This document shows positions 1 through 64,000 of a DNA stretch of 64,000 nt, piece after piece (the stretch's first letter is position 1; the number at the start of each line of letters is the position of its first letter). The DNA is from Ornithinibacillus bavariensis. Lineage in GTDB: Bacteria; Bacillota; Bacilli; Bacillales; Amphibacillaceae. A program made the position numbers and the translations under genes. The DNA lies in NCBI RefSeq assembly GCF_018333235.1, contig NZ_BORP01000002.1, forward strand, positions 372,001 to 436,000, read 5' to 3'. The notes below the pieces were generated by a model, which was given only the letters and a program-made list of their open reading frames with translations, ran no database searches and was not told where the DNA came from.

Positions 1-2
1 GT

Positions 3-2318
3 GCAAATGGTGATGAAGCAAATGGAGGGATTGTTGGTATCGCTCCAGAAGCACAAATCTTAAACTTAAAAGTATTTGGTAATGATCCAGAAATGCAATA
101 TACGTATGGTGATATTTATATTGCTGCAATTGATGATGCGGTGAAGCTAGGTGCTGACGTATTAAATATGAGTCTTGGTGCATCAGCTGGATTCGTATCA
201 CAGGATGATCCAGAACAACAAGCAGTTACTCGTGCAGTTGAGAATGGTATTATGATGTCTATTTCTTCCGGTAACGCTAATATGTTCGGGGATGGATTCT
301 TCTATCCATATGCATCGAACCCTGACTATGGTGTAAATGGTTCACCGGGAGTTGCATACGATTCCCTTCAAGTAGCATCCTTTGAGAATACATTTATGTC
401 CATTGATAAACTTGAGTATTCAATTAATGGTGGCGAGAATGTTGCAGCCGGCTATATGTCAGCAGGCAGTGTTGCGCCAACAGTAGGGGCAACTGTTGAA
501 TTAGTAGATGCTGGCCTTGGTAAACCAGAAGATTTTGAAGGAAAAGATGTAGAAGGAAAGTTCGCGTTAATCCAGCGTGGAGAGATAGACTTCGTAACGA
601 AAGCACTAAACGCACAAAGCGCTGGTGCAGCAGGTGCAATTGTTTATAACAATACAGATGGTATGGTAAACATGGCATCAGATCCTGCAATTGTAATCCC
701 GCAGCTATTTTTAGCAAAAGCGGATGGAGATGCTTTAGTGGCTGCATTACGTAATAGTCAAACAGCTACCATCACATTCTCTGGCGATAAAACAGCAGTT
801 CCAAACGCAGAGGCTGGAAAAATGAGTTCCTTCTCATCATGGGGATTAACACCGAATCTTGATTTCAAACCAGAAATTACAGCTCCTGGTGGACAAATTT
901 ATTCGACCTTAAATAATGGTGAATATGGTGTGAAAAGCGGTACATCTATGGCAGCACCACATGTATCTGGTGGTAGTGCACTAATCCTACAGCGTGTGGA
1001 TGAGGCATTTAATCTAGTTGGACGTGACCGTATCGCATTAGCTAAAAAACTATTAATGAATACATCAGTTCCAGTTGAGCTTGAGGGAGTGCCTGTGTCA
1101 CCACGTCGTCAAGGTGCAGGCTTAATGCAGCTTCATGCCGCATTATCTACTCCTGTTATCGTGACGGAATCAACTACAAATGAACCAAAGGTTGCCTTAA
1201 AAGAGGTTTCTGAAAATGTTGTTACCTTTACATTAACAGCGACAAACCTATCTGATGAGGCAGTGGCATATGAAGTAAGTGCAAATGCAATGTCCGATAT
1301 CCCAGTAAATGCTGGTGGTTTTTATGTAAATCTACCAAATGATTATGGTTCCCTAGATCTTGAGGGGGTTGCTACGGTTAATGGTGAAGCTGTTAGCATG
1401 ATCAACGTTCCAGCAAATGGCACTGTATCATTTAATGTTACCTTAGATGTAAGCGGATGGGATTCAGCCTTAAAGAATTATTATGAAAATGGCTATTGGT
1501 TAGATGGATTCGTAACACTAAAAGATCCAACAGACAATCACCCAACCTTAACCGTTCCGTATGCAGGCTTTAAGGGAGAATGGGATGCTGCACCAATCTT
1601 TGACTTACCAATGTGGGACGCGATGTCTTACTATGGTATGACTGGTGTTGTCACGTCACTAGGTGATGGAGATTATGGTTTTATTGGAGAAAATCCTTCT
1701 GAACTTGTATTCTCGCCAAATGGTGATGGAGTCCTTGATGACGCGGGGCTTATCCTATCCTTCATGAGGAATGCAAAGGAAGTATCATTTAATGTGTTAG
1801 ATGCACATGGTAGACTAGTAGATACTATTTATATAGAATCCTATATTCGGAAAGATTATTATGATGGCGGTAATGGTAGCTACTATAAGCTTTCCTCTGA
1901 CTGGATGTGGGATGGAAAGATTAATGGTAAGAAGGCAGCAGATGGCCAATATTACTTACAAGCTGTTGGTATAATTGACTATGAAGGTGCCGAAGCACAG
2001 TCTATTGAAATCCCGTTATTATTAGATACAACTGCTCCGAAAATTGATGCCGACATAAATCGCGGAAAACGTAAGCTAACTGTATCAGTTGATGATGGTA
2101 AAGGAAGCGGAGTTGCAGCATGGCAAGTACTAGTTGATGGAAAGGATGTAACGGGTATACTAACCGATGTAAGTGAGTACGAGCTTACTAACATCCACCC
2201 AAGTCAAGTAGTAACCGTATATGTAGAAGACTTTGCGGGCAACTATTCTGCAAAAAATGTAATGGGACCTCAAGGCAAAGCGAATGGGAAGTATAAGAAT
2301 CTATTGAAAGCAAATTAA
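3..2318 (+). CDS. S8 subtilisin-like serine protease, C-terminal part (5' truncated by window edge)
   Basis: Secreted subtilase of the large multidomain type (Vpr/lactocepin-like). The frame is open from base 3, so the N-terminus with the catalytic Asp and His lies outside the window. Visible in order: the end of the first catalytic segment (GIAPEAQILNLKVFG), the oxyanion-hole Asn in SSGN (about base 290), an inserted protease-associated (PA) domain (about bases 430-780), and the catalytic Ser in SGTSMAAPHVSGG (Ser codon 945-947). Then come an Fn3-like region and a C-terminal FlgD-type Ig-like module (SPNGDGVLDD, about 1710-2040) with a final beta-rich tail. No LPXTG or other wall anchor is seen at the C-terminus, so release into the medium or non-covalent attachment is likely. 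The class is clear; substrate and exact orthology are not. Confidence 0.93.
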   Translation, partial: ANGDEANGGIVGIAPEAQILNLKVFGNDPEMQYTYGDIYIAAIDDAVKLGADVLNMSLGASAGFVSQDDPEQQAVTRAVENGIMMSISSGNANMFGDGFFYPYASNPDYGVNGSPGVAYDSLQVASFENTFMSIDKLEYSINGGENVAAGYMSAGSVAPTVGATVELVDAGLGKPEDFEGKDVEGKFALIQRGEIDFVTKALNAQSAGAAGAIVYNNTDGMVNMASDPAIVIPQLFLAKADGDALVAALRNSQTATITFSGDKTAVPNAEAGKMSSFSSWGLTPNLDFKPEITAPGGQIYSTLNNGEYGVKSGTSMAAPHVSGGSALILQRVDEAFNLVGRDRIALAKKLLMNTSVPVELEGVPVSPRRQGAGLMQLHAALSTPVIVTESTTNEPKVALKEVSENVVTFTLTATNLSDEAVAYEVSANAMSDIPVNAGGFYVNLPNDYGSLDLEGVATVNGEAVSMINVPANGTVSFNVTLDVSGWDSALKNYYENGYWLDGFVTLKDPTDNHPTLTVPYAGFKGEWDAAPIFDLPMWDAMSYYGMTGVVTSLGDGDYGFIGENPSELVFSPNGDGVLDDAGLILSFMRNAKEVSFNVLDAHGRLVDTIYIESYIRKDYYDGGNGSYYKLSSDWMWDGKINGKKAADGQYYLQAVGIIDYEGAEAQSIEIPLLLDTTAPKIDADINRGKRKLTVSVDDGKGSGVAAWQVLVDGKDVTGILTDVSEYELTNIHPSQVVTVYVEDFAGNYSAKNVMGPQGKANGKYKNLLKAN

Positions 2319-2330
2319 TTAGTGAAAAAT

Positions 2331-2421
2331 AATCCCCTATCGGGTTGGTACTGTCTACAAAAATCAGAGTAAAGGATCTGACTTTTGTGGGTCATCATCT
2401 TGGTAGGGGATCGTTTTTTTT
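2331..2421 (+). terminator. Rho-independent terminator with nested hairpin
   Basis: The outer stem pairs ATCCCCTA (from 2332) with TAGGGGAT (to about 2411). An inner stem pairs CAAAAATCAG with CTGACTTTTGTG. A run of eight T (2414-2421) follows. It lies 13 bases after the protease stop codon. Confidence 0.85.
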
Positions 2422-2793
2422 GTGTGAAATAGTAGAAAAGGATTCTCTTATAAATGGAAAATTTTGTGGTTTCTATACTAAAAAATAACAATAAATAAAT
2501 ACCAATTATTTCCTATTGCTCCAATTTAGTTAGAAGCGTAATATTAATAATTGAAAAAAGTTAATATTACTTTTTTGGTGAATATACAAATTTTCATGGA
2601 GTAAGTTCAGCTTTTCCAATCTTCTAACTCAAGATTTAGACTGCTCTATGCGGATAAACACCATGAATTTTTGCAATATTAATACATAACAGATAGGGGC
2701 AAAAGATAAAGAGATAGTCATGCCATGCTTTTACATCGACCCAAATAATGTAAGGAAGGTTTACCCATAAAGAAAATTTAAGAAGGTGCCAAC
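2422..2793. other. Intergenic region without a gene
   Basis: AT-rich and without a plausible ORF or a convincing sigma-A promoter. I looked for a sigma-D (motility) promoter before the chemoreceptor (TAAA, then GCCGATAT) and found only a weak resemblance around 2707-2748, which I do not call. Confidence 0.5.
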
Positions 2794-4554
2794 ATGAAAA
2801 TCAACAGAATGTTTAGGTTTAATTCCATTAAAAAGAAACTGATTACTATTTCTGTTATGTTATTAATCATTCCAATGGTCATTATAGGCTACGTTAGCTA
2901 TGAGAAGAGCTCTAGAAGTTTAGATGATTTGGGTAAAACAAATTTGAAAAATAGTGTAGAACATACACTTGCAATGATTCATTCCTATCAAGATGAAGTG
3001 AAAAGTGGAACAATCTCTTTACAACAGGCACAAGAAAAAGTAAAAGTGGCTATTTTAGGAGAGAAGGATGAGAAGGGAAAACGACCAATTAATAAAGAGC
3101 TTGACCTAGGTGAAAACGGTTATATGTTCATCCTAGATAAGGAAGGGATTGAGGTTGCCCATCCTTCTATTGAAGGAGAAAATATTTGGGATAACGAGGA
3201 TTCTAATGGCTATAAATATGCACAAGCCATCATCAATAAAGCGAAGGATGGTGGAGGATTTGTATATTACGAGTACCCGCTTGTAGATAATGCTGACCAA
3301 CTGGAACAAAAGGTTGTATATACGGAGACGGATCCAGACTGGGGATGGGTCGTAAGTGCTAGCACGTATATGATGGATTTCAATAAGCCTGCTAAAAATA
3401 TTTTGACCATCATCGTAGTAATTACGGGACTTGCATTACTAATAGGTATTACCTTGATATGGCTCTTTGCTAAGAAGATGTCAACACCTATTGAGAAGGT
3501 AACACAACATATGGAGCTTTTAGCACAGGGGGATTTATCCAATAATCCAGTTCGGGTACAATCTCAGGATGAGACAGGCAAGCTTGCAGATGCGCTGAAT
3601 CGTATGCAAAGTAACCTGCAGGAAGTCATCAAGCATGTATTGGAGACATCCGAATTATTAACAGGTCAAAGTGAAGAACTTAGCCAGTCTGCCAATGAGG
3701 TTAGAACTGGATCGGAGCAAGTAGCTACCACAATGCAGGAATTGGCAACAGGAACGGAAACACAGGCAAACAGTGCAAGTGATCTTGCCTCAATCATGAA
3801 TACATTTACTTCTAAAGTACAAATAGCAAGTAATAATGGTAATCAAATAAGTGATAATTCCAATGAGGTTCTTGTCATGACAAATGATGGCACAAAACTG
3901 ATGGAAAACTCAACAAAACAAATGAAAAAAATTGATCAGATGGTCCAGACCGCCGTTGAAAAGGTACAAGGATTAAATAAACAGTCACAACAAATCTCAG
4001 AACTAGTTACTGTAATTAAGGAAGTTGCAGATCAAACCAATCTACTTGCTTTAAACGCAGCAATCGAAGCAGCAAGGGCGGGAGAACAGGGAAAGGGATT
4101 TGCAGTTGTGGCTGACGAAGTAAGAAAGCTAGCTGAACAAGTTTCTACATCCGTTTCGGATATTACACAGATTGTTAAGGGTATCCAACAGGAAGCAGGT
4201 ATAGTTGCAGAATCACTTGAGGAAGGCTATAGAGAAGTAGAAAAAGGCACTAGCCAAATTGAAACAACAGGACAAACATTCCATAAAATTAGTCAAGCTG
4301 TAACAGAAATGGTGCAGAACGTTACCACCATCACAGAGAATCTAGCGGAATTAGCTACAAACAGTCAAACTATGAATACATCGGTAGAAGAGATTGCCTC
4401 TGTATCAGAAGAATCTGCTGCCGGTGTCGAACAAACATCAGCATCTGCACAACAAACAAGCAGTATTATGGAAGAGGTTGCAAAGAACTCAGACAGTTTA
4501 GCAAAATTGGCTGAAGATCTAAATGAGCTAGTCAAGCGATTTAAACTTAATTAG
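2794..4554 (+). CDS. Methyl-accepting chemotaxis protein with single Cache sensor domain
   Basis: Membrane chemoreceptor of 586 aa. Order: cytoplasmic N-tail, TM1 (about residues 15-40), extracellular sCache-type domain (about 45-200; ligand-site-like segments [10 protein letters not shown] and [13 protein letters not shown]), TM2 (about 203-226), HAMP (about 227-280), then a long coiled-coil signalling domain. The CheA/CheW hairpin tip reads [40 protein letters not shown], quoted here by its ends only. Closely related to the receptor at 46112-47866 (same RPIN.DLGENGY.FILD sensor signature), so the two are paralogues. It stands alone; the ligand is unknown. Confidence 0.95.
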
Positions 4555-4598
4555 AAGGAGGAGCAATATTTCTAATAGAGATATGCCGGACTATCACA

Positions 4599-4640
4599 AG
4601 AAAAACCCGTGGAACTCAACCGTTTCTGCGGTTTTTTTGT
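4599..4640 (+). terminator. Probable terminator of the chemoreceptor gene
   Basis: Imperfect hairpin: AAAAACC pairs with GGTTTTTT, with a further stem GGAAC/GTTTC above a small internal loop, ending in a T run. It is about 45 bases after the stop codon. Confidence 0.55.
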
Positions 4641-4692
4641 GCTAGTGATAAAGCTAAACAAAGTAATAAAAGTGCTATTGTATGTCATACGT

Positions 4693-4896
4693 GATGAAAC
4701 TCGGTAAGTAAAGTCCGTATTGGAACCGGAAAATGTACTCAGCGATGAAACTCGGTAGGCAAAGCTCATATTGGCACCCGAAAATGCTCTAAACGATGAA
4801 ATTCGGTAAGTAAAGTCCGTATTGACTCCTGAAAATGTTCTAAGAGATGAAAATAAGTAGATAAAAACCTGTATTGCATTCCAAATTTACTTTCGA
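4693..4896. repeat. 51-bp tandem repeat, three good copies plus degenerate flanks
   Basis: Copies begin at 4693, 4744 and 4795, each 51 bp and starting GATGAAA[C/T]TCGGTA. A degenerate copy begins at 4846 and perhaps another at 4647. Within each unit GTCCGTATTG and GAAAATG recur at fixed offsets. Since 51 is a multiple of 3, the minus strand reads as a 17-residue repeat containing YRVSS. No ribosome binding site or credible gene frames it, so I treat it as an intergenic minisatellite-like repeat. Confidence 0.85.
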
Positions 4897-5267
4897 CGTG
4901 GAAGCTTGGGAGTCAACTATTTTTTTCCATTTATAAATCAGATAAACTAGTTTTGTTCAAAAAGTTCGATACTTTCTTATGTCTTTTCTACAACAGGTAC
5001 TGGTACTAGCTTATATTGAGGAGTTGCAAAAAAGTTAGCAAGTTCCATTCCTATTAAATGACTATTTTATTATTCAATTACATCAGTTAGGATTTTCATT
5101 AGAAACTTTAAATTGGAAGTACTTTTGGAACATCATCTGCTCTATGAGCTGTTTAGAGATAAACAACGTATTACCGCTTAAGCATGTGACAAAACGATTC
5201 TTTACTTTTCGGGCAAGAGTGTAAAAAAATAAAGAGAATACTAACAACAAGGTAAATAGGAAATCAC
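4897..5267. other. Gene-free region, possibly decayed coding DNA
   Basis: No intact ORF. A plus-strand stretch at about 5110-5180 reads like coding sequence (EVLLEHHLLYELFRDKQRIT) interrupted by stops, which suggests a decayed gene. I cannot identify it. Confidence 0.3.
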
Positions 5268-5666
5268 TTAAACATGCTTTGAATCGTTTAAATCTGTTTT
5301 AATTTTTGTCGTCGATATCCCAGTTGTTCTTGGTAAATAAATAACCTCACAATAATCCTTAAGAAAGTCAAATTTTCCTCTCCAGTCGTCTCCCATTACA
5401 AATATATCGACATTGTGTTCTTTAACGTCCTCCACCTTTTGTTCCCAATTGTTTTCTGGTATAACCATATCCACATAGCGGACAGCTTCTATAATTGCTT
5501 TACGCTGTTCATAGGAATAGTAGGCCTCTTTCCCTTTAATGTCATTAAATTCATCGGTGGAGATGGCGACAATTAAATAATCACCTAGCTCCTTGGCTCG
5601 ACGCAATATGTTAATATGACCTGTATGCAATAAATCAAACGTTCCATACGTAATCACCTTTTTCAT
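5268..5666 (-). CDS. tagD: Glycerol-3-phosphate cytidylyltransferase
   Basis: Makes CDP-glycerol from CTP and sn-glycerol 3-phosphate, the donor for poly(glycerol phosphate) wall teichoic acid and linkage units. The 132-aa length equals the TagD/TarD family norm. Visible motifs are the nucleotidyltransferase HxGH (YGTFDLLHTGHINIL, residues about 6-20), RSTGIST-like RTTGISTTKI near the C-terminus (about 113-122), and MGDDWRGKFD in the middle. The start is supported by a GGAGG box upstream on the minus strand. It lies divergent from the glycosyltransferase operon that begins at 6085, consistent with supplying precursor for a wall polymer made by that locus. Confidence 0.95.
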   Translation of the reverse strand: MKKVITYGTFDLLHTGHINILRRAKELGDYLIVAISTDEFNDIKGKEAYYSYEQRKAIIEAVRYVDMVIPENNWEQKVEDVKEHNVDIFVMGDDWRGKFDFLKDYCEVIYLPRTTGISTTKIKTDLNDSKHV

Positions 5667-6084
5667 AGTAGACCTCCATAATATTTCCCTTATTTTTAAC
5701 TTAGGAAAGTAAATTAACAGGTACTTAAATTAAATAGTACGGTACAAACAAAACTGATGTGAAGTATCATCTTATATTGACTAAACTTTATAAGTGAACA
5801 ATTATTACAACTATATTTGGAGTTAATAAAAATGTAGATTATTCTATAGTTTAGTTATGTCCGTTTGAAAAAATGTCAATTTCATCTAAGTGTAACACGG
5901 AAAAGCGAAGAAAAGGATTAATTGTAAAATAACCTTTTGTATTTTGAGAGATAAACCGTATTAAGCTATACTCCGTGTTTATTCTTTAATCTAATTGTAA
6001 TGTGTTGTATATTAAAATTAAATATTCTAGAATTAAGATTTGTGATAAAATGTGATACAGACTTCATATCTAGGGGACTATAAA
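5667..6084. other. Divergent intergenic region between tagD and the polysaccharide operon
   Basis: About 420 bases of AT-rich DNA carrying control signals for two divergent transcripts. One good plus-strand promoter is called separately. I see no convincing minus-strand promoter for tagD and no small gene. Confidence 0.5.
6005..6033 (+). promoter_or_regulatory. Sigma-A promoter of the polysaccharide operon
   Basis: -35 TTGTAT (6005-6010), 17-bp spacer, -10 TAGAAT (6028-6033). Transcription would start near 6040, ahead of the ATG at 6085. Confidence 0.5.
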
Positions 6085-7287
6085 ATGACGAAGAAAGTAT
6101 TAATTATGACACAGAATTTTTATCCTGTGATTGGTAGCGCCGGTAATAGGATGAAAAATATATTTCAACTATTAAATAAAAATAATATTGAAACAAGAGT
6201 CTTAACCATAGAACCCTCGTATCCAAATAAAAACCTATATAAAAACAAGGAATTTTGGGATGATGAGGAACTAAATAATGAGACTAAAAACATTATTCGT
6301 GTACCTATTAAAAATAAAAAGTTCTCGAGTAGTATATTTAGTAGACTCTTTTTTTATTTGGAAATTATGGTTAGATTTATTGTAACTCTTTGGAAAATAA
6401 GAAAGGAAAAGTTTGATTATATATTAGTAAGCACACCGCCAATTTTTATTGTATTTTCTGCTTTTATAGGAAAGTTTTTGACAAAATCTAAAGTCATCCT
6501 TGAGGTACGAGACTTGTGGCCAGATAGTTTATTAGGGGTTAAAGCCTTTGACTCTCGATTAACAATTCGCTTCTTTCGTTATTTGGAAAGACGAATGTAT
6601 CAGAAAGCAGATGCGATTGTTATAAATAGTAAGGGATTTGAAAAACATATAACTGATAAAATTAGACATGCTGAAAAGCCTATAGTTTATATTCCCAATG
6701 GTCCGAGAGAGAATGAGATAACAAGTAATAGAGAATTCGATCGTGAGTTTAGTGTAGTTTATACAGGAAATATAGGCTTAGCACAAGATATAGACAGGTT
6801 AAAAGCAATAGCTAAATCGCTGCATGAACATAATATTGTTTTTAATGTTATTGGGTATGGCATAAAAGCGGGAGATTTTGCTGATTATCTTGAAAAGAAT
6901 AATTTAATCGGTGTAAGAGTTTATAAACCAACAACTCGTAAGAAGAGCTTAGACCTAATTAGACAAAGTAATATTGCGATAGCTTTCCTTAATGATGAGG
7001 GTGTATTTTCAACAGTGCTTCCTGGAAAAATAATTGATTACATTACCTGTAAAACTCCTGTAGTTGCAGGTGTAAAAGGTACTGCTGCAGAATTAATTAA
7101 CAATAATAAAGTCGGTTTTGCATTTGAATCACGAGATGTTGATAAAATGATTCATAAAATAATAGAGCTAAAGCAGGATAGTAATAAACTAAAAGAGCTA
7201 GCTGAAAACTGTGAAAAGGTCGTAAAGCAAGAATTCCTATGGGAAACTAATATATCCAAACTAATTGGAATCATAGAAAGTAAATGA
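6085..7287 (+). CDS. GT4-family glycosyltransferase (WbuB-like)
   Basis: Retaining nucleotide-sugar glycosyltransferase with GT-B fold, 400 aa. The N-terminal acceptor domain begins KKVLIMTQNFYPVIGSAGNR. A membrane-associated hydrophobic patch lies near residues 95-140, with EVRDLWPDS typical of WbuB/capsule GT4 enzymes. The C-terminal donor domain contains VVYTGNIG and a late acidic region (ELINNNKVGFAFES). I chose ATG 6085 over the upstream GTG at 6052 because AGGGGA sits 7 bases before it. First gene of a run of plus-strand surface-polymer genes. The sugar transferred cannot be told from sequence. Confidence 0.88.
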   Translation: MTKKVLIMTQNFYPVIGSAGNRMKNIFQLLNKNNIETRVLTIEPSYPNKNLYKNKEFWDDEELNNETKNIIRVPIKNKKFSSSIFSRLFFYLEIMVRFIVTLWKIRKEKFDYILVSTPPIFIVFSAFIGKFLTKSKVILEVRDLWPDSLLGVKAFDSRLTIRFFRYLERRMYQKADAIVINSKGFEKHITDKIRHAEKPIVYIPNGPRENEITSNREFDREFSVVYTGNIGLAQDIDRLKAIAKSLHEHNIVFNVIGYGIKAGDFADYLEKNNLIGVRVYKPTTRKKSLDLIRQSNIAIAFLNDEGVFSTVLPGKIIDYITCKTPVVAGVKGTAAELINNNKVGFAFESRDVDKMIHKIIELKQDSNKLKELAENCEKVVKQEFLWETNISKLIGIIESK

Positions 7288-7297
7288 GGGAAAATAA

Positions 7298-8578
7298 ATG
7301 AAACGAGTTGGAATGTTCGTATGGAACCATTTTACGAACGATGCAAGAGTATTAAGAGAATGCACAGCCTTATCTCAAAATGGATACGATGTAGAACTAA
7401 TTTGTATTGATGATCCGAATGATCCTACCATATCACAATATGAGGAAATAAATGAACACTTTCGGGTGTATCGTATGCAACGATACCCAACTACTTTATT
7501 AATGCTTCAGGGGCTATATCGCTTTATAATAGGGAAGAGATGGCCAATTATCCCCTTCTTAGCTATTTGGGGTGTATTGGTATACTTCCTACCATGGATA
7601 ACAATTGGACTTACCCTTTTCGCAGGCTTATTATTGAAAACCAAGGTTCGAGTTATTTGGATTAGAGGCGCACTAATCCTCCGTATGATAATTAAAGGTC
7701 ATCGTGGAAACTATGATATTTATCATTCCAATGATTTAAATACAATGCCACAAGGATATGTCAGTGCAAAATGGCGTTTTAAGAAAAAACCATTAATATA
7801 TGACTCACATGAGGTTCAAACAAGTAGAACGGGATATGATAGCCCTTGGTATAAGCGTTTTGAATTATTCTTTATTAAAAGAATGGATAGTATGATAGTG
7901 GAAAATGATACTAGGGCAAAATATAATGAAGAGCTTTATGGCTTCTATCCTCATGTTTTGCATAATTATCCTTCGCTGGAGATACAACAAACAGACGAAA
8001 AGATTGACTTACATGGTATATTAAATATTCCTGCAGATGAGAAGATTTTGCTATATCAAGGTGGTATTCAGGCTGGTAGAGGTCTAGAGAAGCTTATCGA
8101 AGCCTATCCAATGTTTAAGGAAGGCACACTTGTTTTTATAGGAGATGGAAAAATAAAGGACAGTCTAGTAAAAATGGTAGAAGAAAGAAATTTAGAGGAT
8201 AAGATACGGTTCATTCCTAAAGTTCCTGTTAGAGATCTACCTAAATATACTAAGAATGCATATCTTGGATTTCAAGTTTTAAATAATATAAACTTTAACC
8301 ATTGGTCTGCGTCATCAAATAAATTATTTGAATATATGATGAATGAAGTTCCAGTGGTGGCATGTAATTTTCCAGAGATTAAGCGAGCTGTGGAGGATGG
8401 GGAAGTGGGAGTAATTGTGGATCCCCATGAACCATCTGATATTGCAAGAGGGGTTAATTATTTGATAGATAATCCTGAAATGCGCGACAAATTTAGTACT
8501 AATTGCAAAAATGCTCGAATGAAGTATAATTGGGAAAGAGAGCAGAACTACTTATTAGAGGTTTACAAAAAATATTAA
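7298..8578 (+). CDS. Glycosyltransferase (GT4/GT-B type) with membrane segment
   Basis: 426 aa. It starts 10 bases after the previous stop with a GAGGG box. Two adjacent hydrophobic stretches (about residues 85-125, IIPFLAIWGVLVYFLPW and following) anchor the acceptor half in the membrane. The donor-binding half shows LLYQGGIQAGRGLEKLI (about 250-265) and the late motif KLFEYMMNEVPVVACNFPEI (about 340-360), typical of GT4. DSHEVQTSRT resembles the acceptor-site histidine region of this family. It probably adds a sugar to a lipid-linked repeat on the inner membrane face. The donor is unknown. Confidence 0.85.
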   Translation: MKRVGMFVWNHFTNDARVLRECTALSQNGYDVELICIDDPNDPTISQYEEINEHFRVYRMQRYPTTLLMLQGLYRFIIGKRWPIIPFLAIWGVLVYFLPWITIGLTLFAGLLLKTKVRVIWIRGALILRMIIKGHRGNYDIYHSNDLNTMPQGYVSAKWRFKKKPLIYDSHEVQTSRTGYDSPWYKRFELFFIKRMDSMIVENDTRAKYNEELYGFYPHVLHNYPSLEIQQTDEKIDLHGILNIPADEKILLYQGGIQAGRGLEKLIEAYPMFKEGTLVFIGDGKIKDSLVKMVEERNLEDKIRFIPKVPVRDLPKYTKNAYLGFQVLNNINFNHWSASSNKLFEYMMNEVPVVACNFPEIKRAVEDGEVGVIVDPHEPSDIARGVNYLIDNPEMRDKFSTNCKNARMKYNWEREQNYLLEVYKKY

Positions 8579-8606
8579 TTTAAACACAAGAAAGAAGGAA
8601 ATTGTA

Positions 8607-9863
8607 ATGAAATTATGTACAGTTGGACTTGGATATATAGGATTACCTACTTCTATAATGTTTGCTAATTATGATGTTGATGTTGTTGGTGTAGATGTTA
8701 AAAAAGAAGCAGTAGATATGTTAAATAGTGGAAAAATCCATATTGAAGAACCTGGACTGCAGGAAGCTTTAGAAAAAGCTATTGAAAAAGGGAAGTTTAG
8801 AGCTTCTATGGAACCAGAAAAAGCGGATGCTTTTATTATTGCTGTTCCTACTCCAAATAAAGAGGATGAATATTTATCTTGTGACTTATCATTCGTGATG
8901 CAAGCTACTGAAAATATAATTCCACATTTAGAAAAAGGGAATGTAGTAATTGTTGAATCAACAATTGCACCGAGAACGATGGATGATTATGTTAAGCCAA
9001 GACTTGAAAAAGCTGGCTTTACAATTGGTGAGGATATCTTTTTAGTACATTGTCCTGAACGTGTTTTACCAGGTCAAATTATGCATGAGCTCATTCATAA
9101 TAATCGAATTGTTGGTGGGATTACACCACAATGTACTGAAAAAGGTGCGGAGGTTTACGCTACCTTTGTTAAAGGTGAATTAATTAAAACAGATGCTAGA
9201 ACTGCTGAAATGTCTAAGCTAATGGAAAACACTTTCCGCGATGTTAATATTGCTTTAGCAAATGAGTTAACAAAAGTATGTAACGAGCTAGGTATTAACG
9301 CGCTTGAAGTTATTGAAATGGCTAATAAGCATCCTCGTGTAAATTTACACACACCTGGTCCTGGGGTCGGTGGTCATTGCTTAGCTGTTGACCCTTACTT
9401 TATAATTGCTAAAGCGCCTGAGCAAGCAAAATTAATTAGCCTATCACGACAAATTAACAAATCAATGCCAGAATATGTTATTGAAAATGTAGAGAAGCTT
9501 TTATCAAAATATAATGGAAAGAAAATTACTGTATTTGGATTAACATATAAGGGTAATGTTGATGATATAAGAGAGAGTCCAGCGATGGATATTTATGAAG
9601 AATTGAATAAAAGACCAGAGTTTGAAGTTGTAGCATATGATCCTCATGTGAAATTAAGCTTTGTTGAACAAGATTTAGAAAAAGCTTTAACAGGCTCTGA
9701 TTTAGTTTTAATATTAAGTGATCATAATGAATTTAAGAATTTAAATAGTGAATATTTTAAGAAGATGAATGTAAAACAAGTCTTTGATACAAAGAACATT
9801 GTTAAAAACCATGTTAATGAATTAATTTATGTGAACTATGGAAATTTATATAAATTTATATAA
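8607..9863 (+). CDS. wecC: UDP-N-acetyl-D-mannosamine dehydrogenase
   Basis: NAD-dependent oxidation of UDP-ManNAc to UDP-ManNAcA, a donor for surface polymers. 418 aa. Rossmann motif GLGYIGLPTSIMFA at residues 7-20. The central part (CPERVLPG, NRIVGG, TAEMSKLMENTFRDVNIALANE) and the catalytic-cysteine motif GPGVGGHCLAVDP match WecC rather than UDP-glucose dehydrogenase. The C-terminal domain (VFGLTYKGNVDDIRESPA) is intact. RBS GAAGGAA precedes the ATG. The partner epimerase MnaA is encoded at 24196-25320 in the same locus and would supply UDP-ManNAc. UDP-GlcNAc/GalNAc dehydrogenase activity is the main alternative. Confidence 0.9.
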   Translation: MKLCTVGLGYIGLPTSIMFANYDVDVVGVDVKKEAVDMLNSGKIHIEEPGLQEALEKAIEKGKFRASMEPEKADAFIIAVPTPNKEDEYLSCDLSFVMQATENIIPHLEKGNVVIVESTIAPRTMDDYVKPRLEKAGFTIGEDIFLVHCPERVLPGQIMHELIHNNRIVGGITPQCTEKGAEVYATFVKGELIKTDARTAEMSKLMENTFRDVNIALANELTKVCNELGINALEVIEMANKHPRVNLHTPGPGVGGHCLAVDPYFIIAKAPEQAKLISLSRQINKSMPEYVIENVEKLLSKYNGKKITVFGLTYKGNVDDIRESPAMDIYEELNKRPEFEVVAYDPHVKLSFVEQDLEKALTGSDLVLILSDHNEFKNLNSEYFKKMNVKQVFDTKNIVKNHVNELIYVNYGNLYKFI

Positions 9864-9895
9864 GAAATTATTTTAACAATAAAGGATGCAAAAGT

Positions 9896-10702
9896 ATGTT
9901 AAATTCCGTAACAAAGGTTTTATTAGAACAAAGAAAGTATTGGAACTTAATGTTTAGGATGGCAATCTTTGATATTAAGGGAATGTATCAAACTCATTAT
10001 CTAGGGTCTTTATGGCAGGTTATTAATCCAATTATACAAATTGCTATATACTGGTTTGTGTTTGGCTTAGGTATCAGAGGAGGGAATCCTGTAGATGGAG
10101 TCCCTTTCTTTGTATGGCTACTAGTAGGACTTATACCTTGGTTGTTCATAAGCCCTTCAATTGTACAAGGATCTAATAGCGTTCATCAACAAGTTAGTTT
10201 AGTCTCAAAAATGCAGTTTCCAGTAAGTATACTGCCAACGATAAAAATAATTAGTAACAGTTTTCAATTTATTGTAATGTTGAGCTTATTATTGATAGTA
10301 TGTATTATCTATAATATAAATTTTACGATATATATCGTTCAACTCCCATATTATATTTTTTGTTTATACATTTTCTTATTTTCTTTCAATTTATTAAGTT
10401 CAACTATCGCGACTTTGATACGCGATTATCAAATGTTTTTACAATCAATGATGAGAATGCTACTTTATCTTTCTCCTGTTTTATGGGATACGAGTTCTCT
10501 TCCTGAAGCATTTCAAAATTTACTTAAACTTAACCCATTTTACTATATAATTGTTGGTTTCAGATCCTCAATATTAGGAGGGCACTGGATATATGAAAGC
10601 CCAATTGAAACATTATATTTTTGGACCTTGACTTTCGCACTGTTATATTTTGGGTCAAAAATTCATTTGAAATTTAGAAAAAACTTTATGGATTATTTGT
10701 GA
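9896..10702 (+). CDS. tagG: Polysaccharide/teichoic acid export ABC transporter, permease
   Basis: ABC-2 family permease of 268 aa with six predicted membrane segments. The amphipathic N-terminal stretch and LGSLWQVINPIIQIAIYWFVFG are characteristic of TagG/Wzm proteins. With the ATPase 9 bases downstream it forms a flippase for an undecaprenyl-linked polymer that is fully built in the cytoplasm. This context implies that the polymer made by the surrounding glycosyltransferases is exported by the ABC route rather than by Wzx/Wzy. No wzy-like polymerase is seen in the window. Confidence 0.92.
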   Translation: MLNSVTKVLLEQRKYWNLMFRMAIFDIKGMYQTHYLGSLWQVINPIIQIAIYWFVFGLGIRGGNPVDGVPFFVWLLVGLIPWLFISPSIVQGSNSVHQQVSLVSKMQFPVSILPTIKIISNSFQFIVMLSLLLIVCIIYNINFTIYIVQLPYYIFCLYIFLFSFNLLSSTIATLIRDYQMFLQSMMRMLLYLSPVLWDTSSLPEAFQNLLKLNPFYYIIVGFRSSILGGHWIYESPIETLYFWTLTFALLYFGSKIHLKFRKNFMDYL

Positions 10703-10711
10703 GGTTAGATT

Positions 10712-11626
10712 ATGAAAGTAAAAGTTGAAGTTAAAAATGTATATAAGTCATTCGAATTACATGCACAACAATCAGAAAAAATATTCGATCTTTTTTCTAT
10801 AAAGAAAAAAAATCGAAAAGAATTTCTTGCTGTTAAAGATGTATCTTTTAAAGTATACGAAGGAGAGACTATAGGTATAGTAGGTTTAAATGGATCTGGG
10901 AAATCAACTCTTTCAAATTTATTAAGTCAAGTAATTCAACCTACTCAAGGGGAAATTGAATTGAAGGGAGTTCCTTCACTAATAGCTATATCAGCTGGAC
11001 TGAATAATAATCTTACCGGGTTAGAAAACATAAAATTAAAATGTATGATGCATGGTTTAAGTAAAAGGAAGATAGAAGAAGTGACACCTAGCATAATTGA
11101 ATTTGCAGATATTGGAGATTATATTGAACAACCTGTAAAGAATTATTCTAGTGGTATGAAGTCACGCTTAGGTTTTGCAATTTCAGTTCATACTGACCCT
11201 GACATATTAATAATTGATGAAGCATTATCAGTAGGTGATTCAACGTTTGCTCGTAAATGTCTGGATAAAATGGAAGAATTTAAACAGAGAGGTAAGACTA
11301 TATTTTTTGTGAGTCATTCTGCGGGGCAAATGAGAACATTCTGTGACAAGGTTATTTGGATGCATTACGGTGAGTTAAAAGAGTTTGGTAGTGCTGAAGA
11401 AGTTACTACAAAATATGAAGAATTTACTGCATGGTTTAATAAGCTATCAATTGGTCAGAAGAAGGAGCACAAAAAGAAGATGCTTGCTGGACAAATGAGA
11501 TTTAATCATTATTTAGAGCAAGTGAAATCAGAAAAAAAACATAGATCTCCTGTAGAGCTAATTAAAAGTGTGTTAGTTTTACTACCACTAGTTATCTCAA
11601 CTGTTCTAGTATTGTTAGGTATCTAA
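10712..11626 (+). CDS. tagH: Polysaccharide/teichoic acid export ABC transporter, ATPase
   Basis: 304 aa. Walker [10 protein letters not shown] (about residues 58-66), signature YSSGM, Walker [10 protein letters not shown], and H-loop FVSHS. A C-terminal extension after about residue 240 ends in a single hydrophobic segment ([18 protein letters not shown]). TagH of B. subtilis is longer (about 527 aa) with a periplasmic domain, so this is a short form. Wzt proteins instead carry a carbohydrate-binding beta-sandwich, which is absent here. Partner of the upstream permease. Confidence 0.92.
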
Positions 11627-11665
11627 ATTTCTATAAAATGGATTATTTTAGGACGGTGTATTTAA

Positions 11666-11872
11666 ATGGAAAAGGAATTAGAAGCTTATAAAAGGGAATT
11701 GCTTTATCAACTGGAAGTGCGAGAGAGGGAATTACAAGAGTTGCATTATCTTAGAAAGGAATACGACAAGTTGCAAAAACAATACCATGCAATATCGTCA
11801 TCCAAATTAGGGAAAATAACATTTAAATACTGGGAATTTAGAAACAAATTAAAAGGTATGAAGAATAGATAG
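11666..11872 (+). CDS. Small coiled-coil protein, unknown function
   Basis: 68 aa, highly charged. Residues 1-45 are a predicted coiled coil (EKELEAYKRELLYQLEVRER). The tail SSSKLGKITFKYWEFRNKL resembles the short linkers that follow coiled coils in surface-polysaccharide glycosyltransferases. It sits between tagH and the giant glycosyltransferase with short gaps (39 and 13 bases), so it is co-transcribed and may be an adaptor or a detached module. The family is not recognised. The codon pattern and position support a real gene. Confidence 0.6.
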   Translation: MEKELEAYKRELLYQLEVRERELQELHYLRKEYDKLQKQYHAISSSKLGKITFKYWEFRNKLKGMKNR

Positions 11873-11885
11873 GGGGTAACCTTCC

Positions 11886-14800
11886 ATGGATTCGCTAGAA
11901 CAGAAATTATTTGATATCAAAAGAAAGAAAATATTAATTAAACAAAATAAAATAAATCAAATACCATATAAGTATATAGAAAATTCAGATTGGTTAATGA
12001 GAGTAACCGATAATATATTTTTTAATAAGAAAGATAATACTTTTATTGTAGATCAAGCTAGAGATGAAAAAACCTTCTTATCATATAAGGAGGCTAATTT
12101 TGATTATTCAATACTTCCTAATTCTAAAAGCGAATTAAATTTAAATAAAGGAACACTCAAAGTAAACTTTATTGGTGAAGTTGAAGGGGATTTGGAAGTA
12201 TTTTTACAAATAGACGAGTACACTAAGAATGAACATTACCGAACCCATTTTATTAAATTAAACGAAAACAATGAAATTAATCTTGATTCTAAAATTTATA
12301 ACATTAGACTCGCCATTTCTATAAAAGGGGCAGGTAAGTTTAAAATAAATGAAGCTTCAATTGATGGCTCTAATTTTTGGATAGACTCATCAATGAATAT
12401 TAAAGAGAATTATTCATATATACCAGAATACAATTGGTACTATAGCAACAATGATAAAATTGTATACGACAAAGTAATAAGTGGTTTTTTTATAAGTTCA
12501 GTTGACCAAACCGAAAGCTTAATTTATGGGGGGCCTTCATTTAAAACAGAACTTGATCATGAACATAAAAATGTTGAAAACCATTATGTGGAATTTTATG
12601 GGAAAAAGGATAAAGATGTTAAAGTAGAGTTGCTGATTTTATATACTATTAATTCAACAACTAAAAAAGTAAGCATTAGTCTTAATGAAAGTAGAACTAT
12701 TGAAGTACCTAAAAATGCAAACTCATATAAAATATATTTAGAAGTGCAAGGAAAGGGATTCTTTAAAATAGAAGATATTATAATATCTGGTTTTAATTAT
12801 TGGCCTTCGAAAAGCGAAGATATAGAAGAAGATTTGATTTCTATTGAGAATCCAAATAATATCATTAACTTAAATCAACAAAATATAAAAAACTGGAATC
12901 AACATGGCCTCAAATTAAGCTATAATAAATGGAATCAACAATTTAAAGTTAATTTAAAAGGTAAGCAGTTTTTATCACTAAGCATTAATGAATATGAAAA
13001 ATTTATCCCGGCTAAAGGGAAAATATATGAAATCTTACCTAAAGGGAAAGTTAGTGAAAAAGTTAAATTATCACTAGGAATAATTGCAAAGTTACCAGAT
13101 AATAATAAAAAGGTTTACCAAATTCCTTTTAATTTTATTAAGTTTATACAGTTTCCTGAAACAATATTAGATATTGACTTTTATTTGAAGGTAGAGGGTA
13201 ATGGCTATTTTTCTGGACTAACCGTTGAAATTAAAGAGAATCCTGAAGAAGTAACTAGTGAAGTAATATTAAGTTTGGAAAAAGAAGATTGGTTTACAAA
13301 CTTAAATCAAGTTACTCTTAGGAATACTGAAGATAGTTTGGTTATACAATCTAAATTAGATTCTGGAGTCAATAAGTATATTTCTTATAGAGAATCTAAT
13401 AATACTTTCAATATCCCTCCTACTTTGAGTATTTTAAACATTAATCCTAACAGTTCTTATGAATTTAATATTAGAGTTACTAAAGATGATACTGTACAGT
13501 TAATTCCTATGATTGTAGGATATAGTGAAGATGAAAAAATAGAAGTTCAACAAATAAAAGTAAATGCTAAAACAATAATTAAACCACACCCAGGAATTAC
13601 TTCTATAAGAATAGCTCTTAGACTTGGAGGTAAGGGTGAATGTATTATCAACTCATTTACTATTAAAGAAAAGCCAATAATTACTAGTAAAGCTATTCCG
13701 TCATATGCAAATAAACTTGAAGTTGAAAAAACTCAAATTGTGGAACCGAAGCCGATAAGTGAAATTAGAATGGCTGTAATATTTGATGAGTTTACCGAAT
13801 CTTGTTTTAAGCACGAGTGTAAAGTAATTAAGTTCAGTCCTGATAATTGGATGGAAGTTCTAACTAGAGAGCAACCAGATTTATTAATGGTTGAGTCCGC
13901 TTGGAAAGGGAATGATGGAACTTGGGAGAGGCGAGTTGGAAGTTACGGTGAAGAGAATAATAGGCCTTTATTTGAACTAATAGACTGGTGCAATGAAAAT
14001 GGAATTCCTACAGTATTTTGGAATAAGGAAGATCCTATCCATTTTGAAAGATTTATTAATATTGCTAAACTATTTGACTATGTTTTCACTACGGATGAGA
14101 ACACTGTTCCGAAGTATATTGAACGATTAGGACATACTAGGGTAGGAGCAATGCCTTTTGCAGCTCAACCGAAAATCCATAATCCAATAAAATTTGTGGA
14201 TGAGAGAGAAGAAAAAGCATGTTTTGCTGGATCATACTATAGTCACCATAAAGAGCGTAGTATAGATATGGAGGCTCTTCTAGATGCTGCATCAGAATTT
14301 GGTTTAGATATATTTGACAGGAATTATGAAAAAACAAGTAAAGGGCTAATGCCAAATCATACTTTTCCAGATCGATTTAAACCCTTCATTAAGGGAAGTC
14401 TAAGATATTATGAAATTGATAAGGCATATAAGGGATATAAGGTTACAATGAACGTAAACACCGTTAAACTATCTGATACAATGTTTTCAAGAAGGGTTTA
14501 TGAATCATTAGCATGTGGGACTCCAGTAGTGAGTAACTACTCTAAAGGAATAGTTAATATGTTTAATGGAATAGTTTTCAGTTCAGACAAATATGAGGAA
14601 TTAAAAACATACTTTAGAGATTTGTTGAAAAATGAAGAAATATACAAAAGAATCTCTCATTTAGGAATCAGGGAGGTATTAAATAAGCACACATATAAAT
14701 TAAGACTATTTAATATAGTAAGCAAACTTGGCATTTCTGTTAATGCTAGCCTTCCAGAAGTTACTGTTATAGGGATTGCTGACAATTCGGATGATTTGGA

Positions 14801-15353
14801 GTATCTAATTGAACAATTTAACCGTCAGTCATACAAAAATAAGAAGTTATTTATTTTAGTTGATACTTTTACAAATTATGATAAATATTATAAATTGTAT
14901 AATAATGATCAAATTCAATTATATATTAAAGACTATGTGATTGATAAGTACCCTAACATTGTTGAATGGGTTGACACAGAGTTTATTAGTTTCTTTTCAA
15001 AAGATGATTTTTATGGGAAGAATTATTTGCACGATCTTGTTAATGCGACCAATTATACAAATGCTGACTTTATAGGTAAGAAGAGTTATTGCGAAAATTT
15101 AGAAGGGAAAATAGTTGTTAATCAGGAAGAGTCCGAGTATGAATTTGTAACAGAATTAGAACCTGCAAATTGTATAGTTAGAACAACTGTATTCAGTAAA
15201 GAATCTTTCCGACAATTGTATTCTAAATTACTAAAAAATGAATTGTTCACTGGTTATTATAAACAAGGTCGCCAGTTACTAAGTGTAGACAATTTTAATT
15301 ACATTAAAAATGGGCGGAATTATACTGGAGACACAAATGAATTAGAAATTTAA
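11886..15353 (+). CDS. Multimodular glycosyltransferase: four beta-rich modules, CgeB-like GT, GT2-like tail
   Basis: 1155 aa. Residues about 30-610 hold four related beta-rich modules. Each opens with a Trp-containing segment (SDWLMRV, YNWYYSN, KNWNQHG, EDWFTNL) and closes with a G-x-G strand pattern (IKGAGKFKINEASI, VQGKGFFKIEDIII, VEGNGYFSGLTVEI, LGGKGECIINSFTI). They resemble carbohydrate-binding beta-sandwiches. Residues about 630-960 form a CgeB-like glycosyltransferase (WNKEDPIHFERF, CFAGSYYSHHKERS, MFSRRVYESLACGTPVVSNYSKG). Residues about 965-1155 look like a GT2-type domain (VTVIGIADNSDDLEYLIEQF, later FFSKDDFYG). The protein is cytoplasmic, with no signal peptide or TM. RBS GGGGG precedes ATG 11886. 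It probably acts on a growing glycan chain. Acceptor and donor are unknown. Confidence 0.75.
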   Translation: MDSLEQKLFDIKRKKILIKQNKINQIPYKYIENSDWLMRVTDNIFFNKKDNTFIVDQARDEKTFLSYKEANFDYSILPNSKSELNLNKGTLKVNFIGEVEGDLEVFLQIDEYTKNEHYRTHFIKLNENNEINLDSKIYNIRLAISIKGAGKFKINEASIDGSNFWIDSSMNIKENYSYIPEYNWYYSNNDKIVYDKVISGFFISSVDQTESLIYGGPSFKTELDHEHKNVENHYVEFYGKKDKDVKVELLILYTINSTTKKVSISLNESRTIEVPKNANSYKIYLEVQGKGFFKIEDIIISGFNYWPSKSEDIEEDLISIENPNNIINLNQQNIKNWNQHGLKLSYNKWNQQFKVNLKGKQFLSLSINEYEKFIPAKGKIYEILPKGKVSEKVKLSLGIIAKLPDNNKKVYQIPFNFIKFIQFPETILDIDFYLKVEGNGYFSGLTVEIKENPEEVTSEVILSLEKEDWFTNLNQVTLRNTEDSLVIQSKLDSGVNKYISYRESNNTFNIPPTLSILNINPNSSYEFNIRVTKDDTVQLIPMIVGYSEDEKIEVQQIKVNAKTIIKPHPGITSIRIALRLGGKGECIINSFTIKEKPIITSKAIPSYANKLEVEKTQIVEPKPISEIRMAVIFDEFTESCFKHECKVIKFSPDNWMEVLTREQPDLLMVESAWKGNDGTWERRVGSYGEENNRPLFELIDWCNENGIPTVFWNKEDPIHFERFINIAKLFDYVFTTDENTVPKYIERLGHTRVGAMPFAAQPKIHNPIKFVDEREEKACFAGSYYSHHKERSIDMEALLDAASEFGLDIFDRNYEKTSKGLMPNHTFPDRFKPFIKGSLRYYEIDKAYKGYKVTMNVNTVKLSDTMFSRRVYESLACGTPVVSNYSKGIVNMFNGIVFSSDKYEELKTYFRDLLKNEEIYKRISHLGIREVLNKHTYKLRLFNIVSKLGISVNASLPEVTVIGIADNSDDLEYLIEQFNRQSYKNKKLFILVDTFTNYDKYYKLYNNDQIQLYIKDYVIDKYPNIVEWVDTEFISFFSKDDFYGKNYLHDLVNATNYTNADFIGKKSYCENLEGKIVVNQEESEYEFVTELEPANCIVRTTVFSKESFRQLYSKLLKNELFTGYYKQGRQLLSVDNFNYIKNGRNYTGDTNELEI

Positions 15354-15369
15354 TTTTGAGGGTGTAATA

Positions 15370-16362
15370 ATGAAAAAAAAAGTAGTTTTCGCCGGGCATG
15401 ATTTAAAATTCGCTACCGGATTAATAAACGATCTTAAATTAAAACCAGATATTGAAGTGAAAATTGATAAATGGGACAGCCACGATGCACATGATGAAGA
15501 ATTTAGTGAAAAATGCTTAGAATGGGCAGATGTAATATTTTGTGAGTGGGGATTAGGCAATGCTGTTTGGTACTCCAAATATAAAAAAAGTAATCAAAAG
15601 CTTTTAGTGAGAATGCATAGACAAGAATTGGAGACTTTCTATCCTAATAAATTTGTATTGGAGAATATTAATAAGATTATTGCGATTTCACCATATATAT
15701 TCGAAGAATTTTATAGGAAATTTAAATTCCCCAGAAAAAAAATGCAAATGATTTTTAATTATGTTGACATGAGTAAATATACTCTTACAAAATTAGAAGG
15801 ATCTCAATATAATATAGGAATGATAGGTATTTCACCTAAGCTAAAAAGGATTGATATTGCATTAGATATATTTGAGAGGTTATGGGAAAAGGATAATAGG
15901 TATAAGTTATATGCTAAAGGTAGGATGCCTAGTGAATATAACTGGATTTGGAATAATGATGAACAAAGACAATACTATGAAGAACAATTTAGTAGAATTG
16001 AGAAAAGCAATTGGGGAAAAAATGTAATATTTAGTGGATTTGGTTCCGATGTAAATGAATGGCTTGAAAATATTGGATTTATCCTTTCGACTAGTGACTA
16101 TGAGAGTTTTCATTTGGCTGTTGCTGAGGGAATGGCCTCAGGGGCTTATCCTATCATTAGAAATTGGGACGGAGTCAGAACTATTTATAAGAAAGATTGG
16201 ATTTTTAATTCTATTGATGATGCTGTAGATAAAATAGTAAAGTATAATGAAAATGAAGTTATGCAAAAGATAGATCAATCTCGTAGTTTGAATGAGTTTG
16301 TATCAAATAACTTCTCATTAACAAAAGCTACCAATGAAATATACAAAATAATCATGAGTTAA
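15370..16362 (+). CDS. GT4-type glycosyltransferase
   Basis: 330 aa, starting 16 bases after the previous gene with GAGGGTG as RBS. The N-terminus KKVVFAGHDLKFATGLINDL and the C-terminal donor site (DYESFHLAVAEGMASGAYPII, about residues 238-258) are the GT-B pattern of family 4, with the E-x7-E-like acidic pair in the last helix region. No membrane segment. Part of the same operon. The sugar is unknown. Confidence 0.82.
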   Translation: MKKKVVFAGHDLKFATGLINDLKLKPDIEVKIDKWDSHDAHDEEFSEKCLEWADVIFCEWGLGNAVWYSKYKKSNQKLLVRMHRQELETFYPNKFVLENINKIIAISPYIFEEFYRKFKFPRKKMQMIFNYVDMSKYTLTKLEGSQYNIGMIGISPKLKRIDIALDIFERLWEKDNRYKLYAKGRMPSEYNWIWNNDEQRQYYEEQFSRIEKSNWGKNVIFSGFGSDVNEWLENIGFILSTSDYESFHLAVAEGMASGAYPIIRNWDGVRTIYKKDWIFNSIDDAVDKIVKYNENEVMQKIDQSRSLNEFVSNNFSLTKATNEIYKIIMS

Positions 16363-16388
16363 CAAAGTAATCTTAGGAGGTGTTTAAT

Positions 16389-17291
16389 ATGAAAAAGTTT
16401 ATCTTTACGAGATTTGGCATTGGTGTGTTCGATCCTAGATGGTATGATTTCAGACTGTCAATATTTGAAAGTATTACTTTTCCTTCAATAATTAATTTAA
16501 AGAGTGAGGAACTATATTGGGTAATTTTTATTGATGAAAATATACCGGTTAGAGCTAAAGAAAAGCTTGCTAATTTAATTTCTACTTACAAATCAAAAGA
16601 AAAAAAAATATTAATGAAGGAAGTAAAATTTGTATTTGAAGTACCGGGGAAAATGAAATCTTTTATTGAATCCAAAATTGATGGAGAGAAAGAAAAGTTT
16701 TTATTATCAAGAATTGATGATGATGATGCAATCAGACTTGATACAATAGAATTGGTTGAAGAAAAATGCAAAGAAAACAATAATGATGCCGAATTGGCAT
16801 TAACTTTTCCAGTAGGATATGAATTTTTAGTAGCAGAAAGAAAAATTTTAAAGTGTAATAGACCATTTCTAACAATGAATACCTATTTGTATATAAATCA
16901 AGAAAAGTTAACTGATGCCTTGAGGATAGGTCATCATAGAGTAAAAGAATGGGCTCAAAAAAATGATTTACAGATTGAAGAGTTATATACAAACGGTCCA
17001 ATGTATCTATACTCTAGACATAAACAATCTGATAGCAACTTCTTAGGTATAAGGAAGACTATTTTAGAGGATTCAAATGTAAAGTTTATTACTCAGAGGG
17101 TTTATCAAGATTTCAATATAGACCAGGTTAGTTTCCAAAAGTTAAGGGATAATTACAATGATTTTCCTAGTATCGGTAGAGAAAAACTATGGGATAGAAA
17201 CAAAGAACAAATTCAGCTTGCTATAGAGTACTATCAAAAATTAGATGAAATAAAGAAAAAAATGATAGAAAATACTAAAAATGTATTTTGA
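16389..17291 (+). CDS. Putative rhamnosyltransferase-family glycosyltransferase
   Basis: 300 aa. It resembles the putative rhamnosyl transferase family (PF11316 type): the N-terminus FIFTRFGIGVFDPRWYDFRL, the WVIFIDENIP strand and the acidic stretch SRIDDDDAIRLD (about residues 105-116), which acts as the metal/nucleotide-sugar DxD of GT-A folds. ATG 16389 is chosen because AGGAGG (16375-16380) lies 8 bases upstream; the longer frame would start inside that box. The family assignment rests on general resemblance, and the sugar specificity is inference. Confidence 0.7.
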   Translation: MKKFIFTRFGIGVFDPRWYDFRLSIFESITFPSIINLKSEELYWVIFIDENIPVRAKEKLANLISTYKSKEKKILMKEVKFVFEVPGKMKSFIESKIDGEKEKFLLSRIDDDDAIRLDTIELVEEKCKENNNDAELALTFPVGYEFLVAERKILKCNRPFLTMNTYLYINQEKLTDALRIGHHRVKEWAQKNDLQIEELYTNGPMYLYSRHKQSDSNFLGIRKTILEDSNVKFITQRVYQDFNIDQVSFQKLRDNYNDFPSIGREKLWDRNKEQIQLAIEYYQKLDEIKKKMIENTKNVF

Positions 17292-17314
17292 TTTAGCAAG
17301 ATAAGGAGAAGAAA

Positions 17315-18019
17315 ATGAAATTTGATATACTTGGTAGTTGTGTAACTAGAGATGCTTTTTTAAGCAAAGAAGAAATAAATAAGTATTTTGCTAGGAGTTC
17401 AATTGTTTCAATATACTCACCACCTATAAACATAGAAAAAGTAGATCTTAATTCCAGATTCCAATCTCGGATGGTAAATTATGATTTGACTAAAGAGTTT
17501 AGGAAATATGTAAGAAATTTTTCATCAGATTTCCTAATAATTGATTTAATAGATGAACGGTTTAGAATATTGAAAAATTCTGAGGGGTCCTATTTAACAA
17601 GATCTACAGAATTTTTGAAAACAGAACTACACAAGGATATTAGTTTAATCCCCCAAGAAAAAACTTTTGAATTATGGAAGGAAAAGGCAGACCTTTTTAT
17701 AGAAGATCTTAAGAAGTATATTGGCGAAAATAGAGTAATTATTCATAAAGCCTTTTGGAGTTCAACTTATATCTCTAATAATTTGGAGTTAATTCCATTT
17801 GAACATAATAACCATATTGAAGCCAATAAAATATTAAATCTAATGTATGCCTATTTGGAGTATAAACTTCCTCAAGCAAAAGTTATAGAGTTACAAGATT
17901 ATTTAGTCGCAGATGAATCACATAAATGGGGATTGTCAAATTTTCATTATCAACCATTATACTATGCCCAATTCAGAAAAGAACTAAAGATTCATACTGA
18001 AAGTAATAGTATTTGTTAA
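17315..18019 (+). CDS. DUF6270-like SGNH-type protein of polysaccharide loci
   Basis: 234 aa. Starts GSCVTRDAF (residues 7-15), a serine- and cysteine-bearing block like the GDS block of SGNH hydrolases. It ends with a D..H-like segment (DESHKWGLSNFHY, about 205-217). This layout matches DUF6270 proteins, which occur in capsule and wall polysaccharide clusters and may transfer or remove acyl groups on glycans. No signal peptide, so any action would be on cytoplasmic precursors. RBS AAGGAGA. It is last in the glycosyltransferase run. Function is inferred from fold-like motifs only. Confidence 0.6.
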   Translation: MKFDILGSCVTRDAFLSKEEINKYFARSSIVSIYSPPINIEKVDLNSRFQSRMVNYDLTKEFRKYVRNFSSDFLIIDLIDERFRILKNSEGSYLTRSTEFLKTELHKDISLIPQEKTFELWKEKADLFIEDLKKYIGENRVIIHKAFWSSTYISNNLELIPFEHNNHIEANKILNLMYAYLEYKLPQAKVIELQDYLVADESHKWGLSNFHYQPLYYAQFRKELKIHTESNSIC

Positions 18020-18210
18020 GACAGAATTTCATATTTCAATCTAATAAGTTTGGTAAACACCTCCAAATTAAGTTTAGTTATTAAAGATTAAAGTATATAA
18101 ATATTTGGAGAACACTCATTTACTTTATTTATCTGTCCAAAATTAAAAAAGTTATTATGGATACAATGGCTTTTTGTGAAAATTAGAAAGCACAAAAACA
18201 TTAGATTAGT

Positions 18211-18259
18211 AAATTAAAGAGAAGTGGTACTTAGATAAAGTATCACTTCTCTTTAATTT
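18211..18259 (+). terminator. Long hairpin ending the polysaccharide operon
   Basis: A 16-bp perfect arm (18211-18226) pairs with 18244-18259, with an inner TACTT/AAGTA stem. The A/T-rich ends make it usable in both directions. It lies about 190 bases after the last gene. The rest of 18020-18329 holds no gene. Confidence 0.7.
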
Positions 18260-18329
18260 ACAGACAGATGTACACTATTAAAGGAATTGAAGTCTATGTC
18301 GGAAAATGTAAAATAGTGTTTAGGTTGCA

Positions 18330-18358
18330 TTGTTTTTGCAACAGAAAAGTTATATAAT
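18330..18358 (+). promoter_or_regulatory. Promoter of the glucosaminidase gene
   Basis: -35 TTGTTT (18330-18335), 17-bp spacer, -10 TATAAT (18353-18358). The ATG follows at 18407. Confidence 0.55.
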
Positions 18359-18406
18359 AACGTAGGATTCAATTATCTAAAGTTGAGTAGGGGAAGGAGG
18401 AGAGTT

Positions 18407-21319
18407 ATGAATTTAAGAAAAACTATAATTGGATTACTAGCATTGTTTTTAATCGTGTCTCAATTAGCAACTCCACTGTCTGTATATGCAGACGAAGGTA
18501 ATTTTGATGTTCCAGATAACGAAACAATAAACTTGTTTCTAGTCACCCAGGAACTATTATTAGACAATGGAATTAGAATTTCGGAAGGAACCTACATATA
18601 CGGTGAGAGAAAAAGTGAATCTATCACAATCCAGTTTGCCGATTACAGCATAGATATTCCGAACGAATTTGTGAGATTAATAGAAAAAAGTGAAGATATA
18701 CCAATTTATAGTAAATATTTAGAAGAGGAGACATCAATTAAAGTATTAAGAAAGGATACCTTGGGGTATTCAATTGAGCCATTTGAAAATCCACAGTTAA
18801 TTTTTAATCTGGAAATAGATTATCCAGTTACTGTAGATGAAAATGGTTATCCGTTTATTCTCTTAGGTAATGTGAAATTTTATATTGAAGAACCAATAAG
18901 TGAAAAAGTCCCTGAAAAAAATCAGGAATTGGAAGAATCCGGTAATGATTCAGATGAATCAAATGTCTCGGAGGGTCCCTCTCAGTCTATTGAAAAACAA
19001 GATGAGAAATCATTTCAAACTGGTTCGTTGCCAGACAAAAAAGAATCTACTAGCACCACAGAAACTGATCAAGAATTTAAATTATCTAATACTGCTCAAG
19101 ACACCATTGCAGACCCCTGGGAAGGAGTCAAATCTGACTATTTTAAAGTTACAGAAGATAATGTAGTTGTTTATGATAATAGAGTTGGAGGAACACTTAA
19201 AGCTGTCGGGACTCTTGAAAGGAATCAAATATATCCAAGAGTAAGTGATTATGGTAATTGGCATAGAATTCAATTCGGAGATATATATGGCTATGTTCAA
19301 AAGAATTCTACTATACCTGATAATGGTAAAAGTTTGAGAAATGAGAATAATAGCTTTAAAAATCAAGAACGGACATTTAAGACTTTACAGAATGTAATTG
19401 TATACGATAATTCTTCGGGTAGTTTAGTTCCTTTTGGACAGATTTATATGGGTGAGAATTATCCAATCGTATCTGACTACGGTATGTGGTGGCGCATAAT
19501 CTACTCTGATAGAGTAGGCTATGTACGAAAAAGTGAAGTAGATATACAATTTGTAAATAGTGATAAGTACTTTAAGGCAGAAGGAAATTCTATTGTTTAT
19601 GATAATCGTAATGGGACTTTAACACCTGTAGGTCAATTAATAAGTGGCCAAGTATACCCTCGAGTTAGTGATTATGGAAACTGGCATAGAATTGATTTTG
19701 GTAATTTCTATGGTTATGTAAAAAAGTCAGAAACTTCATTTGCAACTGGTACCGAAATTAAGAATATAAAAATGTCTTATGATAAATTTAGAGATTTCCT
19801 AGCTCTAGAAACAGTGACTGTATATGACAACTCATCTGGATCATTACTCCCTTTTGGAAAAATAGAAAAGGGTACAACATTTCCTATGGTTTCAGACTAC
19901 GGTAATTGGTGGACCATTGTATACGCAAATCGTGTGGGATACATTAAGAAAAGTGAGGTAAAAGTAGAAGTAAAGAGTAATGATTCTTATTTTCGAGCCC
20001 TTGAAAATCTACCAATCTATGATAATAAAACAGGATCATTAGTGAAGGTTGGGGAAATAAAGGCAAATCAATCATACCGAATCTACAGTGACTATGGAAA
20101 TTGGTGGAGAGTGAGATTTGGTGAATCTTTTGGTTATATTGAAAAATCTAAAAGTGGATATGCAACCAAAAATGAAATCAACAATCTAAATACCAATCTC
20201 AAAAACTCTAGAGATAAAATTGTTACTAGTGGTGTTGTGACTATATATGATAATTCTTCAGGGACGATAGTTCCTTTTGGTGAATTGGAAGCCAACACAA
20301 TTTATCCGGTAGTATCTGATTATGGAAATTGGTGGAGAATTTTATTTCTAGATAGAGTAGGGTTTATAAGAAAGTCAGATGTTAAACCATATGGAATAAC
20401 ATATACTAATATAAACATTTCACTTACTGATGCGGCGACTAAGCAAATGAAAGCTAAACCTCAAACAGATGTTTATCTCAATGGAGATTTATATGTGAGA
20501 TGGGATGCGTTTAAGAGTACTAACGGTATCGACAGTGGGGTAGTCAGTAGCGGGTGGAGAATTAGAACTGGTCCGGGTACGAATTATCAAACTGCTTATC
20601 TAACTACTAAAGATATAAATGTACGATTATTAGAAGAAGCTAGAGACAGTCAAGGTGCTAAGTGGTGGAAAATCAGTCGAGATTCCCTACCAAATTCTTT
20701 AGGAAATTGGGTAGATGCAAATTATGAAGAGGTTCTTTATAATATGAATCCTAATAACTTTGTAAATGACCCCACTCAAAAATATCAATTTCTTGATTTA
20801 CGGTATTATACAGGAGTTCCAGCTTCAGAATTAGATGCTTTATTAGCTGGTAAGGGAACTTTAAATGGTACTGGGAAAATATTTGAGCGAGCAGCACAAA
20901 CAGCTGGGATTAATGAACTTTACTTAGTTTCTCACGCACTATTAGAGTCGGGAAATGGCAACTCAACTTTAGCCAAAGGTGTAAAAGTAAATAATAGGAC
21001 TGTTTACAATTTCTTTGGAATTGGGGCCAATGACGGTTGTGCTGTCGAGTGCGGTGCACAGAGAGCCTATAAAGAGGGCTGGTTCACGGTTGAAGCAGCA
21101 ATAATTGGTGGAGCTCAATTTGCCAAGCAGAATTACATCTATTCAGGACAAAACACATTATATGCAATGCGCTGGAACCCTACAGCTTTAGTAACTGGGA
21201 ATCCTACACATCAATATGCCACTGATGTAGGCTGGGCAAGAAAGCAAGTTTATTACTATGAAAGATATTATTCTAGCGGTAATTATAATTTAAGGTTTGA
21301 TATACCTGTTTACAAATAG
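18407..21319 (+). CDS. Secreted GH73 N-acetylglucosaminidase (LytD-like autolysin) with six SH3-like repeats
   Basis: 970 aa. Signal peptide residues 1-28 (cut near SVYADE), then a unique N-terminal region and an acidic Ser/Glu-rich linker (about 155-235). Six SH3-like wall-binding repeats follow (about 244-661), each with VYDN, SDYGNW and a final GYV.K. Next is a classical SH3b (SGWRIRTGPGTNYQ, about 714) and the C-terminal glucosaminidase domain (about 795-970) with the GH73 catalytic Glu in LLESGNGNST (E847) and the MRWNP motif. It cleaves GlcNAc-MurNAc bonds of peptidoglycan outside the cell. ATG 18407 is chosen for AGGAGG at 18396-18401; the upstream TTG would overlap it. Its place beside wall-polymer genes suggests targeting to that polymer. 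Confidence 0.92.
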   Translation: MNLRKTIIGLLALFLIVSQLATPLSVYADEGNFDVPDNETINLFLVTQELLLDNGIRISEGTYIYGERKSESITIQFADYSIDIPNEFVRLIEKSEDIPIYSKYLEEETSIKVLRKDTLGYSIEPFENPQLIFNLEIDYPVTVDENGYPFILLGNVKFYIEEPISEKVPEKNQELEESGNDSDESNVSEGPSQSIEKQDEKSFQTGSLPDKKESTSTTETDQEFKLSNTAQDTIADPWEGVKSDYFKVTEDNVVVYDNRVGGTLKAVGTLERNQIYPRVSDYGNWHRIQFGDIYGYVQKNSTIPDNGKSLRNENNSFKNQERTFKTLQNVIVYDNSSGSLVPFGQIYMGENYPIVSDYGMWWRIIYSDRVGYVRKSEVDIQFVNSDKYFKAEGNSIVYDNRNGTLTPVGQLISGQVYPRVSDYGNWHRIDFGNFYGYVKKSETSFATGTEIKNIKMSYDKFRDFLALETVTVYDNSSGSLLPFGKIEKGTTFPMVSDYGNWWTIVYANRVGYIKKSEVKVEVKSNDSYFRALENLPIYDNKTGSLVKVGEIKANQSYRIYSDYGNWWRVRFGESFGYIEKSKSGYATKNEINNLNTNLKNSRDKIVTSGVVTIYDNSSGTIVPFGELEANTIYPVVSDYGNWWRILFLDRVGFIRKSDVKPYGITYTNINISLTDAATKQMKAKPQTDVYLNGDLYVRWDAFKSTNGIDSGVVSSGWRIRTGPGTNYQTAYLTTKDINVRLLEEARDSQGAKWWKISRDSLPNSLGNWVDANYEEVLYNMNPNNFVNDPTQKYQFLDLRYYTGVPASELDALLAGKGTLNGTGKIFERAAQTAGINELYLVSHALLESGNGNSTLAKGVKVNNRTVYNFFGIGANDGCAVECGAQRAYKEGWFTVEAAIIGGAQFAKQNYIYSGQNTLYAMRWNPTALVTGNPTHQYATDVGWARKQVYYYERYYSSGNYNLRFDIPVYK

Positions 21320-21375
21320 AAGAAAAAACACTTTCATCGTGACCTGTACTCTTTCAAGTAAACGGAGATAAAATA

Positions 21376-21433
21376 AAAAATGACTAAGTGGCAATAACTC
21401 TATAACATAGGGCTATTGCCGTTAGTCATTTTT
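21376..21433 (+). terminator. Terminator of the glucosaminidase gene
   Basis: Arms AAAAATGACTAAGTGGCAATA (21376-21396, quoted to its 21-base extent by coordinates) and 21414-21433 pair almost fully, with a T5 tail. Confidence 0.85.
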
Positions 21434-21599
21434 GATATCAATTATAATTTTAAAAATAAATATACTCGTCTATTTATCTAGACAATTTTTCAAATATTAT
21501 GGAATAATATTATTTACTTTTGAGTCATAAGTCCATTATCTATATAGTGTGGATAAATGTATGAAGCTTTATAACGTTGAACAAATCTCGAAAAATTTA

Positions 21600-21640
21600 G
21601 GCTGCAATTCCCAATAATTTTAGAAGGATAGCAGCCTGAA
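21600..21640 (-). terminator. Terminator of the LCP gene at 21690-22700
   Basis: AGGCTGC pairs with GCAGCCT. On the minus strand the second arm is followed by AAATTTTT. Between this and the plus-strand terminator near 21433 nothing else is seen. Confidence 0.6.
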
Positions 21641-21689
21641 GGATGATATTTTATTTTTTCCTTAGTTTTTATTTACAGTCAAATTATTA

Positions 21690-22700
21690 TTAATATTCGT
21701 TTTCTTTTTTAACTGTTACTTTGCTATTTTTCAATTCCAAATGCTTCTTCAATTCAGCCTGAACTTCAGCAAGAGATTCTTCATCCGCAATCTGATAACT
21801 AACACCATTAATCGTCTGAGAATCGGTTTTTAATACTAATTTATCGATATTACTTGATCTAAATTTAGAGTAATTAGTGAAGAAAGACAATCCTTCACTT
21901 ACTTTCATATTCGTCTCTACATTGTTACCGAATTCTTCGGCTAAATCATCAATTTTGGTTATTGTTCCAACAGATAATGCTTTCTTAATAATTGCTTCTA
22001 CAACTTGTTGTTGACGTTCATTTCTTCCGATGTCTCCAAGAGGGTCCTGTTTTCGCATACGTGCATAAGCTAGAGCGTATCTACCATCTAGCTCCATTTG
22101 ACCTTCATAGAATTGTAGTTTTTCAGCAACGCGGTCATCACTATTTTGTTGAAAGTCAAATGGTACATCTACAGTTATACCACCTAAGATATCAACAATG
22201 TTCTTAAAAGATTCAAAGTTAACTGCTGCATAATAGTCTATTGGTATATCTAGAAAGTTCTCGACAGTATCAATAGTCATTTCTTTTCCGCCAAAAACAT
22301 GAGCATGATTAATTTTATCCTGTTTGTCCTTACCAACTATATCAACTAATGTATCACGAGGAATACTTAATAATTTTAATTTTTCATCTTTCGGGTTAAA
22401 GGTTGCAACCATCAATGTATCTGTTCGACCATTTTGGCCACCGGAAGAATAATCCTCAACACCCATTATGAGAATTGAAACTGGGTCTTTACTTATAGAA
22501 ACAACTTGATCTCGCTTATCTGACTTTTCTCTACCTAGGTCATTATAAGAATTACTTGCAGCTTGGAAGGTTTGTAATGCCACATAGCCCCCAATACCTA
22601 TAATACCAAGAAATATAATAACAATAATAACGAAGGAAGTACGAAGTCGTTTTTTCCGTTTGACCTTTTTCCTTTCAGTTCTATGTTCTATTCGTCCCAT
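21690..22700 (-). CDS. LytR-CpsA-Psr (LCP) family cell-wall polymer ligase
   Basis: 336 aa. Cytoplasmic basic N-tail, one TM (about residues 20-45), then the extracellular LCP domain. Signature residues are visible: VSILIMGVEDYS...RTDTLMVATFNP, LLSIPRDTLVDIVG, INHAHVFGG and a GGITVDVPFDF strand (about 85-190), followed by RKQDPLGDIGRNERQQ, the catalytic arginine region. LCP enzymes transfer undecaprenyl-PP-linked polymers to peptidoglycan MurNAc. AAGGAGA precedes the start. It is likely the enzyme that attaches the polymer made by this locus. Paralogue of the next gene upstream (about the same size). Confidence 0.94.
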   Translation of the reverse strand: MGRIEHRTERKKVKRKKRLRTSFVIIVIIFLGIIGIGGYVALQTFQAASNSYNDLGREKSDKRDQVVSISKDPVSILIMGVEDYSSGGQNGRTDTLMVATFNPKDEKLKLLSIPRDTLVDIVGKDKQDKINHAHVFGGKEMTIDTVENFLDIPIDYYAAVNFESFKNIVDILGGITVDVPFDFQQNSDDRVAEKLQFYEGQMELDGRYALAYARMRKQDPLGDIGRNERQQQVVEAIIKKALSVGTITKIDDLAEEFGNNVETNMKVSEGLSFFTNYSKFRSSNIDKLVLKTDSQTINGVSYQIADEESLAEVQAELKKHLELKNSKVTVKKENEY

Positions 22701-22917
22701 ACGGTTGTCTCCTTTTATTCAATGAATCTATATAACTAGTATATGATTAAATTCATAAACGTACAATCAACAATTAGCATATCACATAAAAGGCATGTTT
22801 ACTATAATAAAATCATTACAAACTTTAGGTATTTTAGTGGTATTTGAATGAAGAATATCTAAGATTTTTTTTAAGAAAAGCTACTAAATAAGTAGTTGTA
22901 CGGATTAGAGTCGTGTA

Positions 22918-22960
22918 ATAACGAACTAGTAAAAAATAAACTCTTCACTAGTTCGTTATT
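22918..22960. repeat. 13-bp perfect inverted repeat overlapping an LCP stop codon
   Basis: ATAACGAACTAGT (22918-22930) and ACTAGTTCGTTAT (22947-22959) are perfectly complementary. One arm encodes the last codons and stop of the LCP gene at 22948. No U run follows in either direction, so it may be a processing or stability hairpin rather than a classical terminator. Confidence 0.6.
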
Positions 22961-23928
22961 CCTAAGTGAGAAAGAAGCTCTTTTTCTATTGCTTCCCTAC
23001 TCCTTTCATCAACTTGGTAATACCATAGGCCATCGTCCAAGTATCCGCCAAAACCTTTTAGATGTAAAGAGGTTAGTGAGGGAGCTTTGCTTAACCCATA
23101 AGATGCAAACGACTTTATCTCTGCGAAGGATAAATTAGTTTTCATATTGCTACCAACTGCTCTGATTATGTCCCCTAATTTGAAAATGGAGGAAGTCGAT
23201 GTAGCCTCTTTGAAAATAGTTCTTATCATTTCTTGCTGCCGTTTACTACGTTCTATATCATTATCATATTTTCTCGATCGAACAAGTGCTAATGCTTGTT
23301 CTCCATTTATTTTTTGATACCCTGGCATTAGATGAATGGCATTTTTATTGTCATGTGAATCTGGTTCATACAACTCAAATGGCACGTCAAAATAAATACC
23401 ACCTAATGAATCAATAATTTCAATAAAAGCTTCAAAATTGAATCGCACATAATAATCAACGGGAACATTCATGAAATTCTCGACTGCTTCAATTGTAGCT
23501 TTTGGCCCTCCGTAAAAGTGGGCATGATTTATTTTGGTATGGTAGCCAAGCTCTGGTACATATACATGAGAATCTCTGGGGATACTTAATAAATTTATAC
23601 TGTTGTCCTTTCTGTTAAAGGTTCCTAAAATTAACGCATCTGAGCGACTATGCTCCTTATAATTACGATCCTTACTATCATCTACTCCGATTAGTAATAT
23701 GGAGACATTATCTTTTATTGGATTTACTACATTATCCCGTAAGGAGGAACGTTTATTGTCTCTTTGTACTTCTTCATAGGAGCTGTTTAAAGTGTCCTGT
23801 ACTTTATCGTATAAATATATGGCATATACACTTACACTGATAAGAAAGAATAGGAGAAGAGATGAAATAAATAAGAAAATGATTTTTTTCTTAGAATAAT
23901 TTCTATGTGTTTTATTTTTAAAGAGCAT
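22948..23928 (-). CDS. LytR-CpsA-Psr (LCP) family cell-wall polymer ligase, second copy
   Basis: 326 aa. TM at about residues 15-37, then an LCP domain with VSILLIGVDDS...RSDALILGTFNR, LLSIPRDSHVYVPE, INHAHFYGGPK, GGIYFDVPFEL and RSRKYDNDIERSKRQQ, i.e. the conserved Asp/Arg set for pyrophosphate and metal binding. RBS AAGGAGA lies upstream on the minus strand. Two LCP enzymes in tandem is common in Bacillaceae wall loci. They may differ in the polymer they attach or be redundant. Confidence 0.94.
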   Translation of the reverse strand: MLFKNKTHRNYSKKKIIFLFISSLLLFFLISVSVYAIYLYDKVQDTLNSSYEEVQRDNKRSSLRDNVVNPIKDNVSILLIGVDDSKDRNYKEHSRSDALILGTFNRKDNSINLLSIPRDSHVYVPELGYHTKINHAHFYGGPKATIEAVENFMNVPVDYYVRFNFEAFIEIIDSLGGIYFDVPFELYEPDSHDNKNAIHLMPGYQKINGEQALALVRSRKYDNDIERSKRQQEMIRTIFKEATSTSSIFKLGDIIRAVGSNMKTNLSFAEIKSFASYGLSKAPSLTSLHLKGFGGYLDDGLWYYQVDERSREAIEKELLSHLGITN

Positions 23929-24195
23929 CCAATTTCTCCTTTTAATCTTTATTGTACTTGTTATTATGGCCTTTTTTTATTTCAATATTTCTTGTTTATT
24001 ATCCTAAAAATCCAACTCAATAAATCCATTTCGTGTGAAGGATTATTGTCAATACAATATAAAGCAACATTTTTCTTAAAATAAATGGTATGATATATGA
24101 TATAATGTCGAATAATGGAAACCTTTGAGATTAATAAGTAAGAGATTAATACAGAAAAAAGAAGATATAAATCAGATATATAGGAGGAAGCATAT

Positions 24196-25320
24196 ATGAA
24201 AAAACCTATAAAAGTAATGACAATCTTTGGTACACGACCTGAAGCTATAAAGATGGCTCCACTTGTATTAGAGCTGCAGAAGCGACCGGATGAGTTTGAA
24301 TCTATTGTCACAGTTACTGCACAGCACCGTGAAATGCTTGACCAAGTATTAGAGATTTTTAAAGTAACGCCAGATTTTGATCTAAATATAATGAAAAAAC
24401 AGCAGTCCTTAGCACAAATTACGACAAGAGCTTTAGAAGGCTTAGATGAAGTAATGAAGAAGACAAATCCGGATATTGTGCTGGTTCATGGTGATACGAC
24501 GACTACATTTGTCGCGTCACTTGCAGCTTTCTATAATCAAATTGCAATTGGACATGTTGAGGCTGGTCTACGAACTTGGAATAAGTATTCCCCTTATCCA
24601 GAAGAAATGAATCGCCAACTTACAGGGATAATGGCAGACTTGCATTTTTCTCCTACTGAAAAATCTAAACAAAATCTACTTAATGAAAACAAGCCAGAAG
24701 ACCGAATCTATGTGACAGGAAATACGGCTATTGATGCACTTAAGACGACAATTAGTGATTCCTATTCTAACCCAATTCTAGATGCGCTTGGAGATAAGCG
24801 ATTAGTTCTTATGACAGCTCATAGAAGAGAGAACTTAGGAAGTAATATGAAGCAAATGTTTAGAGCGATTAAGCGGCTAGTAGAAAAGCATGATGACATT
24901 CAAGTTATTTATCCGGTTCACTTAAATCCAGTTGTTCAGGAGACAGCAAACGAAATCCTAGGTAACGACGAACGAATTAAATTAATCGAACCTTTAGGAG
25001 TGGTGGATTTCCATAACTTTGCTTCAAGAGCGCATTTAATTTTAACTGATTCAGGTGGAGTTCAAGAAGAGGCACCGTCTCTAGGAGTTCCGGTATTAGT
25101 ACTACGTGATACAACAGAACGACCAGAGGGTATTGAAGCAGGGACATTAAAATTAGCTGGAACCGAAGAAGATACAATTTTTAATCTAGCAAATGAACTA
25201 CTTTCTAATGATGAAGCTTATGAGAAAATGGCAAATGCTTCTAATCCTTATGGTGATGGACATGCTTCAGAAAGAATTGCAGATGCAATCATTGATTTTT
25301 TTGGGAAAAAGATTGATTAA
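24196..25320 (+). CDS. mnaA: UDP-N-acetylglucosamine 2-epimerase (non-hydrolysing)
   Basis: Interconverts UDP-GlcNAc and UDP-ManNAc in the cytoplasm. 374 aa, the family length. Motifs: FGTRPEAIKMAPL (residues about 9-21), VHGDTTTTF (about 93-101), HVEAGLRT, TAHRRENLG and DSGGVQEEAPSLGVPVL (about 280-296). AGGAGG is 8 bases before the ATG. It feeds both the ManNAc-containing linkage unit of teichoic acids and, via WecC at 8607-9863, ManNAcA-containing polymers. Divergent from the LCP genes, with an AT-rich 250-base gap holding a TATAAT (24101-24106) but no clear -35. Confidence 0.96.
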   Translation: MKKPIKVMTIFGTRPEAIKMAPLVLELQKRPDEFESIVTVTAQHREMLDQVLEIFKVTPDFDLNIMKKQQSLAQITTRALEGLDEVMKKTNPDIVLVHGDTTTTFVASLAAFYNQIAIGHVEAGLRTWNKYSPYPEEMNRQLTGIMADLHFSPTEKSKQNLLNENKPEDRIYVTGNTAIDALKTTISDSYSNPILDALGDKRLVLMTAHRRENLGSNMKQMFRAIKRLVEKHDDIQVIYPVHLNPVVQETANEILGNDERIKLIEPLGVVDFHNFASRAHLILTDSGGVQEEAPSLGVPVLVLRDTTERPEGIEAGTLKLAGTEEDTIFNLANELLSNDEAYEKMANASNPYGDGHASERIADAIIDFFGKKID

Positions 25321-25385
25321 ATTGTAACTTATTAAAAGGGCTGCAACTGATATGCCTTATTCGATAATTTAATTGTTAAAAGAGC

Positions 25386-25436
25386 AAGTGGATCTACAGC
25401 AAGGTTTTGCTCGTAGATCCACTTCATTATTTTTTT
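25386..25436 (+). terminator. Terminator of mnaA
   Basis: AAGTGGATCTAC (25386-25397) pairs with GTAGATCCACTT (25413-25424), followed by TTTTTTT at 25430-25436. Confidence 0.9.
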
Positions 25437-25760
25437 GGTATTACTCTATAGCCATTCAATAATCATGAACAGTAACCACAAAAACTGTATACCATCACCA
25501 AGAGCAGATATACATTGATATGAGGTACTTATTTAAATAGTCTAGAAGATATGGATGATGAACTTTTCCTCAATCGTAAATTGTACAACACCTTCCATTC
25601 CAATTTCGGTAATAACATCTATCCATAATTACATCGTGAACAGTAAACAACATAGGAAATAGGACAAGGATATTCAAAATAGGAATACTGTTTTGTTTCT
25701 TATTCAACAATTTAGCGAGTATATAATACACGAAATGTTTTAGACTTAAAATAATCATTA
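25437..25760 (-). pseudogene. Possible decayed gene, identity unknown
   Basis: The minus strand reads as coding-like sequence in two frames: LKHFVYYILAKLLNKKQNSI... (25758 downward) and, after a frame change near 25620, DVITEIGMEGVVQFTIEEKF. This looks like a small gene broken by a frameshift. I cannot name a family, and chance is possible. Confidence 0.25.
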
Positions 25761-25789
25761 TCTATTAGTTCTTTGACTTGTGGTCCTTC

Positions 25790-25818
25790 TTGACACTTGT
25801 TAGTTATAAACTTATGAT
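25790..25818 (+). promoter_or_regulatory. Promoter of the first SorC regulator
   Basis: -35 TTGACA (25790-25795), 17-bp spacer, -10 TATGAT (25813-25818). It puts the transcript start near 25825, so the true start codon is the ATG at 25868 and not one further upstream. Confidence 0.7.
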
Positions 25819-25867
25819 TTTAATAGGTAAATATACGTGGTATAAGTATACGGTAAAGGAAGATTTT

Positions 25868-26824
25868 ATGTTAAGTTGGGAAGAACGGCGTTTAATGGTT
25901 AAAGTCGCCATGCTTTATTACTTTGAGGGATGGACACAGGCAGAGATTGCAACAAAATATAATGTTTCTCGCCCTGTAATTTCTAAGCTTTTAAATAACG
26001 CGAAAAAAGAAGGTATCGTTGAGATTTATATTAAAGATGAGACCTATCACACAGTAGAATTAGAACAAAAATTAATTGAAAAGTTTAATTTAAAAGAGGT
26101 TATTGTAGTTTCTACGGCTGGATTTGCTCCAGAAATGGCAAAGAGACAACTGGGGAAATCTGCTGCGTCCTACATAGCAAAGCGTACAAAGGATGTTAAA
26201 AGCCTAGGAATATCATGGGGATCGACATTGTTATCATTTGTGGAAGAATTTCCATATGAGCATAAAAAGGATGTGCATATTGTTCCTATAGTTGGCGGGA
26301 TGGGGAGTGAGTATGTTCATATTCATTCCAATCAACTGGCCTTTAATCTGGCACAAAAAATGAATACGAGTTGTTCCTATTTATATGCACCAGCACTGGT
26401 AGAATCAATTGATTTAAAGGATCGACTCGTTAATACCAAAGATATTGCAAATGTTCTTGAATTAGCCCAAAATGTAGAATTGGCCGTTGTCGGCATTGGT
26501 AACCCATTTAAAGAAGCAACGATGGAGAAAATCGGGTATTTGAATGATAATGATCTAACCTCTTTAAGGAAGGCGGGAGCAGTGGGAGATATTAGTTCTC
26601 GTTTCTATGATGCAGTTGGAAATGAACTCGATCATCCTTTGAATCAACGGGTCATCGGCTTAAACTTAGATGAAATTAAAAAGATACCTGAAGTTGTCGG
26701 TATTGTGGAAGGATCATATAAATTGGAAAGTATTGAAGCAGCTCTAAATGGCGGTTATTTAGATGTTCTTATTACAGACGACCGTACAGCTCAAGAGTTA
26801 CTCCAGAATCAGTCATTAAGATAA
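25868..26824 (+). CDS. SorC-family sugar-binding transcriptional regulator (copy 1)
   Basis: 318 aa. N-terminal HTH (YYFEGWTQAEIATKYNVSRPVISKLLNNAKKEG, residues about 18-52, quoted by ends) joined to the SorC/CggR-type effector domain (SLGISWGSTLLSFVEEF, about 118-134; VVGIGNP; GAVGDISSRFYD). Such proteins bind phosphorylated sugars or polyols and control nearby catabolic operons as tetramers. ATG 25868 has AAAGGA upstream, and the promoter at 25790-25818 excludes the longer reading. Paralogue of the regulator at 29818 (similar length and motifs throughout). It is convergent with the dehydrogenase gene. Confidence 0.92.
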   Translation: MLSWEERRLMVKVAMLYYFEGWTQAEIATKYNVSRPVISKLLNNAKKEGIVEIYIKDETYHTVELEQKLIEKFNLKEVIVVSTAGFAPEMAKRQLGKSAASYIAKRTKDVKSLGISWGSTLLSFVEEFPYEHKKDVHIVPIVGGMGSEYVHIHSNQLAFNLAQKMNTSCSYLYAPALVESIDLKDRLVNTKDIANVLELAQNVELAVVGIGNPFKEATMEKIGYLNDNDLTSLRKAGAVGDISSRFYDAVGNELDHPLNQRVIGLNLDEIKKIPEVVGIVEGSYKLESIEAALNGGYLDVLITDDRTAQELLQNQSLR

Positions 26825-26828
26825 AGAT

Positions 26829-26860
26829 AGACTCTCAGTTAAAAAAGCTGAGAGTCTTTT
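26829..26860. terminator. Bidirectional terminator between convergent genes
   Basis: AGACTCTCAG pairs with CTGAGAGTCT around an A-rich loop, with T4 on the plus side. Confidence 0.8.
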
Positions 26861-26863
26861 ACA

Positions 26864-27904
26864 TTATTTAAAAGGGTTAATGATACATTTTAGTCCGTCT
26901 TTTCGAAGGGCTGTTTGGAAGGCTTCCTCTGTATGATGTAAAGGAAAAGAATGTGTTACAAAAAAGTGAAAGTCAATTACCCCATCGTCAATCCATTTAA
27001 CAGCCTCCATATGGGATTCTCTAGGAGCACCATGTGTTCCGACTACCTTTAATTGCTTATAAATAATATGATTCGTATTTAATGAGATCTCTTTTATTTG
27101 TTTCATACCAGCAAAGAATAGTATTCTTCCAGTTTTTTTAGCAATTTCTAGTGATTCTTGCTGAACGGATGGTGCGGGGGCAGTAATTATAACAACTTCT
27201 GCACCATACCCATTTGTCATCTCTAGAACTTTGTTAACTGTATTACTTTCTAATGGATCAATAACAAAATCAGCCCCTGCTTCTGTCGCCATCTTTTGCC
27301 TTGGCTTTGAACGTTGAACGGCGATAACCTTTTTGGCGCCTAATTTCTTGGCTGCTGCAATATACATACAGCCGATTGCCCCAGCACCATAAACTACTAC
27401 CGTATCACCATCACGTATCTCTACTTCCTTTAATCCACTTAATACACAGGAAAATGGTTCGGATAGACTCGCTATTTCATAAGATGTTGTATCTGCTATT
27501 TTTTGAATGGAGCCATATTCAATAAAATTCCTCGGTAGAACAACATATTCAGCAAAGCCACCGTCGATTTGATATCCAATCGATTCTCCTTTAATGCAAA
27601 GATGCCCTTCGTTTTTTTGGCAGAATAAGCATTCACCACAAGGTATATGGGCACCTAAAGTGACACGGTCTCCAATGGAAAAATGGTTAACATACTTTCC
27701 AAGGGCAACGATTTCTCCAGCAATTTCATGGCCAATTACCCTAGGAAAGTCAACTCGATTGTCCCCGTTTTGATAGATTCGTAGATCAGATCCACATACT
27801 CCAATCGCATGAACCTTCAGCAAAATCTCATGATGAGAAATAGCTGGTATTTCTCTTTCCTGAAGTATTAACTGTTCTTTCCCAGTAAGAGCAACCACAT
27901 TCAT
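26864..27904 (-). CDS. Zinc-dependent polyol (sorbitol/tetritol-type) dehydrogenase, MDR family
   Basis: 346 aa. Catalytic zinc ligands are in GVCGSDLRIY (Cys about 37) and GHEIAGEI (His/Glu about 63-64). The structural zinc site is CGECLFCQKNEGHLC (about 92-106). The Rossmann motif VVYGAGAIGCMYIAAAKKLGA lies near 170-190. This is the sorbitol/threitol/galactitol dehydrogenase branch. It would oxidise a polyol or polyol phosphate with NAD in the cytoplasm. It starts 11 bases after the GlpD-family gene and is clearly co-transcribed with it. Substrate is uncertain; the context favours a short-chain or branched polyol. Confidence 0.9.
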   Translation of the reverse strand: MNVVALTGKEQLILQEREIPAISHHEILLKVHAIGVCGSDLRIYQNGDNRVDFPRVIGHEIAGEIVALGKYVNHFSIGDRVTLGAHIPCGECLFCQKNEGHLCIKGESIGYQIDGGFAEYVVLPRNFIEYGSIQKIADTTSYEIASLSEPFSCVLSGLKEVEIRDGDTVVVYGAGAIGCMYIAAAKKLGAKKVIAVQRSKPRQKMATEAGADFVIDPLESNTVNKVLEMTNGYGAEVVIITAPAPSVQQESLEIAKKTGRILFFAGMKQIKEISLNTNHIIYKQLKVVGTHGAPRESHMEAVKWIDDGVIDFHFFVTHSFPLHHTEEAFQTALRKDGLKCIINPFK

Positions 27905-27915
27905 GATATTACCCC

Positions 27916-29583
27916 CTAATCCCTTTTAGTTACTCCCTCTTTAAATGACAATGCTTTATTTATCAAATACTGCATAAAACGTTTTTCCTCTAATGTTTTT
28001 TCCTCTGTCCAATTTAAAATTGTTGCCAACTCAGTAGTTACGACATCAAGGGTTCGTTTTACTTTTTCCAAATCGAACAATAAGTAGCTCGTTCTTCGAT
28101 CATAAAAGTCGGATAATGAACTCACCATTTCATGATTTACCGTATAAGTTAATTCTCCCACTATATTACGTTGTTCTTTATCAGTTATATGTTGAAAACT
28201 GCTAATCGTAGCTAGTAGTATTTCTGTGTTGGAGCCATACCGGAATACGTAACGATTAATCTCTTCGTCTGTCAATCCAAGATTCTGATATTGTCGACTT
28301 AAAGTGTCAACGTAATTTAGTAGATCCCTTTCCGAGTAAAAATGGGAACCAGTTAGCTTAAGTTGGTCCGTTTTGGATGGAGTTTGTGCTTGATTGTTTT
28401 TTTTCTGAATGTATTGCATAACACGTTCAGCCATTTTTCGATAACCTGTTAACTTCCCACCTGCAATTGTTATAAGTCCAGAATCTGATTCAAAGATTTC
28501 GTCATGTCTAGATAACTCTGCAGGAGACTTACCATTCTCACCAATTAAAGGTCGTATCCCAGCCCAACTTGAAAGAATATCATCAACACTTAGCTGAATG
28601 CTAGGAAACATGTCCTTTAAGCACCCTAATAAATAATTTACTTCTGACAAATTAACTTGAATATCATCCATATCTTCTTCATATAAAGATTCAGTTGATC
28701 CTACATAAGTACGATTCCCAACAGGAATAACTGCTATCATTCTTCCTTTATGCTGAAAATAAATAGAGGATTGAACAGGTAAGGCTTCTCGGTCAAAAAC
28801 GATGTGAATCCCTTTTGCTAAAATCATATACTTACCAGAAATTGGCCGGTCCTTTTTTCGGACAATATCTACCCATGGACCTGCAGCATTAACAATATGT
28901 TTTCCATAAATAGAAAAAGTTGTCCCATTAATATGATCTTTCACTAGAATGCCAGATAGCTTGCCTTCTTCACTCTTTAAAAATTCAGTCATCTCGGCGT
29001 AATTAATGATAACTGCTCCTTTTGCGGATGCTGTTTTGGCCACTTCCATTGTAAGACGGCTGTCATCCGTTCTATACTCAACATAAACACCACTTCCTTT
29101 GACGGTATTCTCATTAAAAAGTGGTTCATTTTGTAACGTTTTCTTTTTACCGTATATTTTATGACGTTCGTCTTTTTTAACACCTGCTAGTCGATCATAA
29201 AGTGTTAGTCCTACCTTTAAGGTAAAAAGATTATAGGATTCCTTTTTGATTAATGGAAAATTCATTTTTATTGGGTAGACTAGATGAAGCGCATTATTAT
29301 ATACTATTTCTCTTTCAGAGCCTGTCTCCTTAACAACAGAAAAGTCATAGTTTTGTAGATATTTTAATCCACCATGTATCAACTTGCCTGATCGACTACT
29401 AGTTCCAGATGCGAAGTCCTTTCTATCTACCATAGCAACCTTTAGTCCACGACTAATTGCATCCAAAGCTATCCCGCTCCCTGTAATTCCACCTCCAATC
29501 ACAATTACATCAAAAACTTCTTCTCTTAAACAGCTAATAGTTTGTTCTCGTTCTAAAATTGAAAAAGATGAGGATTGTTTCAT
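27916..29583 (-). CDS. glpD: GlpD-family FAD-dependent polyol-phosphate dehydrogenase
   Basis: 555 aa, the length of bacillary GlpD. FAD-binding N-terminus DVIVIGGGITGSGIALDAIS (residues about 25-44) and the flavin motif ASGTSSRSGKLIHGGLKYL. The C-terminal DAO_C-type domain (about 400-520) is present. The family oxidises sn-glycerol 3-phosphate to DHAP and passes electrons to quinone, but members such as EryB act on erythritol phosphate. Here it is not beside glpF or glpK but with a polyol dehydrogenase and SorC regulators, so a tetritol-phosphate substrate is as likely as glycerol 3-phosphate. AAGGAGA precedes the start. A promoter and a putative operator lie upstream. Confidence 0.85.
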   Translation of the reverse strand: MKQSSSFSILEREQTISCLREEVFDVIVIGGGITGSGIALDAISRGLKVAMVDRKDFASGTSSRSGKLIHGGLKYLQNYDFSVVKETGSEREIVYNNALHLVYPIKMNFPLIKKESYNLFTLKVGLTLYDRLAGVKKDERHKIYGKKKTLQNEPLFNENTVKGSGVYVEYRTDDSRLTMEVAKTASAKGAVIINYAEMTEFLKSEEGKLSGILVKDHINGTTFSIYGKHIVNAAGPWVDIVRKKDRPISGKYMILAKGIHIVFDREALPVQSSIYFQHKGRMIAVIPVGNRTYVGSTESLYEEDMDDIQVNLSEVNYLLGCLKDMFPSIQLSVDDILSSWAGIRPLIGENGKSPAELSRHDEIFESDSGLITIAGGKLTGYRKMAERVMQYIQKKNNQAQTPSKTDQLKLTGSHFYSERDLLNYVDTLSRQYQNLGLTDEEINRYVFRYGSNTEILLATISSFQHITDKEQRNIVGELTYTVNHEMVSSLSDFYDRRTSYLLFDLEKVKRTLDVVTTELATILNWTEEKTLEEKRFMQYLINKALSFKEGVTKRD

Positions 29584-29610
29584 CAGAAGATTCTCCTTTA
29601 CGAAGGTGTT

Positions 29611-29642
29611 TTACATATGTTCATCAAGTGAACAATTGGTAA
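29611..29642. promoter_or_regulatory. Putative SorC operator before glpD
   Basis: Inverted repeat beginning TTAC and ending GTAA, with the inner half-sites TGTTCA (29618-29623) and TGAACA (29629-29634). It lies just downstream of the minus-strand -10 box and shares its TTAC..GTAA ends and size with the operators at 30813, 32884 and 39717. Its centre differs, so it may belong to the other SorC paralogue. Confidence 0.5.
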
Positions 29643-29652
29643 TTTTAATTGA

Positions 29653-29681
29653 ATTATAACTTTAGTATGATTCATAGTCAA
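29653..29681 (-). promoter_or_regulatory. Promoter of the glpD-polyol dehydrogenase operon
   Basis: On the minus strand: -35 TTGACT (29681-29676), 17-bp spacer, -10 TATAAT (29658-29653). Confidence 0.75.
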
Positions 29682-29817
29682 GGAAGGGCTTACATGTATG
29701 TCTTTAGTAATATTGTAAGCTGTAAAATAGAGAGAGGTTTATTTGAAAGGAGTTCCAATTATTTGATTATATGATATTATGTTTTGTATCCAAACATATG
29801 AAAGCAGGTGAACGAGA

Positions 29818-30762
29818 ATGGACATTCATGAAAGACGACTTTTATTAAAAGTTGCTAAACTTTACTATTTGGAAGGTTGGACTCAAAGCGAAATAGCGAA
29901 GAAGGTAAATAAGTCGAGGCCGATAATATCGAAGTTTTTGAAGCAAGCTAGGGAGGAAAAGATAGTTGAGATTTATATTAAGGATGAAACTATTCATACT
30001 GTCACATTAGAAAGATTGATAGAGAATAAATACGGATTAAAGGAAGTTATTGTGGTGTCTTCAGCTGGAGATGGGCCAGAAATGGTGATGCGCAAGCTAG
30101 GTAAAGCAGCTGCTGATTATATTACGAAAAAACTAGATCAGATTAAATCCCTGGGAATATCTTGGGGAAAGTCCGTACATTCCGTTATAGAAGCAATTGA
30201 TTTTCATGAGAAAAGTCATATCCATGTTACACCATTGATTGGAGGGATGGGACAAAATCATGTCTATTACCATTCAAATCATCTTACAATGCAAATGGCC
30301 CAAAAATTGAATACTTCTTCCTCTTACCTGTATGCCCCAGCGATCGTAGAAAGTGTTGATTTAAGAAATCAAATTATTAAATCAAAAGACATAAGCGATG
30401 TACTGAATAAAGGAAAATCAGTTGACATGGCTATTGTTGGAATAGGAAGTCCAAGCTACAATGCGACAATGAACGAGTTGGGTTATGTTACAGAAGAGGA
30501 GCAAGCAAGCTTAGTGGAATACGGGGCTATTGGCGACATTAATTCGACCTTCTATAATGATGATGGAATTGCGGTGAATCATTCGTTAAATGATAGAACA
30601 ATTGGAATAAACTTAAGTGAATTAAGAGATATACCAGAGGTACTAGCAGTTGTTAATGGCATTCACAAGGTAGAAGGATTGGATGTAGCATTACGTCATA
30701 ACTACTTATCAACCATTGTTTTAGATGATATAACAGCAAGAGCACTTACACTAATTAAATAG
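29818..30762 (+). CDS. SorC-family sugar-binding transcriptional regulator (copy 2)
   Basis: 314 aa. HTH at about residues 18-52 (YYLEGWTQSEIAKKVNKSRP), effector domain with SLGISWGKSVHSVIEAID, IVGIGSPSY and GAIGDINSTFYNDDG. It is very similar to the copy at 25868 over its whole length. AGGTG lies 8 bases before the ATG. It is directly upstream of the glucitol-type PTS operon and divergent from glpD, so it is the best candidate to bind the 31-bp operator repeated in this region. Its ligand would be the phosphorylated polyol or its keto product. Confidence 0.92.
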   Translation: MDIHERRLLLKVAKLYYLEGWTQSEIAKKVNKSRPIISKFLKQAREEKIVEIYIKDETIHTVTLERLIENKYGLKEVIVVSSAGDGPEMVMRKLGKAAADYITKKLDQIKSLGISWGKSVHSVIEAIDFHEKSHIHVTPLIGGMGQNHVYYHSNHLTMQMAQKLNTSSSYLYAPAIVESVDLRNQIIKSKDISDVLNKGKSVDMAIVGIGSPSYNATMNELGYVTEEEQASLVEYGAIGDINSTFYNDDGIAVNHSLNDRTIGINLSELRDIPEVLAVVNGIHKVEGLDVALRHNYLSTIVLDDITARALTLIK

Positions 30763-30778
30763 ATTACAAGAATAAGTA

Positions 30779-30807
30779 TTGACAACTTTTTGAAAGCGCT
30801 TTATTAT
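30779..30807 (+). promoter_or_regulatory. Promoter of gutM-srlA-srlE with cre site in the spacer
   Basis: -35 TTGACA (30779-30784), 17-bp spacer, -10 TATTAT (30802-30807). A cre-like site TGAAAGCGCTTTAT (30791-30804) overlaps spacer and -10, so CcpA would block RNA polymerase when glucose is present. Confidence 0.8.
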
Positions 30808-30812
30808 TGTTT

Positions 30813-30843
30813 TAACAAATGTACCAACAAGTTACTTATGTAA
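30813..30843. promoter_or_regulatory. SorC-type operator O1
   Basis: Matches the 31-bp palindromic core at 32884-32914 at 25 of 31 positions (ACAAATGTA, CAAC, GTTAC and TGTAA conserved). It covers the expected transcription start. Confidence 0.7.
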
Positions 30844-30854
30844 AGAGGGATGTT

Positions 30855-31253
30855 ATGTGGGGTAAATTTATTATAATTTTTGCTTTAATCTGGGGATTAC
30901 AGTTTCTTTTAACGCAACTCCAAGTAAAACAATATCAATCCCAAATTAAAGAGTTTACAAAAAGAAAGTCTGGTTATTTAGGAACGGGATATTACAAAAA
31001 AAGATTAGGAACAGGAGCATTGGTTTTATTAGTTTGCGATGAACAGCTAGAAATAGTTGAAGCAAAGATAATGAAGGGAATTACTGTATTTGCTAGATTC
31101 AGAGATAAAAAAGAACTTATTGGAAAGAGCTTATTGCAAAGTAAGGATTCTGAATATTTGACCAATATGGAAAGAAATGCTCTGGTCGGTGCGGTACAAA
31201 TGATTGAAAAAGAAATAAACAAAAGGAAGGGGAATGAAGCATGGATTTCTTAA
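30855..31253 (+). CDS. gutM: Glucitol operon activator-like protein GutM
   Basis: 132 aa. One N-terminal membrane segment (FIIIFALIWGLQFLLTQL, about residues 5-22), then a basic cytoplasmic part with KRKSGYLGTGYYKKRLG and GRxK-like elements of the GutM family. In enterics GutM activates the glucitol operon; in Firmicutes it travels with srlA. ATG 30855 (AGAGGGA before it) is preferred to the ATG at 30819, which lies inside the operator and close to the transcription start. Its stop overlaps the start of srlA by 13 bases. Confidence 0.85.
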   Translation: MWGKFIIIFALIWGLQFLLTQLQVKQYQSQIKEFTKRKSGYLGTGYYKKRLGTGALVLLVCDEQLEIVEAKIMKGITVFARFRDKKELIGKSLLQSKDSEYLTNMERNALVGAVQMIEKEINKRKGNEAWIS

Positions 31254-31771
31254 TTTCGATTGCGGAAGGATTTATAGGTATGTTCCAAGAAGGCGGAGAA
31301 ACATTTATGGGACTAGTTACTGGAATTATTCCTATGCTAGTCGTATTAATTACAGCCGTCAATGCTCTAGTAAGATTTATTGGAGAAGAAAGAGTTAATA
31401 GATTTGCTCAAAAATGTACAAAATACTTTGTTCTTCGTTATACTATTTTCCCGTTCTTGGCGGTTTTCTTCTTAACAAATCCGATGTGCTATACTTTTGG
31501 GCGGTTCTTGCCAGAAAAGCAAAAACCAGCGTTTTACGATTCAGCAGTTTCCTTTGTACATCCAATAACAGGATTATTTCCACATGCAAATCCAGCTGAA
31601 TTATTTGTTTGGATGGGTGTGGCTGCAGGAATTACCGAACTAGGACTTTCGCTTGGTCCTTTAGCAATGCGATTTATGATTGTTGGTATTATTGTAATTT
31701 TATTACGAGGTATTGTTACTGAATTCATTACAGATCGAATGATGAAAAGCAGAGTGAAAAATGCAGCTTAA
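31241..31771 (+). CDS. srlA: PTS glucitol/sorbitol-type EIIC subunit
   Basis: 176 aa integral membrane protein with the IIC-Gut signature (LTNPMCYTFGRFLPEKQKPAFYDS, about residues 85-108, quoted by its ends; GLFPHANPAELFVW). About three to four membrane segments. Together with SrlE it forms the translocation channel and phosphorylates the incoming polyol. RBS GGAAGGGG. Overlaps gutM, so it is translationally coupled. Confidence 0.95.
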   Translation: MDFLISIAEGFIGMFQEGGETFMGLVTGIIPMLVVLITAVNALVRFIGEERVNRFAQKCTKYFVLRYTIFPFLAVFFLTNPMCYTFGRFLPEKQKPAFYDSAVSFVHPITGLFPHANPAELFVWMGVAAGITELGLSLGPLAMRFMIVGIIVILLRGIVTEFITDRMMKSRVKNAA

Positions 31772-31800
31772 TAGTGGAATTTATCGAAGGAGGTTAAGCT

Positions 31801-32838
31801 ATGAGTGAATTTAAATCTGTTAAGATTGTCAAAGGTTCCTCGGGTTGGGGAGGGCCGTTAATTATAACTCCAAGTGATAAACAAAAATATATTATCTCGG
31901 TTACAGGTGGTGGAATCCATAAGGTTGCGCAAGAGATTGCAGACCGCACAGGAGGTATAGCAATTGATGGATTTGAAAAGTCTGTCCCGAAAGAGGAAAT
32001 TGCCGCAGCAGTAATTAACTGTGGTGGAACTGCTAGAAGTGGTGTGTATCCTCGAATGGGTGTAAAAACAATTAACACATTCAGTAATTCACCTTCAGGA
32101 CCATTATTAAAGTTTATCAAAGAGGACAATTTTGTTTCTGGTGTAGATGTACAAAATATACAAGATGTAAGTGGAGAGGAAAACATTGCTGCAGCTGTGG
32201 ATAAGGGTGATACTTCATTAATGGACAAACAGGTTGCACAACAAGTTAAAGCAGAAGCTAAAGCTAAAGTAGCTGCACAAAATGGTAGTGGCAAGAAAGC
32301 TAATCCAATTATGAAATTTATTGAGGTTCTAGGAAATAAGGTGGGGAATGTCGTCAGTATCTTTTTCCAATCTGGCCGAGATACAATTGAAACGATAATT
32401 AAAAATATTTTACCATTCATGGCTTTTGTAAGTGCATTAATGGGAATCATCACTTTTACTGGTATCGGTGATTTAATTGCTAATTTTGTAGCACCTATGG
32501 CTACTAGTTTAATAGGTATGTTAATTCTCTCCTTAGTTGCAGCAATTCCAGTAATTTCACCTTTACTAGCGCCCGGTGCAGTTATTGCACAGGTTGTAGG
32601 GGTATTAATAGGTGTAGAAATCGCGAATGGAAATATTCCTCCACAAATGGCATTGCCAGCTTTATTTGCCATTAACCCACAAGTAGGAACAGACTTTGTT
32701 CCAGTTGGTCTCACCTTAGGTGAGGCAGATCCGGAAACGATTGAAGTAGGCGTACCTGCTGTACTATTCTCTCGCTTAATAACCGGGCCTGCTGCAGTAA
32801 TTATTGCGTATTTTGCTAGTTTCGGTTTATATAGTTAA
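31801..32838 (+). CDS. srlE: PTS glucitol/sorbitol-type EIIBC subunit
   Basis: 345 aa. The N-terminal IIB domain (about residues 1-150) contains the phospho-cysteine in VINCGGTARSGVYPRMGV. The C-terminal half is membrane-embedded (about 190-345), with NPQVGTDFVPVGLTLGEADP typical of the family. RBS GGAGG 5 bases before the ATG. The operon ends here or reads through into srlB, which has its own promoter in the 101-base gap. Family members carry glucitol, but the neighbouring enzymes suggest another polyol. Confidence 0.95.
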   Translation: MSEFKSVKIVKGSSGWGGPLIITPSDKQKYIISVTGGGIHKVAQEIADRTGGIAIDGFEKSVPKEEIAAAVINCGGTARSGVYPRMGVKTINTFSNSPSGPLLKFIKEDNFVSGVDVQNIQDVSGEENIAAAVDKGDTSLMDKQVAQQVKAEAKAKVAAQNGSGKKANPIMKFIEVLGNKVGNVVSIFFQSGRDTIETIIKNILPFMAFVSALMGIITFTGIGDLIANFVAPMATSLIGMLILSLVAAIPVISPLLAPGAVIAQVVGVLIGVEIANGNIPPQMALPALFAINPQVGTDFVPVGLTLGEADPETIEVGVPAVLFSRLITGPAAVIIAYFASFGLYS

Positions 32839-32855
32839 CTATTTAGACATCTTTA

Positions 32856-32884
32856 TTGACGGCTAAAAGAAAGCGCTTTATAAT
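32856..32884 (+). promoter_or_regulatory. Promoter of srlB and the SAF-domain oxidoreductase, with cre site
   Basis: -35 TTGACG (32856-32861), 17-bp spacer, -10 TATAAT (32879-32884). A cre-like AGAAAGCGCTTTAT (32868-32881) lies over spacer and -10, the same arrangement as at 30779. Confidence 0.8.
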
Positions 32885-32916
32885 TACAAATGTAACAACT
32901 TGTTACATTTGTAATT
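32882..32916. promoter_or_regulatory. SorC-type operator O2, perfect 35-bp palindrome
   Basis: Two 17-bp arms (32882-32898 and 32900-32916) are perfectly complementary around one central C. The core half-site is TTACAAATGTAACAA. It overlaps the -10 box and start site. This is the best copy of the motif and serves as reference for the others. Confidence 0.85.
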
Positions 32917-32939
32917 TTCTTTTATAGGAGTGTGGTAAA

Positions 32940-33305
32940 ATGAGTGAGTTTTTACAGTTAAATGTTGTTGAAATAGGGGAAGAAGCACTGTTTATGTTTG
33001 AAGAGTCTATGATGATTTTATTTAATGACACTGTACCAGCTGACTTGAAAGGAATTTCTGTTATTCATGATAACAGAAATATTACGGAAGAGATCAAAGC
33101 TGGAGATGAGATGGTAATTGGAAATGAAAGCTTTAAGATACTATTTGTTGGAGATAAGGCGAACGAAACATTACAAGAGCTTGGACATGCAACCATTAAT
33201 TTTAATGGTGAAACTAGTTCCGAATTACCTGGGACCATCTGTACGGAAAAAAAAGCAATCCCAGAGATAACGGGTAATTCTGTTATTTCTTTTCATAGAA
33301 GATAA
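32940..33305 (+). CDS. srlB: PTS glucitol/sorbitol-type EIIA subunit
   Basis: 121 aa. Soluble IIA-Gut: a phospho-histidine is probably in KGISVIHDN (about residue 44), and the C-terminal family signature ELGHATINFNG plus ELPGTI (about 81-103) is present. It passes phosphate from HPr to SrlE. RBS TAGGAGTG. It is on its own promoter with the oxidoreductase 17-26 bases downstream, separate from srlA-srlE. Confidence 0.93.
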   Translation: MSEFLQLNVVEIGEEALFMFEESMMILFNDTVPADLKGISVIHDNRNITEEIKAGDEMVIGNESFKILFVGDKANETLQELGHATINFNGETSSELPGTICTEKKAIPEITGNSVISFHRR

Positions 33306-33331
33306 TTTTAAACAGCCAAGGGGTGGAGAAT

Positions 33332-34621
33332 ATGTTAAATATTAATAGAAAGCTAGCGAAACTGGAAAGTGAAGGATCCTACATTCGAGTTGGTCTAGTA
33401 GGTGCTGGACAAATGGGAAGAGGGATGATTTCCCAGATTGAAAGTATGAAAGGTATGCGTGTTGTTATTACAGCTGATTTAGCAATTGAAAATATAACGA
33501 ATGCATATAAACATGCTGGTGTCGCTGTAACTGAAATTGTTTGCACAAATGATATAAAGGAAGCTTCTGCAGCAGTTCAAGCAAACAAAGTAGTGGCAAC
33601 AACAGACATGAAATTAGTTACTTCATTACACGAAGTTGATGTTGTTGTTGATGCAACTGGCGTTCCAAATATTGGTGCTGAAATCGCTTGGGATACAATA
33701 TTAAACAGAAAGCATATCGTTATGCTTAACGTTGAAGCGGATGTGACAGTTGGACCTTTGCTTAAGAAAATGGCTGATGCAAGTGGTGTCGTATATACTG
33801 GATCTGCTGGTGATGAGCCTGGTGCCATTATGGAGCTTTATGATTTTGCTGATGCTATGGGCTTTGAAATCGTAGCTCTTGGAAAGGGAAAAAATAATCC
33901 ATTGAATTTAGAAGCTAACCCAACAACAGCGGAAGCAGAGGCTAAGGCGAAAGGCTCGTCCCCAAAAATGCTTGCGTCTTTCCAGGATGGAACAAAAACA
34001 ATGGTGGAGATGAATGCTGTTGCGAATGCTACCGGTTTTTTACCTGATCAACCAGGTATGCATGGCTTTGAAGGAACCGTTCAAGATCTTCCGGGAATTT
34101 TTCTTGAAAAAGAAAAAGGAGGAAAATTAAACGGAAGAAGGATTGTAGACTTTGTTAACGGTGTGGCGCCAGGTGTTTTTGCAATTATTGCCTCAGATAA
34201 ACAAGAAGTAAATGCTGAAATGAAATATTTAAAAATGGGTGACGGGCCGAACTATGTTTTATTCCGTCCTTATCATTTAACGAGCTTGGAAACACCTCTA
34301 TCTATTGCGAAAGCTTATTTTGATAAAGAAGCTACTATTGCACCTTATTTCGGATTGCAGGGCGAAACAGTTACAGTTGCAAAGAAGGACTTAGAAGCTG
34401 GGGAACATTTAGATACGATTGGTGGATATACTGTTTACGGGAAATTGCTGAAAGCTACAGAAGCAAAACAGCAAAATGCACTTCCACTTGGACTTGTCGA
34501 TTCTAATGTTATATTAAAACGACCAATTAAAAAGGGAGAAATCATCACCTATGCTGATATTGAACAAACAAAAGAATCTACTATTTGGAAATTACGATCG
34601 ATTCAAGATAGGATGTTTTAA
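33332..34621 (+). CDS. NAD(P)-dependent oxidoreductase with SAF domain, DXR-like (DRL) family
   Basis: 429 aa. An N-terminal homoserine-dehydrogenase-like Rossmann domain (GLVGAGQMGRGM, residues 21-32; VVVDATGVPNIGAEIA; MLNVEADVTVG) is followed by a catalytic middle domain (GDEPGAIMELYDFADAMGFE, GKGKNNPLN) and a C-terminal SAF domain (about 365-425, LPLGLVDSNVILKRPIKKGE). Homologues are often misnamed FlgA or homoserine dehydrogenase. The Brucella DRL enzyme of this architecture converts 1-deoxyxylulose 5-phosphate to methylerythritol 4-phosphate, and related DRL-like oxidoreductases are uncharacterised. ATG 33332 has AGGGGTGG upstream. Here, inside a polyol PTS operon, it would more likely run in the catabolic direction. 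The architecture is sure; the reaction is inference. Confidence 0.8.
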   Translation: MLNINRKLAKLESEGSYIRVGLVGAGQMGRGMISQIESMKGMRVVITADLAIENITNAYKHAGVAVTEIVCTNDIKEASAAVQANKVVATTDMKLVTSLHEVDVVVDATGVPNIGAEIAWDTILNRKHIVMLNVEADVTVGPLLKKMADASGVVYTGSAGDEPGAIMELYDFADAMGFEIVALGKGKNNPLNLEANPTTAEAEAKAKGSSPKMLASFQDGTKTMVEMNAVANATGFLPDQPGMHGFEGTVQDLPGIFLEKEKGGKLNGRRIVDFVNGVAPGVFAIIASDKQEVNAEMKYLKMGDGPNYVLFRPYHLTSLETPLSIAKAYFDKEATIAPYFGLQGETVTVAKKDLEAGEHLDTIGGYTVYGKLLKATEAKQQNALPLGLVDSNVILKRPIKKGEIITYADIEQTKESTIWKLRSIQDRMF

Positions 34622-34668
34622 TAGATAGTAGATTGTACTCAATACGTAACTAAAGAATAATTGATTGC

Positions 34669-34698
34669 TGTTTTGCGTTTCAGCAAAACATATTTTTA
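34669..34698 (+). terminator. Terminator after the SAF oxidoreductase
   Basis: TGTTTTGC (34669-34676) pairs with GCAAAACA (34683-34690), followed by TATTTTTA. It overlaps the next promoter. Confidence 0.6.
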
Positions 34699-34702
34699 TA
34701 CA
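34673..34702 (+). promoter_or_regulatory. Weak promoter of the dehydrogenase-complex operon
   Basis: -35 TTGCGT (34673-34678), 18-bp spacer, -10 TATACA (34697-34702). It is placed relative to the operator half-site at 34710 as in the other promoters of this island. Confidence 0.45.
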
Positions 34703-34709
34703 CATTCTT

Positions 34710-34740
34710 TTACAAATGTAACAGATTCGAACGGATGAAA
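34710..34740. promoter_or_regulatory. SorC-type operator O3, one strong half-site
   Basis: TTACAAATGTAACA (34710-34723) is identical to the left half of the perfect operator. The right half is degenerate. Confidence 0.6.
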
Positions 34741-34755
34741 AGGGAGTTGGGGTGA

Positions 34756-35742
34756 ATGGATATGCTAAAATTAAACGTTCCAAATTCAATTACAAATGAT
34801 AAATTAATAGACCTTTATAAACAAATGTGGCAAATCCGTCTATTTGATGAAAAAGTAGATGAGTTTTTTGCAAAAGGAATGATTCATGGTACAACACACT
34901 TAGCGGTTGGCCAAGAGGCAAGTGCTGCAGGGGTTTGTGCGCTGCTTACTGTAGAGGATAAAATTACAAGCACACACCGAGGTCATGGACATTGTATCGC
35001 AAAAGGCGCAACACCAGATAAAATGATGGCTGAGTTATTCGGTAGAACAACAGGTTATTGTAAAGGAAAAGGTGGATCCATGCATATTGCAGACGTGGAA
35101 ATGGGGAACCTTGGAGCTAACGGAATAGTGGCTGGAGGAATACCACTTGCAGTAGGGTCTGCCTTGACTGCGAAAATGAAGCGTCTTGATTATGTAACGG
35201 TTTGCTTTTTTGGTGATGGAGCAACAAATGAGGGAAGTTTTCATGAGGCAGTGAATCTTGCATCTATTTGGGATTTACCGGTTATATTTGTGTGTGAAAA
35301 CAACCAGTATGGAATGTCAGGATCAGTTAAAGAGATGACAAGAGTTGAAAATATTGCCGACCGAGCACAAGCATACGGTATTCCTGGAGAAGTCGCAGAT
35401 GGTAACGACATTATTGCCATGATGAACGTAACGGATAAAGCAATTAAACGCGCCCGAAGTGGAGAAGGTCCAACCTTAATCGAGGCAAAAACATATCGTT
35501 GGAAAGGACATTCCAAGAGTGATGCGAAGAAATACCGTACGCGTGACGAAGAACAAGAGTGGCGCAAGAAGGATCCAATTAAACGTTATAAAGAAGTATT
35601 AATAGAGGCTGGATTGTTAACAGAAGAAAAGGCAGAAGAAGTTCGTCTTGCTGTAAAAAAAGAAATTGAGGATGCTGTTAAATTTGCTGAAGCTAGTCCA
35701 CAACCAACATTAAATGATCTTTTAACAGATGTGTATGCGTAG
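34756..35742 (+). CDS. acoA: Acetoin/2-oxoacid dehydrogenase E1 component, alpha subunit
   Basis: 328 aa, thiamine-diphosphate dependent. The ThDP motif begins GDGATNEGSFHEA (GDG at residues 153-155) and ends in ENN near 183. THRGHGHCIAKG and the phosphorylation-loop-like WKGHSKSDAKKYRTRDE are typical of AcoA/PdhA. Length and GMIHGTTHLAVGQEA near the N-terminus suit the acetoin-dehydrogenase branch. With AcoB it cleaves an alpha-hydroxyketone or 2-oxoacid and loads the acyl group on E2 lipoate. No AcoR or sigma-54 promoter is nearby; instead a SorC operator precedes it, so its substrate is probably an intermediate of the polyol pathway. Confidence 0.88.
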   Translation: MDMLKLNVPNSITNDKLIDLYKQMWQIRLFDEKVDEFFAKGMIHGTTHLAVGQEASAAGVCALLTVEDKITSTHRGHGHCIAKGATPDKMMAELFGRTTGYCKGKGGSMHIADVEMGNLGANGIVAGGIPLAVGSALTAKMKRLDYVTVCFFGDGATNEGSFHEAVNLASIWDLPVIFVCENNQYGMSGSVKEMTRVENIADRAQAYGIPGEVADGNDIIAMMNVTDKAIKRARSGEGPTLIEAKTYRWKGHSKSDAKKYRTRDEEQEWRKKDPIKRYKEVLIEAGLLTEEKAEEVRLAVKKEIEDAVKFAEASPQPTLNDLLTDVYA

Positions 35743-35754
35743 GAGGGGATAATA

Positions 35755-36738
35755 ATGAGGGAGATTACTTATTTAGAAGCTGTACGTGAAGCAATGAGTA
35801 TAGAAATGCGTAAAAATGAGGACGTATACATTTTAGGGGAAGATATTGGTGTATATGGTGGGGCATTTGGTGTAACCCGCGGAATGATTGAAGAATTTGG
35901 TCCGGAGCGCGTGCGCAACACTCCAATTAGTGAAGCTGGTATTGCAGGTGCCGCTGTAGGCTCAGCACTAACTGGAATGCGACCAATTTTGGAAATACAG
36001 TTCTCTGACTTTATTACAATCGCACTAGATCAAATGGTTAACCAAGCTGCGAAAATACGTTATATGTATGGTGGAAAAGGAAAAGTACCAATGGTGCTAA
36101 GAACACCCAGTGGATCTGGTACAGGAGCTGCCGCCCAGCATTCTCAAAGTCTAGAGGCTTGGGTTGCGCATATCCCTGGATTAAAAGTAGTTCAACCATC
36201 AACTGCCTATGATGCTAAAGGGCTGTTAAAGGCAGCAATGGATGATGACAACCCGGTAATTTTTTACGAGCATAAATTACTTTATAAAACGTCATCCGAA
36301 GTTCCAGAAGAGGAATACAGTATTCCTTTGGGAAAGGCAGATATTAAACGTGAGGGTTCGGATGTAACCATCGTAGCAACAGCAATAATGGTTCATAAGG
36401 CATTAGAAGCAGCTAAAGAGCTAGATAAAGAAGGAATTAGTGTAGAGGTAGTTGATCCACGTACTATCGTACCACTTGATAAAGAAACAATTGTCAATTC
36501 GGTTAAGAAAACAGGTAAGCTTATCGTCGTACATGAAGCCGTAAAACGTGGAGGAATTGGTGGGGAAATTGCGAGTGTTGTAGCGGAAAGTGAAGCATTT
36601 GATTATCTGGATGCTCCAATTAAACGCTTAGGGGGAGCTGAATCACCAGTGCCTTACAATCCAGAATTGGAAAGAGCACATATTCCACAAGTTCCAGACA
36701 TTATTACAGCTGTTAAAGAAACACTAAACCGAGCGTAA
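35755..36738 (+). CDS. acoB: Acetoin/2-oxoacid dehydrogenase E1 component, beta subunit
   Basis: 327 aa, the family length. [16 protein letters not shown] (residues about 28-43), [19 protein letters not shown] and the IEVQFSDF-like ILEIQFSDF are conserved features of E1-beta. The C-terminal half ([15 protein letters not shown]) is the transketolase C domain. It forms the alpha2-beta2 E1 with the product of the gene 12 bases upstream. RBS AGGAGGGG. Confidence 0.92.
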
Positions 36739-36750
36739 GGAGGGATCAGC

Positions 36751-38100
36751 ATGGCAAAAGAAGTTTTCATGCCGAAACTTAGTAGTACGATGGCAGTTGG
36801 TACATTACTGCAATGGTTTAAAGAAGAAGGTGATCCCGTAGAGGTTGGGGAACCGATTTTTGAGATTATGACGGATAAAATTAATATTGAAGTCGAGGCA
36901 TATGAAGAAGGAATTTTACTTAAAAAGTATTTTCAGGAGGATGAAGAAATCCCTGTTAATACTGTTATTGCCTATATTGGTACAGAAGGGGAAGAGGTTC
37001 CCGCAGAGTCTCCTGGAATAAGTGGTGAGGATATTGAGTCTGATGACAGTGCTACGACAAACGCAAAACATGAAGAGGTAGCAGAAAATACTTCTGAAAT
37101 TACTGATAACAGTGTAGACAATAATGAAAGGGTTCGTGCAACACCTGCAGCAAGAAGGGTCGCACGGGAAAATGATATTACATTAAATACTATTACCGGA
37201 ACCGGACCAAATGGACGAATCCATGAACAGGATGTTCTTCAGGCAATCCAAGAAAATACAGTATTAGTCACTCCTTTGGCTGAGAAAATAGCAAAAGAAA
37301 ATGCCATTGATTTAAGTATGGTATCCGGCAATGGTGTGCACGGTAAAATTGAAAAAGCGGATGTTCTAGAATTTATATCTTCCCAAGAGTTGCCAACAAA
37401 TGGGGATGCGCCAGTTGAACGTGTGAAACTGAAGGGTCTACGAAAGGCTATTGCTGATAAGATGCTAGAAAGTGTACGTTCGATTCCACATGTAACATTG
37501 ACAAGTGATGTAGACATGAAAAAAGTAATTGAGCTTCGTAAAGCACTTCTCCCAGTAATTGAAAAGCAAACGGGATACCGTATATCTTATACGGAAATTA
37601 TTATGAAAACTGTTGCCCATGTACTTGGTAATCATCCAAAAGTAAATGCTGCTTTAATAGATAATGAGATTGTTTACAATCAAGATGTCAATATTGGATT
37701 AGCTGTTGCAGTTGAAAATGGGTTAATCGTACCTTCCGTAAAACAAGCAAATAAAAAGGGATTGGCTGAATTAACAAAAGTTAGTAAGGAACTAGGGGCT
37801 AAATCACGTGAAAACAGGCTGACGCCTGACGAAATGAGGGGGAGCACGTTTACAATTAGCAATTTAGGAATGTTTGCAATCGATGGCTTTACCCCAATTA
37901 TTAACCCTCCTGAAACTGCAATTCTTGGGGTGGGCCGAATTGTTGAAAAACCAGTAGTTGTTGATGGACAAATAGAAGTACGCCCAATAATGGTTTTGAG
38001 TCTATCATTTGATCATCGCGTAATTGATGGAGCACCTGCAGCCGCATTTTTAACCGAGCTAAAATCGAGTCTAGAGGATCCATACAGTCTTTTGGTTTAG
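36751..38100 (+). CDS. acoC: Dihydrolipoamide acyltransferase (E2) with two subunit-binding domains
   Basis: 449 aa. Lipoyl domain (residues 1-80; lipoylated K43 in MTDKINIEVEA), acidic linker, a peripheral-subunit-binding domain (129-163, RATPAARRVAREN) and a second related domain (172-206, LVTPLAEKIAKEN). The catalytic domain is 222-449 with the active-site HRVIDGA near the end. It transfers the acyl group from lipoate to CoA and forms the core of the complex. Most bacillary E2 proteins carry one such binding domain, so the duplicate is notable. RBS AAGGAGGG. Co-transcribed with acoAB. Confidence 0.92.
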   Translation: MAKEVFMPKLSSTMAVGTLLQWFKEEGDPVEVGEPIFEIMTDKINIEVEAYEEGILLKKYFQEDEEIPVNTVIAYIGTEGEEVPAESPGISGEDIESDDSATTNAKHEEVAENTSEITDNSVDNNERVRATPAARRVARENDITLNTITGTGPNGRIHEQDVLQAIQENTVLVTPLAEKIAKENAIDLSMVSGNGVHGKIEKADVLEFISSQELPTNGDAPVERVKLKGLRKAIADKMLESVRSIPHVTLTSDVDMKKVIELRKALLPVIEKQTGYRISYTEIIMKTVAHVLGNHPKVNAALIDNEIVYNQDVNIGLAVAVENGLIVPSVKQANKKGLAELTKVSKELGAKSRENRLTPDEMRGSTFTISNLGMFAIDGFTPIINPPETAILGVGRIVEKPVVVDGQIEVRPIMVLSLSFDHRVIDGAPAAAFLTELKSSLEDPYSLLV

Positions 38101-38111
38101 GAGGTTTTTAG

Positions 38112-39488
38112 ATGAAGGAATTTGATGTAGCTATCATTGGTGGTGGTCCAGGTGGTTATGTTGCGGCTATTCGTGCTGCGAAGTCTGGTCTTTCGGTTGC
38201 TCTTATCGAAGGTCGAGATCTTGGTGGAACATGCCTTAACAGAGGCTGTATTCCATCAAAAACATTGCTAAAGCATGCTGAAATAATCAACAAAATAAAG
38301 GAAGCCAAAAACTACGGAATTACTGTTGGTGGTTTTACTTTTTCGATAGAAGAGATAGTAAAACGAAAAAATCAGGTTATTAGTCAACTTCAAAATGGAA
38401 TTAAAGGACTGTTAAGGCAAAACAAGATTACATTTTTTCACGGTTATGGAACAGTAACTCGTGATAAAAAGATAATCATCGATTTGAAAAATAATAAAGA
38501 AGAAATTCATGCAAATACTATCATCTTAGCAAATGGTTCTCAGACTTTTGTTCCTGAAATTCCTGGTCTTGATACAATCCGCTATCATACAAGTGATACA
38601 ATCTTTGACATTACGGAAGTACCAAAACGTCTCGTTATTATGGGGGGAGGCGTTATTGGATTAGAAATCGCTTGTGTGTTTAATAGTTTGGGGACTTCTG
38701 TAGAAATAGTAGAAATGGCTGAACGGGTTATTCCTTCTGAAGATCCTGATGCAACTACATTTTTGACAAAAGAATTGGTTGAAAAAGGGATTAACGTACA
38801 CACCTCTACCAAAATTACTGGATTTAAACGAGGGGCAAGTACCATTGTGGAATTAGATAGGGGTGGAGAGAAAGTATCCTTAGAAACGGATAGTGTACTT
38901 GTGTCTGTTGGACGTACACCTAATTTAACCGGAATTGAAGATTTAGGCCTAGTACTAAATGATCGATTTGTAAAAGTAGATCAGAATTTACAAACCTCAA
39001 TAGATGGTATATATGCAATTGGTGATTTAATCGGTGGATTCCAACTAGCACATGCTGCAAGTGCTGAAGGAATACATGTTATTAATCATATTTTAGGGGA
39101 GTCAAATAAAAAAGAAAGCGCAATACCACGTTGTATATACACGTTCCCGGAGATTGCTAGTGTTGGACTGACAGAAGACGAGGCCCGAGCGAAAGGCTAT
39201 AAAGTTCAATCTAAAAAAATAGACTTTGCGGGTAATGGAAAAGCAATTGCTGGTGGCGAGAATAAGGGATTTATGAAATTAATTGCTGATGAGAAATATG
39301 GAGAGATTCTCGGTGTAGTTATGGTTGGGGCACATGTTACGGAAATGATTAGTCAAGCAACTTCCTTTATTCATTTAGAAGGAACAGTTGATGAGATTAA
39401 TTCGATGATCTTCCCACACCCTACCATGTCGGAGTCATTATTTGAAAGTGCAGCTGCTTGGGTAGGAAAAGGAATTCATTATAATTAG
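38112..39488 (+). CDS. acoL: Dihydrolipoamide dehydrogenase (E3)
   Basis: 458 aa flavoprotein that reoxidises E2 lipoate with NAD. FAD motif IIGGGPGGYVAAIRAAKSG (residues about 8-26), redox disulfide GGTCLNRGCIPSKT (about 38-51), NAD motif MGGGVIGLEIACVF (about 178-191), second FAD motif YAIGDLIGG, and the catalytic base motif HPTMSES near 436. All features are present. AGGAGG lies 8 bases before the ATG. It closes the four-gene complex operon and is followed by a strong terminator. Confidence 0.95.
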   Translation: MKEFDVAIIGGGPGGYVAAIRAAKSGLSVALIEGRDLGGTCLNRGCIPSKTLLKHAEIINKIKEAKNYGITVGGFTFSIEEIVKRKNQVISQLQNGIKGLLRQNKITFFHGYGTVTRDKKIIIDLKNNKEEIHANTIILANGSQTFVPEIPGLDTIRYHTSDTIFDITEVPKRLVIMGGGVIGLEIACVFNSLGTSVEIVEMAERVIPSEDPDATTFLTKELVEKGINVHTSTKITGFKRGASTIVELDRGGEKVSLETDSVLVSVGRTPNLTGIEDLGLVLNDRFVKVDQNLQTSIDGIYAIGDLIGGFQLAHAASAEGIHVINHILGESNKKESAIPRCIYTFPEIASVGLTEDEARAKGYKVQSKKIDFAGNGKAIAGGENKGFMKLIADEKYGEILGVVMVGAHVTEMISQATSFIHLEGTVDEINSMIFPHPTMSESLFESAAAWVGKGIHYN

Positions 39489-39560
39489 AGGCTAGTTTCC
39501 TATATGTTTCTTATTCTAAGGATTTAAAGACTAGTAAAGTAGAATATGGCTGGAATAGTA

Positions 39561-39591
39561 AAAAGCGCTAGCCCACTTAGTTAGCGCTTTT
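39561..39591 (+). terminator. Terminator of the dehydrogenase-complex operon
   Basis: AAAAGCGCTA (39561-39570) pairs with TAGCGCTTTT (39582-39591). Confidence 0.85.
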
Positions 39592-39685
39592 GGGAAATTA
39601 CTTTTTTGAGACTGATATAGAAATAGTAATTAAGGTAATGAATCGACAAAATTCAACAAAATTTAAAGAATATTACAAATAGCTA

Positions 39686-39714
39686 TTGACAGGAAATTAT
39701 TTCACCAATAATAT
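39686..39714 (+). promoter_or_regulatory. Promoter of the mgtC-ABC transporter operon
   Basis: -35 TTGACA (39686-39691), 17-bp spacer, -10 TAATAT (39709-39714). Confidence 0.7.
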
Positions 39715-39716
39715 AA

Positions 39717-39747
39717 TTACAAAGGTAATTAATTGGAACATTTGTAA
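39717..39747. promoter_or_regulatory. SorC-type operator O4
   Basis: 25 of 31 positions match the operator at 32884-32914, including TTACAAA, GTAA and ACATTTGTAA. It starts 3 bases after the -10 box. It ties the downstream transporter genes to the polyol regulon. Confidence 0.75.
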
Positions 39748-39772
39748 AACGACTATGTGTAATTGATTAATA

Positions 39773-39785
39773 TGAAAGCGCTTCA
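39773..39785. promoter_or_regulatory. cre-like site
   Basis: TGAAAGCGCTTCA, one base shorter than an ideal cre palindrome. It lies about 50 bases downstream of the probable transcription start, where CcpA would act as a roadblock. Confidence 0.5.
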
Positions 39786-39811
39786 CATAAATTGTGGGAG
39801 GGACGAATCAC

Positions 39812-39835
39812 ATGGTAGGATGGTTGGAACAATAA
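39812..39835 (+). CDS. Possible 7-codon leader peptide before the MgtC-family gene
   Basis: ATG-initiated MVGWLEQ followed by TAA, with a GGGAGGGA box 8 bases upstream. It ends just before the RBS of the next gene. Translation of it could couple to or modulate the downstream gene. It could also be chance. Confidence 0.3.
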   Translation: MVGWLEQ

Positions 39836-39854
39836 GTATGGAGGTATGAATCCG

Positions 39855-40337
39855 ATGGATTTCACAATCATTCTGGATTATTTTAATGATAATTTTCAGA
39901 ACTTTATAAAAATATTGCTAAGTGCTCTTTTAGGATTTTTGGTAGGACTGGATAGAGAGTACAAGAATAAGCCTGCTGGCATTAAAACCTATATGTTTGT
40001 ATCCGTTGCTTGCACCTTATTAACCATCGTCTCAATTGAAGGGGTTACAAAGTTTAGTAATTTACATGAAGGAGTTCGAATGGATCCACTTAGGCTCGCT
40101 GCCCAAATAGTTTCTGGATTAGGTTTTCTAGGGGCAGGAGTCATATTAAAGAATGGATTAAAGGTGCAAGGTCTTACCTCTGCAGCAATGATATTTTTAG
40201 TAGGAGGAATAGGGATTGGCATTGGATCTGGTTTTTATGGAATTGTAATCTTTTCAACTTTTATTTCAATGGTATTAGCCAGATTAGGGGATACGATTGA
40301 AAGGAAGAAAATCAAAAAAGAGAGGCTAGCAAGTTAA
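39855..40337 (+). CDS. MgtC/SapB-family membrane protein
   Basis: 160 aa. Hydrophobic N-terminal MgtC core with about four to five membrane segments. The conserved GFLVGLDREYKNKPAGIKTY (about residues 23-42) and RLAAQIVSGLGFLGAGVIL (about 77-95) define the family. A basic cytoplasmic tail ends the protein; the longer C-terminal ACT-like domain of MgtC is missing, as in many small SapB proteins. Family members affect Mg or phosphate homeostasis and F-ATPase. ATG 39855 is preferred to ATG 39846 because GGAGG (39840-39844) would be only 1 base from the latter. Why it lies in this regulon is unclear. Confidence 0.85.
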   Translation: MDFTIILDYFNDNFQNFIKILLSALLGFLVGLDREYKNKPAGIKTYMFVSVACTLLTIVSIEGVTKFSNLHEGVRMDPLRLAAQIVSGLGFLGAGVILKNGLKVQGLTSAAMIFLVGGIGIGIGSGFYGIVIFSTFISMVLARLGDTIERKKIKKERLAS

Positions 40338-40431
40338 TAATTTGTTAATAGGTTTCGCAGGTGCTTAATTTTTTAAAATGGAGCGCAATCAGAATTATAA
40401 ATTTCAAAAAATTTGGGGAGAGAATAAGTAG

Positions 40432-41442
40432 ATGAAAAGGATAACGATTAAACTTTTAGCGGTATTGTTAATAGGAGTTATGTTGGTAGGATGTAGTGAT
40501 AAAAATGCTTCTGGAAAGAATAAAGATGTAACAGTTCATCTTTACACCTCTGAGTCACAAGATCAAGTTGGAGAGATGATGAAGGAATTTGAAAAAGAAA
40601 ATCCTGGGATTAAAGTAGAGATTTTTCGGACAGGCACAGAACAAGTAATTGCAAAAATGGAGGCAGAGCGCCAATCTGGAGGATTAGTAGCTGACATGGT
40701 CTGGTTTGCAGATATAGATTATTTTAATTCGCTTTCAGAGGAAGACCTACTGGAAGAGTATAAATCTCCGAATGCAGAAGGATTGGATGAAAGCTTTATT
40801 TATAATAATGGAAAGTATTATGAGGTTCGCCAAATATTCAATGTTTTAGCTTATAATACTACCCAGGTTAAAAACGCTCCGACTTCTTGGAATGACTTAT
40901 ATAGCACAGATTATAAGGGTAAAGCGGCTATGGCTAGCCCAAACTACTCAGGTGCTGCATTTCTTACTTTGGCTTCTATAGTTCATAATGATGATTTAGG
41001 TTGGGATTATTTTAAGTCTTTAAAAGAGAATGACCTAAAATTTGAACAGGGTAATGGTGCTTTGGCAAGTAAGGTAGCTAGCGGTGAGTACCACGTAGTA
41101 TCGGTAGTTGATTTTATGGCTAGAAATGCGAAAAATGAGGGCTCACCTGTTGAGGTAGTATGGCCTGAAGAAGGTGCGGTTATAATTCCAACTCCAGTTG
41201 GTATTATGAAAGATTCTGAAGTGAAGGATGCTGCGAAAAAGGTTTTAGATTTCCTACTATCAAAACAAGGACAAGAGATGTTTAAAGATCAAGGCTATAT
41301 TCCAGTTAATCCTGAAGTAGGAGTTCCAGAAAATGCTCCTGATACTGATGAAATTAATATCATGCCTCTAGATTTTGACTTTCTTAAAGAAAACAGAGAA
41401 AGCCTAAAGACTGGTTTCTCAGATATATTTGGTGAGCAATAA
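40432..41442 (+). CDS. ABC transporter substrate-binding lipoprotein
   Basis: 336 aa. Lipoprotein signal peptide with lipobox LVGC (lipidated Cys21). A periplasmic-binding-protein type 2 fold follows: VTVHLYTSESQDQVGEMMKEFEKENPG at the start of the mature part (quoted by ends) and WNDLYSTDYKGKAAMASP in the middle (about residues 148-165). It resembles the Fe(III)/thiamine/2-aminoethylphosphonate/polyamine group. The tyrosine-rich iron site is not clear, so a phosphorylated organic ligand or other anion is possible. First gene of a PBP-permease-ATPase set, 94 bases after the MgtC gene. Confidence 0.88.
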   Translation: MKRITIKLLAVLLIGVMLVGCSDKNASGKNKDVTVHLYTSESQDQVGEMMKEFEKENPGIKVEIFRTGTEQVIAKMEAERQSGGLVADMVWFADIDYFNSLSEEDLLEEYKSPNAEGLDESFIYNNGKYYEVRQIFNVLAYNTTQVKNAPTSWNDLYSTDYKGKAAMASPNYSGAAFLTLASIVHNDDLGWDYFKSLKENDLKFEQGNGALASKVASGEYHVVSVVDFMARNAKNEGSPVEVVWPEEGAVIIPTPVGIMKDSEVKDAAKKVLDFLLSKQGQEMFKDQGYIPVNPEVGVPENAPDTDEINIMPLDFDFLKENRESLKTGFSDIFGEQ

Positions 41443-41466
41443 TCACCAAATAATAAAGAAGGAATC

Positions 41467-43248
41467 GTGGACGAAATAAATAAATTTCGTCCAGATTTCC
41501 TTAATCTATTGAGAGAGAGGATAGTATTATTCATGTCACGAATAAATCATTCACCAAAAAGATTAGCGACTACTTCCTTTTTTAATGTAACGAACATAGT
41601 ATGGTGGATTATTGTCATATTAGTTGGATTTACAGTAATTTATCCATCATTAGTTTTAGTTGTAAAAAGCTTTGTGGCCAACGAGGAATTTTCCTTTGCT
41701 AATTATTATGCGATCTTTACCAATCCGGCAATTTTAAAAAGTATGATTAATAGTTTAATAGTCGTTATACCTTCAACTATAATTTCAACAATTATAGCGG
41801 TTGTCTTAGCATGGATCGTTGCAAGAACTAATCTACCAGGTAAAGGGATATGGCAAACCTTACTTGTCATACCTTATCTTATACCACCTTTTATTGGAGC
41901 GATAGCATGGACTTATTTACTTGGCCCTGTTGGCTTTTTCAATAAATGGCTAATGAACTTATTTAACACGACAGAACCGTTAATAGATATTTATAGTATT
42001 GGTGGAATGATTTTTGTAATGTCTATATATGGTTTTGCGATACCGTATATTATTATTCTTCCAACCATGAAAAAAATAAACGCATCGATAGAAGAATCTG
42101 CACGCATATCTGGTGCGAGTACTTTTAGAACCCTAAAGGATATTACAATCCCTATATTAGCACCGGCAATTTTAGGTGGAATGCTATTGTTATTTATGTA
42201 TCAAATGGCCGAGTTTGGTGCACCTGCAGTACTTGGTGCTCCAGATCAGATTAACTTAATGACAACACAGATTTATTATACGATTCTATCATCCGATATG
42301 CCGAACCATCTTCAAGTTGCGGCAGCACAATCTATGTTATTAGTTTTGCTAGGGATAATCGGGTTAAACATTTATTCAAGATTCACAAAGTCTAGTAAAT
42401 ATGTCGTTGTAAGTGGTAAAAGTGGATCAGCAGAAGTTACTAAATTAGGGAAATATAAATGGATTGTTCAAGTATTTTTAAGTTTAGTTGTATTGGTAAC
42501 CTTTGTTGCTCCAATGCTTGCAGTTTTAGTTACAAGTATTTCTAAAGTGTATGGCTTACCAGTAAGTTTATCTAATTTAACACTAAACAATTTTCTAAAG
42601 CTTTTCGAGCTTAGTTATATTCAGCGCTCCTTATTTAACAGTTTTGTCTTATCCGTAACTGCCGGGGCGGTAGTTGCTTTTTGTGGACTAATTATTGCTT
42701 ACATGACAATTAGAGGTAAGGCACTTGGTTCCAGTTTGATTAATTCATTAGTTGCAATACCATATGCTGTACCAGGAACGATAGTGGCACTAGCAATGAT
42801 TATGACTTTTTCAAAACCAGTACCTATTGTAGGCTGGCAGTTGTATGGAACCTTTATGATTTTGTTAATTGCATATTTAGCTAGATTTATGAATTTAGGG
42901 GTTACAACATTGTCAGGAGCGATTGGTCAAATTGATCCTGCTTTAGAAGAGGCAAGTAGAATTTCTGGAGCTTCCAAAGCTAGGTCATTCCGCGACGTTA
43001 TGTTACCTTTGTTACGGCCAAGCTTATATAGTGCATTTTTCCTTGTCTTAATCCCTGCTCTTGGAGAGATTTCTTTGTCTGCGTTATTATGGTCAGTTGG
43101 AAATGAAACCATTGGGGTATCCGTTTTTTCTACGCAAATGGAAGGAAAAGTGCTCCTAACAGCAGCATTGGCAATTCTATTACTGACGTTTACTATACTG
43201 TTAAATATAATTGCAAGGGTAGTCTCAAGAGGAAAAGTCGGTATTTAA
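41467..43248 (+). CDS. ABC transporter permease, fused two-domain (FbpB-like)
   Basis: 593 aa with about 12 membrane segments in two homologous halves (about residues 40-300 and 335-590). Each half carries the EAA loop (EESARISGASTFRTLKDITIP and EEASRISGASKARSFRDVMLP, quoted to family pattern by their first residues) that docks the ATPase. This duplicated layout is typical of iron and phosphonate importers. The frame starts at GTG 41467 with AAGAAGGA before it. ATG 41533 is an alternative that would lose 22 N-terminal residues not needed for the first TM. A stem-loop covers the GTG start. Confidence 0.9.
   Translation: MDEINKFRPDFLNLLRERIVLFMSRINHSPKRLATTSFFNVTNIVWWIIVILVGFTVIYPSLVLVVKSFVANEEFSFANYYAIFTNPAILKSMINSLIVVIPSTIISTIIAVVLAWIVARTNLPGKGIWQTLLVIPYLIPPFIGAIAWTYLLGPVGFFNKWLMNLFNTTEPLIDIYSIGGMIFVMSIYGFAIPYIIILPTMKKINASIEESARISGASTFRTLKDITIPILAPAILGGMLLLFMYQMAEFGAPAVLGAPDQINLMTTQIYYTILSSDMPNHLQVAAAQSMLLVLLGIIGLNIYSRFTKSSKYVVVSGKSGSAEVTKLGKYKWIVQVFLSLVVLVTFVAPMLAVLVTSISKVYGLPVSLSNLTLNNFLKLFELSYIQRSLFNSFVLSVTAGAVVAFCGLIIAYMTIRGKALGSSLINSLVAIPYAVPGTIVALAMIMTFSKPVPIVGWQLYGTFMILLIAYLARFMNLGVTTLSGAIGQIDPALEEASRISGASKARSFRDVMLPLLRPSLYSAFFLVLIPALGEISLSALLWSVGNETIGVSVFSTQMEGKVLLTAALAILLLTFTILLNIIARVVSRGKVGI
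41469..41492 (+). promoter_or_regulatory. Stem-loop at the start of the permease gene
   Basis: GGACGAAAT (41469-41477) and ATTTCGTCC (41484-41492) form a perfect 9-bp stem with a 6-base loop. In many importers such a hairpin keeps permease levels below those of the binding protein. Confidence 0.55.
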
Positions 43249-43261
43249 CTGGAGGATGAAT

Positions 43262-44311
43262 ATGAGTACATTAATATTGAAAAATATTACAAAAAAATAT
43301 AATAAGGATGTTGTCGTAAATAACTTTAATGCAGAGATAAATAAAAATGAACTGGTAACTATTGTTGGGCCATCAGGCTGTGGAAAAACAACAACTCTAC
43401 GGATGATTGCTGGTTTCATAGAACCAACTGAGGGCACAATTTCTGTTGATGGCAATGATTTAGTAAACAAGGATAAAAATGTTTTTATGGAGCCAGAAAA
43501 GAGGGAAATAGGAATGGTGTTTCAATCCTATGCAGTATGGCCACATATGAATGTCTTTAAAAATGTTTCTTATCCACTTAAATTAAGAAAAGTAAACAAA
43601 GAGGAACTTACAAGAAGGACTAGGGAGGCCCTGCGATTAGTACATTTAGAGAAATACGAAAATAGCTTTGTACATGAATTATCAGGTGGACAACAGCAAA
43701 GGGTTGCATTAGCAAGGGCATTAGTAATGGAGCCAAGGTTACTTTTACTTGATGAACCACTTTCTAACTTAGATGCAGCATTGCGAGAGACAATGCGAAG
43801 TGAAATTAAAGAAATTCAAAGAAAATTGGAAGTAACAATAATCAATGTTACCCATGATCAAACAGAAGCGATGACAATGTCAGATAAGGTTATCATTATG
43901 AATAAAGGTTCTATTATTCAAATCGGTACTCCTGAAGAAATTTATAACAATCCAGCTAATTCCTTTGTAGCCAAATTTATAGGGTCTGCAAATTTGATTA
44001 ATTGTAAGTTAGTTACGGAGTCTGAATCGACTATGATGGTTGAAGTATTTGGTGAACATCTTGAAATTGAACGAAAAGAGACGCTTAATGAGAATGGAAT
44101 ATTATCAGTAAGGCCACACCATATTACACCTATGGAGAACTCAACGTTAAAAGGAAAAATTATTAGAAAGCTATATCAGGGCGATAGGATTGAATATCAC
44201 TTACAAGTAGAAGAAGAAGTAATTCGGATGATAACAGATGCAAGTTATAATTATCCAGTAGATGACGTAATTGGCTTCCAAATAACTAAAGGAATCTGGT
44301 TAAATGACTAA
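43262..44311 (+). CDS. ABC transporter ATP-binding protein (FbpC/PotA-like)
   Basis: 349 aa. Walker A GPSGCGKTTTLRMIAGF (residues about 36-52), Q-loop VFQSYAVWPHMNV, signature LSGGQQQRVALARALV (about 140-155), Walker B LLLLDEPLSNLDA, H-loop THDQ. A C-terminal TOBE-like domain (about 240-349) is present. ATG 43262 sits 6 bases after GGAGG; ATG 43256 would touch the box. It energises the permease encoded just upstream. Confidence 0.93.
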   Translation: MSTLILKNITKKYNKDVVVNNFNAEINKNELVTIVGPSGCGKTTTLRMIAGFIEPTEGTISVDGNDLVNKDKNVFMEPEKREIGMVFQSYAVWPHMNVFKNVSYPLKLRKVNKEELTRRTREALRLVHLEKYENSFVHELSGGQQQRVALARALVMEPRLLLLDEPLSNLDAALRETMRSEIKEIQRKLEVTIINVTHDQTEAMTMSDKVIIMNKGSIIQIGTPEEIYNNPANSFVAKFIGSANLINCKLVTESESTMMVEVFGEHLEIERKETLNENGILSVRPHHITPMENSTLKGKIIRKLYQGDRIEYHLQVEEEVIRMITDASYNYPVDDVIGFQITKGIWLND

Positions 44312-44337
44312 TAGATGAAGTCTGGGAGTTTGATAGA

Positions 44338-45075
44338 ATGATGAAAGTTACTATTTTGGGATATTGGGGTGGCTATCCAAAAGATGGAGGAGCTACATCG
44401 GGGTATTTAATTACCACAGAAGAAGGAAATGTTCTGGTAGACTGTGGCAGTGGAGTAATGAGTAAGCTGACAAAAAGTCTAACAGTAGATGATTTATGTG
44501 GTGTAGTATTAAGTCATTTACATGATGATCATATGGCAGATATTGGTGTTATCCAATATGCAGCGCTAGGTTCACTAAGAAATGGAAGGATGAAGGATAA
44601 ACTACCTTTGTATGCATCAAATAGTCCAGAAATATTATGGTCACGGTTACAAAGTGATGCCACTAAAAATACGGTAATAGATGAGAGTAAGAGTATTGAG
44701 CTAGCTGGTATAACGATAGACTTTCTAAGTGTTAACCATACTATACCTTGTTTTGCTATGCGGTTTACATACCAGGATAAGGTTATCGTATACTCTGCAG
44801 ATACTGAATATATAGATAGGTTAGTAGAGTTTTCAAAGGACGCAGATCTATTTATTTGTGAGGCAACGATTTGTGAAGGAAGTGTTCATACAGTTGGCAA
44901 AGGACATATGGATGCAAAAGAGGCTGGGCTCATAGCAAAAAAAGCGAACGTAAAAGAATTAGTCTTAACACATTTACCTCATGATGGAAATTTTGACAGG
45001 ATGAAGGAAATGGCAGCTTCTGTTTTTGATAAAGAAATCCATCTCGCGAATGAGAAGAGTGTGTACAGGTTGTAG
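44338..45075 (+). CDS. MBL-fold metal-dependent hydrolase
   Basis: 245 aa. The metal-binding HxHxDH motif is HLHDDHMAD (residues about 61-69). Further ligands are in NHTIPCFAMRF (His about 138), YSADTEY (Asp about 155) and LTHLPH near the C-terminus. This pattern is that of the RNase Z/PhnP-like branch, which contains cyclic phosphodiesterases. It is 26 bases after the ATPase gene and in the same operon as a HAD phosphatase, so it may open or hydrolyse a phosphoester ligand brought in by the transporter. The substrate is not known. Confidence 0.85.
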   Translation: MMKVTILGYWGGYPKDGGATSGYLITTEEGNVLVDCGSGVMSKLTKSLTVDDLCGVVLSHLHDDHMADIGVIQYAALGSLRNGRMKDKLPLYASNSPEILWSRLQSDATKNTVIDESKSIELAGITIDFLSVNHTIPCFAMRFTYQDKVIVYSADTEYIDRLVEFSKDADLFICEATICEGSVHTVGKGHMDAKEAGLIAKKANVKELVLTHLPHDGNFDRMKEMAASVFDKEIHLANEKSVYRL

Positions 45076-45096
45076 AATAACTTAGAGGTGAGCACA

Positions 45097-45951
45097 ATGT
45101 ATAAACTGCTAGCGTTAGATATGGATGGAACATTATTAAATGGAAAAAAAGTAATTACAGAAGAAGTATCAACACAATTAAAAAAACTAAATGAAAATCA
45201 AATAGATGTCACGTTAGCAACAGGAAGGTTTCCGGCATCTGTATGGCTTCACGCTAAGAAGCTAGAATTAAAATGTCCCCTTGTTGCATTAAATGGATCT
45301 GTGATACTTGACGCTAAATCCGGAGAAGCGTTAAGGACAACTTCTATTGAAAAGGATGTATTATATAAGATAGCAACCTTCTTTGAAAAAGAAAATGTGT
45401 ATTTTCACTTTTACGGATATAATATCTTAGTGGTTGAAGAGATTAATGAAATGAACCAAAGATGGGCACTTGGAAATGTTGTCATGAATTCCAATTATGA
45501 ATTACTATCGAAAAACTACGAAGATCAATTAAAACATTTTAGCTTGAACAAAGTAGGTAAACTATCAGAGTTTGTTGAAAATGACAATCTACCAATCTTC
45601 AAGGTTACCGTTATAAATGATGATGTTGAAGTGGTTGACAGGCTCTATAATGAGGTAAAAGAATGGCCAGAGCTTAATATTACTAGAACTGGAAAGCGAA
45701 GATTTGATATCAATGCCGCCGGCGTAAGTAAAAAATCTGCCTTAATTGATGTTTGCCAAGATAGAAATATCAGACGTGAAGAAGTAGTTGCAGTTGGCGA
45801 TTATGATAATGATATCGAGATGATCCAATGGGCCGGATTAGGAGTAGCGATGGGAAATGGTAACAATGCAGTAAAAGATATAGCAGACACAATAACACTT
45901 TCAAATGAAGAAGATGGTGTAGCGGAGGTAGTAAAAAAGTACTTTAAATAA
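45097..45951 (+). CDS. Cof-type HAD-IIB phosphatase
   Basis: 284 aa. Motif I LLALDMDGTLLNGKK (residues 4-18) with the nucleophile Asp and acid/base Asp, motif II LATGR (about 45), a C2B cap domain in the middle, motif III Lys in KKSALIDVC, and motif IV VAVGDYDNDIEMIQWAG (about 232-248). Cytoplasmic sugar-phosphate or nucleotide phosphatase. ATG 45097 has AGAGGTG 6 bases upstream. Last gene of the mgtC-transporter operon, which ends at a strong terminator. Confidence 0.93.
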   Translation: MYKLLALDMDGTLLNGKKVITEEVSTQLKKLNENQIDVTLATGRFPASVWLHAKKLELKCPLVALNGSVILDAKSGEALRTTSIEKDVLYKIATFFEKENVYFHFYGYNILVVEEINEMNQRWALGNVVMNSNYELLSKNYEDQLKHFSLNKVGKLSEFVENDNLPIFKVTVINDDVEVVDRLYNEVKEWPELNITRTGKRRFDINAAGVSKKSALIDVCQDRNIRREEVVAVGDYDNDIEMIQWAGLGVAMGNGNNAVKDIADTITLSNEEDGVAEVVKKYFK

Positions 45952-46006
45952 TAACGGTTGTTTTATTGCTTTTACGAAAATGACTAATTGCATCCGAAAC
46001 AAACTT

Positions 46007-46048
46007 AAAAAACTCCTTTAAAGTAAATAAGCTTAAAGGAGTTTTTTT
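46007..46048. terminator. Bidirectional terminator
   Basis: AAAACTCCTTTAA pairs with TTAAAGGAGTTTT, with T7 on the plus side and A6 on the other. It serves the HAD gene and probably the convergent chemoreceptor gene. Confidence 0.88.
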
Positions 46049-46111
46049 GCTATTTATATAAGAATTGAAAATGGAATGCGGAAATTGTCCTGCGTTTCAC
46101 GAGTGGATTCC

Positions 46112-47866
46112 CTACAATTTAAAGTGTCGCACTAATTCATTCAATTCCTCTGCTAATTTTGAAAGTTGCTCAGAACTTTCTGCTACCTCTATCATAATAC
46201 TGCTTGTCTGTTGGGATGATGCAGAAGTTTGTTCCACGCCAGCAGCAGACTCTTCGGAAATGGATGCAATTTCTTCGATGGAGCTATGCATTTCTTGCGT
46301 ACTAGCTTCAATATCAGACAAATTCTCTGTTATCTTTGTTATGTTATTTGCCATTTCTGTTACAGATTCACTAATCATATTAAAAGTTCTACCAGTAGAG
46401 TCAATTTTGCTTGTTCCTTGTTTAACTTCTTGATAGCCATTCTGCAATGACTCGGCAACAACACTAGATTCATTTTGTATATTCGTTACTATATCCGTTA
46501 TATCAGTCACTGAAACGGATACCTGTTCTGCAAGTTTCCTTACTTCATCTGCTACTACGGCAAATCCTTTACCATGTTCTCCAGCCCGTGCAGCTTCAAT
46601 CGCAGCATTCAATGCAAGCAGATTTGTTTGTTCCGCAACATCTTTAATTACTGTTACAAGATTAGAGATTTGTTGGGACTGTTTGTCCAGCCCTTGTACC
46701 TTATGAACAGCATCTTGTACAATTTGGTCAATTTTATTCATTTGTAAAGTGGACTCTTTCATTAGTTGTGAGCCTTCATTGGTCATCGTTAAGACTTCTT
46801 TAGAACTGTCTTCAACTCGACTACCATTCTCATTTGCTTCTTGTACTTTGATTGCAAATGTACTCATAGATGATGCTAAATCACTTGCACTATTTGCCTG
46901 AGTTTCTGTTCCCGATGCTAGCTCTTGCATTGTCACCGCTACTTGCTCAGATCCAGCCTTTACCTCATTAGCTGATTGGGTTAACTCTTCACTATGACTT
47001 GTTAAGGTCTCTGAAGACTTAGAAACATTTTCCATTACCTTCTTCAAGCTAGATTGCAATTGATTTGTAGCATTCCCTAATTGACCGATCTCATCTTTAG
47101 TTTTAATCTGTAACTCTTCTTGAGTCAGGTCACCACTTGAAAGGACCATCATGTGCTCGGAGACCTTTTTGATAGGTTTGGAAATATTATTGGCAAATAA
47201 CCAAACAACAATTATACCAACAAGTAATGCAATTCCTTCCACAATCAAAATTACTTTTAATAAATCATTTGCAGGTTTATTGAAATCCATCATGTAGGTT
47301 CCCGCTACAACAGTCCAGCCCCAATTTGAATCCTTTTGGGAATAGGAGACTTTTGGTTTAATTTGATTTTCATTTCCAGGTAGAGGCCAGTCAAAATAGG
47401 TCAATCCCCCACCGTTTTGTGCTTGTTTTATAATTTCCTGGGTGGACTTGATACCATTCGGATCCTCTGAATCCCAGCTATTTTGACCCTCTAATTTAGG
47501 ATGAGCAATCTGGTTGCCTTCATCATCCAGAATAAAAATATAGCCATTTTCTCCTAAATCAATATTCGTATTGATTGGCCGAGTCCCATCTGCCTGTTTT
47601 TCTCCCAATACTAATATCTTCACACGTTCCTGGGCTTCATCTAATGATAATTTACCCATTTCCACCTCTGCATTCAAGGCTTCTATCATTCCAATAGTCA
47701 TTTCAACACTGTTTTTTAAGTTTGTTGCGCCAAGATCATTTAAACTGTTTTCACTTTTTTGATAACTAAATATACCTAATACTGCTAATGGTGTTAATAA
47801 TAGCATTACTGAAACAAGAATCAATTTCGATTTAATAGAATTAAAATTGATTTTCAAGTTCTTCAT
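46112..47866 (-). CDS. Methyl-accepting chemotaxis protein with single Cache sensor domain
   Basis: 584 aa. TM1 (about residues 14-36), sCache-type sensor (about 40-195; [32 protein letters not shown]), TM2 (about 202-225), HAMP (about 226-280), then the signalling coiled coil with the conserved tip ([20 protein letters not shown]). Close paralogue of the receptor at 2794-4554. ATG 47866 is chosen because AGGTG lies 5 bases upstream on the minus strand; the longer frame gives no better site. It lies between two catabolic islands, so it may sense one of their substrates or products. No pathway link is shown by sequence. Confidence 0.94.
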
Positions 47867-48067
47867 TTTGCACCTACTTGTCAATTTTTTTATGTATATA
47901 GTTGGAAAGGACTCTATCTAAGGCATCGTATATCTGACCAACTAGGTCTATATTACTATAAACCAAGATAATTATACAGAGTTTTACAAAATTTAACAAG
48001 ATGAAAATGAAACAAGTTCTTCTCTATTTGGTAAAGGGTGAAATCTGTCGAGAGTCAGCGTTCCTTC

Positions 48068-48096
48068 TTGAAAAATGATGTGAAGGAGTTTATAAT
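48068..48096 (+). promoter_or_regulatory. Upstream promoter P1 of the yhf-type operon
   Basis: -35 TTGAAA (48068-48073), 17-bp spacer, -10 TATAAT (48091-48096). Confidence 0.7.
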
Positions 48097-48103
48097 ACAA
48101 ATG

Positions 48104-48117
48104 TACAGTATATTGTA
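48104..48117. promoter_or_regulatory. Operator of the yhf-type regulator, site 1
   Basis: TACAGTATATTGTA, 7 bases after the P1 -10 box. Its reverse complement differs at one of 14 positions from the site at 53867-53880. Confidence 0.7.
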
Positions 48118-48158
48118 TTTTGTTCTTAGTGAGAAGGTTAGGATTCATGTGGTTGCCA

Positions 48159-48187
48159 TTGATTTCCCTTATGTAAACGCTTATAAT
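48159..48187 (+). promoter_or_regulatory. Promoter P2 of the yhf-type operon with cre site
   Basis: -35 TTGATT (48159-48164), 17-bp spacer, -10 TATAAT (48182-48187). TGTAAACGCTTATA (48172-48185) in the spacer fits the cre consensus except at one position. A weaker operator-like TACAAAAAATAGTA follows at 48193-48206. Confidence 0.75.
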
Positions 48188-48224
48188 AAGTGTACAAAAA
48201 ATAGTATTTTGAGTTGAGGTATCG

Positions 48225-49157
48225 ATGACAATGTGGGAAAAGTTATATTCTAAAAACGGGCTAACAGCTAAAAATATTGCAAAGGAATTGTTAGATGTTG
48301 AGATTGGGGAAAAGATTCCAAGAGTAGCCGATTATAGTGAAAAATTATCGATTGGTAGAGGAACAGTTCAAATAGCCCTTGGATTGTTAGAAGAGTTAAA
48401 GGCGATTAGATTAGAAGCGCGGGGGCATCTAGGTACGTTTTTAATTGATAAGGATATTGAGCTATTACAAGAAATTGCTGGTATATCGCCATTAATTGGA
48501 ACGATGCCACTTCCATACTCAAGAAAATATGAAGGGTTAGCAACTGGTATGGTTGAGGCTTTTGAAAATGCTGGTAAAAAGATAAATTTATCGTATATGC
48601 GTGGTGGATTAAACCGGATTGAAGCAGTTAGAACAAAGCGCAGTGACTTTGCAATTGTATCGAAATTAACAGCAAATAATAGCCTAGAGAAATATCCCGG
48701 TTTACAGGTGATGAAGCGATTAGGGGCGAATAGTTATGTTTCAGCACATAAAGTTTTCCTAGCTGATTCGGAGGAAGACAGTATACGCAATGGCATGAGA
48801 ATTGGTGTCGATATGGATTCACCTGACCAGAAGGAATTGACCTTCAGTGAGTTTAAGGGGATGGATGTCGAATATGTCTATTTCAATTATATGCAGCTTT
48901 TTGACATGCTACAGACTAAGCAAATAGATGCAGCTGTATGGAGTATGGATGATAAGCGGTTGAAGCAAATGTTTACGTTTGTTGACTTTAAATCAGAGGA
49001 AGCAAGAAAAACCTCAAAGGACACATCTGAAGCAGTTATTGTTATTGATGGCGCTAGAAAAGAAGAAATAGTAGATAAATGGGGAACTGTTGCAAATGAG
49101 GATATCCTCTCCATTCAAAATCAAGTAGAAGAAGGTACGAAAATACCTAGATATTAA
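48225..49157 (+). CDS. yhfZ: YhfZ-type GntR-like transcriptional regulator
   Basis: 310 aa. An N-terminal winged-helix part (residues about 10-75, KIPRVADYSEKLSIGRGTVQ) is fused to a periplasmic-binding-like effector domain (about 85-300: IAGISPLIGTMPLPYSRKYEGLATG, quoted by its ends). This matches E. coli YhfZ, regulator-like protein of the yhf operon. The first gene of the operon here, with two promoters and operator-like palindromes upstream, so autoregulation is likely. The effector would be a small acid or phosphoester, unknown. Confidence 0.85.
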   Translation: MTMWEKLYSKNGLTAKNIAKELLDVEIGEKIPRVADYSEKLSIGRGTVQIALGLLEELKAIRLEARGHLGTFLIDKDIELLQEIAGISPLIGTMPLPYSRKYEGLATGMVEAFENAGKKINLSYMRGGLNRIEAVRTKRSDFAIVSKLTANNSLEKYPGLQVMKRLGANSYVSAHKVFLADSEEDSIRNGMRIGVDMDSPDQKELTFSEFKGMDVEYVYFNYMQLFDMLQTKQIDAAVWSMDDKRLKQMFTFVDFKSEEARKTSKDTSEAVIVIDGARKEEIVDKWGTVANEDILSIQNQVEEGTKIPRY

Positions 49158-49237
49158 AAAAATTCTTTGCCAAGTAATCTAGTAATCTATTAGATTGCTA
49201 CTTAACGTTTCAACTGAAAAGGAAAAGAGTGAGAGAT

Positions 49238-50113
49238 ATGTTACTAGAGGGAATAACGTATATGCATGAGCATACGACAATAGATCTTTCCGAAGTAAAG
49301 CGCAATGAGGATTGTCAGCTTGATGTTTATGAAGAGACCGTCAAAGAATATAAGAAATTGTATTCGAAGGGCGTACGTAATATTGTGGATGTAACGAATT
49401 TTGGTATGGGTAGAAACATCCCATTTGTTCAAAGGGTTGCTGAGGAGAGTGGCATTAATATTATTCATGCTACTGGATTTTATCAGGAAAAATTTTATCC
49501 AATTCAGGTTTTCAGAGAAACGAAGGAAGAACTAGCAGAGCGCATGATTCGTGAAATACAGGAAGGAATTAAGGGGACAGATGTAAAAGCACAAATTATT
49601 GGTGAAATTGGTACCAGCCATAATGCGTGGACTGAGGCAGAACGTAAGGTTTTCGAAGCAGTAGTAATTGCTCACAAGGAAACCAATAAGCCAATAACAA
49701 CGCATACTTCCTTAGGTACATTAGGACATGAGCAAGTTGCCTTTTTCAAGGAAAATGGGGTTGATTTAAATCGAGTAATAATTGGGCATGTTGATTTAAC
49801 AGGGGATGCTGATTATATCATTCATATGCTTCGAGAAGGAGCCTATGTAGAATTTGATACGATTGGAAAAGAAAATTACATGCCAGATCAAGTTCGTGCC
49901 GATATTTTGAAACAAATTCAGGAGCTTGGCTACATCGATAAAGTAGTACTATCTATGGATATTACGAGAAAATCACACCTAGAGTACAAAGGTGGACTAG
50001 GTTATTCCTATTTATTAGATACCTTTATTCCGATCCTCGAAAGAACTGGTATTACCGATGAATCAATTGAAAAGCTATTAGTGAGGAACCCAATCACATT
50101 TTTTGCAGGTTAA
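49238..50113 (+). CDS. php: Phosphotriesterase homology protein Php (amidohydrolase superfamily)
   Basis: 291 aa TIM-barrel binuclear metallohydrolase. All expected ligands are visible: HxH in TYMHEHTTIDLS (residues about 6-17), bridging Glu in IIGEIGTS (about 126-133), His in THTSLG, His in IIGHVDLT, and Asp in LSMDITRKS (about 243). Php of E. coli has no known substrate, though lactone or phosphoester hydrolysis is plausible from the superfamily. ATG 49238 is preferred over GTG 49229 by position relative to the purine-rich AAGAGTGAG box and by alignment with the short Php N-terminus. Confidence 0.9.
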   Translation: MLLEGITYMHEHTTIDLSEVKRNEDCQLDVYEETVKEYKKLYSKGVRNIVDVTNFGMGRNIPFVQRVAEESGINIIHATGFYQEKFYPIQVFRETKEELAERMIREIQEGIKGTDVKAQIIGEIGTSHNAWTEAERKVFEAVVIAHKETNKPITTHTSLGTLGHEQVAFFKENGVDLNRVIIGHVDLTGDADYIIHMLREGAYVEFDTIGKENYMPDQVRADILKQIQELGYIDKVVLSMDITRKSHLEYKGGLGYSYLLDTFIPILERTGITDESIEKLLVRNPITFFAG

Positions 50114-50184
50114 CTGGCTGAAAGACCCTTAACGAGAAGAATTTAAAAATAAATCGAGAAATCGCAAGTGGGAAATTGGCAGCA

Positions 50185-50207
50185 AGTAAACGCTAGATTC
50201 GTTTACT
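50185..50207 (+). other. Hairpin between php and yhfS
   Basis: AGTAAACG (50185-50192) pairs with CGTTTACT (50200-50207) around a 7-base loop, without a T run. The surrounding 162-base gap holds no gene. It could be a processing or attenuation element. Confidence 0.45.
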
Positions 50208-50275
50208 AACATTCAGTGGGGAGGAAGGGAAACCCTATTGAATGAGGTTTCACTTTATGAAAGGTAGGTGGCAGC

Positions 50276-51376
50276 ATGGAAACAACACCATTAGAAAGTA
50301 TTTCTATGGAGCAGGCACAGGCGAAACAATTTGCACTAGTCGATGTCATTACGAGACATTTTCAAGGCAATGAAATTTTGTCACTTGGTGACCTAGGTGT
50401 CGTCAAAGGATTAAATAAACCAACCTATACGAAGAAAGTAGAGGAGGTTCTTGCTGAATTTTTTGGTGCGGAAAAAGCAAAATTAGTTCGTGGTGCAGGA
50501 ACTGGTGCACTACGATTCGGATTTATGAGCATTTTAAAACCGGGTGAAAAAATACTAGTGCATGAAGCACCAATTTATCCAACTAGTAAAACGACAATAG
50601 AATCGATGGGGATTGGTGCGGTTTATGCTGATTTCCATAAGAAAGATGCGATTGAAAAGGCAATCGTTGAAAATCCCGACCTAAAAGGCGTGTTAATTCA
50701 ATATACCCGTCAAAAGATAGATGATCATTACGATATGGGAAAGACCATCGAATACATTAAATCGTTAAACCCTTCCTTACCAATCATTACGGATGACAAT
50801 TATGCAGCAATGAAGGTCGAAAAAATTGGAGTACAGCATGGAGCAGATTTATCTACATTTTCATTGTTTAAGTTATTAGGTCCTGAGGGTATTGGATTAA
50901 TCATAGGGAAAGCAGCTCTAGTAGATAAAATCGAGAAATTTAACTACTCGGGAGGAAGCCAGGTCCAAGGCCATGAGGCAATGGAAGCATTACGAGGCTT
51001 GATTTATGCACCAGTCATGCTGGCAACGCAAGCACAGGTAAATGATCAATTAGTAAATAGACTAAATCAAGGTGAAGTGCCTGGGGTGAAGAAAGCATTT
51101 TTAGCCAATGCACAATCAAAGGTATTATTGGTCGAGCTTGAAGAGCCAATAGCCGAGTGTGTACTGGAGCATGCGATGGAGCTTGGTGCAGCGCCAAACC
51201 CGATTGGAGCAGAATCGAAGTATGAATTTGTTCCGATGTTCTACCGAGTCTCGGGAACATTTTTAGCAGCAGATCCGTCCCTTGCAAAGAAAATGATCCG
51301 AATTAATCCATTACGAAGTGGTCCCGATACCATTATCCGAATTCTAGCAGACAGCATACATCAAGCAAAGAAATAG
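50276..51376 (+). CDS. yhfS: YhfS-like PLP-dependent aminotransferase-fold protein
   Basis: 366 aa, fold type I PLP enzyme related to cysteine/methionine-metabolism and class V aminotransferases. The cofactor-anchoring glycine loop is VRGAGTGALRFGF (residues about 75-87), the Asp-containing strand PIITDDNYAAMKV (about 166-178), and the probable Schiff-base Lys is in FSLFKLLGPEGIG (about 200). The short C-terminal domain is intact. Matches E. coli YhfS, whose reaction is not known. RBS AGGTGG. Confidence 0.85.
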   Translation: METTPLESISMEQAQAKQFALVDVITRHFQGNEILSLGDLGVVKGLNKPTYTKKVEEVLAEFFGAEKAKLVRGAGTGALRFGFMSILKPGEKILVHEAPIYPTSKTTIESMGIGAVYADFHKKDAIEKAIVENPDLKGVLIQYTRQKIDDHYDMGKTIEYIKSLNPSLPIITDDNYAAMKVEKIGVQHGADLSTFSLFKLLGPEGIGLIIGKAALVDKIEKFNYSGGSQVQGHEAMEALRGLIYAPVMLATQAQVNDQLVNRLNQGEVPGVKKAFLANAQSKVLLVELEEPIAECVLEHAMELGAAPNPIGAESKYEFVPMFYRVSGTFLAADPSLAKKMIRINPLRSGPDTIIRILADSIHQAKK

Positions 51377-51398
51377 TCGAAGCATAGAGGAGAGGGAC

Positions 51399-52616
51399 AT
51401 GATGAGTAGAAGAGTAATCATATTAATATTAGATAGCTTGGGTGTCGGATATATGGAGGACGCAAAGGACTATCATCCACAGGACATTGGCGCCAATACT
51501 TTCTATCATATAGTAGATAAAGTTCCAACCATAAAGATTCCTACCTTCGAAAAGCTGGGAATCAATAAAATTATTAATCATCCAACATTACAAACTATCG
51601 ACAATCCGAGTGCTAGCTATGGATGTTTAAATTTAATGCATAACGGTGCGGATAGCTTTGAGGGACATAATGAAATCATGGGTACCAAGCCGAAGAAAAC
51701 CTATATGGCTCCATTTAGTGACAATATTGATGAGGTAAAGGATTCATTAGAGAACAGAGGCTATAACGTTAAAATTCCAAATGAAGATTTACCATATTTA
51801 CTAGTGAATGACCTAGTCATTGTCGCAGATAATATTGAAACAGATTATGGTCAAATTTATAATGTTAGCGCTCCTTTAGATTATATTCCATTTGATGAGG
51901 TTCTTAAAATTGGTCAGGTTGTCCGTGAAACAGTTAAGGTCAATCGGGTCATTGCCCTTGGTGGAGAAAATGTTACACCAGAGCATTTACAGGAATCGGT
52001 TGAGAGACGCGAGGATGGTCTAGTTGGTGTAAACTCACCGAAGTCAAATGTATATAAACGGGGATATCAAGTGCGACATTTAGGATTTGGTATAACACCA
52101 GATTATCAATTACCAACCTTAGCTAAGAAAGCAGGATTGGAAGTGTCACTTATCGGGAAGATGCAGGATGTCATTTTTTGTGAAGGAGCTCGAAAGTTCC
52201 CTGGTGTCGATACGGAACAAGTAATGAAAGATATCATTAGTGAGATGGACCATGTGGAACAAGGTGTAATAGCAGCTACGGTTCAGGAAACAGACCTAGC
52301 AGGCCATGCACAAAATCCTGAACGTTATGCAAACCGAATTGAGCTAGTGGATCAGTATTTACCTGCACTGCTTGAAAAGATGACCGATGAAGATTTACTA
52401 ATTATGAGCGCAGATCATGGCAATGATCCAACAATCGGACATAATCAGCATACAAGAGAAAAAACGTATTTACTTGCTTATCAAAATACGGCTAGGTCAG
52501 TAGCCATCGGAGAAAGAGATACACTCTCTGATATTGCTGCGACTGGCGCGGATTATTTAGGACTAGATAGAACGGAAAATGGCACGTCATTTCTTCCTTT
52601 ACTTGAGAAGAAATAG
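51399..52616 (+). CDS. yhfW: YhfW-like phosphopentomutase-fold enzyme
   Basis: 405 aa member of the alkaline-phosphatase superfamily. N-terminal metal Asp in LILDSLGVGYMEDA (residues about 6-19), GANTFYHI with the candidate phospho-Thr replacement region, insert (cap) domain in the middle, and C-terminal metal ligands SADHGNDPTIGHNQHTREK (about 345-363). It is the size of DeoB phosphopentomutase, which suggests phosphoryl transfer on a small sugar-phosphate-like molecule. GAGGAGAGGG precedes ATG 51399. Matches E. coli YhfW in the same operon context. Confidence 0.88.
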   Translation: MMSRRVIILILDSLGVGYMEDAKDYHPQDIGANTFYHIVDKVPTIKIPTFEKLGINKIINHPTLQTIDNPSASYGCLNLMHNGADSFEGHNEIMGTKPKKTYMAPFSDNIDEVKDSLENRGYNVKIPNEDLPYLLVNDLVIVADNIETDYGQIYNVSAPLDYIPFDEVLKIGQVVRETVKVNRVIALGGENVTPEHLQESVERREDGLVGVNSPKSNVYKRGYQVRHLGFGITPDYQLPTLAKKAGLEVSLIGKMQDVIFCEGARKFPGVDTEQVMKDIISEMDHVEQGVIAATVQETDLAGHAQNPERYANRIELVDQYLPALLEKMTDEDLLIMSADHGNDPTIGHNQHTREKTYLLAYQNTARSVAIGERDTLSDIAATGADYLGLDRTENGTSFLPLLEKK

Positions 52617-52630
52617 AAAGGAGAGAGACT

Positions 52631-53782
52631 ATGTTTTTACAGGCAACCATGAAACACAATAGAAAATTGATAGATGCAGCAATTGAACTACACCAAGAAG
52701 GACTAATCTCACCAAACACCTATGTGCTAGATGTGGATACCGTTCGAAAAAATGCCGAAGCTTTAGCTAGAGAAGCCAAAAAACAGAATATTGAACTGTT
52801 ATTTATGACCAAACAAATCGGTCGTAATGAACTCATTTCGAAAGCGATTGTGGAAGCAGGTATTGAGAAAGCAGTAGCAGTCGACCCATGGGAAGCGTTG
52901 ACATTACATCGACAAGGAATAAAAATTGGCCATGTAGGTCATCTCGTGCAGATTCCGAAGTATATGATCCGTACAATACTAGAAGTTAATCCTGATTATG
53001 TTACAGTATTCAGCTATGAAAATGCAAAAAACATAAGTGAAATTGCATTAGAAATTGGCAAGAAGCAAAAAATTTTTCTACGTATAGCGGAGTCAGGTGA
53101 CTTTCTATATGATGGTCAAAAAGGTGGCTTTACACTAAAGCAGCTATATGAAGACATCGATAAGCTGATCAAGCTATCTGGGGTTGAAATTGCAGGATTA
53201 ACAAGTTTTCCTTGCTTACTAATTGAGGACAGTCAAGCTAAGACAACTCCAAATGTATTATCAATGCAAAAGGCCAAAACATTTTTAGAGGAAAAAGGGT
53301 TTAAGGACCTTGAAATGAATATGCCAAGTGCGACTTCAACTGCCACTATGAAGCTACTAAGGGAAAGTGGTGCAACACAAGGTGAGCCTGGGCATGCATT
53401 GACTGGAACTACTCCTCTGCATGTGTCAGGTGAGTTTCCAGAAAAACCTGCAATGGTGTATGTGTCAGAGGTTTCCCATCTATATGAAAAAAAGGCGTAT
53501 GTATTTGGTGGTGGATTTTATCCAAGGTCACGTATGGAGAGGGCACTGGTTGCCCCGGATAAAAATACTATCAAAAGTGTTGATGTAATTGAAAATGATC
53601 CCTCGAATATTGACTATTATGGCACATTAGATACAACAGATGTATCCATTGGTGATACTGTTATTTATGCATTTCGCACGCAAATTTTCGTTACGAATGC
53701 TCATCTTGCTGTTGTAGGTAGCCTCGAGACAAGTCCAGAGCTACTAGGAATATATGATTCTACTGGAAATAAGGTTCGTTAA
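52631..53782 (+). CDS. yhfX: YhfX-like PLP-dependent alanine-racemase-fold protein
   Basis: 383 aa. An N-terminal TIM-barrel of the alanine racemase/decarboxylase type with the probable PLP Lys in LLFMTKQIGRNELI (residues about 57-70) and glycine-rich phosphate-binding loops (about 220-250), then a C-terminal beta domain. RBS AAAGGAGAG 7 bases upstream. E. coli YhfX is uncharacterised. With YhfS it makes two PLP enzymes in one operon, so the substrate probably carries an amino group at some stage. Confidence 0.88.
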   Translation: MFLQATMKHNRKLIDAAIELHQEGLISPNTYVLDVDTVRKNAEALAREAKKQNIELLFMTKQIGRNELISKAIVEAGIEKAVAVDPWEALTLHRQGIKIGHVGHLVQIPKYMIRTILEVNPDYVTVFSYENAKNISEIALEIGKKQKIFLRIAESGDFLYDGQKGGFTLKQLYEDIDKLIKLSGVEIAGLTSFPCLLIEDSQAKTTPNVLSMQKAKTFLEEKGFKDLEMNMPSATSTATMKLLRESGATQGEPGHALTGTTPLHVSGEFPEKPAMVYVSEVSHLYEKKAYVFGGGFYPRSRMERALVAPDKNTIKSVDVIENDPSNIDYYGTLDTTDVSIGDTVIYAFRTQIFVTNAHLAVVGSLETSPELLGIYDSTGNKVR

Positions 53783-53830
53783 AATTTACAGTGTGGGGAC
53801 AGGAATCGGCATTCTATTTTAAATAGGATA

Positions 53831-53859
53831 TTGAATTATCATAATGAAAGCGTTATAAT
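53831..53859 (+). promoter_or_regulatory. Internal promoter of the yhf-type operon with cre site
   Basis: -35 TTGAAT (53831-53836), 17-bp spacer, -10 TATAAT (53854-53859). The cre-like TGAAAGCGTTATAA (53845-53858) overlaps the -10. Confidence 0.75.
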
Positions 53860-53866
53860 TACAATA

Positions 53867-53880
53867 TACAATATTCTGTA
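53867..53880. promoter_or_regulatory. Operator of the yhf-type regulator, site 2
   Basis: TACAATATTCTGTA, 7 bases after the -10 box, the same spacing as site 1 at 48104-48117. Confidence 0.7.
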
Positions 53881-53927
53881 TAAAGGGATTCCAACGCTTG
53901 TATGAACATGATTGGAGATGATACGGG

Positions 53928-54992
53928 ATGTCTATCTCGAATAAGCTTAATCTTGCACAACGTGAATTAGGTAGGTCTGTCATTCAAGTGAATCCTCACC
54001 TAGCCGAAGAAGTTAGAGGCAAAAATAGTGAACGCTTGTATTTTGGAATGAAAGATACGATCCAAATACCTGATAAACTGATCCAGGTTTTACGTGCGAA
54101 TCCAAATTATGCTTGGTTAACCATTGATAAGGCAGCAGATAAGGGAAGGGCATTGGATACGGATTTAATCAATCCACTTACATATCGGGTGATGACCGGC
54201 TCATCTAGTGGTGGACCAATAAATATTCTAAAAGGTATAAATGATTTTGCTATTGGAACGGATGGGGGAGGGTCAGTTCTAGCACCAGCGATGAGCTGTC
54301 AATTACCTTCCATTATCGGCGCAGGGACTGGTTTATTTGTAAAAAATAAAAAGGTATCAACAGACAACGTGGAATTCACGGGTAGTGTTGGTGTTATTGC
54401 CAAGAAAATCTCCATTTTGAGGAATGTGATGGAGACTATGCTTGGGACGACGCTTTCCTCGAATAGAGAAAAGGCACGCATCGCTATCCCCAAGAAGGGG
54501 TCCCTTCGTACACCAGATGGTAAAGATATGTTTGACAAAATACAACATTATCTATCAAGTATTGATTGCTCATGGTATGAATTGATCGAAATAAATATGA
54601 ATGGAATCCAAAATCGTCACGTCGGGATAGAACTCATTCAAACTTGTTTCAAAAAGCATGGTATTGATATGATTCTAACCTGTGAAGGCCCGGTTGACGT
54701 ATATGGTTACGGGGAAACAATTCCAATGCATTTTGGTGAAGTTGGAAAGAAAATTACTGACAACCATGGGAAATATCTTATCAGGGCAGCCAATATTGCT
54801 AAGACAACAGCTATTACCGTTCCAACCGAGACGCTTGCCACTGGGATTGTCGTTATTGCAAAAGAGGGTATCAAGCATTGTCAAGTAGCACTTGATTTCG
54901 CAGAGAAGTTAGAGGAGTCTATCAAACTACCAAAGGTATGGAGTAGATATTTTCTTGAAAATGATGAAAAATTTACGAAGTTATCTTTTTAG
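53928..54992 (+). CDS. Amidase-signature-family protein, short form
   Basis: 354 aa. Amidase signature features: candidate catalytic Lys in YFGMKDTIQIP (residues about 38-48), the Ser-cisSer loop TGSSSGGPINI (about 90-100) and the nucleophile region GTDGGGSVLAPA (about 109-120). It is shorter than typical amidases (about 450-500 aa), and the C-terminal part is reduced. The family hydrolyses amides of small molecules. It starts 145 bases after yhfX behind its own promoter and operator and is followed by yhfY, so it is part of this system, although I know of no counterpart in the E. coli yhf operon. ATG 53928 has a weak upstream box (GGAGATGATACGGG region). Confidence 0.8.
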   Translation: MSISNKLNLAQRELGRSVIQVNPHLAEEVRGKNSERLYFGMKDTIQIPDKLIQVLRANPNYAWLTIDKAADKGRALDTDLINPLTYRVMTGSSSGGPINILKGINDFAIGTDGGGSVLAPAMSCQLPSIIGAGTGLFVKNKKVSTDNVEFTGSVGVIAKKISILRNVMETMLGTTLSSNREKARIAIPKKGSLRTPDGKDMFDKIQHYLSSIDCSWYELIEINMNGIQNRHVGIELIQTCFKKHGIDMILTCEGPVDVYGYGETIPMHFGEVGKKITDNHGKYLIRAANIAKTTAITVPTETLATGIVVIAKEGIKHCQVALDFAEKLEESIKLPKVWSRYFLENDEKFTKLSF

Positions 54993-55051
54993 TGAAATAT
55001 AGTAAAGCGTATTCATGAGAAAACAAAGTATTTTATAGGGGGAATATACAG

Positions 55052-55417
55052 GTGAACTTAGAAGAGTATAATCAGCGTTTACAATTACTACTTGAGGAAA
55101 ACATCATTACAAATGAGGCTCATACTGTCGCGGAGAAGGTCTTTAAGAATTTTATAGCTGTGGTAGGAAAAGAGGAAGTAGATCACGCTGAGATGCTTTT
55201 TACCCACTTACCAATGGCCCTTACTCGTATTCAAAATGGAGAAGAAGTTGAGAAGCCGTCAGCATTAATCATGAAGGAGATTGAAGAATCAAGTCATATT
55301 TCCTGTGTTAAAGAACAAGTAGCTTTTATTGAATCCTTATGGAATAAACCACTACCACAAGGTGAAAAAGAGTACTTATATATGCATTATGTAACCGTTT
55401 TAAATGCAAATTGTTAA
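55052..55417 (+). CDS. yhfY: YhfY-like stand-alone PRD-domain protein
   Basis: 121 aa. A single PTS-regulation (PRD) domain as found in BglG/LicT antiterminators, without an RNA-binding or DNA-binding part. A conserved His (HLPMALTRIQNGEE, about residue 50) is the likely phosphorylation site, and a C-terminal EKEYLYMHYVTVLNAN segment contains the second PRD His. It starts with GTG 55052 after AGGGGGAA. Matches E. coli YhfY. It may sense PTS phosphorylation state and modulate another protein of the operon. Confidence 0.82.
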   Translation: MNLEEYNQRLQLLLEENIITNEAHTVAEKVFKNFIAVVGKEEVDHAEMLFTHLPMALTRIQNGEEVEKPSALIMKEIEESSHISCVKEQVAFIESLWNKPLPQGEKEYLYMHYVTVLNANC

Positions 55418-55437
55418 AAATAGAAGGAGGAAATACG

Positions 55438-55797
55438 ATGAAGATTGTAATTGGTGGACAGGTAGAGAAAAAGGAAATTGAGCGATTGATTAAGGAGTTT
55501 GATCCTTCAATCGAGACAGCTGTAAAGTCTGATTTAGAAGCGGCAATGGCAATGAAAACTGGTCAAGCGGATTATTATTTAGGTGCTTGCCATACTGGTG
55601 GTGGAGGTGCGCTTGCAATGGCACTTGCGATGCTAGGTAGAGGCCAATGTGAAACTGTATCAATGCCAGGGAGAAAGCCGAATGAAGAGAATGTTGTGGA
55701 GGCAGTGAAGGCTGGGAAAAAAGCTTTTGGTTTTACTGGTGATCATGTTGAAGCAGCAGTTCCAATGATTTTAAATGCAATTAAAAACAATTCATAG
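55438..55797 (+). CDS. yhfU: YhfU-like DUF2620 protein
   Basis: 119 aa. Glycine-rich middle part (LGACHTGGGGALAMALAMLG, residues about 47-66) and GDHVEAAVPMILNAI near the end are the DUF2620/YhfU pattern. It resembles a small soluble subunit that would pair with the membrane protein encoded 18 bases downstream, much like a IIB-IIC pair, but no phospho-cysteine role is shown. ATG 55438 is chosen for AGGAGG 7 bases upstream; the frame would otherwise begin inside yhfY. Confidence 0.85.
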   Translation: MKIVIGGQVEKKEIERLIKEFDPSIETAVKSDLEAAMAMKTGQADYYLGACHTGGGGALAMALAMLGRGQCETVSMPGRKPNEENVVEAVKAGKKAFGFTGDHVEAAVPMILNAIKNNS

Positions 55798-55815
55798 GTA
55801 AGGGAGGAATAGGTA

Positions 55816-57105
55816 ATGGAAACATTATTTGTTGTACTAATTGGCGCAGTAGCAGCTGTTTTAGCAAATAGAAATATTGCTGTATTTAATGATGGCTTGC
55901 GGCCAGTCGTTTCAGAGCATATTGAAGGTAGTTTGAAACGTAGAGAACTAGCTTTAACAGCATTTGCCATGAGTTTTGGCCTTGTAATCGGCTTCGGTAT
56001 TCCATTCACATTATCAGCAAGTATCATTCTCATTCATAGTATTTTACTAGGTACTGATATTATTGGTCTACTTGTACCGAAAAATAAATGGGGTACACCA
56101 GTAGCTGCTGTTGTGGGTGGTGTTTATGGTTGGGGACTAATCGCTGGTCTAGAAGGATTTGTGAAATTATTTGATTATTTACCAGTTAATTTCTTAGAAC
56201 CACTTGGTGAGGTTGGAACCCCAGTTGTTGTAACTTTTATGGCATTCCCTGCATTAGCAGTTGCATTGCAATTTAGTATTAAAAAAGGTATTTTAACATT
56301 TGTTGTAGCTGCAATTGTTAGACAGCTTGCTGTATGGGTAAATACCGAGGGCTTCCTTAAAATAGGAGAAAATACCGTTTCTTTAAACCAAGAAGGAATG
56401 GCTCTAATCGTTGGTATGATTTTCTTATTCGCGTATGCAATGAAAGAAAAACCAGAAGGTGCTTCTATCGACTTAGCTTCTTTATTCAGTGAAAAGGTAA
56501 GTCGAATTAAGAAAAATGTTGTGTTCTTTATGGTTATTGGTGGATTAATTGCTGGTGCTACTAATCTACTATTAATGGCTGGTGATCCGATTTCACTAAA
56601 TCTACTTGCTGAAGGCAAGCAGACAGATGCAGGTATTGCTGCAGCAGCAAGAGCTATCGGCTTCATTCCATTAGTAGCGAGTACTGCAATTGCAACAGGT
56701 GTTTATAGTCCTGTTGGGTTCACACTAATTTTTGTTGTAGGATTATTTGTCCCAAATGTTTGGTTTGCCGTAATTATTGGTGCATTAGTTATTTTCTTAG
56801 AAGTAATGCTATTAAACTATATTGCTAGATTCCTGGATAAGTATCCAGGCGTTCGTAACTCTGGTGAGAATATTCGTAGTGCAATGACTAAGCTACTAGA
56901 AGTTGCCTTATTAATTGGTGGTGCAAATGCAGCAAATACAATTGCACCTGGTTTCGGATTCTTCTTCATCGCAGGTTTCTACCTACTAAATGAAATCGCA
57001 GGACGTCCAATTGTTCGTATGGCAGTCGGCCCTGTCGGAGCAATCGCTGTAGGAATCATAGCCAATATTCTTGTATTATTAGGAATTATGGATATCCCTC
57101 AGTAA
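55816..57105 (+). CDS. yhfT: YhfT-like integral membrane protein, putative transporter
   Basis: 429 aa with about 10-12 membrane segments. The N-terminus has FNDGLRPVVSEHIEGSLKRR (residues about 26-45), then alternating glycine-rich hydrophobic helices (VVGGVYGWGLIAGLEGF, IAAAARAIGFIPLVASTAIATG). It matches E. coli YhfT, the only membrane protein of that operon and hence its probable substrate importer. RBS AGGGAGG 8 bases before ATG. Ends at a strong terminator. Confidence 0.87.
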   Translation: METLFVVLIGAVAAVLANRNIAVFNDGLRPVVSEHIEGSLKRRELALTAFAMSFGLVIGFGIPFTLSASIILIHSILLGTDIIGLLVPKNKWGTPVAAVVGGVYGWGLIAGLEGFVKLFDYLPVNFLEPLGEVGTPVVVTFMAFPALAVALQFSIKKGILTFVVAAIVRQLAVWVNTEGFLKIGENTVSLNQEGMALIVGMIFLFAYAMKEKPEGASIDLASLFSEKVSRIKKNVVFFMVIGGLIAGATNLLLMAGDPISLNLLAEGKQTDAGIAAAARAIGFIPLVASTAIATGVYSPVGFTLIFVVGLFVPNVWFAVIIGALVIFLEVMLLNYIARFLDKYPGVRNSGENIRSAMTKLLEVALLIGGANAANTIAPGFGFFFIAGFYLLNEIAGRPIVRMAVGPVGAIAVGIIANILVLLGIMDIPQ

Positions 57106-57116
57106 GGGTAAAACAG

Positions 57117-57176
57117 GAACAGGTCCCTTTTCCACCTGCAGACAATGCAGTGAAGGAAGGGACCTGTTCTTATTTT
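57117..57176. terminator. Terminator of the yhf-type operon
   Basis: GAACAGGTCCCTT (57117-57129) pairs with AAGGGACCTGTTC (57157-57169), followed by TTATTTT. The inner CTGCA..TGCAG extends the structure. It may also stop the convergent chemoreceptor gene. Confidence 0.9.
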
Positions 57177-57177
57177 G

Positions 57178-59283
57178 CTAGTATTTAAATTTCTGTATGC
57201 TGTTTTCCATTTCTTTGGATAGTGTTGCTAGGTGTTCACTTGCTCTTGATATTTCTTCCATGGAAGCGGATTGCTGTTCCATGGAAGCGGAGGCTTCCTC
57301 TGTTGCAGCAGCGTTTTCCTCAGAGCTAGCTGAGAGATTCTCGATAACCCCGATAATTTCGGTTTTCTTTTCTCCCATTTCTTCACCAAGCTTCGTAATA
57401 TTTTGAATAACGGCTTTCATGCTATCTAGTGAAGTCGATATTTCCTCAAACTTATCATTTGTAGTCTTAACACTATTAGCCTGTGATTGAACGATATCTC
57501 CAACCTGTTCAATCGTATCAACAGCAAGCTCTGTTTCTTGTGTTAATCTCTGAATAATGGTTTCAATCTCTTGGGTAAATTTGTTTGATTCCTCGGCTAG
57601 TTTTCTAATTTCATCGGCAACAACAGCAAAGCCTTTACCAGCTTCTCCTGCACGCGCTGCCTCAATACTAGCATTTAGTGCAAGTAAATTTGTCTGCTCT
57701 GCAATACTCTTAATCATTTGGCTTGCTGTGGCAATTTTTTCAGCACTTTGGTTCGTATTATCAATAACATCTTTAATTTCTCCAGTAGATTGATAAGCCG
57801 AATTTGTCTTTTCATTCAGGTCTTGTAATATGTCTAGTGCGTCATTCTTAATTCTATCTACATCCCCTGCAGATACATTCAATTCCTGGATGTATTCAAG
57901 ATCTTTCGTTATCAAATCACCGAGCTCATTAATATTAATCGCACCTTGCTCTGTGTCACGTGCCTGTACACCTGTACTATTGGAGATTTCTTCAATTGTA
58001 TGACTTACTTCCTGTGCAGCTGCAACTGATTGCTCACTCGTCTCCATTAATTCATGTGAGAAGGCTGCAACTTCTTTAGAAGAATTCGATACATTTTTAA
58101 TAAGATGTACTAAATTCGTTTGCATATTATTCATATCTTTAATAATATCGCCTATCTCATCACCTAAACGTAGGTAACGCTCAGGGATTTCCTTTGTAAA
58201 GTCACCTTGTCCCAATAATTGGATATGTTCCGAAGCAAATTTAATAGGCTTCGAAATTTTGTTGGAGACAACATACGACACAAGGAAAGAAATTATTGTA
58301 ATGATGATAATGGAGACAATAACCATAGCAAGAATTTCATTTGAACTTTTTGCCAGTTCATTTTTATCGACTAAAACGATATAACGTAATCCAACCTGTG
58401 AATTAGAAGAGTCCACTATCTTTATATTGTAAGCCTTTCCATTTAATTTGGCGTCAAATGGCTTATCTGGTAATTTAGTGGGGTCTTCTAATTGTTTAAT
58501 CCCTAATTCAGATATACTAGCGGATTTTTCCAGGTTTTCATCTTTAGGATTAGCAATAATATTACCGTTTTTATCAGCTAAAATAATATAGCCTGAGTCA
58601 CCAATTTTTAGCTTTTTAATCATTTCTGTTAAGTTGGTTAAATCCACGTCCACACTTAGTACGCCACGAACGTTATTACTTGTATCTTTTACTGCTTTAG
58701 CGGCAAAGATGACAAGGTCACCACTAGATGTTGTATATGCATCGGAAAAATTAACTTTGTCCTGATTTTCTAGTGCTAGCGTATACCAGGAGCGTTCTCT
58801 TGAATCGTACCCTTCATCCCGGTCACTGCCTGGATATTGAGTGAAACCACCATTGGCTTCAACACCAAGGCTTGCAGCAATAACTGATTCATGACTAGTT
58901 ACAAATGACTCGAAGGTTCGAAAAATATCTGCCTCATACGGATCTCCTTCAAGCGGCTTCATAGGAATTTTTCCATTGACACCGGTTTTATCTATAAAAG
59001 TTGTAATACGCTCATCTGCTTCACGCAAATTCGAGAACGTACTCAACATATTTACATTCGATTCAATATCTGAAAAGAAGTTGGACAGACTCAAATCAAC
59101 CTGATTTATTTGTTGTTCCATGGAACGGTTGAAGTCGAGTTTTGTTTGTGAGTTTACTTTAAATGCTACAATAACTCCACTTATCAACAATGAGATGATA
59201 GTAATAGATAATATTGCGACCTTTAATTTTGTATTAATTGTATTTAATCTAAATTTCCTTTTTTGATTTTTCTTTGTTGCCAA
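57178..59283 (-). CDS. Methyl-accepting chemotaxis protein with double Cache sensor domain
   Basis: 701 aa. TM1 (about residues 20-40), long extracellular dCache_1-type domain (about 45-325; [45 protein letters not shown]), TM2 (about 328-350), HAMP (about 352-405) and signalling domain with [22 protein letters not shown]. dCache domains bind amino acids, organic acids and similar small ligands. The start is TTG at 59283, preceded by AAGGAGA 6 bases upstream on the minus strand. Convergent with yhfT. Confidence 0.94.
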
Positions 59284-59531
59284 ATCTATTCTCCTTTTAA
59301 TCCAAATTAGTAATTTAGTAGAAAAGCAACCTATAAAAAATCAACTATCCCCCCTTGATCTAGACTCCTATGTATAACCAGTGCTGTATCCACTCATTTT
59401 CAATAGGGCTTTAGTACTATAGGAACATTATACTGAAATTTTTGAGATTTGGGTAGGGGGCTTGTAGCTTCTGAAGATCTCGATTAAGCCGAGACTTTCT
59501 AGAAGTTGGTAAACCCTCCAAAAACCAGTAT

Positions 59532-59900
59532 TTACATTTTCTCTATAACACCCATGCTTTCTAATAGAATCTTTGCATCGCTATTTAAATAATCTAATAC
59601 ATCGTGACGTAAAAGTAACTTCGGGTTATTTTTAATTGCCAATTTGACACCACTAAGATTAAACTTTTTTGCTGATATATTAATGGCATTAATTGCTGCC
59701 ATCTCTATTCTAGATAAAGGCTGAAGTCCCGATTCAAACCGTTCCGAAACAAAAGACAGTATTTCTCTAGCATTTGTGTTGAGTCGGTGTTTTTGATTCT
59801 TTAATAACTCGTAATTGTTCTCTACATAACGCCTAGCAGTTCCGAAGTCAAGTTCCTCTGTTGATTGGTTAATTTTATTGATGATTTCTTCTAGTTGCAT
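59532..59900 (-). CDS. Small protein of unknown function
   Basis: 122 aa, soluble, mostly helical, no signal peptide (MQLEEIINKINQSTEELDFG at the start; ISAKKFNLSGVKLAIKNNPKLL in the middle). RBS AAGGAA upstream. The family is not recognised. A partial hairpin (59471-59506) follows the gene, without a clear T run. Stand-alone gene. Confidence 0.75.
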   Translation of the reverse strand: MQLEEIINKINQSTEELDFGTARRYVENNYELLKNQKHRLNTNAREILSFVSERFESGLQPLSRIEMAAINAINISAKKFNLSGVKLAIKNNPKLLLRHDVLDYLNSDAKILLESMGVIEKM

Positions 59901-60105
59901 ACGAATACATTCCTTTTTCGAGATAATTTTTGCTTATGGAGTATTTTATTATAAATATAGATGTTTTTCGAGTTATTAACTTAGAGAAGGATTGCTGAGA
60001 TTTAATTTACTCGAAATAATGAATTTAAGTAAACGAGACAGAATAAGATACCGATAATAATAGAGATGTTAAAAAGGTTGAGAGAATACAAATGGAGGAA
60101 ACTAA

Positions 60106-61047
60106 ATGAAAATTAAATTACCTATTATTCTAGTAGGCATTGTTCTTTTACTTACTGCTTGTTCAAGTGATGATAGTGAGAAAAAAGCAGACATAGAAAA
60201 GGAAGAGAAAACTATTTCTAAGACCGTTAATAAAGAAGAGGAAAGTACGAAGGAACAAGAACCTACTCTTGATGAATCATGGTTTGGTGATTGGGTATTT
60301 TTAAGTGATGATATAAATGGTAGTATTCAAATTCAAAAAGAAACAGATAACCAGGTCTCTGTATATATAGAAGGATCAAGTATAAGTACTGTTAATAATA
60401 GCTCTTATGGTAATGCTATAGAGGGAAGTGGAACGATTGAAGATAATAAAATTGCTTTTAAAAGGAATATAGATGGTACATGTACAGGAACCTTGGAAAA
60501 AAATGATAATATGATCACACTAACAACAGACAGTGAAGCCTGTAATACTCCCCAGATCTATTTGGATGGGGAATATATAAAGGCAGATTCCATTGAACAA
60601 GAACCATTAATTACCGAGGAAAATGGTGAGTTTTTCGTTTACGGAGTAACACTAGGTGATTCGCCGTCTTTTGTGAAGCATATGCTTGGTAATCCAACAT
60701 TTGAAGGACCAAGTGAAGATGGATTTTACCCATGGGTGCTAGAGTATGATAAACCAACTGCAACCATCTCAATATTTGAGGGTCTAATGAATAGTATTAT
60801 AGTCGGAAATATTAGTCTTGATGAATTCACTAATGGCATACCTGGTGAATTTACTGGAAAGTTTTACAAGACTGAAGATGATACTACTTTATATTTATAC
60901 AATCCAGAAAATGAACATTTATTAATCTATCGTGCTGAATCAGAAGATTTGTCAACAGGAAGCATCTTATTCCAGCACGCGGACGGCAACTTCCATGTAG
61001 GGGTTGAAAATGGATGGATAATAGAAACGGACAGTAGTTGGGAATAA
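60106..61047 (+). CDS. Secreted lipoprotein of unknown function
   Basis: 313 aa. Signal peptide with lipobox LTAC (Cys19), then a charged Lys/Glu-rich spacer (about residues 23-55). Two parts follow: a beta-rich module (DWVFLSDDINGSIQIQKETD, about 65-165) and a C-terminal half with LGNPTFEGPSEDGFYPWVLEY. Nothing in it indicates catalysis. AATGGAGG precedes the ATG. Not assigned to a family. Confidence 0.85.
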   Translation: MKIKLPIILVGIVLLLTACSSDDSEKKADIEKEEKTISKTVNKEEESTKEQEPTLDESWFGDWVFLSDDINGSIQIQKETDNQVSVYIEGSSISTVNNSSYGNAIEGSGTIEDNKIAFKRNIDGTCTGTLEKNDNMITLTTDSEACNTPQIYLDGEYIKADSIEQEPLITEENGEFFVYGVTLGDSPSFVKHMLGNPTFEGPSEDGFYPWVLEYDKPTATISIFEGLMNSIIVGNISLDEFTNGIPGEFTGKFYKTEDDTTLYLYNPENEHLLIYRAESEDLSTGSILFQHADGNFHVGVENGWIIETDSSWE

Positions 61048-61079
61048 TAGGTCTGAATCAGAAGAAATTATAGGAGGCG

Positions 61080-61113
61080 TTGTGAAGTGGTACCACTTCA
61101 CAATGTCTTTTTT
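61080..61113 (+). terminator. Terminator of the lipoprotein gene
   Basis: TTGTGAAGTGG and CCACTTCACAA form a perfect hairpin (61080-61103), followed by TGTCTTTTTT. Confidence 0.9.
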
Positions 61114-61207
61114 GATGCTAACTGCTCAAGCTAACTTAATTGGTATAGGAGGGTAATTCGTATAAGGAAAAATCAATTTTTCGTTTTTCGTGATTGGCTA
61201 ATCCTCT

Positions 61208-61286
61208 GTGGAAGAAATAGCAAAATTGGCATTAACACTGCCGTCATCGCAGAAGAACTACAGAAACTGGTAAATGGGTTTCAGCT
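61208..61286 (+). pseudogene. Remnant of the 3' end of a chemoreceptor gene
   Basis: Two frames read like the C-terminus of an MCP: VEEIAK (from 61208) and, after a frame change, AEELQKLVNGFQL (from 61249). Compare [14 protein letters not shown] at the end of the receptor at 46112. No intact frame. A hairpin AGACCTTG/CAAGGTCT (61348-61374) follows. The rest of 61114-61475 shows no gene. Confidence 0.4.
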
Positions 61287-61475
61287 TAGCAAGGGCGGCG
61301 AGGTACTCCTCGAAATAACTTGATTTCGGTTGAAAAAATAATAATTAAGACCTTGCTACATGTGGTCAAGGTCTATTTATTACCAAATGGACGGAAGTAC
61401 TCAGTCCCGACATCCCACAAGAACTTATACCTAGATTCTTGCATATAGTACTTCAAAGACTTCTTGAGGATGAAT

Positions 61476-61739
61476 ATGATGCATATTACAATCAACTTAT
61501 ACAATTTCAAGGTTAATAATATTTCTGGTAATGGCTCTATCACTATTGGTGAAGCAATTCATAATAGTCATACGTCCAAAATTAAATCCCAGGGGGCAAA
61601 CTCATCCTATGGAGATGCATCCAACAATGAAGCAATGATGGAAAATATTTATATTGATCCAGATGTAAATGATATGACAGATATCGGAAATGCCGATTCA
61701 GCAAATATAGGGTTACCAACACTGGAATTAGGTCAATAG
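61476..61739 (+). CDS. GerPA/GerPF-like spore protein (copy 1)
   Basis: 87 aa. Pattern of the spore germination GerPA/GerPF family: a short beta-strand start (ITINLYNFKVNNISGNGSI), then HNSHTSKIKSQGANSSYGD, which corresponds to the SPKSTSKTYAGSGSFNTGD-type block of GerPF. GerP proteins sit in the inner spore coat and affect access of germinants. ATG 61476 lies 6 bases after GAGG. A related gene follows at 61912; the shared HNSHTS block shows duplication. Confidence 0.75.
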   Translation: MMHITINLYNFKVNNISGNGSITIGEAIHNSHTSKIKSQGANSSYGDASNNEAMMENIYIDPDVNDMTDIGNADSANIGLPTLELGQ

Positions 61740-61911
61740 AAAGGAATAGAGTTGTTTGGTCGTTCCTGTAAATATGCGGATAGGATGTAATCTCGCAAAG
61801 TTATAAGAAGTAATTTCAGTCATTATCTCATGATCCAGAAGCATGTAGTAGCTCCAAAAGACATAATGAATGCGAGATTCATTAAAGAATTAAGATAAAA
61901 GGAGAATTCGA

Positions 61912-62154
61912 ATGCCATATCAGATAAACATTATAGGTATTAAGGTTAACGGGATGACACAAAATGGAAATCTTGATATTGGTCCAACTGTTCATAATAG
62001 TCATACCTCAAATACGAAAATGTTTGGGGCTAATTTTTCTTTGGGAGATTTGTCTGCAAATGGCTCACAGCTAAATACATTTATTATTGATCCTGATGTT
62101 AGTGATCAAGATCAAATTGCAAACCCTTCTCTACCAATGGTTGGGCAGGTTTAG
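61912..62154 (+). CDS. GerPA/GerPF-like spore protein (copy 2)
   Basis: 80 aa. INIIGIKVNGMTQNGNLDIG followed by HNSHTSNTKMFGANFSLGD and a C-terminal IDPDVSDQDQIANPS parallel to IDPDVNDMTDIGNADS of copy 1. Same family as the neighbour. AAGGAGAA 7 bases before the ATG. Only 23 bases before the Hsp20 gene, so the two are likely co-transcribed in the sporulating mother cell. No clear sigma-K or sigma-G promoter was found in the 172-base gap. Confidence 0.78.
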   Translation: MPYQINIIGIKVNGMTQNGNLDIGPTVHNSHTSNTKMFGANFSLGDLSANGSQLNTFIIDPDVSDQDQIANPSLPMVGQV

Positions 62155-62177
62155 TCCAGTTTTAATGGGGTGATGTC

Positions 62178-62648
62178 ATGGATATTGAGAAAGTTAAAAA
62201 GTGGGTAGACTTTACTCAAGATTTTCAAAAAAGCAGCTTATGGCCTAATAAGAATGAGAACTATTCACCCGAAAAGTTTTTCAAAGGAAATGAAAAAAAG
62301 GACCGTCCTGTAGTTTTACAGAAAGAAAAAGACTTCCCTAAAGTCGATGTATATCGAGACGACACTTATGTTTACATGCTGATTGAAGTTCCTGGAATCG
62401 ACCCAAAGGCATTGCAAATTTCCCTACAATCCAAGCATCAATTAATTATAAAAGGAAATGTTCAGCAGCCATTCATTTCACCAGAAACTGCTGTTAGAAA
62501 AGAACGGTTTTATGGTAGCTTTGAACGGATAATCCAACTCCCCGAACCAACCGAACCGCAGCTAATCCAACTAAGCTCATACCAAGGTGTAATACAAGTT
62601 ATATATCCCCGCTCGAACGAGATAACTCCACTACATTTTAGTTGGTGA
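62178..62648 (+). CDS. Hsp20/alpha-crystallin-like protein
   Basis: 156 aa. The N-terminal region (1-48) is polar, then the alpha-crystallin domain: DFPKVDVYRDDTYVYMLIEVPGI (about residues 50-72, quoted by its ends), ISLQSKHQLIIKG, and RKERFYGSFERIIQLPEP (about 107-124). The last strand is diverged. Small heat-shock proteins of this kind also occur in spore coats (CotM, CotP), and the neighbouring GerP-like genes favour a spore role over a general chaperone. Confidence 0.85.
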   Translation: MDIEKVKKWVDFTQDFQKSSLWPNKNENYSPEKFFKGNEKKDRPVVLQKEKDFPKVDVYRDDTYVYMLIEVPGIDPKALQISLQSKHQLIIKGNVQQPFISPETAVRKERFYGSFERIIQLPEPTEPQLIQLSSYQGVIQVIYPRSNEITPLHFSW

Positions 62649-62713
62649 ATAAGGTGCTACTTCGATAGGGAGATTTACCTTTCAATAGATTTAGATAAAG
62701 AACTGATGTAAGC

Positions 62714-62755
62714 ATAGTAGGTAAAATTATTGGGATAACTTTACCTACTATTTTT
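62714..62755 (+). terminator. Terminator of the Hsp20 gene
   Basis: ATAGTAGGTAAA (62714-62725) pairs with TTTACCTACTAT (62740-62751), followed by TTTT. Confidence 0.88.
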
Positions 62756-62931
62756 CTGTTGTATCGTTAAAAAATTCGACGATCTCTGTTAGCAAGGAGT
62801 GCATGAAAACAAAAGCTAACAAAGAATTTTTTAGTGTTTAAATTGAATAGGCGTAGTCAAATCTAGTGAAAACCTTTTACAAAACCAATGACCTATTGCT
62901 TACTAATTCCTTAAATTATAGACTTTTATCA

Positions 62932-63351
62932 TTAATTATTTATTTCTTTGTAAACAATTACTTTTAAAGCTGTTATTTCTTCTTCAGTAAAATTGTTTTC
63001 GATTTTTTGTAAGAGTTCTTCTTTGTTAATTTGCCCTTCCTGAACTTGTGATTGAATATCCTGTAGCTCTTTTATACCTAGTTTTTTAACCATTAATCTA
63101 GTAGCTTCTTCTTTAGTAGTAAAAGGCAAGTCAGCTTCATCTACTGATTTGGCATCATTTAAAAAAGCTTTTAATTCAGGATTACTTTCAATGGTTTGTT
63201 TTATTTTTTCCATTTCTCCACTATTTAGAAATTCGGTAGATAATATTTCCACGAGTTTTTCCGATGCTATCTTCGTTCCAAAGAAGTAAATCCCATATCC
63301 AAGACCGACTAAAGCTATAATTACAATTAATAAATATTTAAGTAACCTCAT
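62932..63351 (-). CDS. Small membrane-anchored protein of unknown function
   Basis: 139 aa. One N-terminal hydrophobic segment (YLLIVIIALVGLGYGIYFFG, residues about 6-25) without a clear cleavage site, then a helical acidic domain outside the membrane (STEFLNSGEMEKIKQTIESNP, quoted by its first residues; FTEEEITALKVIVYKEINN at the end). The upstream purine-rich GGGGTGGAGATATA is the RBS. I do not recognise the family. Monocistronic. Confidence 0.75.
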   Translation of the reverse strand: MRLLKYLLIVIIALVGLGYGIYFFGTKIASEKLVEILSTEFLNSGEMEKIKQTIESNPELKAFLNDAKSVDEADLPFTTKEEATRLMVKKLGIKELQDIQSQVQEGQINKEELLQKIENNFTEEEITALKVIVYKEINN

Positions 63352-63785
63352 TATATCTCCACCCCTTTATATAAATATACAATAATTACTAATTTAGAAA
63401 TAATATTAATAAAAATTACCTGAAAGGAAATTATGAGATTTTAGCAATTGAAATGCAGAAAATTTAAGCGATAATTCGGGTGTTTTTTCACTAAACTTAA
63501 ATACGTTAATGATTAACTCAACAGAAATCAAGTAAAATTGGTATCGTGAAACAGTTGTAGAAAATGGATTGGAATTCGAACCGGTTATCACTATTATAAC
63601 GATATAAGAGAAGGTTAGATAGTACATTATTTTCCTTTATAGCTATAGGTTAAAAGGATTATACTATTAGTAGGGTTGAACTATGGAAATGGTGTTTTCA
63701 TGATTTTTTGATGTTACTTGAATTTGACGCTAGGAAAACTAAAAGGTATCCAGAACTTTAAAATGGCATCACTTGCAATAGACCT
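63352..63785. other. Gene-free AT-rich region
   Basis: No ORF with a ribosome binding site and no structure apart from the leader elements at its right end. Confidence 0.5.
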
Positions 63786-63814
63786 TTGATATTTTTTTAG
63801 AAAAATGTTATTCT
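63786..63814 (+). promoter_or_regulatory. Promoter of a PTS-type leader
   Basis: -35 TTGATA (63786-63791), 17-bp spacer, -10 TATTCT (63809-63814). Confidence 0.65.
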
Positions 63815-63836
63815 ACATTTAGAAGTTAAATAGGAT

Positions 63837-63866
63837 CACATGTTACTGATACGATCAGGCATGGTG
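63837..63866 (+). promoter_or_regulatory. Ribonucleic antiterminator (RAT), GlcT type
   Basis: CACATGTTACTGATACGATC (from 63838) followed by AGGCATGG. CTGAT (63846-63850) pairs with ATCAG (63854-63858), and CATG (63839-63842) pairs with CATG (63860-63863), with asymmetric bulges, the RAT fold bound by BglG-family antiterminators. The sequence closely resembles the ptsG RAT recognised by GlcT. It overlaps the left arm of the terminator, so the two structures exclude each other. Confidence 0.8.
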
Positions 63867-63918
63867 GTAACTGTTGGGATAGGTTTTGCCTATCTTTGTT
63901 ACCTCATGCCTTTTTTTG
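63857..63918 (+). terminator. ptsG leader: Leader terminator controlled by the RAT
   Basis: AGGCATGGTGGTAAC (63857-63871) pairs with GTTACCTCATGCCT (63898-63911), enclosing a second hairpin GATAGG/CCTATC, followed by seven T. The regulated gene, probably a glucose-type PTS EII, would begin beyond the window. Confidence 0.85.
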
Positions 63919-64000
63919 TTGTGTAATCAACATACCATCAACCGTGACAATCTCATTCTTTTGGTTAAATGAGTTGCTTATGAGAATACTAATGAACATC

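Follow-up and report, generated by a model that had tools for sequence, protein, structure and literature searches.

A candidate catabolic regulon for methylerythritol-type compounds in Ornithinibacillus bavariensis, combining a DXR-II-type enzyme with an E1-E2-E3 complex

Why should a DXR-II-type enzyme (DRL) be encoded between a glucitol-type PTS and a complete E1-E2-E3 complex? This arrangement, followed by a set of ABC, MBL and HAD genes, occupies positions 29818-45951 of the analysed window, a stretch of 64,000 nt from O. bavariensis (GCF_018333235.1, NZ_BORP01000002.1, positions 372,001-436,000, forward strand). With a probability of roughly two in three, we consider it a catabolic regulon for methylerythritol-type compounds, leading from methylerythritol through MEP and DXP to acetyl-CoA and glyceraldehyde 3-phosphate.

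In the proposed pathway, the PTS would take up 2-C-methyl-D-erythritol (or a closely related 2-C-methyl tetritol) and deliver the 4-phosphate, MEP, which DRL would convert to DXP. Acetoin dehydrogenase splits CH3-CO-CHOH-R into acetyl-CoA and an aldehyde. In the window complex, ThDP on E1 would cleave the CH3-CO-CHOH-R unit of DXP with release of glyceraldehyde 3-phosphate, the acetyl group would pass via lipoyl-E2 to CoA, and E3 would form NADH. Thus C5 would give C2 and C3, and central metabolism could take up both. Because the equilibrium of the DXR reaction lies on the side of MEP, the route would need a pull from the E1 step. A second entry, through the ABC transporter under the common operator, may import an already phosphorylated form, which the MBL and HAD enzymes would then trim by hydrolysis. 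The SorC regulators and cre-like sites would set the system on when the substrate is present and better sugars are absent.

The ORF list of the window contains intact frames for every gene named in an earlier sequence-only reading of this DNA. All genes are on the forward strand unless stated otherwise. The unit starts with a SorC/DeoR-type regulator, SorC2 (29818..30762, PF04198 238.6 bits). The Gut-family PTS set is complete: GutM (30819..31253, PF06923 87.8 bits), EIIC (31241..31771, PF03608 267.9 bits), EIIBC (31801..32838, PF03612 and PF07663; NF049924 451.7, above 400) and EIIA (32940..33305, PF03829 120.8 bits). The matches to GutM, EII-GUT, EIIBC-GUT N and C, and PTSIIA_gutA all exceed the Pfam cut-offs, and the glucitol-type assignment made earlier stands. 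The ATG at 30855 is a likelier start of GutM than the first ATG, as the latter is overlapped by an operator. Profile searches of the ORFs in 29818-45951 found no sorbitol-6-phosphate dehydrogenase. To the left lie another regulator of the same type, SorC1 (25778..26824, PF04198 263 bits), and, on the reverse strand, two accessory genes, a zinc alcohol dehydrogenase (26864..27904, PF08240/PF00107) and a GlpD-like FAD dehydrogenase (27916..29583, DAO and DAO_C; glycerol3P_ox_1 434 bits, below the cut-off of 840). All three accompany the unit in close relatives. SorC relatives are present in most loci of the survey, and SorC is the sole regulator type in 25778-45951, where the ORF list and profiles revealed no AcoR-type activator. 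The GlpD-like and alcohol dehydrogenase genes have no place in the proposed scheme.

DRL is encoded at 33332..34621, counted from an ATG; the ORF opens with GTG and spans 33323-34621. The oxidoreductase had been described as DXR-like with DRL architecture, and indeed the domains DRL_cat (PF21135, 223.3 bits), NAD_binding_3 (PF03447, 27.2 bits) and SAF (PF08666, 24.3 bits) are all above cut-off. The match to the Brucella DRL (PDB 3upl/3upy) scores 352 bits, with 176/422 aligned residues identical (41.7%). The substrate and dimer residues of DXR-II are given as E174, F178, K191, K193, T229, R320 and Y322, with T229 substituted in DLO1/DLO2 (PMC3847144). In Brucella numbering all seven are identical in the window protein, which agrees with Brucella at 23/25 checked positions, the exceptions being 351 (Q for V) and 64 (H for A). 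Residues K191, K193, T229, R320 and E174 are present in 76/76 main and 7/7 more distant DRL rows. In four low-scoring homologues these positions read N, K, V, Q/M and S/A, respectively. H250 is replaced by Asn in 11 of the 76 rows; like the two departures of the window protein from Brucella, this speaks against the methylerythritol reading. Family membership, sequence identity and the seven conserved residues of active site and dimer place the window DRL in DXR-II and predict that it converts between DXP and MEP; 11 members of the family are reported as verified by complementation (PMC3847144).

The genes are linked by candidate operators. A scan of the window with the motif TTACAAATGTAAC, allowing at most two mismatches, yielded 12 matches, compared with 4.28 +/- 2.10 expected from 100 shuffles, none of which reached 12. 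Seven of the 12 fall in four promoters. Palindromes with a common 18-nt register (30813/30831, 32884/32902, 39717/39735) precede gutM (30813..30843), IIA-DRL (32884..32914, a perfect palindrome) and the MgtC-ABC operon (39717..39747). The fourth site, upstream of E1 alpha (34710..34740), has one perfect half-site at 34710 and a weak other half, which counts against the methylerythritol reading. These operators were recorded without strand. The earlier observation that the promoters share similar operators is borne out at all four, with this one reduced to a half-site. In other loci the operator was found upstream of E1 alpha (14/17), of Gat-AraD (3/3) and of DRL (L077). Candidate cre-like sites, all on the forward strand, occur upstream of gutM (30791..30803), IIA-DRL (32868..32880) and the MgtC-ABC operon (39773..39785); 0.40 such sites were expected, and one shuffle in 100 had three. 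As the promoter of 39846-45951 carries both signals, the right-hand boundary at 45951 is reasonable.

The association of these genes is conserved. A neighbourhood comparison of the kind suggested with the sequence-only reading covered 74 DRL loci; in the fetched stretches 61 have a Gut PTS, 52 have E1/E2 genes and 47 have both. DRL loci with E1 come from 20 genera and vary in gene order. Among 120 genomes, including this one, 16 encode both DRL (above 190 bits) and E1 alpha (at least 70%), two and two encode one alone, and 100 neither (Fisher 7e-16, ignoring kinship; rows of one clade are non-independent). Thus, of the 20 genomes with at least one of the two, 16 have both; in G113 they are far apart. 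The entry modules around E1 are swapped: PTS with DRL, MFS with FGGY kinase and DRL (three genera, with the E1-E3 genes), ABC with DRL (L077, L204), and galactitol (Gat) PTS with ribulose-5-P 4-epimerase; in L047 and L139/L142 the DRL and Gat-epimerase routes occur together. Chemically, all these modules could be drawn to DXP.

The exceptions speak against the methylerythritol reading. Two genomes have E1 without DRL (G007, G028), and two have DRL and a PTS without E1 alpha at 70% or above (G017, G067); in G017 there are transketolase-like, RPE-like and aldolase genes nearby, a context compatible with an ordinary pentulose phosphate as substrate. In 22/74 DRL loci the fetched stretch contains no E1/E2 genes, suggesting other fates of DXP there or a different substrate. 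Those from Treponema and Alkalibacter/Eubacteriaceae have other neighbours (AraM, HAD-IIA, FGGY kinase). One possibility is that DRL turns another branched polyol phosphate, 2-C-hydroxymethyl tetritol phosphate (apiitol phosphate), into xylulose 5-phosphate, to be split by E1 into glycolyl-CoA and glyceraldehyde 3-phosphate or taken by transketolase. The DRL loci L122 and L124 adjoin a transketolase-like gene, L124 also RPE and aldolase genes, and the ribulose-5-P 4-epimerase of the Gat module normally yields xylulose 5-phosphate. However, glycolyl-CoA would be a poor product, a transketolase would leave a dedicated E1 complex needless, and the E1 is a sister of the acetoin-type E1, whose substrate is CH3-CO-CHOH-R. 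We consider this alternative unlikely, though it survives better than the others.

The complex itself consists of E1 alpha (34756..35742, PF00676 310.6 bits), E1 beta (35755..36738, NF006667 410.9, above 321), an E2 acyltransferase with a lipoyl domain and two E3-binding stretches (36751..38100; PF00198, PF00364, PF02817 in two stretches) and E3 dihydrolipoyl dehydrogenase (38112..39488, TIGR01350 536, above 408.8). The earlier description of 34756-39488 as an acetoin-dehydrogenase-type complex is right as to its completeness; the acetoin name calls for correction. In the E1 alpha tree the window protein belongs to a single clade (SH-aLRT 96) separate from nine acetoin-type rows. All 59 E1 alpha proteins of this clade have T46, T47 and K254 in the pocket, whereas the acetoin type has F, V and E (8/8), so that Thr replaces Phe and Lys replaces Glu. 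In a further set of 40 E1 loci, DRL is nearby in 15/18 loci with T46 and K254 compared with 0/19 with F46 and E254, and sugar, polyol or kinase/epimerase entry genes adjoin 17 of the 18. We infer that the E1 is a member of a sister clade of acetoin-type E1 with an altered pocket and is no ordinary acetoin dehydrogenase.

An ordinary acetoin or pyruvate dehydrogenase drawn into a polyol regulon by chance would agree with the score of E1 alpha against the PDH model TIGR03182 (388.9, cut-off 393.85) and with the fact that none of 26 PDB matches is named acetoin dehydrogenase, which also leaves no solved structure for comparison. Yet its clade is its own, and its pocket is unlike all 19 acetoin-signature rows. 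The acetoin-type loci read gene by gene (L128, L192, L212) have a putative AcoR-type activator instead, five genomes (G156, G234, G267, G294, G478) hold both signatures in separate loci, and this genome has three further E1 alpha genes (33-36% identity). We therefore find this explanation improbable.

Equally improbable, in our view, is a polyol pathway in which the substrate of DRL is no branched tetritol phosphate and E1 acts on another 1-deoxyketose or a 2-oxo acid. It could accommodate the alcohol dehydrogenase and GlpD-like pair, retained without explanation in Oceanobacillus, Ornithinibacillus, Virgibacillus and Lentibacillus loci, and the Gat PTS, alcohol dehydrogenase and two short-chain-dehydrogenase-like genes that adjoin the window-type E1 in G113. 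On the other hand, the active-site residues of DXR-II are conserved, and the modules can plausibly be drawn to 1-deoxypentulose 5-phosphate.

No dxr or ispG was found in a search of the genome (assembly 96.74% complete), which has HMG-CoA synthase (mvaS, 553.6 bits). Judged from this assembly, which lacks both genes, DRL cannot be part of isoprenoid synthesis by the MEP pathway here. Of the 18 genomes whose DRL scores above 190 bits, this one included, 11 have neither gene and seven have both, and thus DRL is the sole DXR of the MEP pathway in none (0/18). That DRL is a biosynthetic DXR as in Brucella, unrelated to the PTS, would fit its family and the published complementation (PMC3847144), but can hardly be right given these counts, the HMG-CoA synthase gene and the operator common to PTS and E1.

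The last operon encodes an MgtC-family membrane protein (39846..40337, PF02308 111.2 bits, a 44% relative in L077), an ABC binding protein of the iron/sugar-phosphate/phosphonate type (40432..41442, PF13343 125.3 bits), a permease with two BPD stretches (41467..43248, PF00528), an ATPase (43256..44311, PF00005 130.9 bits), a metallo-beta-lactamase-fold hydrolase (44338..45075, PF12706 67.2 bits; 1zkp, 6kns) and a HAD phosphatase (Hydrolase_3, 45088..45951, PF08282 212.3 bits). The binding protein scores 151.9 on the phnS2 model, below the cut-off of 392.75; its best PDB match is 4r72, followed by 8x1a, 6wce, which binds pyridoxal 5-phosphate, and many proteins that bind iron or polyamines. Efflux of MEcPP is reported from engineered E. 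coli (PMC3487848). A tentative extension is that this host, itself without the MEP pathway, scavenges isoprenoid intermediates of other organisms: free methylerythritol would enter by the PTS and MEP or MEcPP by the ABC transporter, with ring opening by MBL, dephosphorylation to MEP by HAD, and a DXP dehydrogenase (acetyl-transferring). It is rather doubtful, as the PDB relatives of the binding protein are mostly iron binders and the link of ABC genes with DRL was seen in three loci (the window, L077, L204). The locus comparison shows no such transporter in close relatives of the window, a further point against the methylerythritol reading.

On the steps that sequence can address (DXR-II identity, lack of dxr and ispG, co-occurrence of DRL and E1, common operator, E1 pocket), the catabolic interpretation is supported. 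If true, methylerythritol would be a bacterial food, with the first isoprenoid steps run in reverse, and the conversion of DXP, CoA and NAD+ to acetyl-CoA and glyceraldehyde 3-phosphate would be a new enzyme activity, relevant to engineers using DXP. The 2-methyltetrols formed from isoprene, pointed to in the sequence-only reading, might conceivably be a natural source. The spread of DXR-II is described as patchy, with no pattern beyond an excess among pathogens, ascribed to gene loss (PMC3847144, PMC13001223), and strains with DXR-II beside DXR-I or without the MEP pathway have been counted (PMC3847144). A catabolic role, coupled to a matching E1 complex, would account for this patchiness in many Bacillota and could explain why some bacteria keep an unneeded isoprenoid enzyme; DXR-II would then be an unsafe sign of the MEP pathway.

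The window unit shares GutM, IIC, IIBC and IIA with the Gut (glucitol/sorbitol) PTS operons, with DRL in place of sorbitol-6-phosphate dehydrogenase. With acetoin dehydrogenase (AcoABCL) it shares an operon of E1 alpha/beta, lipoyl E2 and E3, but its E1 forms a separate clade, has HGTTH and GHSKSD where the acetoin type has PGFVH and GHFEGD (motifs that, judging from the loci of their clade, probably mark acetoin dehydrogenase), and lies under a SorC operator with entry genes nearby. DXS, which joins pyruvate and glyceraldehyde 3-phosphate, is likewise a ThDP enzyme; the proposed E1 reaction would use the same C2-C3 bond of the same carbon skeleton, in the opposite direction and with another protein family. 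Suppressor mutants of E. coli aceE (PDH E1), reported to enable DXP production (PMC3424233), are a precedent for an E1 handling DXP chemistry, although they are laboratory mutants of another E1 type acting in the synthetic direction. Finally, the DXR-II of Brucella (3upl/3upy; Carretero-Paulet 2013, PMC3847144) has the same domain order and the same seven named residues as the window DRL, whereas hosts of the window-type DRL lack the MEP pathway or have DXR-I too, and the enzyme sits in a PTS/E1 regulon where its proposed direction is from MEP to DXP.

The window (G000:C2:372001-436000 of a 3.47-Mb assembly) contains at 29818-39488, in order, genes for a SorC regulator, GutM, the IIC, IIBC and IIA components of a glucitol-type (Gut) PTS, the DXR-II (DXR-like) enzyme DRL (33332-34621) and subunits E1a, E1b, E2 and E3 of an acetoin-dehydrogenase-type complex (34756-39488). 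The next block, 39846-45951, encodes an MgtC protein, an ABC transporter with its binding protein, then an MBL hydrolase and a HAD phosphatase. As a guide to the substrate of the ABC transporter, the PDB relatives of its binding protein are mixed: 4r72 (4r72-4r75 are sugar-phosphate binders, AfuA), one that binds pyridoxal phosphate, and many that bind iron or polyamines. Upstream of 29818 lie SorC1 and then a divergent pair of ADH and GlpD-like genes (26864-29583). The pair is retained beside the unit in Oceanobacillus, Ornithinibacillus, Virgibacillus and Lentibacillus loci, and in Domibacillus (L036) it is accompanied by PTS IIA as well; its substrate is perhaps another tetritol. A YhfZ-type regulator gene followed by a phosphotriesterase-family gene is located at 48225-50113.

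The palindrome TTACAAATGTAAC-N5-GTTACATTTGTAA was found upstream of gutM, IIA-DRL and the MgtC-ABC operon, whose promoters also have cre-like sites. A single half-site precedes E1a. In a matrix scan of other loci, scores of at least 17 were observed upstream of E1a in 14 of 17 (the exceptions are L009, L010 and L011), at 11 of 13 separate IIA-DRL or DRL promoters (L043 and L122 scored 15.8 and 13.0), and upstream of all three GatA-AraD operons. The top score in 20 mononucleotide shuffles of the window was 16.5; the window's own sites, from which the matrix was built, score high by construction. The signal is present in the single Planococcus, Marinococcus and Paenibacillus loci scanned (one each).

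The DRL scan produced 74 loci, two of them from one Domibacillus species. The Gut PTS occurs in 61, E1 or E2 genes in 52 (all four complex genes in 43), and both in 47. The similar operators at the PTS, DRL and complex genes, and the neighbourhood uniting all three, that the sequence-only reading had put forward are both recovered. Neither the Gut PTS nor E1/E2 is seen in eight loci; one of the eight is a 6.5-kb contig, and L061, also among them, has a galactitol-type (Gat) PTS instead. Gene order and strand differ: in Oceanobacillus and Planococcus E1 lies after DRL, in Marinococcus it comes ahead of the PTS, and in Salinicoccus it is divergently oriented. A 9.3-kb contig of the actinomycete Candidatus Hakubella carries SorC-DRL-E1a-E1b-E2 and the start of E3, without the PTS. 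No E1 was seen in the stretches examined around the Treponema and Alkalibacter DRL genes. These neighbour lists exclude ORFs shorter than 100 aa and matches covering less than half of the reference; transketolase, RPE, SDR and AcoR-type activator neighbours are named by eye unless a family match is given.

At the genome level, E1a orthologues of at least 70% identity occur in 18 of 120 genomes, 16 of which also have DRL; in G113 the two genes are about 0.24 Mb apart. It is nearly certain that DRL and this E1 belong to a single catabolic regulon. A division into DRL-b (44-47% identical, with transketolase) and DRL-a, the only class with E1, was rejected, as DRL-b adjoins E1 in G037, G049 and G079. 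The idea of anaerobe-type genomes lacking E1 was likewise dropped after the surroundings of further E1a loci were read.

Two other associations were observed. In L062, L063 and L074 the Gut PTS and DRL are found with a HAD-IIA phosphatase and a relative of AraM-type glycerol-1-phosphate dehydrogenase, and no E1 was seen; L062 and L063 also have an FGGY kinase and a large activase-like protein upstream. A protein of 104-117 aa with paired CxxC motifs occurs in 45 of 104 loci scanned, several copies adjoining DRL or E3 (examples are L190:5253-5567, minus strand, and L140:10087-10440, plus strand). It was not found in the window. Searches of the L190 copy against NCBIfam at 1e-6, and of both copies against Pfam at its cut-off, gave no match.

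The role of DRL here is not isoprenoid synthesis. The window's assembly contains one DRL and HMG-CoA synthase, and searches of it for dxr and ispG found neither. A DRL-domain protein is present in 22 of the 120 genomes, this one included, and scores above 190 bits in 18. The same seven of these have both ispG and dxr above the cut-off and the other eleven have neither, so none of the 18 has DRL as the sole DXR for a MEP (methylerythritol 4-phosphate) pathway. In PMC13001223 and PMC3847144, DXR-II is described as following no known pattern of distribution except an excess among pathogens, gene loss being favoured.

Compared with DXR-II residues listed in PMC3847144, the window DRL is identical at E174, F178, K191, K193, T229, R320 and Y322 (Brucella numbers); two of 25 checked positions differ from Brucella (351 and 64). 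The alignment comprised 76 rows (the window, 73 of the 74 loci, L140 and L144; L079, with broken frames, gave none) and seven more distant ones. E174, K191, K193, T229 and R320 are invariant in all of them, F178 varies in one of the 76, Y322 in one of the 76 and one of the seven, and H250 is replaced by Asn in 11 of the 76. Four of the five low-scoring homologues were compared (G054 was left out), all from apparent polysaccharide clusters; these lack E174, K191, T229 and R320 and retain K193 and G121. Low-scoring DRL-domain proteins with 28-29% identity to the window DRL lie in apparent polysaccharide-type clusters in L134, L135, L136 and L137, and most of the DXR-II residues checked are absent from them.

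E1 is constant while the entry modules around it change. Besides (a) the Gut PTS with DRL, there is (b) an MFS transporter and FGGY kinase with DRL in Metabacillus, Priestia and Ectobacillus. The MFS protein in L034 is of the RbtT/DalT/CsbX type (527.7 bits, cut-off 375), and the kinase is ribulokinase-like (340 bits, under the cut-off of 428); in L034 and L041 only E2 and E3 are visible, at the end of the stretch. Module (c), in Paenibacillus thalictri, combines the ABC transporter, MBL and HAD genes with DRL and E1, with no PTS within the fetched 21 kb. In L204 an ABC pair (52% and 48%) adjoins E1, DRL and the PTS. Elsewhere in the 120 genomes the best matches to the transporter, in 12 genomes, are just 36-41% identical, and thus the close relatives of the window lack it. 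Module (d), a Gat PTS and L-ribulose-5-phosphate 4-epimerase (278.5 bits in L119, cut-off 251) with E1, occurs without DRL in G007 and G028 and adjoins the DRL-PTS operon in G006; both routes are found together in L047 and L139/L142. Finally, in G113 a Gat PTS, an ADH and two SDR-like genes accompany E1 (e).

Since a kinase can replace the PTS, the cell probably takes up a free polyol and has to phosphorylate it. Since the 4-epimerase can replace DRL, the common product of both would be (1-deoxy)xylulose 5-phosphate, which a MEP reductoisomerase and a pentulose-5-phosphate 4-epimerase could both reach. Of the two forms, the 1-deoxy one, DXP, is favoured as the shared intermediate by the acetoin-type ancestry of the complex. 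In the full scheme, the PTS would convert methylerythritol to MEP, DRL would act in the direction of DXP, and E1 would accept DXP, giving acetyl-CoA and glyceraldehyde 3-phosphate. We assign this a probability of roughly 0.68. Among the literature matches listed, mostly outside the subscription literature, none described a PTS, DXR-II or an acetoin-type complex in the breakdown of methylerythritol or DXP. A mutated aceE is reported to enable DXP production in E. coli (PMC3424233), and methylerythritol cyclodiphosphate efflux is reported for engineered E. coli (PMC3487848).

G008 contains a second E1a-E1b pair (L123:8872-15208; 83% and 86%) with the Thr/Lys signature described below and no adjoining E2 or E3. 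A TPP riboswitch lies 3' of this E1b, ahead of tenI-thiO-thiG-thiF, and searches of G008 for dxr and ispG found neither. As ThiG uses DXP, the pair may be a source of DXP for thiamine.

In a quick tree, all DRL- and Gat-linked E1a proteins form one clade (SH-aLRT 96). Its 61 rows include one G033 sequence, from another context, that is present twice; the nine acetoin-type rows (eight distinct sequences) fall outside. Thr46, Thr47 and Lys254 are present in 59 of 59 clade rows (G033 left out), and the corresponding residues in eight acetoin-type rows are Phe, Val and Glu; neither group includes L104/L121, L111, L112, L115/L127 or L128 (a copy of L105). In an alignment with human PDH, position 46 falls opposite a phenylalanine, and 254 opposite a methionine located two residues past the loop histidine; both positions have roles in the pocket, and the PDH numbers are F61, H63 and H263. 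The smaller side chain and added positive charge would fit a larger, phosphorylated substrate. The G033 operon (L121, 9264-13982, E1-E3) has Arg at position 254 and neighbours reading as CoA transferase, lyase, SDR and phosphotriesterase-like genes; its E1 possibly represents a third substrate class.

As a test of the signature on new data, 398 genomes of the same phylum were searched, scoring at most five candidates per genome, with at least 42 E1a matches at E <= 1e-115. Surroundings were read for 40 (G000 and G113 left out), 20 and then the remainder. Thr46 and Lys254 occur in 18 loci, 15 with DRL within the stretch; DRL accompanies none of the 19 with Phe46 and Glu254 and none of the three with other residues (Fisher 9e-8, ignoring kinship). 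Overall similarity does not explain this pairing, because the further E1a proteins are all 53-61% identical to the window protein except L185 (67%). Position 47 is variable in this wider set (many Cys or Phe). Of the three Thr46/Lys254 loci without DRL, L186 is a 4.4-kb contig, L187 has a Gat PTS, and L207 carries two ADH genes together with a kinase and a relative (45%) of the 4-epimerase.

The catabolic role proposed for DRL and the complex in the sequence-only reading held in the sequence tests run, and the E1-E2-E3 gene set is complete; what has to be amended is the identity of the complex. It is not acetoin dehydrogenase itself but its sister, a separate clade with Thr46, Thr47 and Lys254 against the Phe, Val and Glu of the acetoin type.
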